Part shown: piece by piece, positions 1 to 39,807 of the stretch
Layout of the letters: each line of letters opens with the position of its first letter
Position numbering within the stretch: the stretch's first letter is position 1
Source of the DNA: Spirochaetales bacterium
GTDB lineage: Bacteria; Spirochaetota; Spirochaetia; Sphaerochaetales; Sphaerochaetaceae
DNA length: 39,807 nt
NCBI GenBank assembly: GCA_022788185.1
Contig: JALEVV010000086.1
Location: 1 to 39,807, forward strand
Direction: 5' to 3'
Program-made: the position numbers and the translations under genes
Notes under the pieces: model-generated
Databases searched by the model: none
The model's input: only the letters and a program-made list of their open reading frames with translations
What the model was told of the DNA's origin: nothing

Positions 1-1390
1 GGTCACCGAACACGGCGCCACCGAGAACCGCGCTGACGCAGATAAGGGTTGCATTGAGACTTGCGGCATCACCGAGTCCCTTGCTGGCAGCAAGACCGAC
101 AGCGATCGGCATCACGATGGGGATCATGATGGCGAAGGTTCCCCAGGAAGTACCTGTAGCGAAAGCGATGAGTGCCGAGAGAATGAATACGATTGCAGGC
201 ACGAGGGCAAGCGGGAATCCACCACCGACGACCACCTCGGAAAGGAAGGCTGCGAGACCGAGTCCTCCATCCTCCGGAGATGACTTGATGATTGTTCCGA
301 TGGACCAGGCCATTACCAGGATTACAAGGGCCGGAACCATTGACTTGATACCGTTGATGAGTGCCTCAGATGCTTCCTTGATCTTAAAAAGACCGCGGCA
401 GAGGTAGTAAACATAGGTGAATGCAACAGTAATGATTACGGCATACCAGAGGGCCATTGATGCATCAGTGTTGTTGAATGCATCACCAAGGGTCATGCTT
501 GCTGCAGCCTGTCCCAGGGTTGTGATCGACTCACCGTCGATTGAGGCAAGGTATGTTGTTACAGGGAACATGATCAGGGCGGAAGCGATGAGGATGATGA
601 TGGGAAGGAGCATGTCGATGACCTTTGCCTTTCCTGCCCTGCCGCTTGTCACGATTTCGACTTCACCCGGAGCATCACCGAAGGCCGGATTGAAGAGCTT
701 ACCTTCTTCCGCCAGGCGCTGGCTTCTCTTCATGGGTCCGAAGTCCCTGTTCGTAAGGATGATCATGACGACCATGATGAGTGTCAGTATTGCATAAATG
801 TTGTAAGGAACTGCCTTGATGAAGAAGGAGAACTCAGTGATGCCGAAGGTATCGAAGCCTTCACTGCCCTTTACGATGGACATTACCGTGATGACCCATG
901 AGGAAATGGGAACCAGGATACATACGGGAGCCGCAGTGGAGTCGAGTACCCATGCAAGCTTTGCACGGGAAACCCTGTTCTTGTCCGCGATGGGTCTCAT
1001 GACGGTACCGACCGCCAGTGAGTTGAAGTAGTCATCGATGAAGATGATGAGTCCGCAGAACCATGCCAGCAGCAGGCTCGTCTTGGGACTGTGCAGCTTC
1101 TTTCTTGCCCACAGTCCGAAGGCATGGGCGCTACCGGTGCGGCTGAGCATTCCCACAAGCCCTCCCAGCAGTGCGCAGAAGAGGAAGATCCTGATGTTCC
1201 AGCCGTCCGAGAGGACGTCTGCCATGAGGTCGGTGAGATTCAGGATGGCAACGAATGGGTTACCTCCCGCAACGATGAGTGCACCGACGATTATTCCTAA
1301 AAACAGTGATACGACGACGTCCTTGGTAATGAACGCCAGTGTAATGGTCAAGATTGGGGGAATGAGTCCCCAGATTCCAAAATGTGCCAT
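1..1390 (-). CDS. NhaC-family Na+/H+ antiporter, truncated by the window edge
   Basis: Reading the minus strand from an ATG at 1390 gives 463 codons open to the left edge, so the C-terminus is missing. The product is a polytopic inner-membrane protein with many hydrophobic segments. Residues 116-135 carry FIDDYFNSLAVGTVMRP, the Asp-Asp-Tyr/Asn-Ser/Met-Arg-Pro signature of the NhaC superfamily, followed by DSTAAPVCILVPISSW (150-165), also typical of the family. By family knowledge it exchanges Na+ for H+ or an organic acid across the cytoplasmic membrane; the exact substrate cannot be read. An AAAGGA ribosome site lies 6 nt before the start. Upstream is a -10-like TATAAT and a perfect palindrome, listed separately. 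Confidence 0.88.
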   Translation of the reverse strand, partial: MAHFGIWGLIPPILTITLAFITKDVVVSLFLGIIVGALIVAGGNPFVAILNLTDLMADVLSDGWNIRIFLFCALLGGLVGMLSRTGSAHAFGLWARKKLHSPKTSLLLAWFCGLIIFIDDYFNSLAVGTVMRPIADKNRVSRAKLAWVLDSTAAPVCILVPISSWVITVMSIVKGSEGFDTFGITEFSFFIKAVPYNIYAILTLIMVVMIILTNRDFGPMKRSQRLAEEGKLFNPAFGDAPGEVEIVTSGRAGKAKVIDMLLPIIILIASALIMFPVTTYLASIDGESITTLGQAAASMTLGDAFNNTDASMALWYAVIITVAFTYVYYLCRGLFKIKEASEALINGIKSMVPALVILVMAWSIGTIIKSSPEDGGLGLAAFLSEVVVGGGFPLALVPAIVFILSALIAFATGTSWGTFAIMIPIVMPIAVGLAASKGLGDAASLNATLICVSAVLGGAVFGD

Positions 1391-1442
1391 ATTTGATCCT
1401 TTTTCAGGAACACTTTACACCATAACAACATGGATTACCAGT

Positions 1443-1495
1443 ACAAATTGAAACAATTTGTAAATATTATAAGGAAGAAGTTACTGTTATAACAG
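1443..1495 (-). promoter_or_regulatory. Putative promoter and operator of the NhaC-type gene
   Basis: A minus-strand TATAAT (1466-1471) lies upstream of the antiporter gene. Directly downstream of it is a perfect inverted repeat, ACAAATTG-AAA-CAATTTGT (1443-1461). A second 12-bp palindrome, CTGTTATAACAG (1484-1495), lies near where the -35 box would be. Repressor sites are often placed this way. No matching regulator gene is nearby and the -35 box is poor. Confidence 0.4.
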
Positions 1496-1850
1496 GACTT
1501 AAGCCAGTAAAAATCAATTTCCCGGGAGAATGACTTTTACCCCGCCGTTCTCCGGTCTGCCCCGGTCCGTTCAGCATGAGTTTATGATCCTGATTCAGAC
1601 TAATGAGTACCCGCCCCCCGGAATATGACTGATTCACCCAGGCCCCATGGCATAAAACAGCTGGCTTTTCATGTGGGGTATCGCAACACAGGAAACAGGG
1701 ATCAGTTCAAGGCACTGCCCCAAGGATTACCGTTGCATCCACCTTGCGGCCTCTTTCCGGAACAGCCATCTCATGCAGGATAATCAACATGTGGCCGTCA
1801 GCCACGATATGGATGGAACACATGATGTGATTGAGCCACAAGCACAATCC
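1496..1850. other. Intergenic stretch with no recognisable gene
   Basis: About 355 bp, more G+C-rich than the repeat region that follows. The longest open frame (plus strand from 1671, 71 codons) has no ribosome site or familiar motif. A minus-strand frame can be read for about 45 codons but ends at a stop and is not recognised. An imperfect inverted repeat (CCGGGAGAA at 1522-1530, TTCTCCGG at 1548-1555) is present. Because it adjoins insertion-sequence-like ends, it could be a fossil of a mobile element, but this cannot be shown from the sequence. Confidence 0.4.
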
Positions 1851-2094
1851 ATTTACGATATAAATGTAAATAGAAGGTACATTTGAATCTTTTCATTTAA
1901 GGTATAAATGTAAATAGACCACCTCTGTTTAAGGTATAAATGTAAATCAAACCCAGTATTTCTATTTTCAATTTAAGATATAAATGTAATCAAAGGCTTC
2001 ATTTAAGGTATAAATGTAAATTAGAACAGGGGAAAATGTTGAATTATAAACAGAAACAGCCCCGATTTGGGGCCATTTAAGGTATAAATGTAAA
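1851..2094 (-). repeat. Six-copy direct repeat, core TTTACATTTATACCTTAAATG on the minus strand
   Basis: Six units in the same orientation end near 1871, 1915, 1947, 1990, 2021 and 2094. On the plus strand each contains an ATTTAAGGTATAAATGTAAA-like sequence; units 1 and 4 have one or two changes (ACGATATAAATG, AAGATATAAATG). The TAAATGTAA cores start at 1861, 1905, 1937, 1981, 2011 and 2085, so spacing is 44, 32, 44, 30 and 74 bp. Spacers are AT-rich and differ. The last unit is preceded by a GCCCC-GATTT-GGGGC hairpin (2059-2073) and followed by CCAACA. Read from 2100 on the minus strand this starts TG..., as many IS21-family ends do. Multiple transposase-binding sites at an element end are one explanation; regulator sites are another. 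Confidence 0.75.
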
Positions 2095-2104
2095 CCAACA
2101 CATT

Positions 2105-2318
2105 TGTTGTATGACATTACAAACGCGAACGAAGACCCCATAAACAGATAGATAATCATAGCGATATTTACAATACATTCCCGAATAGATTTGAATTATT
2201 TACATTACATGACGAACAGAATTTCAGAAAAAGCTGGTTCCGAAGTAAAAAAATGCCCCAAAAACGGGGCTGTTCGCGATGTAATGTCACGTGTTCGCGA
2301 TTGTAATGTAAATCCACA
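2105..2318. mobile_element. Candidate 214-bp mini-element with inverted, doubled ends
   Basis: Four related units surround a hairpin: forward GACATTACAAACGCGAAC (from 2113), forward TTTACATTACATGACGAAC (from 2199), and two reverse copies (2270-2290 and 2291-2318) that read ACATTACATCGCGAAC and TTTACATTACAATCGCGAAC on the minus strand. The outer ends both begin TGT and reach ACATTAC after nine bases (from 2105 forward, from 2318 reverse). Doubled terminal sites starting with TG resemble IS21-family ends. There is no transposase, so this would be a non-autonomous derivative or a fused pair of relic ends. CACATT occurs at 2099-2104 and 2315-2320, but the second copy overlaps the terminal CA, so a target duplication is uncertain. 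Confidence 0.45.
2246..2270 (-). terminator. Rho-independent terminator downstream of tRNA-Gly
   Basis: On the minus strand GCCCC-GTTTTT-GGGGC is followed by a run of seven T. It lies about 50 nt past the tRNA 3' end, inside the candidate mini-element, so the tRNA may be using a hairpin supplied by the element. Confidence 0.6.
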
Positions 2319-2320
2319 TT

Positions 2321-2392
2321 AGCGGCAGGCGGGAATCGAACCCGTATTACCGGCTTGGGAAGCCGGAGTAATAACCACTATACGACTGCCGC
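2321..2392 (-). tRNA. tRNA-Gly (anticodon CCC)
   Basis: The 72-nt minus-strand sequence folds as a cloverleaf. The acceptor stem is GCGGCAG/CTGCCGC with discriminator U. The anticodon arm is CCGGC-TTCCCAA-GCCGG, giving anticodon CCC for GGG codons. The T arm is CGGG-TTCGATT-CCCG. CCA is not encoded. The 3' end touches the repeat-rich region; tRNA 3' ends are common integration sites, but no intact integrase is in the window. Confidence 0.95.
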
Positions 2393-2492
2393 AGTACAGA
2401 TTGATGATAGCAGACTTCATCAAAATATCAAAGATTTTTGATGAAAAAAGTATTTATACGGAATATTATCTTCATTAAGGAAGGATAAATCC

Positions 2493-3233
2493 ATGAACAG
2501 GAAAACAACCTACAAGCTCACCTATGGACTCTTTGTCCTCACTGCAGCAGCAGACGGACATGAGAGCGGATCCATCATCAATACCTGCGGTCAGGTAACA
2601 ACCGATCCCAACAGGATCACGATCGCAGTCAACAACGCCGGATACACCTGCTCGCTCGTTAAGAAAAGCGGCAGATTCAATGTATCCGTAATCAGCGAGA
2701 AGGCTCCCTTCTTCCTCTTTCAGCGCTTCGGCTTCCAGTCCGGACGCGACAATGACAAATTCGCCGGATATGATGCCCTGGCAAGGAGTGAAAACGGACT
2801 TTACTACGTCACTGAAGGTACTAACGGATATTTCAGTGCAACCGTCGAGAGCATGACCGATCTCGGAACACACACTCTTTTCATTGCAAGGGTAGATGAC
2901 ATGGAGGTCCTTTCAGAGGATGCATCGGCATCCTATGCTTACTATCAGAGCAATATCAAGCCGAAGCCTCAGAAGACCGAAGGCGTCAAGGGTAAGGTGG
3001 CATGGAAGTGCTCGATCTGCGGATATGTCTATGAGGGTGAGACCCTGCCTGAGGACTATACATGTCCGCTCTGCGGCCATCCGGCTTCCGATTTCGAGAA
3101 GATCATTATCCCTGAAGTACAGGAGAAGAAATACCGATGCAACGTCTGCGGTGAGGTATTCACGGTACAGGACGGCGAGGAAGCTGTTTGTCCTCTCTGC
3201 AAGGCAAAAGGTGATGCCCTGACCGTGCTCTAA
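2493..3233 (+). CDS. Flavin reductase domain fused to rubredoxin and a second CxxC/CxxC module
   Basis: A 246-residue soluble protein with an AAGGAAGG ribosome site. Residues 1-155 form a flavin reductase-like (FMN-binding split-barrel) domain. Around residues 170-200 is a rubredoxin of the rubrerythrin type: WKCSICGYVYEG followed by CPLCGHPASDF. A third module (about 213-240) has CNVCGE and CPLCKA, a rubredoxin-like or zinc-ribbon knuckle. The family (high-molecular-weight rubredoxin) passes electrons from NAD(P)H to diiron flavoproteins that reduce oxygen or nitric oxide in anaerobes. No flavodiiron partner is adjacent. The second metal site is unusual for this architecture. It ends 4 bp into the convergent hypothetical gene. 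An inverted repeat (CATCAAAA...TTTTGATG, 2418-2443) lies upstream. Confidence 0.85.
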   Translation: MNRKTTYKLTYGLFVLTAAADGHESGSIINTCGQVTTDPNRITIAVNNAGYTCSLVKKSGRFNVSVISEKAPFFLFQRFGFQSGRDNDKFAGYDALARSENGLYYVTEGTNGYFSATVESMTDLGTHTLFIARVDDMEVLSEDASASYAYYQSNIKPKPQKTEGVKGKVAWKCSICGYVYEGETLPEDYTCPLCGHPASDFEKIIIPEVQEKKYRCNVCGEVFTVQDGEEAVCPLCKAKGDALTVL

Positions 3234-4009
3234 AGCACGGGAGGGTACATCGACATAAGTCTGACCGCTTCTTTTATTATAAGACCAAGGGAGACGGCAT
3301 CGGTTTCCGGGTAACGGATATCGTAACGTCTCCAGGTCACACTGGACTGGCCGAAGGGATCAATGGTCCTGAGCAGGCCACCCAGGAAGAGGGGATTTTC
3401 CTCTGCCGAGAGCAGATCATCGAAGTAACAGCACCACTCGAACTCCCGGTTCTGTTCCTCACTCTCAATCGCTTCAGGATTTCCGAGGAGCGTGAAGCTG
3501 ATAAGCGCATCCCGCTTATCACCGCCATCACGGGAAACTTCCACGTAAAGCACTGCCTTCTCATCATCATATAAATAGCAGCCGTTCCTGTCCCTCTTAA
3601 CGGCACCGAACCTGAAATCATCAAAACCTTCACTGGTAAGCACCTCCCTTGAGAGATCCATCCAGTAATTTCTGTATGCCGAGGAGGAAGAATTCTCCTG
3701 CCTTATCAGTTCAGCCTGCTCTTCAGCACTCATGAGCCCCAGGGATGAGGCAACCAGCCCAAGCAGCTCCTCATCACCGGATTCAGCCAGATACTGAAAC
3801 AGCTCATGGGATGAAGCCATGAAGCAGAGTCCTTCAAAGGAAGGGGCATTCACATATCTGGAAAAAAGTTCATCCAGTTTTGCTGCTTCAGACGAAGAGA
3901 GGAGGAATCTTCCCCCTCTCTCGTCATCGCCCTTCCTCACTGCATCGAGGAGGGCTTCAGGCGGAAGGAGTCGGCCTTCCGCTTCATACAATCCGTCTAT
4001 CTTTCTCAT
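3230..4009 (-). CDS. Hypothetical protein downstream of pheT
   Basis: A 259-residue acidic protein without signal peptide or membrane segments. I do not recognise the family. The N-terminal half is helical and rich in Leu, Glu and Ser; the C-terminal half alternates as an alpha/beta domain with many aromatic and acidic residues. Its ATG lies 2 nt after the pheT stop and has no ribosome site of its own, so it is probably translated by coupling to pheT. The conserved position might suggest a tRNA-synthetase-linked or simply co-transcribed role, but nothing in the sequence proves a function. Its 3' end overlaps the convergent rubredoxin gene by 4 bp. Confidence 0.75.
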   Translation of the reverse strand: MRKIDGLYEAEGRLLPPEALLDAVRKGDDERGGRFLLSSSEAAKLDELFSRYVNAPSFEGLCFMASSHELFQYLAESGDEELLGLVASSLGLMSAEEQAELIRQENSSSSAYRNYWMDLSREVLTSEGFDDFRFGAVKRDRNGCYLYDDEKAVLYVEVSRDGGDKRDALISFTLLGNPEAIESEEQNREFEWCCYFDDLLSAEENPLFLGGLLRTIDPFGQSSVTWRRYDIRYPETDAVSLGLIIKEAVRLMSMYPPVL

Positions 4010-4011
4010 TA

Positions 4012-5703
4012 TCAGAGCAGATCGTCGATATCGAACTCAGCCATGATGGCAGGCATGCCGCAACCCCAGGACTCAAGGACCTGAGGATGGACTTCACCGA
4101 AGATTCCGATCTCCTTTCCGTCGGAAATTACCCTGGCGGCACGTCCGGGGATGAACCTTCCGTCGTTCTCGACGGCTGCAAGGTTGTACTCCTTCCTGAG
4201 GAAATACATGAGTGTGTTGACGTATGAGGATGCCTCATTGAAGCCGATCTGGTTGTCGGCTGAAAGGAAGCCGAGGTGGTTTCTCGTGACAGTGCCGCTG
4301 TTATCCCTTTCATCCTTGTAAACGACCTTTCCGATCTCAAAGATGTTGTGGGGATACTGGGCGTGGCCGGAAACACTCTCACTTTCAAGAAGTGAGGGCA
4401 GGACTGACGGGCGGACGACCTCATAGTTCTCACTCATCGGATTGGCGATGAAGACGACCTTCTCATCGCTGATGTGCATGTTATCCACATACTCGCGTCT
4501 TGAACCGAGGTAGTTGTACATCATCTCCTGGAAGCCGAGACCTACCATGAGGCGCTTTACCTTTCTTGAGTACTCCTCGGCAGGTGAAAGCGCACCCTTA
4601 GTGAACTCAGCGGAGAGCACGGGGGCAAAGTTCATGAGACCGTGTCCGATCATGATGTCCTCAACAACGTCAGCGGCATGGAGGAAGTCATTCCTGTACT
4701 CAGGAACGGTTACCGTGATGACTCCGTCACTTACGGTGGCGGGCACTCCCATCCTTGAAAGGGCTGCGATGCAATCCTCATCGGAGAGGTCCTCACCAAG
4801 GGTCTTTCTGGCAAATTCAACCTCACATGTCTGGGGCACCTGGAAGTAGTAAGGCACCGTGATCTCACTGCCGTATTTGGTTTCCTTTGCGAACTTAACC
4901 TTCACGGGAAGGATCTCGAAGCCCATGTCGGCCATGTCACAGGACAGGATGGATGCCGTCAGGAGAAGGTCGTCGAGAATCGGACCGGAAAGCTCGATGA
5001 AGAGATTCTCATTCCCCACCTCGACGGCACCGATTCTGGCACTGTTGATGACAGGCGGGAATGAAAGGGTCTCACCCTTATCATCATAGAGGTAAGGGAA
5101 GAGCGGCTTGTCACTTACGATGTATCCGTATTCCCTGCCCTTGGGGTGCTTTTCGCAGATTTCCCTCAGGGAGAGCTCCTCAGTCATGCCGAGGGGAACG
5201 AACCTGGTCTTATCGGGATCGGCACCGCAGTAGTGCACGGGGTATGTGATGAGATCGCTTCTGTAAATGCCCAAGGCAATAGTCTTTCTCTTTCTGCCGA
5301 AGTTGGAGCAGAGCTTTTCCTGGCTCTGGATGAGAGTAAGCAGCAGCTCCTCGGTGACCTTGCAGCCCTTTGCGGCAAAGGCGATGGAGTAGTCACGGAT
5401 TCCGAGGGCTGATGCATCGTCTATGATCATCCTGCCCTGGCTGTCCTTCTCATCATCCTTTGTGGAGAAGAAGTCATAGCTGTACTTCTTTCCCGTCTCA
5501 TAGGTTCTGAGGGCACGGGCGACACCCGCAGCGGACCAGAGGTCGGGGCGGTTCGTGTCATTGAGCTCGATCTTCAGCTTATTGCCCTCACGGCCGTCAA
5601 GTTCCGCCTTGGCGACGGGGAAGATGTCAATAAGCTCATCGTCGGTATATGTCTTTCCGCAGAGGGAATAGAAAAGGTTATCGTATGTTTCGATCTTAGG
5701 CAT
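4012..5703 (-). CDS. pheT: Phenylalanyl-tRNA synthetase beta subunit, archaeal/eukaryotic type
   Basis: 563 residues, much shorter than the roughly 790-800 residues of the usual bacterial beta subunit, because the N-terminal tRNA-binding EMAP-like and C-terminal anticodon-binding domains are absent. The N-terminal start, PKIETYDNLFYSLCGKTY, matches archaeal/eukaryotic beta subunits. A B3/B4 region lies in the first half, a B5 DNA-binding-like domain at about 295-365 (VTVPEYRNDFLHAADVVEDI), then the catalytic-like core with GLGFQEMMYNYL and RPSVLPSLLES. With PheS it forms the alpha2-beta2 enzyme charging tRNA-Phe; the beta subunit does editing and structural work. The start overlaps the pheS stop by one base (TGATG) with AGGAGAGGAAAC before it. 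Confidence 0.95.
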   Translation of the reverse strand: MPKIETYDNLFYSLCGKTYTDDELIDIFPVAKAELDGREGNKLKIELNDTNRPDLWSAAGVARALRTYETGKKYSYDFFSTKDDEKDSQGRMIIDDASALGIRDYSIAFAAKGCKVTEELLLTLIQSQEKLCSNFGRKRKTIALGIYRSDLITYPVHYCGADPDKTRFVPLGMTEELSLREICEKHPKGREYGYIVSDKPLFPYLYDDKGETLSFPPVINSARIGAVEVGNENLFIELSGPILDDLLLTASILSCDMADMGFEILPVKVKFAKETKYGSEITVPYYFQVPQTCEVEFARKTLGEDLSDEDCIAALSRMGVPATVSDGVITVTVPEYRNDFLHAADVVEDIMIGHGLMNFAPVLSAEFTKGALSPAEEYSRKVKRLMVGLGFQEMMYNYLGSRREYVDNMHISDEKVVFIANPMSENYEVVRPSVLPSLLESESVSGHAQYPHNIFEIGKVVYKDERDNSGTVTRNHLGFLSADNQIGFNEASSYVNTLMYFLRKEYNLAAVENDGRFIPGRAARVISDGKEIGIFGEVHPQVLESWGCGMPAIMAEFDIDDLL

Positions 5704-7241
5704 CAGTTTCCTCTCCTCATTCTGACACTCTCGATATCGGGAGTGAAGAGTTCTCTCAGGTCATTGAGACCGAGATGCATCAGCGCCATTCTGTCGATGC
5801 CGAGGCCCCATGCGAGCACGGGCACGTCAAGGCCCATTGCCCTTGTGACCTCAGGACGGAAGATACCGCTTCCTCCCAGCTCGAACCAGCCGAGCTTCGG
5901 GTGCTTGATGTGAACTTCGATACTGGGCTCGGTGAACGGGAAGTAACCGGGTACGTACTTGACTTCCTCGGCACCTGCAACCTCTTCCGCGAACATCTTG
6001 AGAAGTCCGAGCAGGTTCCTGAGATTAACATCCTTGCCGACTACGATACCCTCTGTCTGATAGAAGTCGGCACCGTGGGTGGCATCAACCTGGTCATAGC
6101 GGAAGCAGCGGGCAATTCCGAAGTACTTTCCGGGAACCTTTGCCTTCGCCAGCTGGTGGGCGGAAAGAACGGTACCCTGGCTTCTCATTACCTGGCGGCG
6201 GGTGAATTCATGGTCAAAGGTATATCCCCAGCCGCGGGAACCGGTGTCGCCGCCGTCCTCATGGGTCTTCGCAACCCTGCTGAGCCAGGGCTCTTCGATC
6301 TCTCTGCAGTGCACCGGATCCTTGATGTAGTAGACATCATGGATGTCACGGGCTGAATGGAACTGGGGCATGAAGAGGGCATCGCCATTCCAGAACTCGT
6401 TTTCCACGAGCGGTCCGTCAAACTCCTCGAAGCCGAGGGAGACAAGCTTGTCCTTTACCCACATGAGATAGTCGCCGTATGCATTGGTGCGGCCCGGGAT
6501 GATCCTGCTGACGGGAGCGTTGAGGCCATAGGGACGGAACGTTCCGTTCTTCCATGATCCTGTCTGGAGCATCTGGGGAGTGAGAAGTCCGAACTCCTCA
6601 CCGGTGATGTTTGCCCTGAGAAGTGCTTCCTTAACCTCTGCACCCTTATCGGTGAGTGTATAGGTGACGTCTTCCTTTTCCACATACCTGAAAGTGGACT
6701 GGGCGGCACCTCTTTTCTTGGCAAGCTTTGAGATGGCACTCTTTTCAGAAGCTGAGAGATCAGCTTCCATGAGGGGAGTCGTCAGTGCCCTGTTGATGAG
6801 GGCCCTTGCAGTCTGAACATCGGCAGGAAGGGAATCTGAGATGAGTCCTGCCTTCTTGCCTTCGCCGAGGGCGGCGCACTTTGCTCCGGAGAGCTGTCCG
6901 AAGGAAGAACCTACATCACTCTGCTCAAGGGAGAGGGCTGAAGCGATCTCGGGGAGCGTATGGGGACCATTCTCCTTCAGGAAGGTGAAGATCCTTTCAA
7001 CGGGCAGGCCCGTCTCAGCCTGTACCTTACCGTTGTCGGTAAGTTCATAAAGGGCATATTTTGATCTGCTCTTCTCCGCGAGCAGTTCCTTGGCGGTCAG
7101 CCAGCTAAAGGCCTGATTGCACTGTCCGACTTTGTAATCAAGCTCCCGGATAATGCGATCAGAAGTGATGTCCTCACCCTGACTGACAGCTCTTAAAAGC
7201 TTAACTTCAAGCGGATGTAAGTTCTTTACATCGATATCCAT
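5703..7241 (-). CDS. pheS: Phenylalanyl-tRNA synthetase alpha subunit, archaeal/eukaryotic type
   Basis: 512 residues from the ATG at 7241. I chose this over an in-frame ATG five codons upstream because GGAGA lies about 9 nt before it, while the upstream ATG has no ribosome site. Residues 1-220 hold winged-helix repeats that bind tRNA in archaeal/eukaryotic enzymes, in place of the bacterial coiled coil. The class II catalytic core follows: motif 1 region GFEEFDGPLVENEFWNGDA (about 270-288), motif 2 region FRYDQVDATHGADFYQTEG (380-398), and motif 3 GLGIDRMAL (479-487). It activates phenylalanine with ATP. First gene of the pheS-pheT-hypothetical operon. Spirochaetes are known to carry this horizontally acquired form. 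Confidence 0.95.
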   Translation of the reverse strand: MDIDVKNLHPLEVKLLRAVSQGEDITSDRIIRELDYKVGQCNQAFSWLTAKELLAEKSRSKYALYELTDNGKVQAETGLPVERIFTFLKENGPHTLPEIASALSLEQSDVGSSFGQLSGAKCAALGEGKKAGLISDSLPADVQTARALINRALTTPLMEADLSASEKSAISKLAKKRGAAQSTFRYVEKEDVTYTLTDKGAEVKEALLRANITGEEFGLLTPQMLQTGSWKNGTFRPYGLNAPVSRIIPGRTNAYGDYLMWVKDKLVSLGFEEFDGPLVENEFWNGDALFMPQFHSARDIHDVYYIKDPVHCREIEEPWLSRVAKTHEDGGDTGSRGWGYTFDHEFTRRQVMRSQGTVLSAHQLAKAKVPGKYFGIARCFRYDQVDATHGADFYQTEGIVVGKDVNLRNLLGLLKMFAEEVAGAEEVKYVPGYFPFTEPSIEVHIKHPKLGWFELGGSGIFRPEVTRAMGLDVPVLAWGLGIDRMALMHLGLNDLRELFTPDIESVRMRRGN

Positions 7242-7336
7242 GAAAATGTTCTCCATTAAATATGAAACAAGTACGTCCTATATTAATGAAGTTCCTTAAA
7301 AATTAAAAGTATTACGGTAAGGGAAATATAAGGGCC

Positions 7337-9271
7337 TTATGAGAAAGCCTCCAGGACCCTTCTCAGTTTTTCAGCCTGAGGGACCACCGCACTCTCAAGC
7401 TCCCGGGAGAACGGTATGGGGGTATCCTCACCCGCAATCACCTTAACAGGACGCTTCAGGGCGGCAAAGCACTCAGGATCCGATGCGATCATTCCGGCAA
7501 CCGTTGCCATCACGGAGCCCGCAAAGGAAGGATCCTCCACCAGAATTACCATGCCGGTTTTGAGGACACTCTGCTTTATGGCCGGAAAATCAATGGGACG
7601 CAGCGACAGCAGATCTATGTGATCCACACGCCGTCCCGCCTCAGCAACCGCCCGCCTTGCGGTGAGCGTGGCACGGGAATAGGATATCAGGGTTATCTCA
7701 TCCCCCTCGCTTAAAAACTGTGCACGCCCGATCGGGAAGGAGGAAAAGGCATCACCGCACTCCCCGCTTGAGCCGTAAAGTGCCTTGTGCTCAATGAACA
7801 GCACCGGATCGGGATCGGCCCAGGCACTTTTCAGGAGGGCCTTTGCCGTAAAGGGATCGGACGGAGCCACCACCTTGAGTCCCGGAACATTCAGGAACAT
7901 CGATTCCAGCGACTGGGTGTGCTGCGAGCCATGTCCCGTGCCTGATCCCACCGGAGTGCGGAGGACCATGGGACATGAGAGCTGACCGGCCGACATGTAT
8001 CTGAGCTTTGCCGCATGGTTTATCAGGGCATCACTTGCCAGCGTAAGGAAATCCCCGTACATGATCTCGGCAATCACCCTCTCCCCCAGGATTCCGGCAC
8101 CGGCGGCAAGTCCGGTGAACGCCTCCTCACTGACAGGGGTTTCCAGTATCCTGTCGGGATATTCCTGATAAAGCGGGCCGGTGACCCCGAAGCAGCCTCC
8201 GTAAAGCCCCACATCCTCACCTATCAGGGTCGTTCTTTCATCGGAGAGCACCTCCGCAAGGGCCTCCCTTATGGCCAGGCGGTAAGTCGACGGGTGCATG
8301 CCGCTTTTCCTGACCTCGGTTACCGGGGACGGGGCGGTGACAAGCTTCCCCGTCTCCTCCAGGGTAAGTATTTCATCCTTAAGGGCAAAGGCCTTCTGCC
8401 ACTCCCCTTCCACGTAATCGCGGATGCTCTTCCGCATCGCCCTTACCGTACTCCTGTCGAGGCAGAGCTTCTTCTCGAATCTCAGGATCGGGTCCTTCTC
8501 CTTCCAGAAGGCTTCCTCCTCACCGCTCCGATAGGCCAGACGGTCGCTCTTACTGTGACCGCAGAAGCGATACGTGTTTACCTCGACGAACACGGGCTCC
8601 CCGTATTCAATCATGTAGGCCCTGGCCTTTTTCACGGTGTCATGAACATCATCGTAATCATTTCCGTCGGCCCGGAACGCCTTCATCGAATATCCGGCGG
8701 CCCTGGATGCGATGTCAGAGGTGCTTATCATCCTCTCGGCGGAGGCTGACATGCCGTAATGGTTGTTTTCGCAGTAGAACATCACGGGAAGGTTCCACAC
8801 CGAGGAGAGGTTCATGCATTCGTGGACCACGCCGCGGCTTGTGGCACCGTCTCCCATTATGGCAACGGAGATGTTCCTGCTTTTCTGCCGTCTCAGGGCG
8901 AAGGCAAGTCCCGTCGCGATCGCGACCCCTGAGCCCACTACGGCTGAGGATCCTGCATTGCATGTGGCAAGATCGGTCATGTGCATCGAACCGCCCAGGC
9001 CCTGACAGAGGCCGTGGCGGGAACCGAGCATCTCGGAAAACATCCGGAACACGGATGAGCCCTTTGCGATGTTGAATCCATGGGTACGGTGTGTGGGTAC
9101 GATCCAGTCCTTTGAGTCAAGGGCAAGACAGAGCCCGAAATGGCTGGCCTCCTGGCCTATGTTGAGATGGGTGGTCCCGTAAAGCTCGCCCCTGTCAAAG
9201 AGGCTCTGAAGCTTTTCCTCAAAGAAGCGGGACAGGTACATCCCCTTCAGAACGTCAGTATCACAATGCAT
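7337..9271 (-). CDS. Fused E1 alpha-beta subunit of a thiamine-diphosphate 2-oxoacid (pyruvate/acetoin-type) dehydrogenase
   Basis: 644 residues join the two E1 chains. The alpha part (1-315) has HLNIGQEASHFGL, the HRTHG region, GLGGSMHM and the thiamine-diphosphate motif GDG (140-142) ending at Asn170. The beta part (from about 328) begins TYRLAIREALAEVL and contains GEDVG, ETPVSEEAFTGLAAGAG and FIEHKALY, as in pyruvate, acetoin or branched-chain E1 beta. The linker is short and helical. By family it decarboxylates a 2-oxoacid and passes the acyl group to lipoyl-E2. No E2, E3 or lipoate gene is nearby, so partners must be elsewhere. GGAGAAACGG precedes the ATG. It is divergent from hpt. Substrate cannot be assigned from motifs alone. 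Confidence 0.9.
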   Translation of the reverse strand: MHCDTDVLKGMYLSRFFEEKLQSLFDRGELYGTTHLNIGQEASHFGLCLALDSKDWIVPTHRTHGFNIAKGSSVFRMFSEMLGSRHGLCQGLGGSMHMTDLATCNAGSSAVVGSGVAIATGLAFALRRQKSRNISVAIMGDGATSRGVVHECMNLSSVWNLPVMFYCENNHYGMSASAERMISTSDIASRAAGYSMKAFRADGNDYDDVHDTVKKARAYMIEYGEPVFVEVNTYRFCGHSKSDRLAYRSGEEEAFWKEKDPILRFEKKLCLDRSTVRAMRKSIRDYVEGEWQKAFALKDEILTLEETGKLVTAPSPVTEVRKSGMHPSTYRLAIREALAEVLSDERTTLIGEDVGLYGGCFGVTGPLYQEYPDRILETPVSEEAFTGLAAGAGILGERVIAEIMYGDFLTLASDALINHAAKLRYMSAGQLSCPMVLRTPVGSGTGHGSQHTQSLESMFLNVPGLKVVAPSDPFTAKALLKSAWADPDPVLFIEHKALYGSSGECGDAFSSFPIGRAQFLSEGDEITLISYSRATLTARRAVAEAGRRVDHIDLLSLRPIDFPAIKQSVLKTGMVILVEDPSFAGSVMATVAGMIASDPECFAALKRPVKVIAGEDTPIPFSRELESAVVPQAEKLRRVLEAFS

Positions 9272-9386
9272 TTTCCGTTTCTCCAGATGTAGAGTCTTTC
9301 AAAAGTCATTTAATCTTACACCCTGATTATCGGATTTGTGAAGCCTGAGGGTTCGCAATTATGCAGAAAAAGATATGCCATGACTC

Positions 9387-9415
9387 TTCAATAAAGAGTT
9401 GTTTTCCAATATGAT
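9387..9415 (+). promoter_or_regulatory. Promoter of the hpt purine cluster
   Basis: TTCAAT (9387-9392), a 17-bp spacer, then TATGAT (9410-9415). It lies 33 nt before the hpt start codon, which has its own GGAG site. The -35 box is a weak match; the -10 box is strong. Confidence 0.5.
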
Positions 9416-9448
9416 AGCTTTGTAAAATCATTTAGGAGATACCAATCA

Positions 9449-10012
9449 ATGGCCAAATCACTCACGATACCACCGCTAACGGAGGATCTTGCACAGGTAC
9501 TGATCGATGCTGACACCATTAACCGCCGTGTCACGGAGCTTGCTAACCAGATCAACCAGGATTACAGGGACATAAGCGAACCTTTGATACTCATCGGAGT
9601 ACTGAAAGGTTCTTTTATTTTCCTCTCTGATCTGTGCAGGAAACTGACGATTCCCCACGTCGTGGATTTCATCGCGATCTCATCATACGGCAATAAGGGT
9701 GAGGTCCAGGGAAACGTAAGAATGCTCATGGACATCAGGGAAGACATGGCAGGCAGGGACGTACTCATCGTGGAAGACATTCTTGACAGCGGAAACACTC
9801 TGGCATATCTTCAGAGGAACTTCGCAACCAGAGGTGCAAAGAGCGTGAGGATAGCCAGCTTCCTTGACAAGCCTGAAAGACACAAGATCGACCTGAAGCT
9901 CGATTACATGGGATTCACCATCCCCGATGTATGGGTAGTGGGTTACGGTCTCGACTATAAGGAAAAGTACAGGACCCTTCCGTACATCGCTGAAATGTAT
10001 CCGGTTCACTAA
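9449..10012 (+). CDS. hpt: Hypoxanthine phosphoribosyltransferase
   Basis: 187 residues, normal for the family. The PRPP-binding loop reads VLIVEDILDSGNTLAYL (about residues 107-123), with the paired acidic residues and SGNT typical of Hpt. Upstream GVLKGSFIFLSDLCRKL is the loop contacting pyrophosphate, and the C-terminal DVWVVGYGLDYKEKYR is the base-recognition region that favours 6-oxopurines. It converts hypoxanthine or guanine plus PRPP to IMP or GMP in the cytosol. GGAG precedes the ATG. It is the first gene of a four-gene purine cluster; the next gene starts 10 bp later. Confidence 0.95.
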   Translation: MAKSLTIPPLTEDLAQVLIDADTINRRVTELANQINQDYRDISEPLILIGVLKGSFIFLSDLCRKLTIPHVVDFIAISSYGNKGEVQGNVRMLMDIREDMAGRDVLIVEDILDSGNTLAYLQRNFATRGAKSVRIASFLDKPERHKIDLKLDYMGFTIPDVWVVGYGLDYKEKYRTLPYIAEMYPVH

Positions 10013-10022
10013 GGAGAATAAA

Positions 10023-10562
10023 ATGGACGCTGATAAGTTTTACGTTAGCTACAACACCGTTCACAAGCTCGTAAAAGGTCTTGCCGAGAAGATTGAGGCA
10101 AGTGGCTTTGACCCAGATGTAATCGTCGCGATCGGTTCAGGCGGCTTCATTCCGGCAAGAATCATCAAGACTTTCATCAACAGGCCCATCTATGCAGTCG
10201 GTATCTCATATTACGGTATGGACAACAAGCACAAGACCCATCCCACGAAGATCCAGTGGATCGACGAGGTGGCGGAGCAGCTCAAGGGCAAGAAGATCCT
10301 TCTCATCGACGAGGTCGATGACACAAGGGCTACCCTCGCATACTGTGTCGGGGAACTTCTCAGCTATCAGCCTGAGGAGATCGCCGTACTGGTACTTCAC
10401 AACAAGCTGAAGAAAAAGGATGTGGACTTTCCTCCCGAAATAAAGAGATACTATCCCGCACTTGAAATCGGTGATGTCTGGATCAAGTATCCCTGGGATG
10501 CGGCAGACATCGATGAGCACACCGCAAATGAGGCGGAAATGCTCAGGAACATGACAAAATAA
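10023..10562 (+). CDS. Second purine phosphoribosyltransferase (xanthine/Hpt1-like)
   Basis: 179 residues with the PRTase fold: VIVAIGSGGFIPARII near the N-terminus and the PRPP loop ILLIDEVDDTRATLAY (about residues 93-108), where TRAT replaces the usual SGxT. The C-terminal DVWIKYPWDAADIDEH matches the COG2236 group (Hpt1/xanthine PRTases). By family it salvages xanthine, guanine or hypoxanthine; which one is not readable. AAGGAGAA precedes the ATG. Two PRTases in tandem followed by purA and purB make a salvage and IMP-to-AMP branch. A hairpin follows it. Confidence 0.85.
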   Translation: MDADKFYVSYNTVHKLVKGLAEKIEASGFDPDVIVAIGSGGFIPARIIKTFINRPIYAVGISYYGMDNKHKTHPTKIQWIDEVAEQLKGKKILLIDEVDDTRATLAYCVGELLSYQPEEIAVLVLHNKLKKKDVDFPPEIKRYYPALEIGDVWIKYPWDAADIDEHTANEAEMLRNMTK

Positions 10563-10567
10563 ACCAC

Positions 10568-10597
10568 ATAAGAGGCCCGAGGGCCTCTTATAATCTT
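10568..10597 (+). terminator. Hairpin between the PRTase gene and purA
   Basis: ATAAGAGGCCC-GA-GGGCCTCTTAT (10568-10591) is a perfect inverted repeat, followed by AATCTTT. The T tract is short, so it may be an attenuator or an mRNA-stability element rather than a full terminator. purA starts 33 nt later and could still be reached by read-through. Confidence 0.5.
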
Positions 10598-10623
10598 TAT
10601 ATAGCTGAAAGGAAGCAGAAAAC

Positions 10624-11898
10624 ATGAGTAATGTAACAGCCATCGTGGGTGTCCAGTGGGGCGATGAGGGAAAAGGACGTGTCGTTGACTACCTGGCAAA
10701 GGATGCGGAAATCGTCATCCGTTATCAGGGAGGAGACAACGCAGGTCATACGGTAATAAACGATAAGGGTAAGTTTGCCCTTCACATCATTCCTTCCGGT
10801 GTCTTCAATGAGGATACGATGAACATCGTTTCCGCAGGTACCGTTGTCAACTTCAACACAATGCAGGAGGAGATTGAGAATATCGAGGCTGTCACGAAGC
10901 AGGAGGTCACGAACGTCTTCATCGACGAGAGGGCTCATCTCATCATGCCCTATCACATTCTCCTGGACGGTGCGGAGGAGAGCAAGAGGGACTCCTCCCA
11001 GAAGATCGGAACCACAAAGCGCGGCATCGGCCCATGCTACAGCGACAAGGCCTCCAGAATGGGGCTTCGCGCAGGCGACCTCAAGGATGAGGAGTGGCTG
11101 AGAAAGCGCATAGAGATGCTGCTTCCCAAGAAGAACAGGGATCTGGAGTACTATGGTCTTAAGACCTTCACGGTCGATGAGCTCATGGAGGTCTGTGCCG
11201 CCTGGCGCCGCCGCTTCGGAGACTACATCATCGATACCATCCCCCTCGTGAGGGAAGCGGTCGAGAAGGACAGGAAGATCCTGCTTGAGGGCCAGCTCGG
11301 AATCATGAGGGACAATGACTGGGGCATCTACCCCTACACCACCTCCTCCAATCCGACGGCTGCCGGTGCATGCAACGGTGCGGGAATCGCTCCGAGACAC
11401 ATCAGCAAGGTGGTAGGTGTCATCAAGGCATACTCCACAAGCGTAGGCGGTGGTCCGTACATGACCGAGCTCTTCGATGCCGACGGTGAGAAGCTGAGGA
11501 ATCTCGGCGGTGAGTACGGCGCCACGACAGGCCGCCCCAGACGCTGCGGCTGGCTCGATCTCGTGGCCGCGGACTATGCATGCTACATGAACGGAATCAC
11601 CGATCTGGCGCTCACCAAGCTTGACATCCTCGACACCTTCGAGAAGATCAAGGTGTGTACCGGATACATGATCGAAGGTGAGTACTACACAAACCTCCCC
11701 GGAACACAGCTTCAGGAGAAGGCAAAGCCGATCTACGAGGAGTGGGAAGGCTGGATGTGCGATACAAGCCGCTGCCGCACCTGGGATGAGCTTCCTCAGA
11801 AGGCAAAGGACTATGTGCTCATGCTCGAGGAGAAACTCGGAGTTCACATCACATACATCTCAGTAGGCCCCGAACGCGACCAGCTCATCATCAGATAA
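10624..11898 (+). CDS. purA: Adenylosuccinate synthetase
   Basis: 424 residues, normal length. The GTP/IMP loop VGVQWGDEGKGRVVDYL lies at about 8-24, followed by RYQGGDNAGHTV and the catalytic Asp/His pair of the family. GTTKRGIGPCYSDKASR, GQLGIMRDNDWGIYPYTTSSN-type and TTGRPRRCGWLDLV segments are all conserved (the second differs slightly from the common GTYPYVTSSN form). It condenses IMP and aspartate using GTP, the first step from IMP to AMP, in the cytosol. GAAAGGA precedes the ATG. purB follows after 10 bp. Confidence 0.97.
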   Translation: MSNVTAIVGVQWGDEGKGRVVDYLAKDAEIVIRYQGGDNAGHTVINDKGKFALHIIPSGVFNEDTMNIVSAGTVVNFNTMQEEIENIEAVTKQEVTNVFIDERAHLIMPYHILLDGAEESKRDSSQKIGTTKRGIGPCYSDKASRMGLRAGDLKDEEWLRKRIEMLLPKKNRDLEYYGLKTFTVDELMEVCAAWRRRFGDYIIDTIPLVREAVEKDRKILLEGQLGIMRDNDWGIYPYTTSSNPTAAGACNGAGIAPRHISKVVGVIKAYSTSVGGGPYMTELFDADGEKLRNLGGEYGATTGRPRRCGWLDLVAADYACYMNGITDLALTKLDILDTFEKIKVCTGYMIEGEYYTNLPGTQLQEKAKPIYEEWEGWMCDTSRCRTWDELPQKAKDYVLMLEEKLGVHITYISVGPERDQLIIR

Positions 11899-11908
11899 CG
11901 GAGAAGGC

Positions 11909-13306
11909 ATGACCGAATTCAACCACGACACTTTCATATCCCCCTTCACCTGGCGCTACGGCTCCGGGGAGATGAGGGCCATCTACTCGGAAAGACACAA
12001 GAGGGAGCTTCTCCGCCGTGTCTGGATCGCACTGGCCAAGGCAGAGTCCAGGGCCGGGCTCGTCACTGAAGAACAGATCGCCGAGCTTGAAGCCCATGCC
12101 ACTGACATCGACATCGAACGGGCAACCGAAATCGAGAACGAGATAAAGCATGATCTCATGGCCGAAATCAGAACCTATGCGGAGCAGTGCCCGAAAGCAG
12201 CCGCGGTAATCCATCTCGGGGCAACCAGCATGGACATCCTCGACAATATGGATGCGGTGAGGCTTAAGGAAGCCCTCTGCCTCATCATAAGCCGCACCGA
12301 TGAGCTCATCAGGGCCTTCGCTGAGAAGGTTGAGGTGTACAAGGCCGTGCCGTGCATGGCCTTCACCCACCTCCAGCCCGCCGAGATAACGACGGTAGGC
12401 TACCGCTTCGCCCAGACGCTGCAGGACCTTCTTGATGACAGGAAGGAGCTTTCGGAAGTCCTTTCCTCCATCCGTGGAAAGGGCATGAAGGGTGCCGTCG
12501 GCACTGCCGCAAGCTATGTGGAGCTGGTAAAGGGCCGCGGGATTACGGCCATTGAGCTGGAGAAGGCCGTAATGGATGAGCTGGGTCTCACGGCATATGA
12601 TGCCGCAACCCAGATTTACACGAGGAAGCAGGACCTCCGGGTCACTGCCGCCCTCTCAGCCCTCTCCGCAACCCTGTACAAGTTCGCTGCCGACTTCAGG
12701 ATCATGCAGTCCCCTCCCGTCGGTGAGTGGTCAGAGCCCTTCGGAAAGAAGCAGGTCGGCTCCTCCGCGATGCCCTTCAAGCGCAACCCCATCAACATGG
12801 AGAAGGTTGACTCACTTACGAGACTCGTATCAGCCCAGTATCAGGTGGCATGGCAGAACAGCGTGACCACCTTCCTGGAAAGAACCCTCGATGACTCGGC
12901 AAACAGGAGGGTCTTCCTCCCTGAGTGTTTCCTGGCAACTGAGGAAGCGCTCATCACGGTGAAGAAGGTTGTCTCCGGAATGACGGTCCATGAGTCGGGA
13001 ATTGAAAGACTCCTTGCCTCCTACGGTCTCTTCAGTGCGACCGAGCGCCTTCTGATGGAGCTCGGAAAGCGCGGTGCCAACAGGCAGGACATGCATGAGG
13101 TCATAAGGGAAGAAAGCCTTAAGGCGTGGGCAATTGTCCAGCAGGGCGGGGAAAATCCCCTTCTCGGCTATCTCCTCGACAACGATGAGATAAAAAAATA
13201 CCTCACCTCAGATGAGGTGAGGGAACTCATGGATGCCTCCCACTACACGGGAGACGCCGAAGCCAGATGCGACCTTGTGCTCAGACGAGTACAAGACCTG
13301 CTTTAA
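11909..13306 (+). CDS. purB: Adenylosuccinate lyase
   Basis: 465 residues of the fumarase/aspartase superfamily. The signature GSSAMPFKRNPINMEKV lies at 284-300; the flexible loop Ser is the expected catalytic base. HLGATSMDILDN (about 102-113) and FTHLQPAEITT (152-162) hold the other active-site residues. It releases fumarate from adenylosuccinate to form AMP and also acts on SAICAR in de novo purine synthesis. CGGAGAAGG precedes the ATG. The last 26 bp overlap the convergent VTT gene, and no terminator hairpin is seen between them. Confidence 0.96.
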   Translation: MTEFNHDTFISPFTWRYGSGEMRAIYSERHKRELLRRVWIALAKAESRAGLVTEEQIAELEAHATDIDIERATEIENEIKHDLMAEIRTYAEQCPKAAAVIHLGATSMDILDNMDAVRLKEALCLIISRTDELIRAFAEKVEVYKAVPCMAFTHLQPAEITTVGYRFAQTLQDLLDDRKELSEVLSSIRGKGMKGAVGTAASYVELVKGRGITAIELEKAVMDELGLTAYDAATQIYTRKQDLRVTAALSALSATLYKFAADFRIMQSPPVGEWSEPFGKKQVGSSAMPFKRNPINMEKVDSLTRLVSAQYQVAWQNSVTTFLERTLDDSANRRVFLPECFLATEEALITVKKVVSGMTVHESGIERLLASYGLFSATERLLMELGKRGANRQDMHEVIREESLKAWAIVQQGGENPLLGYLLDNDEIKKYLTSDEVRELMDASHYTGDAEARCDLVLRRVQDLL

Positions 13307-13859
13307 AGAGGAAAAAGAAGATACCCATCCTCAGAACCCGGAAAAAGCATGCGGGAATGACCTTTGAGGCATCCACCCGCATGACGCCGGTGGCGATGCA
13401 TACGGTCGAGAACGGAATGGGAAGAAGTGCGGCGAGGATTACGAAAACCACGCCGTATTTTTTTATGTAGGCACCCCACTTCGCTTCCGCCTTCGCGCTC
13501 ACGCGGGCGATGGCGGGAATCTTATCGAGAAGACGCCCCACACAGTACCCGGTGACGCCGCCTAGCGCCGATGCTATCCCGATAATCGGGATTATCTTAT
13601 ACCATTCCATACCGGCCACGATCGGGAAGACGAAGTCCGGAGAGAGCGGCATTATGAAAAGATCCACAATATACACATACAGGAAGATGCCCAGGAGTCC
13701 GAAGTGCTCGTCCACATAGTTGACTATCCAGCTGTAGTTATCGACACCGATGTACTTCACTGCCATGAAAAATCCAATGAAGATCAGCACCATGGGGATG
13801 AATCCTATAATAAGGATCCTGCCCCAGGGTAGATGTACGTCCTTATCTTCCTTACTCAC
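13281..13859 (-). CDS. VTT-domain (DedA/YqaA-like) membrane protein
   Basis: 192 residues with about five hydrophobic segments. The core has the VTT pattern: FIMPLSPDFVFPIVAGMEW, a glycine-rich ASALGGVTGYCVGRLL segment and the re-entrant-like KYGVVFVILAALLPIPFSTVCIATGVMR with the family's Pro-Ile/Pro-Phe motif. DedA-superfamily proteins handle lipid-carrier or phospholipid flipping; the exact role here is unknown. The start is GTG at 13859, overlapping the alanyl-tRNA editing gene's stop by 4 bp (GTGA). Last gene of a three-gene operon; its tail overlaps purB by 26 bp. Confidence 0.85.
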   Translation of the reverse strand: MSKEDKDVHLPWGRILIIGFIPMVLIFIGFFMAVKYIGVDNYSWIVNYVDEHFGLLGIFLYVYIVDLFIMPLSPDFVFPIVAGMEWYKIIPIIGIASALGGVTGYCVGRLLDKIPAIARVSAKAEAKWGAYIKKYGVVFVILAALLPIPFSTVCIATGVMRVDASKVIPACFFRVLRMGIFFFLFKAGLVLV

Positions 13860-14971
13860 CTTAGAATCTCCCTGACGCTTTCAAGCAGCACCTCCTCGGA
13901 AAGAGCGGACACACCCTGAAAGAGAGGAGCCCTTCCGCCGCCCTTGAGAGCAAGTGCGGCTGCCTCCTTCTTAAGAAGCGCAAACCTTTCCTGACTCCCG
14001 AAGAACAGCCAGCCGGTACGGCCTGACTCCGCATGGGTTATGAAGTACTCTCCGTCCCTGAGATGGGGCTGGAAGGCAGAAAGCGGGTATGGGGAAGAAA
14101 ACAGGCTGTCACACCCGGAGGCAAGCAGGATTTCCGCTCCCTTTTCCTCTGCGGCCTTCAGAGTCCCCTTCAGCTGACGGTTCTCCTCTGCAAGTCTTTC
14201 CGCCGCGGCAAGGATGCTGTCCTCCCTGGCTGAAAGCAGTGCCGAGAGCCCCTTTACCAGGGCAGCATCGCTCCTGCGCTTTGCCTTTGCCCTTTCGCCG
14301 GTCCTCCAGATCGTCCTCACATGCCCCCTTATCATCTCTGATCCGGCGTAACTGATCTCACCGATCTCGGAAGTGGAAGCCGTATGAATGCCTCCGCATG
14401 CGATCATGTCCACACCTTCAATGACGACAATCCTGACATCCCCGTCAACCTTGATGGAACGCCTGAGGCCGAGGCCCTCCGCCTCGCTGTGGCTCATTTC
14501 CCTGTAATAAACCCTGTGACCTTCATTTATCGCACTGTTTGCCTCATCCTCAAGCGTAAGGAGCACCTCCTCCCCGATTTCACCCCTGTCGGTCTCTATC
14601 GTGAGAATGTCCTCCCCCTGATGGACGGAAAGCGTGCCGATGCCATGATTCGTGAACATAAGTCCCGAGAGCAGATGCTGGGCTGTATGCTGCTGCATGT
14701 AGTCATATCTGTGCTCCCAGTCCAGGGTGATGGTAACGCTGTCACCGGCCTTAAAACGGGATGTGTCCTTCATCACATGAAGAATCTCATCACCCTCATG
14801 CAGTGTATCACTGTAGGGGACACCTTCAATCCATCCCCTGTCTCCCGGCTGGCCTCCGCCCTCCGGGTAGCTTACCGTGCGCGAAAGATAAAGGCCTTGC
14901 GGCGTAACGGCGGTAACCGTCGCTGATATGCTTTTTGCATAGGGCTCTTTATAGTAATACATCTCTGTCAT
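13856..14971 (-). CDS. Alanyl-tRNA editing protein (AlaX type, with DHHA1 domain)
   Basis: 371 residues. SYPEGGGQPGDRG (34-46) and the zinc-ligand motifs HTAQH (His95, His99) and CGGIH (Cys192, His196) mark the AlaRS-like editing domain. A helical linker (about 225-280) is followed by a C-terminal DHHA1-like region with ALKGGGRAPLFQG. By family it hydrolyses Ser- or Gly-charged tRNA-Ala in trans. The aminoacylation domain of AlaRS is absent and the length fits AlaX-L. GGAAGGAAAG precedes the ATG. It overlaps the upstream TRIC gene by 4 bp (ATGA) and the downstream VTT gene by 4 bp. Confidence 0.92.
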   Translation of the reverse strand: MTEMYYYKEPYAKSISATVTAVTPQGLYLSRTVSYPEGGGQPGDRGWIEGVPYSDTLHEGDEILHVMKDTSRFKAGDSVTITLDWEHRYDYMQQHTAQHLLSGLMFTNHGIGTLSVHQGEDILTIETDRGEIGEEVLLTLEDEANSAINEGHRVYYREMSHSEAEGLGLRRSIKVDGDVRIVVIEGVDMIACGGIHTASTSEIGEISYAGSEMIRGHVRTIWRTGERAKAKRRSDAALVKGLSALLSAREDSILAAAERLAEENRQLKGTLKAAEEKGAEILLASGCDSLFSSPYPLSAFQPHLRDGEYFITHAESGRTGWLFFGSQERFALLKKEAAALALKGGGRAPLFQGVSALSEEVLLESVREILR

Positions 14972-15606
14972 CTTCTTTCCTTCCTCTCCTCACCTACCAT
15001 TCTTGCAACGGGCAGCCTCAGATGCCAGTGCATCGCACAGAGGCGGAGCACTGTGACGAAGATCATTGTCAGCGTAAGCGTCAGCCGGGGATTGAAGTTC
15101 AGACGGGTCATCAGCACGAAGAGTGCCGCTCCGATTATCGCAGCCGAAGCATAGAAATCACTGGTGAGCACCGCAGGGACTTCCTTGGAAAACACGTCTC
15201 TCAGTACTCCTCCGCCAACTGCTCCGATGACCCCGGCGAAAATCTGACCGACCGGTCCGATTCCGGCCTGAAGTGCCTTCTGGGCACCGAGTGCCGTGAA
15301 CACTCCCAGTCCGATTGCGTCACAGATGAGAATGATGCGCCACCGTCCTACGACCCATGGGGCAATGAAGAATACGGTCGCTCCCGTTATGATGCAGGCA
15401 ATGAGGTATGAACTGTCCCGGAACGAGGCGACCGGAGTCGCTCCGATCAGGCAGTCCCTTACCATTCCTCCCGCACATCCGACAGTGATCGCGAATACAA
15501 TTACACCGAGGAAGTCCAGTCTGTTACGGACACCCTTGACCGCACCTGTAATGGCAAATATGACCGTCCCGAAAATATCCAGGAAATAGATCAGCTCGTT
15601 CTGCAT
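14968..15606 (-). CDS. TRIC/YicG-type (UPF0126) membrane protein
   Basis: I start it at the ATG at 15606 (212 residues); the frame stays open upstream but runs into the divergent gene and has no family-like sequence there. Two repeated three-helix units are seen, each with a glycine-rich loop: AGGMVRDCLIG and GGGVLRDVFSKEVPAVL, the hallmark of the bacterial TRIC/UPF0126 family (cation channels; some are called glycine transporters). There is no Shine-Dalgarno sequence. Instead TACATT sits 6 nt before the ATG, inside a copy of the 1851-2094 repeat core. First gene of the operon with the tRNA-editing and VTT genes. Confidence 0.88.
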   Translation of the reverse strand: MQNELIYFLDIFGTVIFAITGAVKGVRNRLDFLGVIVFAITVGCAGGMVRDCLIGATPVASFRDSSYLIACIITGATVFFIAPWVVGRWRIILICDAIGLGVFTALGAQKALQAGIGPVGQIFAGVIGAVGGGVLRDVFSKEVPAVLTSDFYASAAIIGAALFVLMTRLNFNPRLTLTLTMIFVTVLRLCAMHWHLRLPVARMVGEERKERR

Positions 15607-15619
15607 GGTATAAATGTAA
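15607..15619 (-). repeat. Isolated copy of the GGTATAAATGTAA repeat core at a start codon
   Basis: These 13 bases are identical to the core of the six-copy array at 1851-2094 and in the same orientation. The copy touches the ATG of the TRIC-type gene. On the minus strand it reads TTACATTTATACC-ATG, with TACATT placed as a -10 box 6 nt before the start. Confidence 0.55.
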
Positions 15620-15648
15620 TCGTTTAAAGGGGAAAAAGCCATATATCT

Positions 15649-15676
15649 TTGACTTTTTCGGAAAATCAGATATCTT
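15649..15676 (+). promoter_or_regulatory. Promoter of the coiled-coil protein gene
   Basis: TTGACT (15649-15654), a 16-bp spacer, then TATCTT (15671-15676). It is followed by GGAGG and the start codon at 15695. Confidence 0.5.
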
Positions 15677-15694
15677 TCACCGTGGAGGAAAACT

Positions 15695-16279
15695 ATGGGC
15701 AAAATCAGATCAGCATGGGAAATAGCCCTGGAAAAGACCGAGAACATACAGGTTGACAGGGAGAAACTGAAACTTGAAGAGGATATAAAGAAGGCACGCA
15801 GGGCGGCGGGAGCCTTCCTGAACGATGAGGAAAACAAGGGTGAAAGCCTTGAGGATGATCTTAATGCGATCGGAAATGATAAGGCCGTCAGGGAGGGCGT
15901 GAAGCTTACGGTGCTTCAGAACCTCACGCTGCCCCAGGACACGGTACTTACCGACCGCTATGAGCGGCTTACCGCCCTGGTAGCCCTTATTGCGGGACAG
16001 ACCTCACAGGCCGTGGAGCTGATGGGACAGATAACCGGCTTCTGCAGGCAGTATCCCGAGCACAGGAAGCAGCTCATTGATCAGCTGAAGGAGCAGTTTG
16101 CCCCGATGGCCGAACAGAAGGCAGCCCAGCTCAGGGCCCAGTACGGACAGGATGTGCCCGTGTCCCTTGAAAACGATCCGGAGTTCCTGAAGCTGGCACA
16201 GACTCAGCTGGACAGGCTCTCAAAGCAGTATAACGACACACTTGAGGGAGCAAAAGCGCAGCTGAGCACCCTATTGTGA
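15695..16279 (+). CDS. Hypothetical helical protein
   Basis: 194 residues, soluble, almost entirely predicted helix with long charged heptad-like stretches (residues 15-50 and 120-190). No catalytic motif or signal peptide is visible. I think similar proteins occur in other spirochaetes, but I cannot confirm this here. A GGAGG ribosome site and its own promoter support it as a real gene. It is divergent from the TRIC gene and about 120 bp before the sugar symporter, which has a separate promoter. Confidence 0.75.
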   Translation: MGKIRSAWEIALEKTENIQVDREKLKLEEDIKKARRAAGAFLNDEENKGESLEDDLNAIGNDKAVREGVKLTVLQNLTLPQDTVLTDRYERLTALVALIAGQTSQAVELMGQITGFCRQYPEHRKQLIDQLKEQFAPMAEQKAAQLRAQYGQDVPVSLENDPEFLKLAQTQLDRLSKQYNDTLEGAKAQLSTLL

Positions 16280-16326
16280 TGTATCAGTTATATAATCCAA
16301 AAATTTAATTCTTTTAAAGAAAACAT

Positions 16327-16383
16327 TTGACTGATATATCAGCCTCTGATACGATAGAAAGGCGACACATAGTCGCTTTCTAT
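16327..16383 (+). promoter_or_regulatory. Promoter, operator-like palindrome and leader hairpin of the sugar symporter
   Basis: TTGACT (16327-16332), 17-bp spacer, TACGAT (16350-16355). The spacer region overlaps a perfect palindrome, CTGATATATCAG (16331-16342), a likely repressor site. A hairpin starts at the end of the -10 box: ATAGAAAG-G-CGAC paired with GTCG-CTTTCTAT around an ACATA loop (16354-16383, one bulged G). GGAGG and the start codon follow. Confidence 0.5.
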
Positions 16384-16399
16384 TGTTTGAGGAGGAAAT

Positions 16400-17785
16400 A
16401 TGAACAATGAAAAAACTGTAAGGCCGTTCGGGATGCGGGACAAGCTCGGCATCACGCTCGGCGACCTCGGATGCTGCTGTACGGAGCAGTTCAGGGCAAT
16501 GTTCCTGACCGTATTCTACACCCTTGTGCTCCAGGTCAATCCGTTCCATGTGGGAACACTCATGCTCATCACCAAAATCTGGGATGCCATCAACGACCCG
16601 ATCATCGGTGCGCTCGTTGATATGAAAAAGCCCGGGAAAAAGGGTAAGTTCATCCCCTGGATCCGCGCATTCTCCTTCCCGATGGCTGTACTCTGCGTGC
16701 TCGGCTTTGTCAATGTCAGCAACCTGGATTACGGCATCAGGATCGCATACATGTTCATCACATACGTGCTCTATGAGGCACTCTACACCTGTGTGAACGT
16801 ACCCTTCGGAAGCCTTTCCAGCGTAGTCACTGATGATTCAAGGCAGAGAACGGCCCTTTCCAGATACAGAAGCCTCGGCGGAACGATCTTCATGACCGTC
16901 ATCGTTATCGCAGGTCCGCTCGTGCTCTATGACAACGCCAGAAACCCCATCCCCGGAAGATTCATGATGATGGCAAGCGTCTGTGCCCTCATCGGCTTCC
17001 TCTGCCTCCAGATCACATGTGTCTGGTGTAAGGAAAGAGTCGTTTACCATGCCCCCAAGCAGCAGAAGGTCAGCTATCTCGAAGTCATGAAGAACATTGC
17101 CCACAACAGGGCTCTGCTCGGCCTCATGCTTTTCAGCTTCTTCGGTATGGTCGGTGCCTCAATCGTAAACGGCCTCAATACATACCTCTTCCGTGACTGG
17201 TTCGGCAACATTAAGATCATGTCCGTGTCAGGCATGCTCAGCACTGTCTATGCCCTCATAGTCTTTGCCATCACCCAGCCCCTTGCCAACAAATTCGGAA
17301 AGAAGGAGTGGTGTATCTACGGCGCAGGCTTCGCCGCCGCAGTCTTCGCAGTGCTCTTCTTCTTCCCGATTCACAACCCGATTCTCTTCATCGTCATCAA
17401 CGGTATCTGCTACCTCGGTGCATCGGGCATGCAGGTTCTCATCTGGGCAATGGTTAACGATGCCATCGACTACCAGGAGCTCATGACCGGAAAGAGAAAC
17501 GAAGGTATCGTGTACTCCGCATACTCCTTCTTCAGGAAGCTTGCAAATGCCGTTTCCGGCTCCCTTTCCAGCTTCATCCTCGGCTTCATCGGTTACAATG
17601 TCGCCTCCAACCAGCAGACTGCTGAGGTAATCGGCAGGATCTGGAAGAGCTATACCGGATTCTACGTCCTCGGTTACGGCCTTGCCATCCTCATGCTCAT
17701 CGTCATCTACCCGCTCGGCAAGAAGAAGACAGAGGAAATGCTCTCTGAGCTTAAAGCAAGAAGAGCCGAAAGGGCTTCCAGATGA
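16400..17785 (+). CDS. GPH-family (MelB-like) sugar:cation symporter
   Basis: 461 residues with 12 expected membrane helices. The N-terminal GDLGCCCTEQFRAMF and the segment KIWDAINDPIIGALVDM (about 55-71), with its conserved Asp/Asn-Asp-Pro, are characteristic of the glycoside-pentoside-hexuronide family, as is the later MVNDAIDYQELMTGKRNEGIVYS. It imports a glycoside or uronide with Na+ or H+ across the inner membrane; the sugar cannot be read. TGAGGAGGAAAT precedes the ATG. It overlaps the esterase by 4 bp (ATGA), so the two are translated together. Confidence 0.9.
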   Translation: MNNEKTVRPFGMRDKLGITLGDLGCCCTEQFRAMFLTVFYTLVLQVNPFHVGTLMLITKIWDAINDPIIGALVDMKKPGKKGKFIPWIRAFSFPMAVLCVLGFVNVSNLDYGIRIAYMFITYVLYEALYTCVNVPFGSLSSVVTDDSRQRTALSRYRSLGGTIFMTVIVIAGPLVLYDNARNPIPGRFMMMASVCALIGFLCLQITCVWCKERVVYHAPKQQKVSYLEVMKNIAHNRALLGLMLFSFFGMVGASIVNGLNTYLFRDWFGNIKIMSVSGMLSTVYALIVFAITQPLANKFGKKEWCIYGAGFAAAVFAVLFFFPIHNPILFIVINGICYLGASGMQVLIWAMVNDAIDYQELMTGKRNEGIVYSAYSFFRKLANAVSGSLSSFILGFIGYNVASNQQTAEVIGRIWKSYTGFYVLGYGLAILMLIVIYPLGKKKTEEMLSELKARRAERASR

Positions 17786-18540
17786 TTACCCTTCAAACGG
17801 AATTTGCCAACAGAAAGGGAAAGATCCTCCGCGGTACCGTCACACTTCCCGGTGCCGCGGGCCCCTATCCCGTGGTGGTCAACCTTCACGGCTTCGGCGG
17901 CAGCAGGATGGGTTACAAGAGCATGCATGTCTCGATGGCCAGGGAACTGGCAGCGGCAGGCATCGCCTGTGTCCGCTATGACTTCTACGGCAATGGTGAG
18001 AGTGACGGTGAATTCGAGGAAATGACCTTCACATCCCTGCTGGAGGACAGTGAGGACATATGGGCGTGGACACTCTCCCAGAACTGGTGCGACAGAGAGC
18101 GTATGATCCTCTCAGGACAGAGTCTCGGCGGTTTCGTTGCCGCTTCAGCTGCTCCCAGAGTGAGTGAGAAGCTTCTAATTCTCATGTGCCCCGGTGCCGG
18201 AATGTGGTTCGGCTGTGCCGAGCGCAGCCGTGAGATGGAGAAGAAGGGAATCCTCTTCGGGGACATTGAAGGACTTAAGTTCTCCCACGACTTCAACTAC
18301 GACCTGGCCAGGTACAACCCGTTTGAAGATGCCAAGGGAGCTTCCGCCGAAAAGGTGCTCATAATCCGCGGCACTGCCGACAAGCTGGTGGATGACCGGA
18401 CATGCGAAACCTATCTGGCGCTATATCCTCAGGGCAGCGTCTATAAGAAAATCGAGAATGCGAATCACAATTTTGCATCGATAAATCACAGAAGGGAGCT
18501 AAATGAAACGATAGTCTCCTTCATAAAGGAAAATATCTGA
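17782..18540 (+). CDS. Alpha/beta hydrolase (esterase-like)
   Basis: 252 residues. The oxyanion region is NLHGFGGS (34-41), the nucleophile elbow is GQSLGG with Ser114, and the likely acid and base are Asp200 (GTADKLVDD) and His229 (NANHNF). The fold and length match feruloyl-esterase/acylaminoacyl-like hydrolases. With the linked symporter, a reasonable inference is deacylation of an imported acylated sugar. No signal peptide, so cytoplasmic. A terminator follows directly. Confidence 0.88.
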   Translation: MITLQTEFANRKGKILRGTVTLPGAAGPYPVVVNLHGFGGSRMGYKSMHVSMARELAAAGIACVRYDFYGNGESDGEFEEMTFTSLLEDSEDIWAWTLSQNWCDRERMILSGQSLGGFVAASAAPRVSEKLLILMCPGAGMWFGCAERSREMEKKGILFGDIEGLKFSHDFNYDLARYNPFEDAKGASAEKVLIIRGTADKLVDDRTCETYLALYPQGSVYKKIENANHNFASINHRRELNETIVSFIKENI

Positions 18541-18544
18541 TTTT

Positions 18545-18574
18545 TCAGGGAGGGCGGAAGCTCTCCCTGATTTT
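18545..18574 (+). terminator. Rho-independent terminator of the symporter-esterase operon
   Basis: TCAGGGAG (18545-18552) pairs with CTCCCTGA (18563-18570) and is followed by TTTT. Confidence 0.75.
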
Positions 18575-18606
18575 CACACTCCTTCCCCAAGTGCTATAAC
18601 CATCTC

Positions 18607-18818
18607 ATGAAAGATGGAAAAACCACACTCAGCCTCTGGCAGAGCGCTTCGATAATTACCGGCTACGGAATCGGCGGAGGCGTGATGGCCATGCCGTATC
18701 TTGCAGAAAGAACGGCTTGATCACCGCATTCGTCATCCTCACGGTGGCACTTATTTATCTGTACCTGGGATGAACCTATATGAAGATCCGTTGTTGGCAG
18801 AGCTTTATCCCAACATCC
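18607..18818 (+). pseudogene. Remnant of an amino-acid permease N-terminus, frameshifted
   Basis: From ATG 18607 the frame reads MKDGKTTLSLWQ then SASIITGYGIGGGVMAMPYL, the first-helix GYGIGGGVMAMPYLA-type motif of amino-acid permeases (AAAP/APC-like). It reaches TGA at 18718. Shifting one base after AER restores GLITAFVILTVAL, so a single base, probably an A in a short A run, has been lost. The rest of the roughly 400-residue gene is gone. No Shine-Dalgarno is present; TATAAC sits 6 nt before the ATG. The exact substrate class is uncertain. Confidence 0.75.
18770..18812 (+). repeat. Imperfect direct repeat, copy 1
   Basis: These 43 bases match 19145-19187 at 38 positions by hand count. Both begin ATGAACCTA and end GGCAGAGCTTTATCCCA. 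Both can be read as a short peptide, MNLYEDPLLAELYP here and MNLNEAPLVAELYP in copy 2. They flank the ATPase remnant. Confidence 0.7.
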
Positions 18819-18834
18819 TGTAATGCAGAAAGTT

Positions 18835-18948
18835 TTAACCAGGATTCTGTGGAACTCCAGCCCTCCTGAGCCCCGTGATCACCTTTACTATTCCATTGTC
18901 CTTCCTTTTGATAAGTTTATCTGGATATGGCCTGCGTTCGTATTCCAT
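18835..18948 (-). pseudogene. Remnant of a DUF4143-type AAA ATPase N-terminus
   Basis: From the ATG at 18948 the minus strand reads MEYERRPYPDKLIKRK then DNGIVKVITGLRRAG. This matches the start of the large AAA/DUF4143 ATPase family (Leu-Ile-x-Arg-Lys, then Lys-Val-Ile-Thr-Gly-x-Arg-Arg leading into the P-loop). The P-loop GKS is lost: after RRAG the frame gives VPQNPG and a stop. Only about 37 codons of a roughly 400-codon gene remain. Confidence 0.65.
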
Positions 18949-19144
18949 AAATGTTTCCTGCTGATGGTTTGAGGCTGCATGCATTGAGTTAAATAGGAAG
19001 AATAACACAGAACAGCGTATTTCTATTGAAATTTTTGCGGATATCCGCAGTTTTTTCAACAGAAAACCTGTACAGGGGAATCAAGGAGGGCAATCCAGGC
19101 ACGGTCCGGACGAATCCCAAAACCGGTGAGCATATATCCCTGCT

Positions 19145-19187
19145 ATGAACCTAAATGAAGCTCCTCTGGTGGCAGAGCTTTATCCCA
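19145..19187 (+). repeat. Imperfect direct repeat, copy 2
   Basis: Partner of 18770-18812, 333 bp from its end. It lies just before the terminator of the binding-protein gene. The five mismatches include two that change residues to Asn and Ala, so the copies are not a fresh duplication. Confidence 0.7.
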
Positions 19188-19216
19188 TAATACGGGAACC
19201 CTCAATGAAAGAGTGC

Positions 19217-19241
19217 AAAAAGGCCTCTCCGAAGAGAGGCC
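19217..19241 (-). terminator. Rho-independent terminator of the sugar-binding-protein gene
   Basis: On the minus strand GGCCTCTC-TTCG-GAGAGGCC is followed by TTTTT. It has a stable UUCG-type loop and lies 24 bp after the binding-protein stop codon. Confidence 0.9.
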
Positions 19242-19264
19242 AGATGTTAAGGGTTAACTGATAA

Positions 19265-20611
19265 TCAGTTGCTTGCCTTCCAGGTTGTCCAAGCCTTCTG
19301 GACTCTTTCTGCACCCTGCTTGGGTGTGCATGCACCAAGTCCGATCTCCTGGAGAACAACGTTGATCTCGTTGTAAACGTCTGAGTGGAGAACACCGTCG
19401 ATAACGGGAGTGGTTGTATAGTTGCCGTAGAAAGCAGATCTCTTTGCTACGAACGGCTCAAGTCCCTTCTCGTCGATGAGCTTGTCAACGTTGACGTTGA
19501 GATTTGACGGGAATGAAGCACCGGTCTCGAGTCTGTAGGTCTGTACATACTCGCCTTCGAGGAACTTGATGAGTTCCCATGCTGCAGCCTCTTCCTTGGA
19601 GCCTGCAACGAGGTTAGCTGACATACCCCAACCTGTACCGACAACGCCGGATACTGTGTCGTGAACGACTTCACCCGGGATTGCGGGGAATGCGATCATC
19701 TCGAAGTTTGCAGCCTGATCTGCGGGAGAGATGAGAGCCTGTCCGGTTGTGATATCGGTCTGGAATGATGCTGCGGACCAGTCACCGTCAATGTAGAATG
19801 CTGCCTTACCGTTAGCGAAGTCACCGCGGTTTGAACCGTAACCGATCTGGAGAGTGTTGCGGTTGATGACGTTGCTCTTGTACATGTCATCGATGAGCTC
19901 GAGGGACTTGACGAACCAGTCATCCGTGAACTGGATTTCGCCTGCAGCGAGTCTGTCATACCAGTCTGCGCCGCCGAGACGACCGACTACGAGAGAGAAG
20001 AGACAGGACTGCATGACCCATGAATCCATGTTAGCCATACCGACAACTTCGATGCCCTTTGCATTGAGGACGGGAACCATTGCCTTCAGCTCTTCATATG
20101 TCTTGGGGATTGAGAGACCGTTGTCCTTGAGAACCTTGGTGTTGACGAACATCATGTGGGATGATGTGAGACCGTTGGGGAGCTCTGCAAGGTAGCCTGC
20201 TGTCTGAGGAGCGAGTGTTGCGGGGTTGTAATCATCAACAAGACCGTCCTTCTCGAGGAAAGGCATAAGGTCCTTGACTGAGTGGGTTGTCTGGAGAGAA
20301 GTTGATCTTCCGCCCGGCCACATATAGATGACATCAGGAAGGTTACCGGATGCTACGTAAGCTTCAACCTTCTGGTGGAAAGGCTCGTTGAAGAGGTCCT
20401 CTCTGATAACCGTGATTTCGGGATGCTCCTGAGCGAACTTATCCCATACCATTGAAATTTCATTTGCGCTGTTGGGCTCTGACATATCGATGTAGTTAAG
20501 AACACGGATAGTCGTTGTACCGGATGTCTCACCTGCACCATTAGCAAAGACCATTGCCATACCCATGACGAGTACTAAGCAGACAGCCATCATTTTTCTA
20601 AGTCTTGTCAT
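19265..20611 (-). CDS. Sugar ABC transporter substrate-binding protein
   Basis: 448 residues. The N-terminus has basic residues, a hydrophobic core and the cleavage-like VFA-NG at about 23-24. No lipobox Cys is present, so it is probably periplasmic and soluble. The mature part is a family 1 extracellular solute-binding protein: TIRVLNYIDMSEPNS, LPDVIYMWPGG, GKAAFYIDGDWSAA and the late AAWELIKFLEGEYVQ. It is the last gene of the ROK-permease-permease cluster but has its own promoter and palindromic operator in the 166-bp gap. High expression relative to the permeases would fit this arrangement. GGAGG precedes the ATG. Confidence 0.92.
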   Translation of the reverse strand: MTRLRKMMAVCLVLVMGMAMVFANGAGETSGTTTIRVLNYIDMSEPNSANEISMVWDKFAQEHPEITVIREDLFNEPFHQKVEAYVASGNLPDVIYMWPGGRSTSLQTTHSVKDLMPFLEKDGLVDDYNPATLAPQTAGYLAELPNGLTSSHMMFVNTKVLKDNGLSIPKTYEELKAMVPVLNAKGIEVVGMANMDSWVMQSCLFSLVVGRLGGADWYDRLAAGEIQFTDDWFVKSLELIDDMYKSNVINRNTLQIGYGSNRGDFANGKAAFYIDGDWSAASFQTDITTGQALISPADQAANFEMIAFPAIPGEVVHDTVSGVVGTGWGMSANLVAGSKEEAAAWELIKFLEGEYVQTYRLETGASFPSNLNVNVDKLIDEKGLEPFVAKRSAFYGNYTTTPVIDGVLHSDVYNEINVVLQEIGLGACTPKQGAERVQKAWTTWKASN

Positions 20612-20661
20612 TTTTACCTCCTTATGACAGACACCCCCACATGAGGATTAATCACTTTTTA

Positions 20662-20715
20662 TTAGTTCATTCAGTGAACTAACTATAGTCTACAATGCTT
20701 TTCCTGATCTGTCAA
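20662..20715 (-). promoter_or_regulatory. Promoter and ROK-type operator of the binding-protein gene
   Basis: On the minus strand TTGACA (20715-20710), a 17-bp spacer and TAGACT (20692-20687). Just downstream, 20662-20682, is a palindrome TTAGTTCA-N5-TGAACTAA. The position covers the expected transcription start, so binding would block transcription. Two related palindromes lie at the ROK/GH1 intergenic region. Confidence 0.75.
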
Positions 20716-20777
20716 ATTTTTCTTTGTAAATCTTTCAGACCAGGATGCACGTAACTAACAACTTAAACCGAAAGGAA

Positions 20778-21674
20778 TTAGCCCTTGACTGCTCCAGCGG
20801 CGACACCCTTTGTGATCTCCTTGCGGAACACGAGGTAGAAAGCCAGCATCGGGATAAGGCCGATCACCAGGGCTGCAAACTGCTTACCGAAGTCGGAAGA
20901 AAGCGCTCCTGCGAACTTCTGGACACCGACGGGAAGGGACTTGTACTTGTCGTTACTGGTCAGGATGTTGATGAGCATGAACTCATTCCACGTTCCGGTA
21001 ACGCTGAGGATTGCCAGTGTGGTGGCAACGGGCTTGCCCATCGGGAAGATGATGGACGTGAAGATCTTTCCGTACTTCGCTCCGTCGATTCTTGCAGATT
21101 CGACGAGGGCACCGGGGATACTCCTGATATACTCAGTGGCAAGGTAAACACCCATCGGCATACCGATACCGATGTACGGGATGAGGACACCTATTCTGGT
21201 ATCGTACATGCCCATCCAGTTGATTACCAGGAACAGGGGTACCATGATCGACTGGAGAGTCATCAGGATACCGATGACATATGAACCGTAAAGTCCCTTT
21301 GTCGTCTTCGTGTTAGGCCTGATCTTGGCAAATGCAAAGCCTGACATGAAGCTGAAGATGATGACGACGATTGTTGTAACCGCAGTGTAAAGCACTGAGT
21401 TGAAGATGAGCATCGGGAACTTACCGCGGGTCCAGGCATCGACATAGTTGATTAATGTCGGCGTGAACTTGGTTATGCTTCCGTCCGCATTGACGCGTTC
21501 AACGGTACCGGGGAAACCGAGCTTGTTGAGCTGGAACTCCGTTGTTGTCTTGAAACTGTTCAGCGTGAGCCAGATAAGGGGATATATGGCAAGCACGGTA
21601 AAAAGAATTAATATGGCATAGACACAGATCATGCCTAACCTTGATTTCCAGCTTCGGTCCTGTATGTTAGCCAT
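20778..21674 (-). CDS. Sugar ABC transporter permease (MalG-like)
   Basis: 298 residues, six hydrophobic segments. The cytoplasmic EAA loop that docks the ATPase reads EYIRSIPGALVESARIDGAK (about 180-199), typical of the carbohydrate uptake CUT1 family. It pairs with the upstream permease, which it meets at one shared base (TAATGG context). No ATP-binding subunit gene is in the cluster, so an MsmK-like ATPase encoded elsewhere is inferred. Confidence 0.93.
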   Translation of the reverse strand: MANIQDRSWKSRLGMICVYAILILFTVLAIYPLIWLTLNSFKTTTEFQLNKLGFPGTVERVNADGSITKFTPTLINYVDAWTRGKFPMLIFNSVLYTAVTTIVVIIFSFMSGFAFAKIRPNTKTTKGLYGSYVIGILMTLQSIMVPLFLVINWMGMYDTRIGVLIPYIGIGMPMGVYLATEYIRSIPGALVESARIDGAKYGKIFTSIIFPMGKPVATTLAILSVTGTWNEFMLINILTSNDKYKSLPVGVQKFAGALSSDFGKQFAALVIGLIPMLAFYLVFRKEITKGVAAGAVKG

Positions 21675-22603
21675 TATTCCTTACCTCCGAATTTCTTTTC
21701 AACCATCTTCGTGATACCGATGAAGATGAAGCTGATTATGATCATGACCGTCGAGATGGCGTTTGCCAGCGGATAGTTCGGTGCGCCCTTGAAGGCCTTG
21801 TTGAACATGTACGTGGCAAGTACGCTGGTCCTCTCGGCAGGACCGCCTGCGGTCATGACGTAGATGAGATCGAAGCTCTTGAGTGAGCCGGAAATAGCCA
21901 GGATCGCACTGGTCACGATGACGCCTGAGAGTGCGGGAAGGATGATCTTTGAGAGGACCTGCATCTCGCTTGCCCCGTCGATCTTGGCAGCCTCGATGAT
22001 GGAGGTGTCGATCTTCTGCAGGTTGGCGGTGAAGATGATGAAATATGTACCGGTGTACATCCAGAGGATAACAAAGAGAACCTTGATCATCGGGTGGTTG
22101 GACACTGCCGGTTCATATGCCGGGTTGAAGATCCTTATGAGGTCCGTCCAGGCACCGTTGGGAGCAAAGAAGCTCTTCCACAGGATACCGATTACGACCG
22201 TGGAGATTACACATGGAAGATAGATGATCGTCTGGAAGAAATCCCTGAACTTTACCATGCCCCTGTGAAGCAGGTAGGCCATTAAGAATCCGAGCGGGAT
22301 CTGACCGAAGACCGAAATGAATACGATTAGCAGGTTGTTCTTGAGCGCCAGATAGAAATACTGGTCCTGGAACATTACCTTATACGCCTTGAAGCCCACA
22401 ACCTTCAGCGGATTTCTTGCATTGTTGAACAGCGAACCACCCGCATAGTTACTGATACTGAGAAACAGTGAGAACACAGTCGGGAACGCCATGACGATGA
22501 AGTACATGATGAAGCCTGGCAGGATGAACATCCAGTATGCCCTCAGTTCCTCTCCTTTTGAACTGATACCTTTCTTTTTTACAGCCAACTCCTTTTCAGC
22601 CAT
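21674..22603 (-). CDS. Sugar ABC transporter permease (MalF-like)
   Basis: 309 residues with six membrane segments after a basic, charged N-terminus. The EAA loop reads NLQKIDTSIIEAAKIDGASE (about 198-217). A CUT1-family partner of the MalG-like permease. It starts 23 bp after the ROK gene with GGAGGG before the ATG, so it is probably transcribed from the ROK promoter. Confidence 0.93.
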   Translation of the reverse strand: MAEKELAVKKKGISSKGEELRAYWMFILPGFIMYFIVMAFPTVFSLFLSISNYAGGSLFNNARNPLKVVGFKAYKVMFQDQYFYLALKNNLLIVFISVFGQIPLGFLMAYLLHRGMVKFRDFFQTIIYLPCVISTVVIGILWKSFFAPNGAWTDLIRIFNPAYEPAVSNHPMIKVLFVILWMYTGTYFIIFTANLQKIDTSIIEAAKIDGASEMQVLSKIILPALSGVIVTSAILAISGSLKSFDLIYVMTAGGPAERTSVLATYMFNKAFKGAPNYPLANAISTVMIIISFIFIGITKMVEKKFGGKE

Positions 22604-22626
22604 AAAACCCTCCTTTTTTATCTATC

Positions 22627-23799
22627 TTAAAACCGCTTCTGTCTGTTAGCAAATGAAATCAGCTCATCCCAGCTGGGAATATCACTGTTTCCCATCAGAT
22701 CAGGCACGGAAAAAATCCTTGAGAGGAACATCATTGCCGCGCCCTTGGCTCCCACCATGTCATTCTCGTAGTCGAAAATGAGTTCTGTTCCGGCAAATTC
22801 CAGTGCATCGAAAAGCGTGGGAGTCTCCTTTCTTATCGTCTCCAGCACCTTCTCCCTGTCGGCAAACGGCTTTCCATGAAGAATCATGCACTTGAAGTCC
22901 ATCACTACCAGAAGAGGGACGAATGAGATCATCGTATCCCTGAACCAGCTGCGATAGGCCTCCTCATCATCGATTGTTTTCTTAAGCAGCTCCACGGGAA
23001 GTCCGTTCTGGGTCTCGTTTCCCTTGTACCACGACACGGAGCAGAACTCTCCGGCCTTGAAGTGGGAGCCGTGGTAGACCTTACCGTCGATAAGGACGCC
23101 GATACCGAGACCGATACCGATGCGGTCATTGAAGAGATTGGTGTCCTCATGGTAGTCAGCCACCAGCACAATGGCGTTCTCGTTCTCATGGTGCTCATAT
23201 TTCACCAAATCCCACCAGGCAGCGCAGTTTGCATCGTTTTCCACATAGACGGGAAAATCATAGCGGGAACGCACGAAGTTTCTCAGGTTGAACTTCTCAA
23301 TCTTGAACGGATTTGAATAAACAATCTCCCCGGTGGTCCCTGAGATCACGCCGGGAATGGAAAAGCAAATGGCAAGCACGGGAGTCGTCACCCTGTCCCC
23401 ATGGGTCCTGAACGCCTTCTGAAGCAGGCTCCAAACCATCTCCTCGAAGGAGATGTCCCCGAGGCTGCCCTTCTCCTCATAAAGCGTCTTTCCGGACAGG
23501 GACAGTATCGCAATCCTGTAATGGGAGGGCTGGATGTCTATTCCGAAGACACAGCCGAACTCATCATTTATCCTGAGCAGGATCGGCTTCCGTCCGCCCT
23601 GAGAGGGAGAACCCGTGGTCTCCCCCTCAAGGACGACTCCGGAATCCAGCAAAAAGGAGATTATGTTGGTCACAGTGGAACGATAAAGATGGAGGGAACG
23701 GGAAATGTCGACGCGGGAAATCTCCCCCTTTCTCCATATAGTCTCAGTGACCAGTGCGGTATTGGTGTTTTTCTGAAACATGTTATTGTTTATCGGCAT
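22627..23799 (-). CDS. ROK-family transcriptional regulator
   Basis: 390 residues from the ATG at 23799, chosen because GGAGGAAC lies just before it; an upstream ATG 15 codons earlier has no such site and overlaps the operator. Residues 5-65 form a winged helix (ISRVDISRSLHLYRSTVTNI). The ROK domain follows with GVVLEGE, FGIDIQPSHYRIA, ENDANCAAWW and GIGLGIGVLIDGKVYHGSHF. The zinc-site Cys cluster (CxCGxxGCxE) expected after this point is absent: the sequence is AGEFCSVSWYKGNETQ. It is therefore a diverged ROK repressor. It sits between the permease operon and the divergent GH1 gene and most likely binds the palindromes at 23813, 23879 and 20662. Confidence 0.88.
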   Translation of the reverse strand: MPINNNMFQKNTNTALVTETIWRKGEISRVDISRSLHLYRSTVTNIISFLLDSGVVLEGETTGSPSQGGRKPILLRINDEFGCVFGIDIQPSHYRIAILSLSGKTLYEEKGSLGDISFEEMVWSLLQKAFRTHGDRVTTPVLAICFSIPGVISGTTGEIVYSNPFKIEKFNLRNFVRSRYDFPVYVENDANCAAWWDLVKYEHHENENAIVLVADYHEDTNLFNDRIGIGLGIGVLIDGKVYHGSHFKAGEFCSVSWYKGNETQNGLPVELLKKTIDDEEAYRSWFRDTMISFVPLLVVMDFKCMILHGKPFADREKVLETIRKETPTLFDALEFAGTELIFDYENDMVGAKGAAMMFLSRIFSVPDLMGNSDIPSWDELISFANRQKRF

Positions 23800-23812
23800 T
23801 GTTCCTCCGGAA

Positions 23813-23866
23813 TTTGTTCGCTCACTGTACAAACTCAGTATCACCTCTGTTACCCCCTCCTGTCAA
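23813..23866 (-). promoter_or_regulatory. Promoter and operator of the ROK-permease operon
   Basis: On the minus strand TTGACA (23866-23861), an 18-bp spacer and GATACT (23842-23837). Immediately downstream is the palindrome TTTGTTCG-N5-TGTACAAA (23813-23833), imperfect at one position per arm. This is the same layout as at the binding-protein promoter and suggests autorepression. Confidence 0.7.
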
Positions 23867-23878
23867 GGAAAAAATATC

Positions 23879-23932
23879 TTTGTTCAGGCCGTGAACAAAT
23901 TCTTTGACAAATATCCGATCCCCTATTAAGCT
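23879..23932 (+). promoter_or_regulatory. Promoter and operator of the GH1 gene
   Basis: The palindrome TTTGTTCA-GGCCG-TGAACAAA (23879-23899) is perfect in both arms. It lies just upstream of TTGACA (23904-23909) with a 17-bp spacer and a weaker TAAGCT (23927-23932). It also sits upstream of the divergent ROK promoter, so it may act on both. Confidence 0.65.
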
Positions 23933-23949
23933 ATTCAGGAAAGGAAGGT

Positions 23950-25275
23950 ATGAAAATGAGTATGGATTTCAGCAGTGATTTTCTTTTTGGATGCGCCACC
24001 GCATCTTATCAGGTTGAGGGTGCCGCCTTTGAGGACGGCAGGAAGCCGTGCATCTGGGATACTTTCGCGGCAATTCCGGGGAAGGTATGGTGCGGAGATG
24101 ACGGTAAGGTCTCTGTTGATCAGTACCACCGTTATAAAGAGGACGTTGCCCTCATGGCCGATCTCGGCTTCCAGGCATACCGCTTTTCGATCGCCTGGCC
24201 GAGGATAATTCCCGACGGTCGCGGAAGCGTCAATGAAAAGGGAATTGCCTACTACAGGGCTCTCTGTGAGGAGCTGCATGCAAAGGGCCTGAAGGCCTAT
24301 GCCACGATTTACCACTGGGATCTCCCCCAGAGCCTCCAGGATGAGGGCGGATGGGCAAACCGCCGGATCGCATATGACTATCTGGAGTACGCAAAAGCGT
24401 GCATAATCGCCCTAGATGACGTGGTTGACGGCTGGATCACGATAAACGAGCCGTTCTGCATCACCTGGCTTAGCTATCTCTACGGAGGACATGCCCCCGG
24501 CTACACTGACATGTCCCTTGCCACAAGGGCCGTTCACCACGTGAACCTGGCACACGGCCTCATCATGGACTGGTACAGGAAGCAGGGTTATACCAAGCCC
24601 ATCGGCATAACGGTGAATCCCCAGACTCCCAGGCCCGCAACCAGAAGGCCGGAAGATGTGAAGGCCGCTGCACTGGCCCGTGCCTTTGAGACCGAGGTTT
24701 TCCTCGGCCCTTATACGGGAAAGGGATATCCGGAAATCCTGGCTGAACGCGGCATCACATTCCCCGTCGAGGAAGGAGATTTGGACCTCATCTCGATCCC
24801 CGTCGATTTCTTCGGTATCAACTACTACAATGAATACCCCGTAAAAGCCGTATCCGAGGGACTCGGATGGCAGCAGCAGCCCTTCTGGGAAAGAAAAACA
24901 GACATTGGCTGGCCATGCGATGCATCAGGTCTCGTAAGACAGCTTAAGTGGCTCGATGAATACACAGGCCATAAGCCTCTGTACATCACCGAAAACGGCA
25001 GTGCGGAAGCAGATGTCCTGACTCTCGACGGAAGAGTCCATGACAGGGAGAGAATCGATTACATCCATAAGCACCTCGAGGCATGCTCCGATGCCATCAA
25101 AGCCGGTGTGGATCTCAGGGGATATTTCGTCTGGTCCTTCATCGACAACTATGAGTGGACAGAAGGATATTCGAAACGTTTCGGTGTGGTCTATGCCGAC
25201 TACAAGACACTGAAACGCTATCCGAAGGACAGCGCATACTTCCTGCGTGACGTGATCGCGGGATACGGAGAGTGA
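23950..25275 (+). CDS. Glycoside hydrolase family 1 beta-glucosidase (or 6-phospho-beta-glucosidase)
   Basis: 441 residues, standard GH1 length. FLFGCATASYQVEGAAFEDG (11-30) is the N-terminal signature. The acid/base is Glu167 in TINEP and the nucleophile is Glu348 in YITENG. The C-terminal GYFVWSFIDNYEWTEGYSKRFG is the aglycone-side conserved block. Cytoplasmic, no signal peptide. The WTEGYSKRFGVVYAD form is typical of beta-glucosidases more than phospho-beta-glucosidases, and the linked ABC (not PTS) importer agrees. AAGGAAGG sits very close to the first ATG; the second (23956) has better spacing. Divergent from and probably controlled by the ROK regulator. Confidence 0.95.
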   Translation: MKMSMDFSSDFLFGCATASYQVEGAAFEDGRKPCIWDTFAAIPGKVWCGDDGKVSVDQYHRYKEDVALMADLGFQAYRFSIAWPRIIPDGRGSVNEKGIAYYRALCEELHAKGLKAYATIYHWDLPQSLQDEGGWANRRIAYDYLEYAKACIIALDDVVDGWITINEPFCITWLSYLYGGHAPGYTDMSLATRAVHHVNLAHGLIMDWYRKQGYTKPIGITVNPQTPRPATRRPEDVKAAALARAFETEVFLGPYTGKGYPEILAERGITFPVEEGDLDLISIPVDFFGINYYNEYPVKAVSEGLGWQQQPFWERKTDIGWPCDASGLVRQLKWLDEYTGHKPLYITENGSAEADVLTLDGRVHDRERIDYIHKHLEACSDAIKAGVDLRGYFVWSFIDNYEWTEGYSKRFGVVYADYKTLKRYPKDSAYFLRDVIAGYGE

Positions 25276-25280
25276 ACAGA

Positions 25281-25307
25281 AGGGGACCCTAAGCGGTCCC
25301 CTTTCTC
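25281..25307 (+). terminator. Rho-independent terminator after the GH1 gene
   Basis: AGGGGACC (25281-25288) pairs with GGTCCCCT (25295-25302) around CTAAGC, followed by TTCTC. It lies directly before the convergent YhhN stop codon and may serve both genes. Confidence 0.75.
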
Positions 25308-25889
25308 TCATATGCCCAGCAGCAGGAAGAAGTTTGCAGCAATGTAGGTCGTCATCACTGCCATATCCGAACAGCTTCTGACACCGGTCTGCCCCAGCAC
25401 GATCATGGAATCGGAGACGATGAACAGCGCTGCCCCCACAGAGGCTGCCAGAGCCTTCGGTTCGGGGCGGAAGGAGGCGAACACGGGAACGGTCATCATC
25501 CCGAGGAGAAGGAGGTAAATTACTTCCTTTACCCCTGCCCTGCCTGATCTGACCATAAGAGTGATGAAGACCACATGGCAAAGCAGTGCCAAAGCCATTC
25601 CGATCGGAGAAAAACCCATTGAAAGGAAATATGAACCGTAAAGCAGGTGTCCGCAGGCAAAGCACAGCGCCCCTGCAGTGAGAAAGATGCTTTTCTCAGC
25701 AAACAGCATGAACACGTCACCGACAGTGTAGAAGAATGCAACGGCGATGAGTATGGGCGAAGATGCCCCCATTGCGTAAAAAAGGGATGGAATGATGAAT
25801 GGTTTCGTTATCCGCCTGAGGATCAGGCTGTCACTGGCAAGTGAGTACAGATGTAAGGCACAGACTAATGCAGAAAGAAAAATTCCCAT
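25308..25889 (-). CDS. YhhN-family (TMEM86/lysoplasmalogenase-like) membrane protein
   Basis: 193 residues, about eight hydrophobic segments. Family features: RRITKPFIIPSLFY near the N-terminus, FYTVGDVFMLF with a conserved Asp, CGHLLYGSYF, and late GAALFIVSDSMIVLG with Ser-Asp-Ser. Eukaryotic members cleave the vinyl ether of lysoplasmalogens; anaerobes make plasmalogens, which would fit, but the substrate here is inferred. No Shine-Dalgarno. TATGAT ends exactly 6 nt before the ATG (see finding on leaderless starts). Confidence 0.88.
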   Translation of the reverse strand: MGIFLSALVCALHLYSLASDSLILRRITKPFIIPSLFYAMGASSPILIAVAFFYTVGDVFMLFAEKSIFLTAGALCFACGHLLYGSYFLSMGFSPIGMALALLCHVVFITLMVRSGRAGVKEVIYLLLLGMMTVPVFASFRPEPKALAASVGAALFIVSDSMIVLGQTGVRSCSDMAVMTTYIAANFFLLLGI

Positions 25890-25895
25890 GGCTTA

Positions 25896-25923
25896 ATCAT
25901 ACCATGGGAACCTGAAAACACAA
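25896..25923 (-). promoter_or_regulatory. Promoter adjoining the YhhN start codon
   Basis: On the minus strand TTGTGT (25923-25918), a 16-bp spacer, TATGAT (25901-25896), then 6 nt and the ATG at 25889. Transcription would start at or within one base of the start codon. Confidence 0.55.
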
Positions 25924-25929
25924 GGAGTG

Positions 25930-26688
25930 TCAGTCTATGAGGATTTCCTCAAAGACATCGACCAGCGGCTGATAGTCACCGTCAATTGCGGCAATCGAGC
26001 CCTCGAGCATCCTGTCAGGATCGGCTTCGGACCACTCCACGTCGTGTCCGGCCTCTCTGATGAGTTCGTAGAAGAAGAACCTGATCACCCTGCCGTTACC
26101 TTCACGGAAGGGATGAAGGGCCTCACTTTCACCCATGTAGAATGCCAGGTCGTTGATGAAATCATCCCTGTCAGTCTGGTTCTTCAGGAAGTTGTCTGCC
26201 GAGAGCTTCTGGAAGATATCCTCAGCCATCCTCTCAATCTGATCGGGGCGGCAGAATTCCTTGCTCTTTGAGGCCTGTACGTTCCTTATCTCACCGGCGG
26301 AGGGATAAAGATCTCCGAAGAAGTTGCTGTGAAGTGCCTGTAGGTATGAGAATGAAAGGTGCATGTTCAGCGGAGATGCAAACAGCTCTGCGGTCCTGAC
26401 ATTCACAAAGAACCTCTCGGTCTGCCTGAGCAGCTCCCTGTCCCTGATGTTAAAGTAATTCACAAGACACTTGGTTCCCTCATAAAGGGACTGCTCGTCA
26501 TCCACTGCTATATAGTTGGCATCAAGCCCATTATCATCTATGTATTGTCTTATTGCCGATTCAGCGCTGATTTCCCCGCACAGTATGTCGGATAATATCG
26601 CTTCCTCACTGTCAGATAATGTAAAACCTTCCAGTTCACACGTAAACCGGATGTAGTCCATACACCGGCTGACTTCGTCATTTCTCAT
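25930..26688 (-). CDS. Fic-domain protein with N-terminal VbhA-like antitoxin domain
   Basis: 252 residues. The Fic motif HPFREGNGR is at 192-200, complete with the catalytic His and the phosphate-binding Gly-Asn-Gly-Arg. The N-terminal 55 residues resemble the separate antitoxin VbhA: the inhibitory motif [S/T]xxxE[G/N] is present as TCELEG (16-21), followed by a helical tail with CGEISAESAIRQYI. This suggests a Fic AMP-transferase kept inactive by its own N-terminal helix. Target unknown. The ATG overlaps the 3' end of the MazG-like gene by 11 bp, so both are in one transcription unit. Confidence 0.88.
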   Translation of the reverse strand: MRNDEVSRCMDYIRFTCELEGFTLSDSEEAILSDILCGEISAESAIRQYIDDNGLDANYIAVDDEQSLYEGTKCLVNYFNIRDRELLRQTERFFVNVRTAELFASPLNMHLSFSYLQALHSNFFGDLYPSAGEIRNVQASKSKEFCRPDQIERMAEDIFQKLSADNFLKNQTDRDDFINDLAFYMGESEALHPFREGNGRVIRFFFYELIREAGHDVEWSEADPDRMLEGSIAAIDGDYQPLVDVFEEILID

Positions 26689-27037
26689 CAGAACCTGCCT
26701 CTTGAGTATACGCCGTATACTTGTCTTTTTTTCCCTTTGCCTTTGAAACGGGGTACTTCACCGCATTTCTGGCGAGTTTGGAAAGAATAATGTCCTCGAC
26801 ATCATATCCCATCACGGAAGCAAAACGCAGACAGTAGATCATTATGTCCGCCAGTTCCTCCTTAAGCTCTTCAGGGTATTCCTCAACGGCTTCACTGGCT
26901 GTTCTCCACTGAAACAGCTCCAGCAGTTCACTGGCTTCCAGCGAAACGGAGATTGCAAGGTCCTTGGGGTTATGATACTGTCCCCAGTCCCTCTCCTCAG
27001 CAAACCTATCGATGGCTTTGGTGATGTCTTCGATCAT
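26678..27037 (-). CDS. MazG-like nucleotide pyrophosphohydrolase
   Basis: 119 residues from the ATG at 27037. The all-alpha NTP-pyrophosphatase fold shows WGQYHNPKDLAISVSLEASE then LLELFQW and EELADIMIYCLRFA: the paired ExxE and ExxD motifs that bind Mg2+. By family (MazG-like/RS21-C6 type) it hydrolyses dNTPs, often dCTP or damaged nucleotides. I preferred this start because a promoter's -10 box abuts the earlier ATG at 27046. No Shine-Dalgarno is visible. Its last 11 bp overlap the Fic gene. Confidence 0.85.
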   Translation of the reverse strand: MIEDITKAIDRFAEERDWGQYHNPKDLAISVSLEASELLELFQWRTASEAVEEYPEELKEELADIMIYCLRFASVMGYDVEDIILSKLARNAVKYPVSKAKGKKDKYTAYTQEAGSDEK

Positions 27038-27047
27038 ATAATTCATC

Positions 27048-27076
27048 AATATAATGGTTAATTCCCTGTACGTCAA
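27048..27076 (-). promoter_or_regulatory. Promoter of the MazG-like/Fic operon
   Basis: On the minus strand TTGACG (27076-27071), 17-bp spacer, TATATT (27053-27048). The ATG at 27046 is one base past the -10 box, the one at 27037 ten bases past it. The -35 box overlaps the T run of the neighbouring terminator. Confidence 0.65.
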
Positions 27077-27105
27077 CAAAAGACAGGAGGCCCTGAGGCC
27101 TCCTG
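27077..27105 (-). terminator. Rho-independent terminator of the outer-membrane protein gene
   Basis: On the minus strand CAGGAGGCC-TCAG-GGCCTCCTG is followed by TCTTTTG. It lies about 20 bp after the stop of the outer-membrane protein gene. Confidence 0.8.
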
Positions 27106-27125
27106 GTTCCGTCTGAATGAGTTTA

Positions 27126-28652
27126 TCAGAAAGTGAACGCCATTGAGACGCGACCGCTGACATCGTGCTGTTTTGCGCTAACCTTATTCATGAAATAAGC
27201 ATAGTTGACATCGAGTCCGATACCGAAGGTCTTACCGAAATTGAATCTGACTCCGGCATTTGCGGAAGGAGCGATCATGAGTCCAACCTGCTTGCTGTTG
27301 AAGAACGGAAGCTTCCAGTTGGCGAGGTTGTCAGCATTGGCACCGCCGAGTATAAACCTTGCACCGGCTCCGACATGTGCCGTGACGCTGCCACTGCCGA
27401 AGGTAAGGGCAAGCATCGGCTCAGCATAAAGCTTCTTGGCGTAGCTTGAAAGCGAGATGATGTTCGAAGGATTAGCGAAGAGATCGCCATAGGGCATCAG
27501 GAGACCTAAATCAGCACCGAGGTTGATCTGGAGTGTAAGACCTGCGCTCTTTCCGAAGGAAACGATGTTCTCGAAACCGAGACCTGTTGTCAATGTGATG
27601 GTGTTGAGTTTGCTGCTGAAATCAGCTGTTCTGATACCTGCGCCGCCACCGAGTGAGAGGACGAATCTGTAAGAAGCCTTCTCCTTTACTGCAGGAACTG
27701 CAACGGGTTCAACCGTAACCTCAGCCACGGGAAGGACAACTTCCTCAACGGGTGCGGGAGCGGGTTCCTCGGCAACCGGTGCAGGTGCTTCCTCAACAAC
27801 CGGAGCGGGAGCTGCAGTGACTGCCTCTGCAGGAAGTTCCACATCCTCGGGAAGTGTCACGACAGGGATTTCCTTTGAAGGAGCAGGCTGAGCGGGGGCT
27901 TCCTCTGCGGGGGCTTCCTCTGCGGGAGCTTCCTCTGCGGGAGCCGGAGCGAAGAGAATGTTTACGTAATCGAAGAGATCTCCGATGACTGCAGTACCGA
28001 CATATTCGACATCTTCATAGGAGGCACCTTCAGGAATCGTGATGACTGCCTTGCCGTTTCCGAGGAGCTCATAGAAGACTCCGTCCAGGAAGCGGGCATT
28101 GCGCCCATAGGTGAAGGCGATGAAGTCAATGGCCTCTGCATCGGTCACGAATGAAGGATATGTGACCTCGAGCTGGCCGGGAATGAACTTCCAGGAGATG
28201 GGATATCCGTAAACGGAAACTGAACCATAAACGGGTTCAGGTGCTGTGACGGCTTCCTCGGCTGCCACGGCTTCCTCAGCAGGTACTTCGGCTGCGGGCT
28301 CTGCCACGACTGCCTCTTCGGCCACGACGGGTTCCTCGATTTCGGGAAGAACGGGAATGATCGGCTCGGATGTGGCTGATGCGGAACCTGACCAGTAAAG
28401 TCCGTCATAGGACTGCTGGAGATAGAGCGTATAAGCCTGACTGCCGTCAAGATCCGTCTTTTCGTAGTAGGTCACATCGCTGGTGACGACGGTCCAGCCG
28501 GTCGGATCCTCTCCGCCAAGCTGATATCTGAAATACTTAACATCCGGATCAGAGAGCAGCCACTCCCAGGTAACTGCAACCTGAGCGGCAAAAACCGGTG
28601 TGACAAGCATCATGATCATTGCGATCATAACGATGAGTTTTCTGGACTTCAT
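27126..28652 (-). CDS. Outer-membrane beta-barrel protein with Pro/Glu/Ala-rich linkers
   Basis: 508 residues. A signal peptide (MKSRKLIVMIAMIMMLVTP to VFA-A at about 22) leads into a fibronectin-III-like domain (about 25-95: VTWEWLLSDPDVKYFRYQL, YTLYLQQSYDGLYWS). Two low-complexity linkers follow (about 100-145 and 235-330) built of Glu, Ala, Pro and Val, with the tandem EEAPAEEAPAEEAPA. Between them is a small alpha/beta domain (about 145-230). The C-terminal 175 residues form amphipathic strands ending in SMAFTF, the terminal Phe expected for BamA-dependent insertion. A surface or periplasm-spanning role is inferred. CCAGGAGG precedes the ATG; the gene is alone in its transcription unit. 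Confidence 0.82.
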   Translation of the reverse strand: MKSRKLIVMIAMIMMLVTPVFAAQVAVTWEWLLSDPDVKYFRYQLGGEDPTGWTVVTSDVTYYEKTDLDGSQAYTLYLQQSYDGLYWSGSASATSEPIIPVLPEIEEPVVAEEAVVAEPAAEVPAEEAVAAEEAVTAPEPVYGSVSVYGYPISWKFIPGQLEVTYPSFVTDAEAIDFIAFTYGRNARFLDGVFYELLGNGKAVITIPEGASYEDVEYVGTAVIGDLFDYVNILFAPAPAEEAPAEEAPAEEAPAQPAPSKEIPVVTLPEDVELPAEAVTAAPAPVVEEAPAPVAEEPAPAPVEEVVLPVAEVTVEPVAVPAVKEKASYRFVLSLGGGAGIRTADFSSKLNTITLTTGLGFENIVSFGKSAGLTLQINLGADLGLLMPYGDLFANPSNIISLSSYAKKLYAEPMLALTFGSGSVTAHVGAGARFILGGANADNLANWKLPFFNSKQVGLMIAPSANAGVRFNFGKTFGIGLDVNYAYFMNKVSAKQHDVSGRVSMAFTF

Positions 28653-28690
28653 AAAAACCTCCTGGGGTTACCATCCCTCAACAATACTGA

Positions 28691-28720
28691 ATTATAAATA
28701 TTACAAGCCCAAAGAGGCAA
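28691..28720 (-). promoter_or_regulatory. Promoter of the outer-membrane protein gene
   Basis: On the minus strand TTGCCT (28720-28715), an 18-bp spacer and a consensus TATAAT (28696-28691). This leaves a leader of about 30 nt with a good ribosome site. Confidence 0.5.
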
Positions 28721-28780
28721 GCATATTTTGGCCTTGCAATGATAAACATTACTCACCTCTAATAGTAACATACTGCAGGC

Positions 28781-28809
28781 TTGAGTAATAGATTTTTTTC
28801 ATATATATA
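28781..28809 (+). promoter_or_regulatory. Promoter adjoining the LOG-family start codon
   Basis: TTGAGT (28781-28786), 17-bp spacer, TATATA (28804-28809), then 6 nt and ATG at 28816. No Shine-Dalgarno fits in the gap, so the mRNA is probably leaderless. Confidence 0.6.
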
Positions 28810-28815
28810 TTAGCT

Positions 28816-29391
28816 ATGAACAGACTTGCTTCAGTCGCCGTATTCTGCGGCTCATCCTTCGGCAATAATCCGGTTTACAGGGAAAAGGCGGCAGAACTGG
28901 GCAGGGTCCTCGCTTCATCAGGCATAAGGCTGGTATACGGAGGCGGTTACAGGGGACTCATGGGTGTCATTGCGGAATCGGTCAGACAATCAGGAGGAAA
29001 GGTAACAGGCGTCCTCCCTAAGGTATTCGATGATCCGAGGGTGAGATTAAAGGACGTGGAGGATGAACTGATCATCGCATCAGGCATGCATGAACGCAAA
29101 AGCATGATGTATGACCGCTCCGATGCCTTCATCATATTTCCCGGCGGAATCGGGACCCTGGATGAGTTTTTCGAGATATTTACCTGGAGACAGATCGGAC
29201 TCCACGGGAAGAACATCGCCCTTTACAATATATCAGGATATTTCGACCGCCTGCTTGAATTCCTCATGGAATGCCGTGACAGGGGCTTCATGAAACAGGA
29301 AGTCCTCTCATCACTCATCGTCAGTGACGACGCTGCCGACATCATGCATCAGCTCAGGGTAAAGGAGACCCCACTGCCATCAAAAATCTGA
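28816..29391 (+). CDS. LOG-family protein (cytokinin riboside monophosphate phosphoribohydrolase-like, TIGR00730)
   Basis: 191 residues, Rossmann-like. VAVFCGSSFG (8-17) and LVYGGGYRGLMGVIAE are the nucleotide-binding start; the catalytic signature PGGIGTLDEFFE (about 114-125) and an Arg-Lys pair in MHERKSMM complete the LOG motif. The family removes ribose phosphate from N6-modified AMP or similar nucleotides; in most bacteria the physiological substrate is unknown. The stop lies within the start region of the YitT gene, so they are coupled. Confidence 0.92.
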   Translation: MNRLASVAVFCGSSFGNNPVYREKAAELGRVLASSGIRLVYGGGYRGLMGVIAESVRQSGGKVTGVLPKVFDDPRVRLKDVEDELIIASGMHERKSMMYDRSDAFIIFPGGIGTLDEFFEIFTWRQIGLHGKNIALYNISGYFDRLLEFLMECRDRGFMKQEVLSSLIVSDDAADIMHQLRVKETPLPSKI

Positions 29392-30299
29392 AACTGAACG
29401 GAAGAACTCTGCTGGACTTCATATACATCATCGCAGGCTCAGCCCTTACAGGACTTTCCATAGCCCTTTTCACAAACCCGGCACGCATAGCACCGGGCGG
29501 GGTTTCGGGTCTGGGCACGCTGCTTTACCACACACTGGGCATAGATGTCGGAGTGACCATATTGGTCCTCTCCATCCCGATATTCCTGCTTGGAATGAAG
29601 CTTTTCGGCAGTTATTATGGGGCAAAGTCCCTTCTGGGGACATTGGCACTCTCCCTTTTCACATCCCTCTGGTGCCGTATCTTCGGCTATGAAGGCATAC
29701 TCGATTACTCAAAAGACATGAATGTCTGGCTGAGCTGTCTCTACGGAGGCGTGCTTGCCGGAACCGGAATAGGACTTGTGATGAAATCGGGCAGCAATAC
29801 GGGAGGTACCGACATCATCGCCCTCATAATCTCCAGGTATACCCACATTCCCGCAGGAACCTCTCTTCTGATCGTTGACGGAATCATCATAGCGGCCTCG
29901 GCATTCGTTTTCTCAGTTGAAAGCGCACTTTATGCCATAGTGGTAAGCTACATAGTCTCGCTCATGATAAATAAGATAGTCCTGTCCTCGGGAACGGGAT
30001 ATGCTCGTACCGCCTACATCATTTCCGCCCGGCTTGACGAGATCGGAGATTTCATCATCAGCGAGCTCGACCGCTCAGGCACCATCATTAATGCCAAGGG
30101 GCTTTTCTCAAAGGAAGACAGGCCCATGCTCATGGTCGTGCTCCCCAACTACACCATCGCCCGTCTGGTCAGATTCGTCCATGAAAAAGATCCGGAGGCC
30201 TTCATGACCATCATAGATACCTATCAGGTGCTGGGAGAGGGCTTCACTCCCCTCGGGCAGGCCGTTGAGGAACAGAAAAAAGACGTTACGCAAGGGTGA
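29379..30299 (+). CDS. YitT-family (DUF161/DUF2179) membrane protein with a non-ATG start
   Basis: Membrane part with five hydrophobic segments followed by a C-terminal DUF2179 domain (about residues 210-295: RTAYIISARLDEIGDFIISE, LPNYTIARLVRFVHEKDPEAF). The first in-frame ATG (29553) would delete the first helix and the conserved GGVSGLGTLLY block. The frame stays open upstream and shows a normal YitT N-terminus (LDFIYIIAGSALTGLSIALF). An AAAGGAGA ribosome site at 29361-29368 points to an ATC codon at 29379 as the start (306 residues); CTG at 29388 is an alternative. Function of the family is not established. Coupled to the LOG gene. Confidence 0.75.
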   Translation: MKNLKLNGRTLLDFIYIIAGSALTGLSIALFTNPARIAPGGVSGLGTLLYHTLGIDVGVTILVLSIPIFLLGMKLFGSYYGAKSLLGTLALSLFTSLWCRIFGYEGILDYSKDMNVWLSCLYGGVLAGTGIGLVMKSGSNTGGTDIIALIISRYTHIPAGTSLLIVDGIIIAASAFVFSVESALYAIVVSYIVSLMINKIVLSSGTGYARTAYIISARLDEIGDFIISELDRSGTIINAKGLFSKEDRPMLMVVLPNYTIARLVRFVHEKDPEAFMTIIDTYQVLGEGFTPLGQAVEEQKKDVTQG

Positions 30300-30324
30300 A
30301 AACCGAAAAAGGAATAAGGAGCCC

Positions 30325-30353
30325 TTTTCATTTTTTTCAAAACACGCTATGCT
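30325..30353 (+). promoter_or_regulatory. Promoter of tRNA-Pro
   Basis: TTTTCA (30325-30330), 17-bp spacer, TATGCT (30348-30353), 11 nt before the mature tRNA. Confidence 0.45.
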
Positions 30354-30364
30354 GTTAAAACGTT

Positions 30365-30437
30365 CGGGCAGTAGTTCATTTGGTAGAATGCATGGTTCGG
30401 GACTATGTGGTAGCTGGTTCGATCCCAGTCTGCCCGA
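30365..30437 (+). tRNA. tRNA-Pro (anticodon CGG)
   Basis: 73 nt. Acceptor stem CGGGCAG/CTGCCCG with discriminator A. Anticodon arm CATGG-TTCGGGA-CTATG gives anticodon CGG followed by G37, as expected for proline tRNAs. T arm GCTGG-TTCGATC-CCAGT. CCA is not encoded. A strong terminator follows 3 nt later. Confidence 0.95.
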
Positions 30438-30440
30438 TAT

Positions 30441-30476
30441 GAAAGAAGCGGTTTTTCAGGCCGCTTCTTTCTTTTT
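30441..30476 (+). terminator. Rho-independent terminator of tRNA-Pro
   Basis: GAAAGAAGCGG (30441-30451) pairs with CCGCTTCTTTC (30461-30471), followed by TTTTT. The stem is 11 bp and perfect. It can also end the convergent aminotransferase transcript. Confidence 0.92.
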
Positions 30477-30483
30477 GTCCTGA

Positions 30484-31644
30484 CTAATGCAGCTTCTTCC
30501 TGATGTCGGACAGTCTGTTAAGGGCTTCGTTCAGTGTCTCTTCCCTCTTGGCAAAGTGGAAGCGTATAAAGTTGTTCACGTTCTCCCTGAAGAAACAGGA
30601 ACCCGGTACTCCGCCCACACCGACCAGTCTGGCAAGATCCTCAGCGAACCTGAGGTCGCTGTCGTAGCCGAAGGAAGACACATCCATAAGCACGTAATAT
30701 GCTCCCTGGGGGACGGTGTAACTGCACCCGATAGTGTCCAGTCCCTTGAGAAACAGATCTCTTTTTGCAGTATATGTTGCCCTGAGGCCATCGTAATAGG
30801 AATCAGGGAACTCCAGGGCCGGGATAACCGCTTCCTGTAAGGGTGCGGCGGCACCGACAGTCAGAAAGTCATGGACCTTCTTGACACGCTCGGTTATTTC
30901 GGGAGGGGCTATGACATATCCAAGCCGCCATCCCGTGATTGAGTAGGTCTTGGAAAGGGATGAGCATGAAAGGGTTCTGTGCCACATTCCCGGCAGTGTT
31001 GCGAAGTAAGTATGTGCATTGGGCTCATATACAATGTGCTCATATACCTCATCGGTGATTACGAATACATCGTACTTTTCAGCAAGGAAGGCAATGTACT
31101 CCAGTTCAGCCCTGGTGAAGACCTTTCCGCAGGGATTGGAAGGATTGCAAAGGATCAGGGCTTTGGGGTGCTGTCTGAAGGCGTCCTCCAGCACCTCGGG
31201 ATCGAAATTGAATTCAGGCGGTACAAGGGGAACATAGAGCGGGACCGCGCCTGAAAGGATCGTGTCCGCCGTGTAGTTCTCATAGAAGGGAGAGAAGATG
31301 ACTACCCTGTCACCGGGGTTTACCACCGTCATCATTGCAGCCATCATCGCTTCGGTGGAACCGCAGGTCACTGTGATCTCAGACTCAGGATCGATGTCAC
31401 GGCCCATGAACCTCTTCTGCTTTGCCGCAAGGGCCTTTCTGAAGCCGGGGGCTCCCCACGTGATCGAATACTGGTGGAAATCCTCATCGGCGACCTGCTT
31501 CAGCCGCTCCGTGATCTCCCTTGGCGGCTGAAAGTCGGGAAATCCCTGGGAAAGGTTTACTGCCCCATACCGGTTGGATATCCTCGTCATCCTTCTGATG
31601 ACCGAATCGGTGAAACCTGCGGTTCTCAATGATAAATCCTGCAT
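30484..31644 (-). CDS. PLP-dependent class I/II aminotransferase
   Basis: 386 residues from the ATG at 31644, which has TAAGGAGG 8 nt upstream. Fold-type I features: NLSQGFPDFQPP near the N-terminus, GSTEAMMAAMM for cofactor phosphate contact, NPSNPCGKVF, then ITDEVYEHIVYE, and the Schiff-base Lys in SSLSKTYSITGWRLGYV. The C-terminal NFIRFHFAKREETL holds the substrate-binding Arg. The sequence resembles aromatic/aspartate or kynurenine-type aminotransferases; substrate not assignable. Its ribosome site overlaps the end of the LDH remnant, implying they once formed an operon. Confidence 0.92.
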   Translation of the reverse strand: MQDLSLRTAGFTDSVIRRMTRISNRYGAVNLSQGFPDFQPPREITERLKQVADEDFHQYSITWGAPGFRKALAAKQKRFMGRDIDPESEITVTCGSTEAMMAAMMTVVNPGDRVVIFSPFYENYTADTILSGAVPLYVPLVPPEFNFDPEVLEDAFRQHPKALILCNPSNPCGKVFTRAELEYIAFLAEKYDVFVITDEVYEHIVYEPNAHTYFATLPGMWHRTLSCSSLSKTYSITGWRLGYVIAPPEITERVKKVHDFLTVGAAAPLQEAVIPALEFPDSYYDGLRATYTAKRDLFLKGLDTIGCSYTVPQGAYYVLMDVSSFGYDSDLRFAEDLARLVGVGGVPGSCFFRENVNNFIRFHFAKREETLNEALNRLSDIRKKLH

Positions 31645-31659
31645 GTCCAGAACCTCCTT

Positions 31660-31885
31660 ACATAGACAGTGCCAGAGTGTATACGGCATTCATCGTCCTT
31701 ATGATTTGCCTTCTCGTTCTCATCCAGCTCAAGCTCAATTATACTCTCTATCCCGTCAGCACCCAGGACACATGGCACTGAAAAGAAGGTATCACGATGA
31801 CCGTACTCACCGTCAAGACAAACGGACACGGGAATGATTCGGTGCTCATTGTGAAAAACTGCCCTGACCACTTCCGCGGAGTTCG
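31660..31885 (-). pseudogene. C-terminal remnant of an L-lactate dehydrogenase
   Basis: From about 31885 the minus strand reads AEVVRAVFHNEHRIIPVSVC, LDGEYGHRDTFFSVPCVLGA and DGIESIIELELDENEKA, the end of the LDH fold (substrate-domain strands and the last helix). The first roughly 230 residues, including NAD and catalytic motifs, are missing. After ENEKA a one-base shift gives a frame ending in TLALSM and a TAA that overlaps the aminotransferase ribosome site, suggesting a second frameshift. An open frame starting at 31982 covers it, but its beginning is antisense to the flavodoxin remnant. Confidence 0.8.
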
Positions 31886-32184
31886 GTCCCTCATCAATGG
31901 ATGAATATGATGCCATCGCATTCGGTTGTCCCGCAATGGGCGCAGATGAACTGTAGGAAGGTGAATTCGGACCCATGTTCACTTCATGCGAGGAAAAACT
32001 TGAGGGAAAGGAAATCGCCCTGTTCGGTTCCTATGGCTGGGGTGACGGTGAATGGATGAGAAACTGGGAGGATAACTGCAGGGCTGACGGGGCTGATCTG
32101 GCGTATGAGAGTGTCATATGCAACGAAACACCCGATGAGGAAGGCCTTTCAGCGTGCAGGCTTCTCGGTGCGGCACTTGCGTGA
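31880..32184 (+). pseudogene. C-terminal remnant of a flavodoxin, with an in-frame stop
   Basis: The plus strand reads SSMDEYDAIAFGCPAMGADEL, then TAG at 31954-31956, then EGEFGPMFTSCEEKLEGKE and IALFGSYGWGDGEWMRNWED, ending TPDEEGLSACRLLGAALA. This is the second half of a short-chain flavodoxin including the GCPAMG and GSYGWGDGEWM flavin loops. The N-terminal FMN-phosphate loop is lost, replaced at about 31880 by the LDH remnant on the other strand. Confidence 0.82.
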
Positions 32185-32230
32185 CAAGTCAAAACGGAGA
32201 GAGAATTTTCTTCCTATCTGAATCCAGATG

Positions 32231-32260
32231 AAAAATGCGGACTTTTACAGGTCCGCATTT
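32231..32260 (-). terminator. Rho-independent terminator of tRNA-Arg
   Basis: On the minus strand AAATGCGGAC and GTCCGCATTT pair around an 8-nt loop and are followed by TTC. It lies 3 nt past the tRNA. Confidence 0.85.
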
Positions 32261-32262
32261 AT

Positions 32263-32334
32263 TGTTCCCGGCGGGAATCGAACCCGCATCGAAGGCTCCG
32301 GAGGCCTACGTATTATCCATTATACTACAGGAAC
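32263..32334 (-). tRNA. tRNA-Arg (anticodon CCG)
   Basis: 72 nt on the minus strand. Acceptor stem GTTCCTG/CGGGAAC (one G-U pair) with discriminator A. The anticodon loop CTCCGGA gives CCG for CGG codons; the top pair of the anticodon stem (T-T) is mismatched, the other four pair. T arm GCGGG-TTCGATT-CCCGC. CCA is not encoded. Confidence 0.93.
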
Positions 32335-32386
32335 CGCTGGTAGGTTATTCTATCAGAGGGTTTGGTTTTTGTTAAGATGCCTTTTA

Positions 32387-32689
32387 TTACCTCACGGTTT
32401 CCAGAAGAAAGCTTACGGGTCTCACTCCGTCATTGCATGAGATGACAGCAGTATAGGGATTCTTCATCCACCCGTCGAATAAATCACCGCCGCCTGAAGC
32501 AAGGGCAAAAATATAGGGATAAAGATCATGCCAGGCACTCTGACAGAAGCCCTCAGGACAGAGTGCGTCACAGCTTATGAAAACATCGCCTTCCCTTACC
32601 GGGCAGGCATCCCTCATGGGATTCTCGTACATTGCCGCAAGATCCTCATGAAAGACCTTCTTCACGGCCGTTATCCTTACTTTTTTCAT
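32387..32689 (-). CDS. TIGR04076-family small protein
   Basis: 100 residues from the ATG at 32689; a GTG two codons earlier is also possible. KKVRITAVKKVFHEDLA, then EGDVFISCDALCPEGFCQSA and a late DGVRPVSFLLE are family features, with Cys residues spread through the chain. Function unknown; no partner is conserved that I can name. No Shine-Dalgarno: TATACT lies 8 nt before the ATG. Divergent from the DUF2974-like gene. A second family member is at 37103-37465. Confidence 0.75.
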   Translation of the reverse strand: MKKVRITAVKKVFHEDLAAMYENPMRDACPVREGDVFISCDALCPEGFCQSAWHDLYPYIFALASGGGDLFDGWMKNPYTAVISCNDGVRPVSFLLETVR

Positions 32690-32757
32690 ACTCACAGAGT
32701 ATAGTGCAGCAACAGGCCAGGATAAAGAAAAACATTTCCGTTTTGGCCGTTACCGAT

Positions 32758-32763
32758 TATATT
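32758..32763 (+). promoter_or_regulatory. -10-like box 6 nt before the DUF2974-type start
   Basis: TATATT at 32758-32763 is followed by 6 nt and ATG at 32770. There is no Shine-Dalgarno. The -35 region (TTTCCG at 17 bp) is weak. Confidence 0.45.
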
Positions 32764-32769
32764 CATGGC

Positions 32770-33828
32770 ATGACCAACATCGTCGATTACACCGGATCAT
32801 ATCTTTATACATTCAGACAGAAGGGCTTCAATGAACTTGATGCCCTTGCTCTCTCATACCTTTCATACTTCCGCTTTCCCTCACGGTTTACGGCCCTGAG
32901 GTCGAATGAAGGGATGAAGCTGAGGGATCTGAACCTTGCGGAACACTATGAGATGTATTTCAGCGGGACGTTCGATGCGAAAAGCTCGAAGGAACTGTTC
33001 CGGAACATGACTTCATCACCGCGTTACAGGGACGTTACGGTGAAATATGTGACAGAAAAGCTTGATGAGGCGAGGGAGAAGCAGTTTGCAGCCCTCTGCT
33101 TTGAGCTTGTCCCCGGCACGCTGGCAGTAAGCTTCCGGGGAACGGATGCTTCCTTCACCGGCTGGAAGGAGGACTTCAACATGTCATTCACCTTCCCCGT
33201 TCCCTCTCAGAAAGAGGCAAAGAAGTATCTTGAAAAGGTTGCGGGGGACAGCGACAGGATATATGTCATGGGGCACTCCAAGGGTGGTAACCTGGCAGTG
33301 TATGCCGCAATGATGGCAAGGGAGGACGTGAAGGCCAGGATTAAGAGAATCTATTCACTGGACGGCCCGGGTTTCCCCGGGGAAGTGCTGAAGGGCAGTG
33401 AATTCAGGAGCATATCGTCAAGACTTGTGAAGATAGTACCCCAGTCCTCGATAATAGGACTGCTTCTGAAAAATCCGGATAGACTGAAGATCGTGAAGAG
33501 TTCATCCATCTCCCTCTTCCAGCATGATCCATATACCTGGCTCGTGGAGGACAATTCCTTTAAGGAAGCCTCAAAGCTTTCACCCGAGGCCCTGCGATTC
33601 AACAGGAAGATCGATGCGGCACTCTCCACAATGGAAAGTGATGAAAGAAGGAAGTTCGTCGACACGCTCTTTGAAATCGTATGTTCCACGGGAGCCGCCG
33701 ACACCGATGACTTCTTCAAGCATTTACCCAAAACCCTTCCCTCATCACTTTTGGCCTACTCCAGACTCAGTGATGAGAAGAAGGATCTGATGAAGCAGGC
33801 ATTTTCGGCCATGAGAACCCTTAAGTGA
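32770..33828 (+). CDS. DUF2974 (Mbeg1-like) alpha/beta hydrolase
   Basis: 352 residues from ATG 32770; the frame is open upstream to 32632 but that part overlaps the divergent gene and lacks family sequence. MTNIVDYTGSYLYTFRQKGF and NELDALALSYLSYF are the N-terminal DUF2974 block. AVSFRGTDASFTGWKEDFN and the nucleophile elbow MGHSKGGNLAVYAA (Ser170) indicate a lipase-like fold. No signal peptide, so cytoplasmic. The substrate is unknown. The 3' end overlaps the convergent chromate-transporter gene by 8 bp. Confidence 0.85.
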   Translation: MTNIVDYTGSYLYTFRQKGFNELDALALSYLSYFRFPSRFTALRSNEGMKLRDLNLAEHYEMYFSGTFDAKSSKELFRNMTSSPRYRDVTVKYVTEKLDEAREKQFAALCFELVPGTLAVSFRGTDASFTGWKEDFNMSFTFPVPSQKEAKKYLEKVAGDSDRIYVMGHSKGGNLAVYAAMMAREDVKARIKRIYSLDGPGFPGEVLKGSEFRSISSRLVKIVPQSSIIGLLLKNPDRLKIVKSSSISLFQHDPYTWLVEDNSFKEASKLSPEALRFNRKIDAALSTMESDERRKFVDTLFEIVCSTGAADTDDFFKHLPKTLPSSLLAYSRLSDEKKDLMKQAFSAMRTLK

Positions 33829-34426
33829 AGGAAAAGACTATGCCGACAACTGCCGATGCTGCTATGAAGATGATCGGGTGAAGGCCCTTGGTCTTCTTCA
33901 CCTTATTCGTAAGTATCCATAATATTACGGCCAGGATGATGCCCTTGATGTTCACTGCCTCAATGCACCAGCCCGCAGTCCTTATAACCTCCTCATAAAA
34001 GAGGTTTGCGACGGCAACGGTAATTCCTGCCGCTGCGATCAGGGCTGCCGAGGTGGGTCTGAGTCCATAGAAGGCACTGTTAACATACTTATTGTCCCTG
34101 AAGCTCTTGAGGAAGGAAGCTATTATGAGGATGACTATTATCGATGGAGCGACAAGTCCCAGGGAGGCCACTGCGGCTCCGAGGACTGCAGTCGGGATTC
34201 CCGCCACATCCATTCCGGTCACGTAACCGACATAGGTTGCCATGTTGACCCCGATGGGCCCGGGAGTGGACTCGCTTACCGCGATCATGTTGAAAAGGTC
34301 TGCCTGCGTGAACCATCCGGTCCGAGCCGAAATGTCATAGAGGAAGGGAATGGTGGCCATACCGCCGCCGACGGCAAAGAGTCCGACCTTGAAGAATTCA
34401 TAGAAAAGCCTGAAAAAGAGCATCAT
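33821..34426 (-). CDS. Chromate transporter half (CHR family), second of a pair
   Basis: 201 residues with five or six hydrophobic segments. The CHR signature is clear: FKVGLFAVGGGMATIPFLYD, then SESTPGPIGVNMATYVGY. It is a short-chain CHR protein that works with the partner half upstream as a heterodimer. Chromate efflux is the founding activity; many members have unknown substrates. Start overlaps the partner's stop by 4 bp with GGGGAGGG upstream. Last gene of the seven-gene operon. Confidence 0.92.
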   Translation of the reverse strand: MMLFFRLFYEFFKVGLFAVGGGMATIPFLYDISARTGWFTQADLFNMIAVSESTPGPIGVNMATYVGYVTGMDVAGIPTAVLGAAVASLGLVAPSIIVILIIASFLKSFRDNKYVNSAFYGLRPTSAALIAAAGITVAVANLFYEEVIRTAGWCIEAVNIKGIILAVILWILTNKVKKTKGLHPIIFIAASAVVGIVFSFT

Positions 34427-34965
34427 TTTCCCTCCCCCTTAAAATTCTGTATCACGATTCCGAGAACGGCCGCAATGATGACGAAAATGACGGGATTGAG
34501 CGACGTGAAGTATGCCAGCGACATGACGGCGATGAATATTACAAGCGTTGCCTTATCGACGATGGCCTTTCTGAAAAGCTTAATGACCGCATTGAGGATG
34601 AGGACGCAGACACAGATCCTGATGCCTGCAAAGGCCTTCTGGACCACGGCCAGGTGGGAGAAGGTCTCAATCACACCGGCAAGGAGCGTTATTATGAGAA
34701 AGGACGGGAAGACAAGCCCGAGCGTCGCTATGATTCCACCGGCAACCCCGCCCTGCTTCTGTCCGATCATGGTGGCAGTGTTCACCGCTATGATTCCAGG
34801 CGTGCACTGCCCGATGGCAAAGTAATCCATTATTTCCTCATCGGTCGCCCACTTTTTCTTCTGGACGACCTCCCGCTGGAGGATCGGGAGCATTGCATAT
34901 CCGCCCCCGAAGGTCATCACGCCCATTCTGGCGAAAGTAACGAATAAGTCAGCATATAAATTCAT
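34423..34965 (-). CDS. Chromate transporter half (CHR family), first of a pair
   Basis: 180 residues, five or six hydrophobic segments. MGVMTFGGGYAMLPILQREV and GQCTPGIIAVNTATMIGQ repeat the CHR motif found in the partner, consistent with the two halves facing opposite ways. It overlaps the DUF5131-like gene stop by 4 bp and the next half by 4 bp. Confidence 0.92.
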   Translation of the reverse strand: MNLYADLFVTFARMGVMTFGGGYAMLPILQREVVQKKKWATDEEIMDYFAIGQCTPGIIAVNTATMIGQKQGGVAGGIIATLGLVFPSFLIITLLAGVIETFSHLAVVQKAFAGIRICVCVLILNAVIKLFRKAIVDKATLVIFIAVMSLAYFTSLNPVIFVIIAAVLGIVIQNFKGEGK

Positions 34966-35732
34966 GAAAACAATTCTGAGGTATTTGAGCTTTCTTTTCC
35001 AGTAGGAAAGAGCACTCTTTCACTCTCATAGTCGATGCCTGCCTTTCCCGCCTGAGATGCGAGGATGGATGTCCTGAGTCTGTAGGACACGCCGTCCTTC
35101 ACGAAGTTGGTCGCACACTGCCTGAAAATAAAGGAAACATCGTGCCTTACGCACTGATCCCTGATATCCAGGACCCAGGAGTAGTCCATCACCCTTCCAT
35201 CCGTATCGGCTTCCCCTCCGACAGTCACAAAATCGATTTCAGGAAGATACCTTTCCAGATCGACAGGACCCACCAGCGGCTGTGCCGTGATCCCCCTGTG
35301 CTTTATGGGAAGGGATGTGAAAATGCCAAGACGTTCATCGGCTGTACGCTGGTCCTCAATGGTGCAGCATACATAGACGTTGTCATATCCGTCGCCCCAG
35401 TCGGGAGGAAGGCACTTCTCAAACCTCGTGATGCGCTTGGTGAGAAAGAGAAAGGAACAGTCCTGACGTTCCCTTATCATCTTCCACGCCTCACCTCTCC
35501 AGCCATCTGCCTCCTCAATGAGGAAATCAGAGGAGAAGCAGAGCCAGACGAGACCCGGCTTCATTTTATATTCCCCATTCCGTTTCCTCTCCACGGGACG
35601 GTAAAACTGCGGAGTTCTCGTGATGACGGAAGTATCGACACCTCGTTTCGCATCACCCTTATGGATGTAGCAGTGAAGGCATCCGGTGCTGCACTTCCGG
35701 CATCCCCTCCAGGGATTCCAGAGGGAAGGCAT
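34962..35732 (-). CDS. DUF5131-family (phage gp37/gp68-like) protein, radical-SAM-like
   Basis: 256 residues from ATG 35732; a TTG directly before it is also in frame. WNPWRGCRKCSTGCLHCYI (6-24) has four cysteines (12, 15, 19, 22), where the family normally reads WNPxxGC...GCxxCY, so an iron-sulfur centre is likely. FLFLTKRITRFEKCLP and VYVCCTIEDQRTADERL are further family blocks, and FVTVGGEADTDGRVMDYSWVLDIRDQC closes it. Members occur in phages and bacteria; the reaction is unknown. The start shares one base with the YoaP stop (TGATG). Confidence 0.85.
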   Translation of the reverse strand: MPSLWNPWRGCRKCSTGCLHCYIHKGDAKRGVDTSVITRTPQFYRPVERKRNGEYKMKPGLVWLCFSSDFLIEEADGWRGEAWKMIRERQDCSFLFLTKRITRFEKCLPPDWGDGYDNVYVCCTIEDQRTADERLGIFTSLPIKHRGITAQPLVGPVDLERYLPEIDFVTVGGEADTDGRVMDYSWVLDIRDQCVRHDVSFIFRQCATNFVKDGVSYRLRTSILASQAGKAGIDYESERVLFPTGKESSNTSELFS

Positions 35733-36475
35733 CAAAGGTAATCCTTCAGAAGCTTTTCCGCTTTCTTTTCGTTAAGAATCTCATGGGTGATGAGCCTTCC
35801 GTCCTTAAAGAGGCTGAAGGTGGTCCAGACTGCGGGAGATGACAGGGCATCCTCATGGGATTCAATCTTCCTGACCTTAAGCTCCACACCCCTGTCCCGG
35901 AAGAACTTCACTGTCTCGGGGACATATTCCGCCGTGTACGGACATGCATCGCTGTATACCAGCAGAAAACCCTTCCCCTCATCATGCCGGTGCTCAAATG
36001 AGGGTTTCGGAGCATCAGGAGCGAAGGGAAGATACAGTAGGTCAAAGTACGGTGCTGCCCTATCCGCAACTGAAAATCCATGCTTTTTCAGGAAAGCCGG
36101 ATCGGAAAGAAACGGTTTCTTTCTCTCCGATGAGATGCACGTAAGCCCGCAGAAACCTTTCTCACGCGCATCCCTGATGCACGCTTCAAGCAGTTCTGAT
36201 CCATAACCATGTCCCTTCAGAGAGCCCGATACCCAGAAGCATGAGACGTGCATATAGCCGGGTGCGCTGACGGGAAAAAGGGATACATCGGCGGGAAGAT
36301 ACTCGATGAAGCACTTTCCCCGGGCATCGGCTTTGAGGAACACAAGTCCCCTGTCCATCATATTTCCGAGGTAAGACTTCTTCGTCACGACCTTCACGTC
36401 ATCATCCTTTGCGATCGCACAGCATATGTGCTCCTTACGGATATTATCATGAGTCAGCTTAACGTAATCCACCAC
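35732..36475 (-). CDS. GNAT acetyltransferase with YoaP-like C-terminal domain
   Basis: 247 residues starting at a GTG with GGAGG upstream. The N-terminal GNAT domain (1-150) has the acetyl-CoA loop GSLKGHGYGSELLEACI. The C-terminal half (about 160-245) begins with DACPYTAEYVPETVKFFRDR, a thioredoxin-like YoaP domain with one Cys-Pro. Substrate unknown. It overlaps the GyrI-like gene by 17 bp and the DUF5131 gene by one base. Confidence 0.85.
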   Translation of the reverse strand: MVDYVKLTHDNIRKEHICCAIAKDDDVKVVTKKSYLGNMMDRGLVFLKADARGKCFIEYLPADVSLFPVSAPGYMHVSCFWVSGSLKGHGYGSELLEACIRDAREKGFCGLTCISSERKKPFLSDPAFLKKHGFSVADRAAPYFDLLYLPFAPDAPKPSFEHRHDEGKGFLLVYSDACPYTAEYVPETVKFFRDRGVELKVRKIESHEDALSSPAVWTTFSLFKDGRLITHEILNEKKAEKLLKDYL

Positions 36476-37103
36476 GCCTCCTGACAGGGTGCCTTATGAC
36501 GGTCCTTAGCTTTTCCGGTGCGCATTTTCTGGGATCCGACAGATAGATCTCGTGGTGAAGCCTTATAGGCGAAAAATCCAGCTCATAGCCGTTTTCAAGG
36601 GCAAAGTCATCCATAACCTTCACCGTGGCAGGCTCATCATCAAAAGCTCCCACATGCATGATCTGAACACAGAGCCCCTCATCGGCAGTGAGAAGCTCTG
36701 CCTTCGAGACATCAATGTTCTTTTTCCTTTCAGCTTCCCTTACCGCCCACTGAAACACATCCTCTGTGACAAAATCAGGCACCCTGATCATCGAAATCCA
36801 GTGAAATTCATCCTTGCGGGAGTAATCGACGCCGGAAATCCCCTCCTGATACCACAGTCCCTCAAGTGGAGGAACGACATATTCGAAGTACCCCTCGATC
36901 ATGTGGCCTCCCTTAGGACTCATCTTAATTGTGTATGCAAGCGCATAGAGAAGTCCGACTGCCTTTTTGTAGTCCCCTTCCTCATCATTGGGGTTTCCGA
37001 ATCCCCTTACCGCAAGATACTTCATCGGAGGCACGGTCACAATGCCCGGCTTTCCGGAAGGAAGGTAGAATTCCTTATATTCCTTTTTGAAGTCAAATGC
37101 CAT
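36459..37103 (-). CDS. GyrI-like small-molecule-binding protein
   Basis: 214 residues, soluble. The pattern IVTVPPMKYLAVRGFGNPND, FEYVVPPLEGLWYQ and ELLTADEGLCVQIMHVGAFD matches the GyrI/SHS2-type ligand-binding fold used in drug-sensing regulators; the conserved late Glu region is present. There is no DNA-binding domain, so it is a stand-alone binder or hydrolase. GGGGAGAATG precedes the ATG. It follows the TIGR04076-like gene with one shared base. Confidence 0.85.
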   Translation of the reverse strand: MAFDFKKEYKEFYLPSGKPGIVTVPPMKYLAVRGFGNPNDEEGDYKKAVGLLYALAYTIKMSPKGGHMIEGYFEYVVPPLEGLWYQEGISGVDYSRKDEFHWISMIRVPDFVTEDVFQWAVREAERKKNIDVSKAELLTADEGLCVQIMHVGAFDDEPATVKVMDDFALENGYELDFSPIRLHHEIYLSDPRKCAPEKLRTVIRHPVRRRGGLR

Positions 37104-37465
37104 TATTCATTCTCCCCTGTATGGTAAAACCCTCCCGTATGGAAGTTCTCATTGCCAAGGCTTTCCGCCTTAAGGTGGAACAGCACGCACCCGTCGGGGC
37201 ACACCAGATCCTTCTCATACGCAGAAGATCCTCCCACCTTCGTAAGGTCACCTCCGCTTCTTACCGCTTCCATGATGGGATAGAGCATCATCATTGTCTT
37301 GGAGCATATGCCGTATCCCTGATTGTTGACCGGACAGCCGTATGTGCACTTATACACATCCCCCACCTCCTCACCGTTACGGCAGTAATGTTCGGTCTTA
37401 CTTCCCCGCAGGAATCCCGTAACGGTAACGGTGAATTCATACTCCTCGTCATACCACTTTTTCAT
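37103..37465 (-). CDS. TIGR04076-family protein, second copy
   Basis: 120 residues, Cys-rich. MKKWYDEEYEFTVTVTGFLR, then KCTYGCPVNNQGYGICSKTM and CPDGCVLFHLKAES, with seven Cys placed as pairs that could bind a metal. Function unknown. GAGGAGG precedes the ATG. It starts 4 bp before the WYL regulator ends. The 32387-32689 protein shares the family plan but few identical positions. Confidence 0.75.
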   Translation of the reverse strand: MKKWYDEEYEFTVTVTGFLRGSKTEHYCRNGEEVGDVYKCTYGCPVNNQGYGICSKTMMMLYPIMEAVRSGGDLTKVGGSSAYEKDLVCPDGCVLFHLKAESLGNENFHTGGFYHTGENE

Positions 37466-38232
37466 GGATCCTCCTCATAGACAGACAGAATCTCAGCTGC
37501 CCTCTGCTTTATAAGATTAACAAGATGTTCAGGGCCCAGAACCTTCACCTGACGGCCGAAGGTAAGCATCCAGCTAAGGATCCCTTCCTCGTCGGAAAGC
37601 TCCGGATAGGGGACAATGCGGGGAGTAAACACTTCACCCTGAAGGGGAGATGTCATTCTTGATAGCTTGAAAAGCCTGAAGTCCTCCCTCACCCGGCACC
37701 AGGCCCAGAGGTACCAGCTGCTCCAGCGGAATACCAGATAGTATGGCTCCACGCACCTCTCGCTTTCCCCCTTCGGGGATGAGTAGGTGAAGGTCACGCA
37801 CCTTCGTGCGGCTATGGAACGCTCGATCAGGGAGATCTTCCTCACTGTCTCCTCGCCGCCCCACGACCTCAGGTCTATGAGCATGTGACCGCTTCCGGAG
37901 AGGTATGAAGATGAGCCCTCCTCCAGCTTTTCCATAAGCAGGGTGTACGATTCATCACCGGTTGCCGAGGCCAGACCTCTCAGGGCAGAGAGCATCATCC
38001 CGGTCTCCTTTTCCGAGAGCAGTGCATGATCAAGGGTGAAGCCCTCCATCAGGCTTACACCTCCGCCATGCCCCTGCATTGTCCGCACGGGTATACCTGC
38101 CATCGAAAGCGCTTCAATGTCGCGGAGGACAGTACGCCTCGACACCTCGAAAAGCCTTGCCAGCTCTGCAGTGCTGATATTCTTTCTCTTCAGCAGCACC
38201 GCTGCCATTCCCATGAGTCTTTCTGTCTTCAC
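37462..38232 (-). CDS. YafY-like transcriptional regulator with HTH and WYL domains
   Basis: 256 residues from a GTG at 38232, chosen because YafY proteins begin at this point (VKTERLMGMAAVLLKRKNIS) and because TATACT lies 6 nt before it; an ATG at 38250 is the alternative. Residues 1-55 are a winged helix (TAELARLFEVSRRTVLRDIE). The WYL domain follows (about 120-200) with PYYLVFRWSSWYLWAWC, where WYL is present as WYLWAW. WYL domains sense ligands such as nucleic acids or metabolites. First gene of the seven-gene operon; a palindrome overlaps its promoter. Confidence 0.9.
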   Translation of the reverse strand: MKTERLMGMAAVLLKRKNISTAELARLFEVSRRTVLRDIEALSMAGIPVRTMQGHGGGVSLMEGFTLDHALLSEKETGMMLSALRGLASATGDESYTLLMEKLEEGSSSYLSGSGHMLIDLRSWGGEETVRKISLIERSIAARRCVTFTYSSPKGESERCVEPYYLVFRWSSWYLWAWCRVREDFRLFKLSRMTSPLQGEVFTPRIVPYPELSDEEGILSWMLTFGRQVKVLGPEHLVNLIKQRAAEILSVYEEDP

Positions 38233-38238
38233 ATGGGA

Positions 38239-38278
38239 AGTATAAGGCATAAAACATGACTTCTGTGTGTCATGTTTT
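38239..38278 (-). promoter_or_regulatory. Promoter and palindromic operator of the WYL operon
   Basis: A perfect inverted repeat AAAACATGAC-N8-GTCATGTTTT (38251-38278) covers the spacer and -35 region of a minus-strand promoter with TATACT at 38244-38239. It includes the stop codon of the upstream hydrolase. A self-regulatory site for the WYL protein is the simplest reading. Confidence 0.6.
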
Positions 38279-38824
38279 CTTCATTCTCATCCAGTTCCTT
38301 ACCGCATCCATCTCGGAAGGTGTATGAAGCCAGTGATGGGAGCCTTCAAGGAAGGTGACATCGGAAAAGACCCTTTCCGTTACGACTGTATTCATGACCT
38401 CATCAAGACTTCCCGCAATCACATGGGTGGGGACCCTCCAGTCTTCCCTGCTGTTCCTCACATAAGTAAGGTACTCCCAGGAAAGCTCCCCGATGGTCCC
38501 CTTTTCCATGAGCTCATCCTCACTCACTCCCGCACTTTCCATCATCGAAAGGATTAATGCCTCCATATCGGAAACCGGGGAAATGAAGAAGGCTTCCTTC
38601 ACCCGGGAAGACAGCCCTGAGCTCATGAAGAAAAACGCACCGATGCTGACTGCTATAAGGGTGAAATCCATTCTCTCACCGATGAAGGCCCTTACTTCCT
38701 CCCCGAAGTCCCAGGGAGTCTCGCTTTTGTAATCAAAAGAGACTATTTCCTCTCCCGGAAACACGCTGCGGTAAGCTTCCGCTTCCCCTGCATTTCCGCC
38801 TTTACCATGAATGAATAACACCAT
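38270..38824 (-). CDS. Small alpha/beta hydrolase
   Basis: 184 residues. MVLFIHGKGGNAGEAEAYRS gives the HGxGG oxyanion loop; the nucleophile elbow reads AVSIGAFF, with Ser in a non-canonical AxSxGA context. The likely acid lies near GSLDEVM and the base in GSHHWLH. Serine hydrolase of unknown substrate. It starts 6 bp after the GNAT stop with GGAG upstream. Confidence 0.8.
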   Translation of the reverse strand: MVLFIHGKGGNAGEAEAYRSVFPGEEIVSFDYKSETPWDFGEEVRAFIGERMDFTLIAVSIGAFFFMSSGLSSRVKEAFFISPVSDMEALILSMMESAGVSEDELMEKGTIGELSWEYLTYVRNSREDWRVPTHVIAGSLDEVMNTVVTERVFSDVTFLEGSHHWLHTPSEMDAVRNWMRMKKT

Positions 38825-38830
38825 TTTCTT

Positions 38831-39280
38831 CTACTCCAATCGATATTCCATTTCAGCTTCCGAGGGGACAAATCCGAACTTCTCATAACAGGGTCTTCCC
38901 ATATCCGTAGCTTCCAGTGAGACTGAGGTGACACCCCTTTTACGGGCTTCATCCATAAGGGCCGTGAGGATCCGGGTTGCCACACCCCTCCTCCTGAACT
39001 CCGGCTGAGTATACATGTTCATTACATATGCCTTCTTCCCTGATGGATTCTGATAAGTCGGCATCAGGGCATGGAAACACACGGAGCCGCACCCGGCAAA
39101 ACATCCGTCAGCGTAAGCATAAAGAGTGACATGGTCTCCTGTATCAAAGAAGCTCCTGCTTTCCCTTTCAACTTCCTTCATGTCAGTATTATCGGACAGT
39201 TTATTTGCCGCACGGAGCACCCTGGATCTTAATGAAACGAATTCTTCCCTGTCCTCAGCCTTTTTCAGTATTATGTTCAT
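38831..39280 (-). CDS. GNAT-family N-acetyltransferase
   Basis: 149 residues. The acetyl-CoA motif RRRGVATRILTALMDEARKR (about 97-116) and the preceding YVMNMYTQPEFR strand define the GNAT fold. C-terminal YEKFGFVPSEAEMEYRL is typical of the family. Substrate unknown. Its start overlaps the MATE gene by 26 bp. Confidence 0.9.
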   Translation of the reverse strand: MNIILKKAEDREEFVSLRSRVLRAANKLSDNTDMKEVERESRSFFDTGDHVTLYAYADGCFAGCGSVCFHALMPTYQNPSGKKAYVMNMYTQPEFRRRGVATRILTALMDEARKRGVTSVSLEATDMGRPCYEKFGFVPSEAEMEYRLE

Positions 39281-39807
39281 TTTTTCTTCCTCGCAGGTAT
39301 ATCAGCAATCCGGTAATGTCCGCAGCTGCCCATCCGATAGGGACAGCAATCCACACACCGGTAACGCCAAGGACGGTCAGTGCAGGTAGAGTATATGCCA
39401 GGACCACCCTGATGCCAAGGGAAATTATCGTGAGTACCAGACTGATGAGTGGTCTTTCCAGGGCCCTGAAGAGCCCGTAAAGGATGAACAGAAGTCCGAT
39501 GAGCACGTAGAATGCTCCCTCGATCCTGAGATACTTCACTCCTTCCGCAATAATGGCCTTTTCTCCCGTGAAAAGCTCCATCAGGGTTTCCGCTGCCACA
39601 AAGATAATGAGGGAAGCCAGTGCGCAGTACAGGGCCGAGATGACCACACCTGAAAGAAGGCCCTTTCTCACCCTGTCGCTCTTCCCGGCACCCCTGTTCT
39701 GGGCAAGGAAGGTGGAAACGGCACTTCCGAAGTCCTGGGCAGGCATGTATGCAAAGGCATCTATCTTCACTGCCGCGGCAAAGGCAGCCATGATGACAGG
39801 GCCGAAG
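39255..39807 (-). CDS. MATE-family efflux transporter, C-terminal part
   Basis: The frame is open to the right edge; about 184 C-terminal residues are visible. The last helices show FAYMPAQDFGSAVSTFLAQN, RVRKGLLSGVVISALYC, then GAFYVLIGLLFILYGLFRAL and GVWIAVPIGWAAADITGLLI, as in the C-lobe of MATE/NorM transporters. It would export drugs or metabolites with Na+ or H+. The N-terminal lobe is outside the window. Confidence 0.9.
   Translation of the reverse strand, partial: FGPVIMAAFAAAVKIDAFAYMPAQDFGSAVSTFLAQNRGAGKSDRVRKGLLSGVVISALYCALASLIIFVAAETLMELFTGEKAIIAEGVKYLRIEGAFYVLIGLLFILYGLFRALERPLISLVLTIISLGIRVVLAYTLPALTVLGVTGVWIAVPIGWAAADITGLLIYLRGRKNEHNTEKG

Follow-up and report, generated by a model that had tools for sequence, protein, structure and literature searches.

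In this spirochaete genome, a minority of genes are very probably leaderless (probability about 0.93), with standard sigma-70 promoters that would abut the start codon, and the remaining genes would be largely of the Shine-Dalgarno (SD) type. This group appears to include about 8% of all genes; among transcription-unit first genes its share would be about 15%. From the arrangement of the DNA we infer where transcription starts and how translation begins: a sigma-70 promoter of the form TTGNNN, 17 bp, TANNNT would lie at such a short distance from the coding sequence that the first transcribed base is the A of the AUG. This +1 would belong to a pyrimidine-adenine step located 7-9 bases past the -10 box, or a few bases earlier in some genes. 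The mRNA would carry no SD site, and its AUG would be recognised by 70S ribosomes or 30S-IF2, as is known for leaderless 5'-terminal AUGs. In the rest of the genome, SD initiation would prevail for the most part.

The window, which is the whole analysed stretch of 39,807 nucleotides, contains eight genes to which a sequence-only reading had drawn attention. Their putative signals and products are the following.

28781..28786, + strand: LOG -35 box TTGAGT, spacer 17
28804..28809, + strand: LOG -10 box TATATA, 6 nt to ATG, within a TATATATATT run that makes its register ambiguous
28816..29391, + strand: LOG-family protein (TIGR00730, E 7e-56), leaderless candidate
15636-15641, - strand: TRIC weak -35-like TGGCTT
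15613..15618, - strand: TRIC -10 box TACATT, 6 nt to ATG
14968..15606, - strand: glycine transporter/TRIC-like membrane protein (PF03458, Pfam E 3e-42), leaderless candidate
25918..25923, - strand: YhhN -35 box TTGTGT, spacer 16
25896..25901, - strand: YhhN -10 box TATGAT, 6 nt to ATG
25308..25889, - strand: YhhN family protein (PF07947, Pfam E 5e-18), leaderless candidate
32735-32740, + strand: Mbeg1-like weak -35-like TTTCCG
32758..32763, + strand: Mbeg1-like -10 box TATATT, 6 nt to ATG
32770..33828, + strand: Mbeg1-like alpha/beta hydrolase (PF11187, Pfam E 4e-79; DUF2974 in the sequence-only reading), leaderless candidate
32721-32726, - strand: TIGR04076 -35-like TTTATC
32698..32703, - strand: TIGR04076 -10 box TATACT, 8 nt to ATG, a spacing within the genome-wide peak
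32387..32689, - strand: TIGR04076 protein (NCBIfam E 3e-24), leaderless candidate
27071..27076, - strand: MazG-like -35 box TTGACG, spacer 17
27048..27053, - strand: MazG-like -10 box TATATT, 10 nt to ATG
26678..27037, - strand: MazG-like protein (PF12643, Pfam E 4e-18), near-leaderless candidate
38239..38244, - strand: WYL regulator box TATACT, 6 nt to GTG, no -35 match
37462..38232, - strand: WYL-domain regulator (HTH_11 + WYL, Pfam), GTG start, weak leaderless candidate
18573-18578, + strand: permease fragment TTCACA, spacer 16
18595..18600, + strand: permease fragment box TATAAC, 6 nt to ATG 18607

All eight boxes, spacings (6 nt in six genes, 8 in TIGR04076 and 10 in MazG-like) and start codons lie where the sequence-only reading had placed them, as do the three -35 boxes that it assigned, at 16 bp (YhhN) and 17 bp (LOG, MazG-like). 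It had also found the listed genes free of SD sites, and no match of at least 4 bases occurs at any of the eight window starts. Its description of the hexamers as TAnnnT-like fits strictly in four of the six genes with a 6-nt spacing; LOG and the permease fragment lack the final T. The statement that most genes carry GGAG-type sites holds only approximately (18 of the 38 blind starts), with several others having one at an alternative start. The listed cases are unequal, and two are weak: the WYL regulator, which has a GTG start, no -35 match and poor conservation, and the permease fragment (37 aa, no final T). The 37-codon remnant at 18607, which had been called a decayed permease, matches no Pfam or NCBIfam family. 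The MazG-like transcript would have a leader of a few nucleotides at most.

The LOG start is considered well placed because residues 6-181 match positions 2-176 of the TIGR00730 model, and that of TIGR04076 because residues 1-99 match model positions 1-89. For TRIC, the blind caller and the sequence-only reading arrive at the same start. The TIGR04076 and Mbeg1-like genes are divergent, with 80 bp separating their starts. TRIC has a 13-nt part in common with the 21-mer of a repeat array at 1848-2095. This array was considered as the source of the TRIC box and rejected; within the genome sample, the 21-mer (with up to 4 substitutions) occurs only at its own six places. Taken alone, the window shows TAnnnT at spacing 6 in 3 of 38 blind starts against about 0.7 expected from decoy bins, a modest excess (Poisson P about 0.03).

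The genome sample covers 959,902 of 2,266,925 bases: the window together with the first 20 kb at most from each of 60 of the 90 contigs. Start codons were picked solely from coding potential and codon type, with a caller blind to upstream motifs. A pattern search of the assembly for the 16S end found none, and this rRNA end is probably missing from the draft. The sample contains 408 operon-first genes, 240 without and 168 with an SD site. The sequence-only reading had proposed a genome-wide scan, and this reveals a decisive excess: TAnnnT lies 6-8 nt before the start in 78 of the 240 non-SD first genes, compared with 6-22 in decoy bins of equal width, and in only 3 of the 168 SD first genes. 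At spacings 6, 7 and 8, the counts are 33, 31 and 15 in the former and 1, 2 and 0 in the latter. The spacing of exactly 6 nt that had been described holds for six window genes, whereas the genome-wide range is 6-8. The excess above decoys amounts to 62.5 genes (95% interval 48-78). The estimated leaderless share of genes here is 8.1% (interval 6.2-10.1). Neither a TAnnnT signal nor an SD site is found in 162 of the 408 first genes.

The peak survives a switch to the longest-ORF or longest-ATG start rule, and at 5,739 in-frame ATGs inside genes nothing beyond codon periodicity is seen. Expectation maximisation (EM) on the same 240 genes, with no motif supplied, finds ATAATG at gap 5-6, equivalent to TATAAT at 6-7, with a log ratio of 104 versus 30-42 in six shuffles, which were run with fewer restarts. 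The EM mixing weight is 1.00 (a site in every gene), and gaps 5-7 hold no more than about one third of the positional weight. In the whole genome, TATAAT-N6-ATG has 30 matches (26 distinct strings) compared with 10 for the reversed pattern. When all ATGs of the sample are considered without gene calls, TAnnnT gives no clear peak, the motif being too degenerate, while the stricter TATAAT peaks at 6-7 (15 and 11). The arrangement is found at transcription-unit heads and is depleted inside operons: the raw leaderless-type share is 53 of 196 for divergent genes versus 16 of 313 for closely spaced co-directional genes. The 76 leaderless candidates were ranked by a scored promoter model, and the 20 top-ranked ones were scanned for families. 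They are a mixture of enzymes, regulators and proteases, with one lacking a match. Part of the model's training set came from the scored genes themselves, with the window genes excluded; the model served only for this ranking and for printing window sites, and no count rests on it.

Promoter features that had played no part in selection were pooled over seven groups, comprising 140 candidates, 877 SD genes and 342 other non-SD first genes. TTG occurs at spacer 17 from the box in 47 of the 140 candidates, compared with 0-7 at other spacers. A pyrimidine at -1 is present in 128 of the 140 candidates versus 466 of the 877 SD genes (P 3e-20) and in 186 of the 342 other non-SD first genes; both features are group-level results, and individual window genes vary. 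Start codons are nearly always ATG (137/140, compared with 792/877 in SD genes; P 0.002). The TTG at 17 bp and the pyrimidine before the start point to a sigma-70 promoter that initiates on the A of the AUG. The peak was seen again in five families, which suggests that the leaderless mode is spread through the class. The pooled families show a small excess (3.2% of genes, interval 1.0-5.5), and within this group alone the pyrimidine excess is not significant (11/14 vs 91/158).

Among relatives, the arrangement is kept family-wide at LOG and TRIC, partly at YhhN and not at WYL. TAnnnT lies at 6-8 in 23 of 30 LOG upstream regions, the window's own not being among the 23, and these have TTG at spacer 17 ten times and at spacer 18 six times. 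For TRIC, the count is 21 of 29 (window's own included), with TTG at spacer 17 in 12 of the family's regions. The YhhN family has TAnnnT in 4 of 10 usable regions (own included; 14 dropped), all at spacing 6. Related WYL regions show it in only 3 of 22 and an SD site in 9, with ATG starts preferred. The controls of this comparison are limited to the decoy spacings and the WYL result. Between orthologues in the sampled stretches that share the same start, both are of the leaderless type in 2 of 8 pairs within the genus, in none of 3 from the wider family and in 1 of 3 from other families; the pairs are few and none of these results is significant. Predicted leaderlessness is labile between relatives. 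LOG and TRIC would be good models for why some genes stay leaderless while others change.

Several other explanations have to be weighed. Real but short leaders, with transcription starting a few bases before the AUG and SD-independent translation via the 5'-proximal start codon or S1, are improbable as the general case. TTG at spacer 17 likewise accompanies boxes at 9 and 10 nt (5/14 and 7/20), the MazG-like gene of the window is an example, and in the accessible part of the Leptospira study (PMC5243855) many starts lie within 10 nt and not at 0. However, the lower edge of the peak is sharp (6 of the 240 non-SD first genes at 5 nt, 33 at 6 nt), and the pyrimidine sits exactly at -1. The edge and the pyrimidine together argue for transcription beginning at the A of the AUG in most genes.

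Mis-started genes, in which the box is a promoter and ribosomes would use a start codon further on in frame, preceded by a leader of its own, are a far more remote prospect. The blind caller did choose later starts for YhhN (25772) and WYL (ATG 38214, 6 codons further on in frame). The former is counted as the caller's misplacement, and in TIGR04076 (1 to 1) and LOG (6 to 2) the match to the family model starts with the first residues; among the 20 scanned candidates, alignment begins at residue 10 or earlier in 11. ATG is almost exclusive at candidate starts, and upstream information had no part in choosing the starts. That the pattern arose by chance from AT-rich DNA before the genes or from a U-rich stretch bound by S1, the best cases having been picked from about 38 genes, would at most suit the window with its P of about 0.03 and two imperfect boxes among six. 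For the genome this can practically be dismissed, given 6-22 in the decoy bins against 78, a -35 box placed exactly 17 bp away and a -1 pyrimidine, neither of which composition would predict, and a peak that persists at 62% and 70% G+C (groups f2 and f4). The reading as leaderless genes is strongly supported by the positional peak, the -35 box at 17 bp, the pyrimidine-adenine initiator and the near-exclusive ATG, and further by the depletion inside operons, the robustness to the start rule and the conservation at LOG and TRIC.

Double-sided leaderless divergent pairs are less expected than the leaderless genes themselves. In the sample, divergent pairs with 47-74 bp between them are of the leaderless type on both sides in 8 of 16 cases, versus 2 of 80 for pairs further apart, the distance cut-off having been set after the distances were seen. 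Bacterial bidirectional promoters likewise drive divergent starts from one short DNA stretch; here, the difference lies in leaderless signals on the genes both ways, with 47-71 bp between start codons. It is conceivable, though doubtful, that this space holds two overlapping sigma-70 promoters used by one polymerase at a time, making the genes mutually exclusive; the two shortest pairs have poor -35 boxes, which counts against this. Equally speculative is the idea that leaderless initiation lets the lineage pack divergent genes back to back as a recurring leader-free bidirectional switch. Such compact pairs are natural minimal promoters.

Gene finders that expect SD sites may misplace starts of this kind. 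The YhhN start was misplaced by the blind caller, which ignores upstream signals.

Leaderless gene starts are already known in bacteria, other spirochaetes included, and the novelty is low; a known mode of gene start is extended to a little-studied spirochaete lineage. The published systems are compared here as far as the accessible parts of the papers describe them. The sequence-only reading, which knew of no such feature in spirochaetes, had been anticipated: TANNNT leaderless genes were predicted in 2011 (PMC3160421) and mapped in Leptospira in 2017 (PMC5243855). In a 2017 survey of non-SD genes, six spirochaetes have a mean of -3.25 on the component linked to the -10 box, which counts against the present reading (PMC5397173). 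A 2023 paper on the Borrelia ribosome calls leaderless transcripts frequent there (PMC10618245). For Leptospira interrogans, of the same phylum, dRNA-seq located the primary start of 430-450 genes within 10 bp of the start codon, and exactly at it in 184 (30 C) and 170 (37 C); starts were thus measured there and are inferred from sequence here. Motif discovery reported in that text yielded sigma-54 elements only, in contrast to the clean -35/-10 pair found here (PMC5243855). In Deinococcus and Mycobacterium, leaderless genes (cited in PMC3160421, PMC5243855 and PMC9581028) resemble the present ones in being mixed with SD genes and having TAnnnT near the start codon; other phyla have higher shares, with means of 39.4% in Deinococcus-Thermus and 19.2% in Actinobacteria (PMC3160421). 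A close match is with the TA-led genes (BMC Genomics 2011 12:361, PMC3160421), in which TANNNT has its first T about 12 bp before the start codon, so that consensus and distance agree with those found here. That study lists 6 of 18 Spirochaetes genomes with a mean of 3.9% of genes (1.8-6.9), and the 8.1% obtained here by another method is near the spirochaete maximum. No species of this lineage is found named in its accessible text, and the -35 box, the -1 pyrimidine and the conservation are tested here beyond what it describes.

Genes of the draft Spirochaetales genome to which the window belongs (as contig C80; 90 contigs, 2,266,925 bases) were called in a 959,902-base sample (about 50% G+C) made up of the window and up to 20 kb from the start of each contig from C1 to C60. 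The calls came from a self-trained coding model that picked starts from coding potential and codon type alone. This gave 771 genes with 60 nt upstream, including 408 first genes, which are divergent or lie more than 40 nt behind a co-directional gene and thus head a transcription unit. A Shine-Dalgarno (SD) sequence is present in 168 first genes, while 240 are non-SD, lacking AGGA, GGAG or GAGG at about -20 to -4.

The sequence-only reading had proposed a -10-like TAnnnT box exactly 6 nt before a minority of starts that lack SD. A scan of the sample revealed a clear excess: the box lies 6-8 nt before the start in 78 of the 240 non-SD first genes versus 6-22 in ten decoy bins of equal width, and SD first genes show it 1, 2, and 0 times at spacings 6, 7, and 8. 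Counts for spacings 0-12 in non-SD first genes are 0, 7, 4, 4, 3, 6, 33, 31, 15, 6, 13, 5, and 4; spacing 6 is thus the most frequent, but the spacing is not exact, as 7 and 8 are enriched too. The peak persists under two alternative start rules and is absent, apart from codon periodicity, at 5,739 internal in-frame ATGs. EM without a supplied motif recovered ATAATG, ending 5-6 nt upstream of the start, with a log ratio of 104; six shuffles, given fewer restarts, reached 30-42. Every gene received a site, and roughly one third of the positional weight falls on gaps 5-7.

Further promoter features were seen in 140 leaderless candidates pooled over seven groups. In 47 candidates a TTG precedes the box with a spacer of 17 bp; every other spacer from 10 to 29 has 0-7. 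The base at -1 is C or T in 128/140, versus 466/877 SD genes and 186/342 other non-SD first genes; where non-SD first genes have a box solely further upstream, the figure is 47/88. ATG is the start codon in 137/140 candidates versus 792/877 SD genes. A promoter with its +1 on the A of AUG explains the -35 spacing, the pyrimidine and the ATG preference. Several top candidates have textbook promoters, such as a LonB-like protease gene preceded by TTGACA-17-TATCAT-7-ATG.

All eight boxes named for the window were found in place, and none of the eight starts has an SD match. Two of the six boxes at spacing 6, belonging to LOG and to the permease remnant, do not end in T. By itself the window is thin evidence for leaderless genes: of 38 starts chosen blind to the motif, 3 have TAnnnT at spacing 6, where about 0.7 would be expected by chance (P about 0.03). 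In our judgement, LOG and TRIC are very likely leaderless, and YhhN, DUF2974 and TIGR04076 likely so. MazG-like, with a good promoter and its box at 10 nt, is judged near-leaderless, and the WYL regulator is doubtful. The permease remnant, a piece of 37 codons with no match in the protein-family searches, may still have its promoter.

Within and just past the decayed permease region, a 67-nt stretch is present twice (18757-18823 and 19132-19198; 78% alike), which resembles the duplication and later loss of a small part of a gene. Beside tRNA-Arg, a 69-codon ORF (31975-32184) is apparently left over from a broken flavodoxin gene, because its match to flavodoxin models is confined to their end (positions 76-139 of 142). 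Adjoining the tRNA-Gly gene, 1848-2095 holds six irregularly spaced copies of an AT-rich 21-nt repeat (ATTTAAGGTATAAATGTAAAT and variants). At the TRIC start, 13 nt of it are seen again (15607-15619); the full repeat was found nowhere else in the 960-kb sample with up to 4 substitutions allowed.

Conservation differs between genes. Going by the LOG protein, the genome's closest named relatives are three Spirochaetales metagenome genomes (57-58% identity), one titled roe-deer rumen; for Candidatus Ornithospirochaeta stercoravium the identity is 52%. LOG was matched in 34 of 61 genomes of the family, which we guess to be the GTDB Sphaerochaetaceae, and 30 loci were kept, including the window's own. 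TAnnnT stands at 6-8 in 23 of these (0-6 in nine decoy bins), with a pyrimidine at -1 in 26 and 17 TTG occurrences at spacers 17-19. For TRIC, matched in 35/61 genomes (30 kept, 29 unique, window included), the box is present in 21/29 versus 0-3 in decoys, and TTG at spacer 17 in 12. YhhN yielded 30 loci, of which 25 were re-found and 14 dropped for an unclear N-terminus; the 10 unique regions, window included, show four boxes and four SDs. For WYL (30 loci including paralogues, 25 re-found, 2 dropped, 22 unique), the box occurs in 3 and SD in 9, in a comparison that favoured ATG and so left the window's GTG start outside the scoring. Beyond the family, 29 LOG upstream regions inspected by eye appear mostly operon-internal or SD. 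In sampled stretches, both members of a pair are leaderless in 2/8 genus pairs, 0/3 family pairs and 1/3 pairs from other families. Judged from these family-wide counts and pair comparisons, the leaderless state therefore appears generally labile, yet held at some genes.

After decoy subtraction, 62.5 of 771 genes (8.1%, interval 6.2-10.1) are estimated to be leaderless, or 15.3% of first genes. Estimates are 6.1% of genes in the genus pool, 3.2% in the wider family pool and 4.4-9.9% in four further families within the class, with wide intervals. Since a box that does not end in T escapes the count and wrongly placed starts dilute it, the true share is probably higher. In the families f2 (62% G+C) and f4 (70% G+C), covered by sampled stretches L246-L255, the 21 and 17 non-SD first genes, respectively, include five TAnnnT boxes per family at 6-7. 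With their low background, these stretches are favourable places for studying the signal.

Raw candidate shares are 53/196 for divergent genes and 16/313 for closely spaced co-directional genes. Both sides are leaderless in 10 of 98 divergent pairs, close to the 7 that a 27% share on either side would give. The median distance between starts is 61 bp in these pairs versus 181 bp in 13 SD pairs. Among pairs 47-74 bp apart, 8 of 16 are leaderless on both sides, and at larger distances 2 of 80 are (Fisher P 4e-6, with the cut-off picked after the distances were known and two pairs at -2 bp excluded). In stretch L027, a pair with 47 bp between its start codons (1226-1272) reads TATCAT in both directions, and the pairs at L027:15521-15574 (54 bp) and L038:1837-1883 (47 bp) likewise have a leaderless-type box for each gene. 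Provided that each -35 box sits at 17 bp, overlapping promoters would occupy the full gap; both 47-bp pairs have poor -35 boxes. Mutual exclusion between the two promoters is our guess. In the window itself, TIGR04076 and DUF2974 form a looser case, with 80 bp between their starts.

The leaderless start is a known kind, within the phylum too, and the novelty for spirochaetes implied earlier is not supported. A 2011 survey defined the TAnnnT signature and listed 6/18 spirochaete genomes (PMC3160421), dRNA-seq of Leptospira placed the transcription start of 430-450 genes no more than 10 bp from the start codon (PMC5243855), and a Borrelia ribosome paper mentions leaderless transcripts as frequent (PMC10618245). 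In contrast, in a 2017 survey the component that it links to -10 boxes has a negative mean score for six spirochaetes (PMC5397173). Our literature search found no paper joining leaderless genes with Sphaerochaeta; for leaderless mRNA and Treponema, a toxin-antitoxin review was the sole match. To these known systems, the present analysis adds the lineage, clean -35/-10 evidence, conservation of the arrangement at LOG and TRIC, and divergent pairs that are unusually compact.
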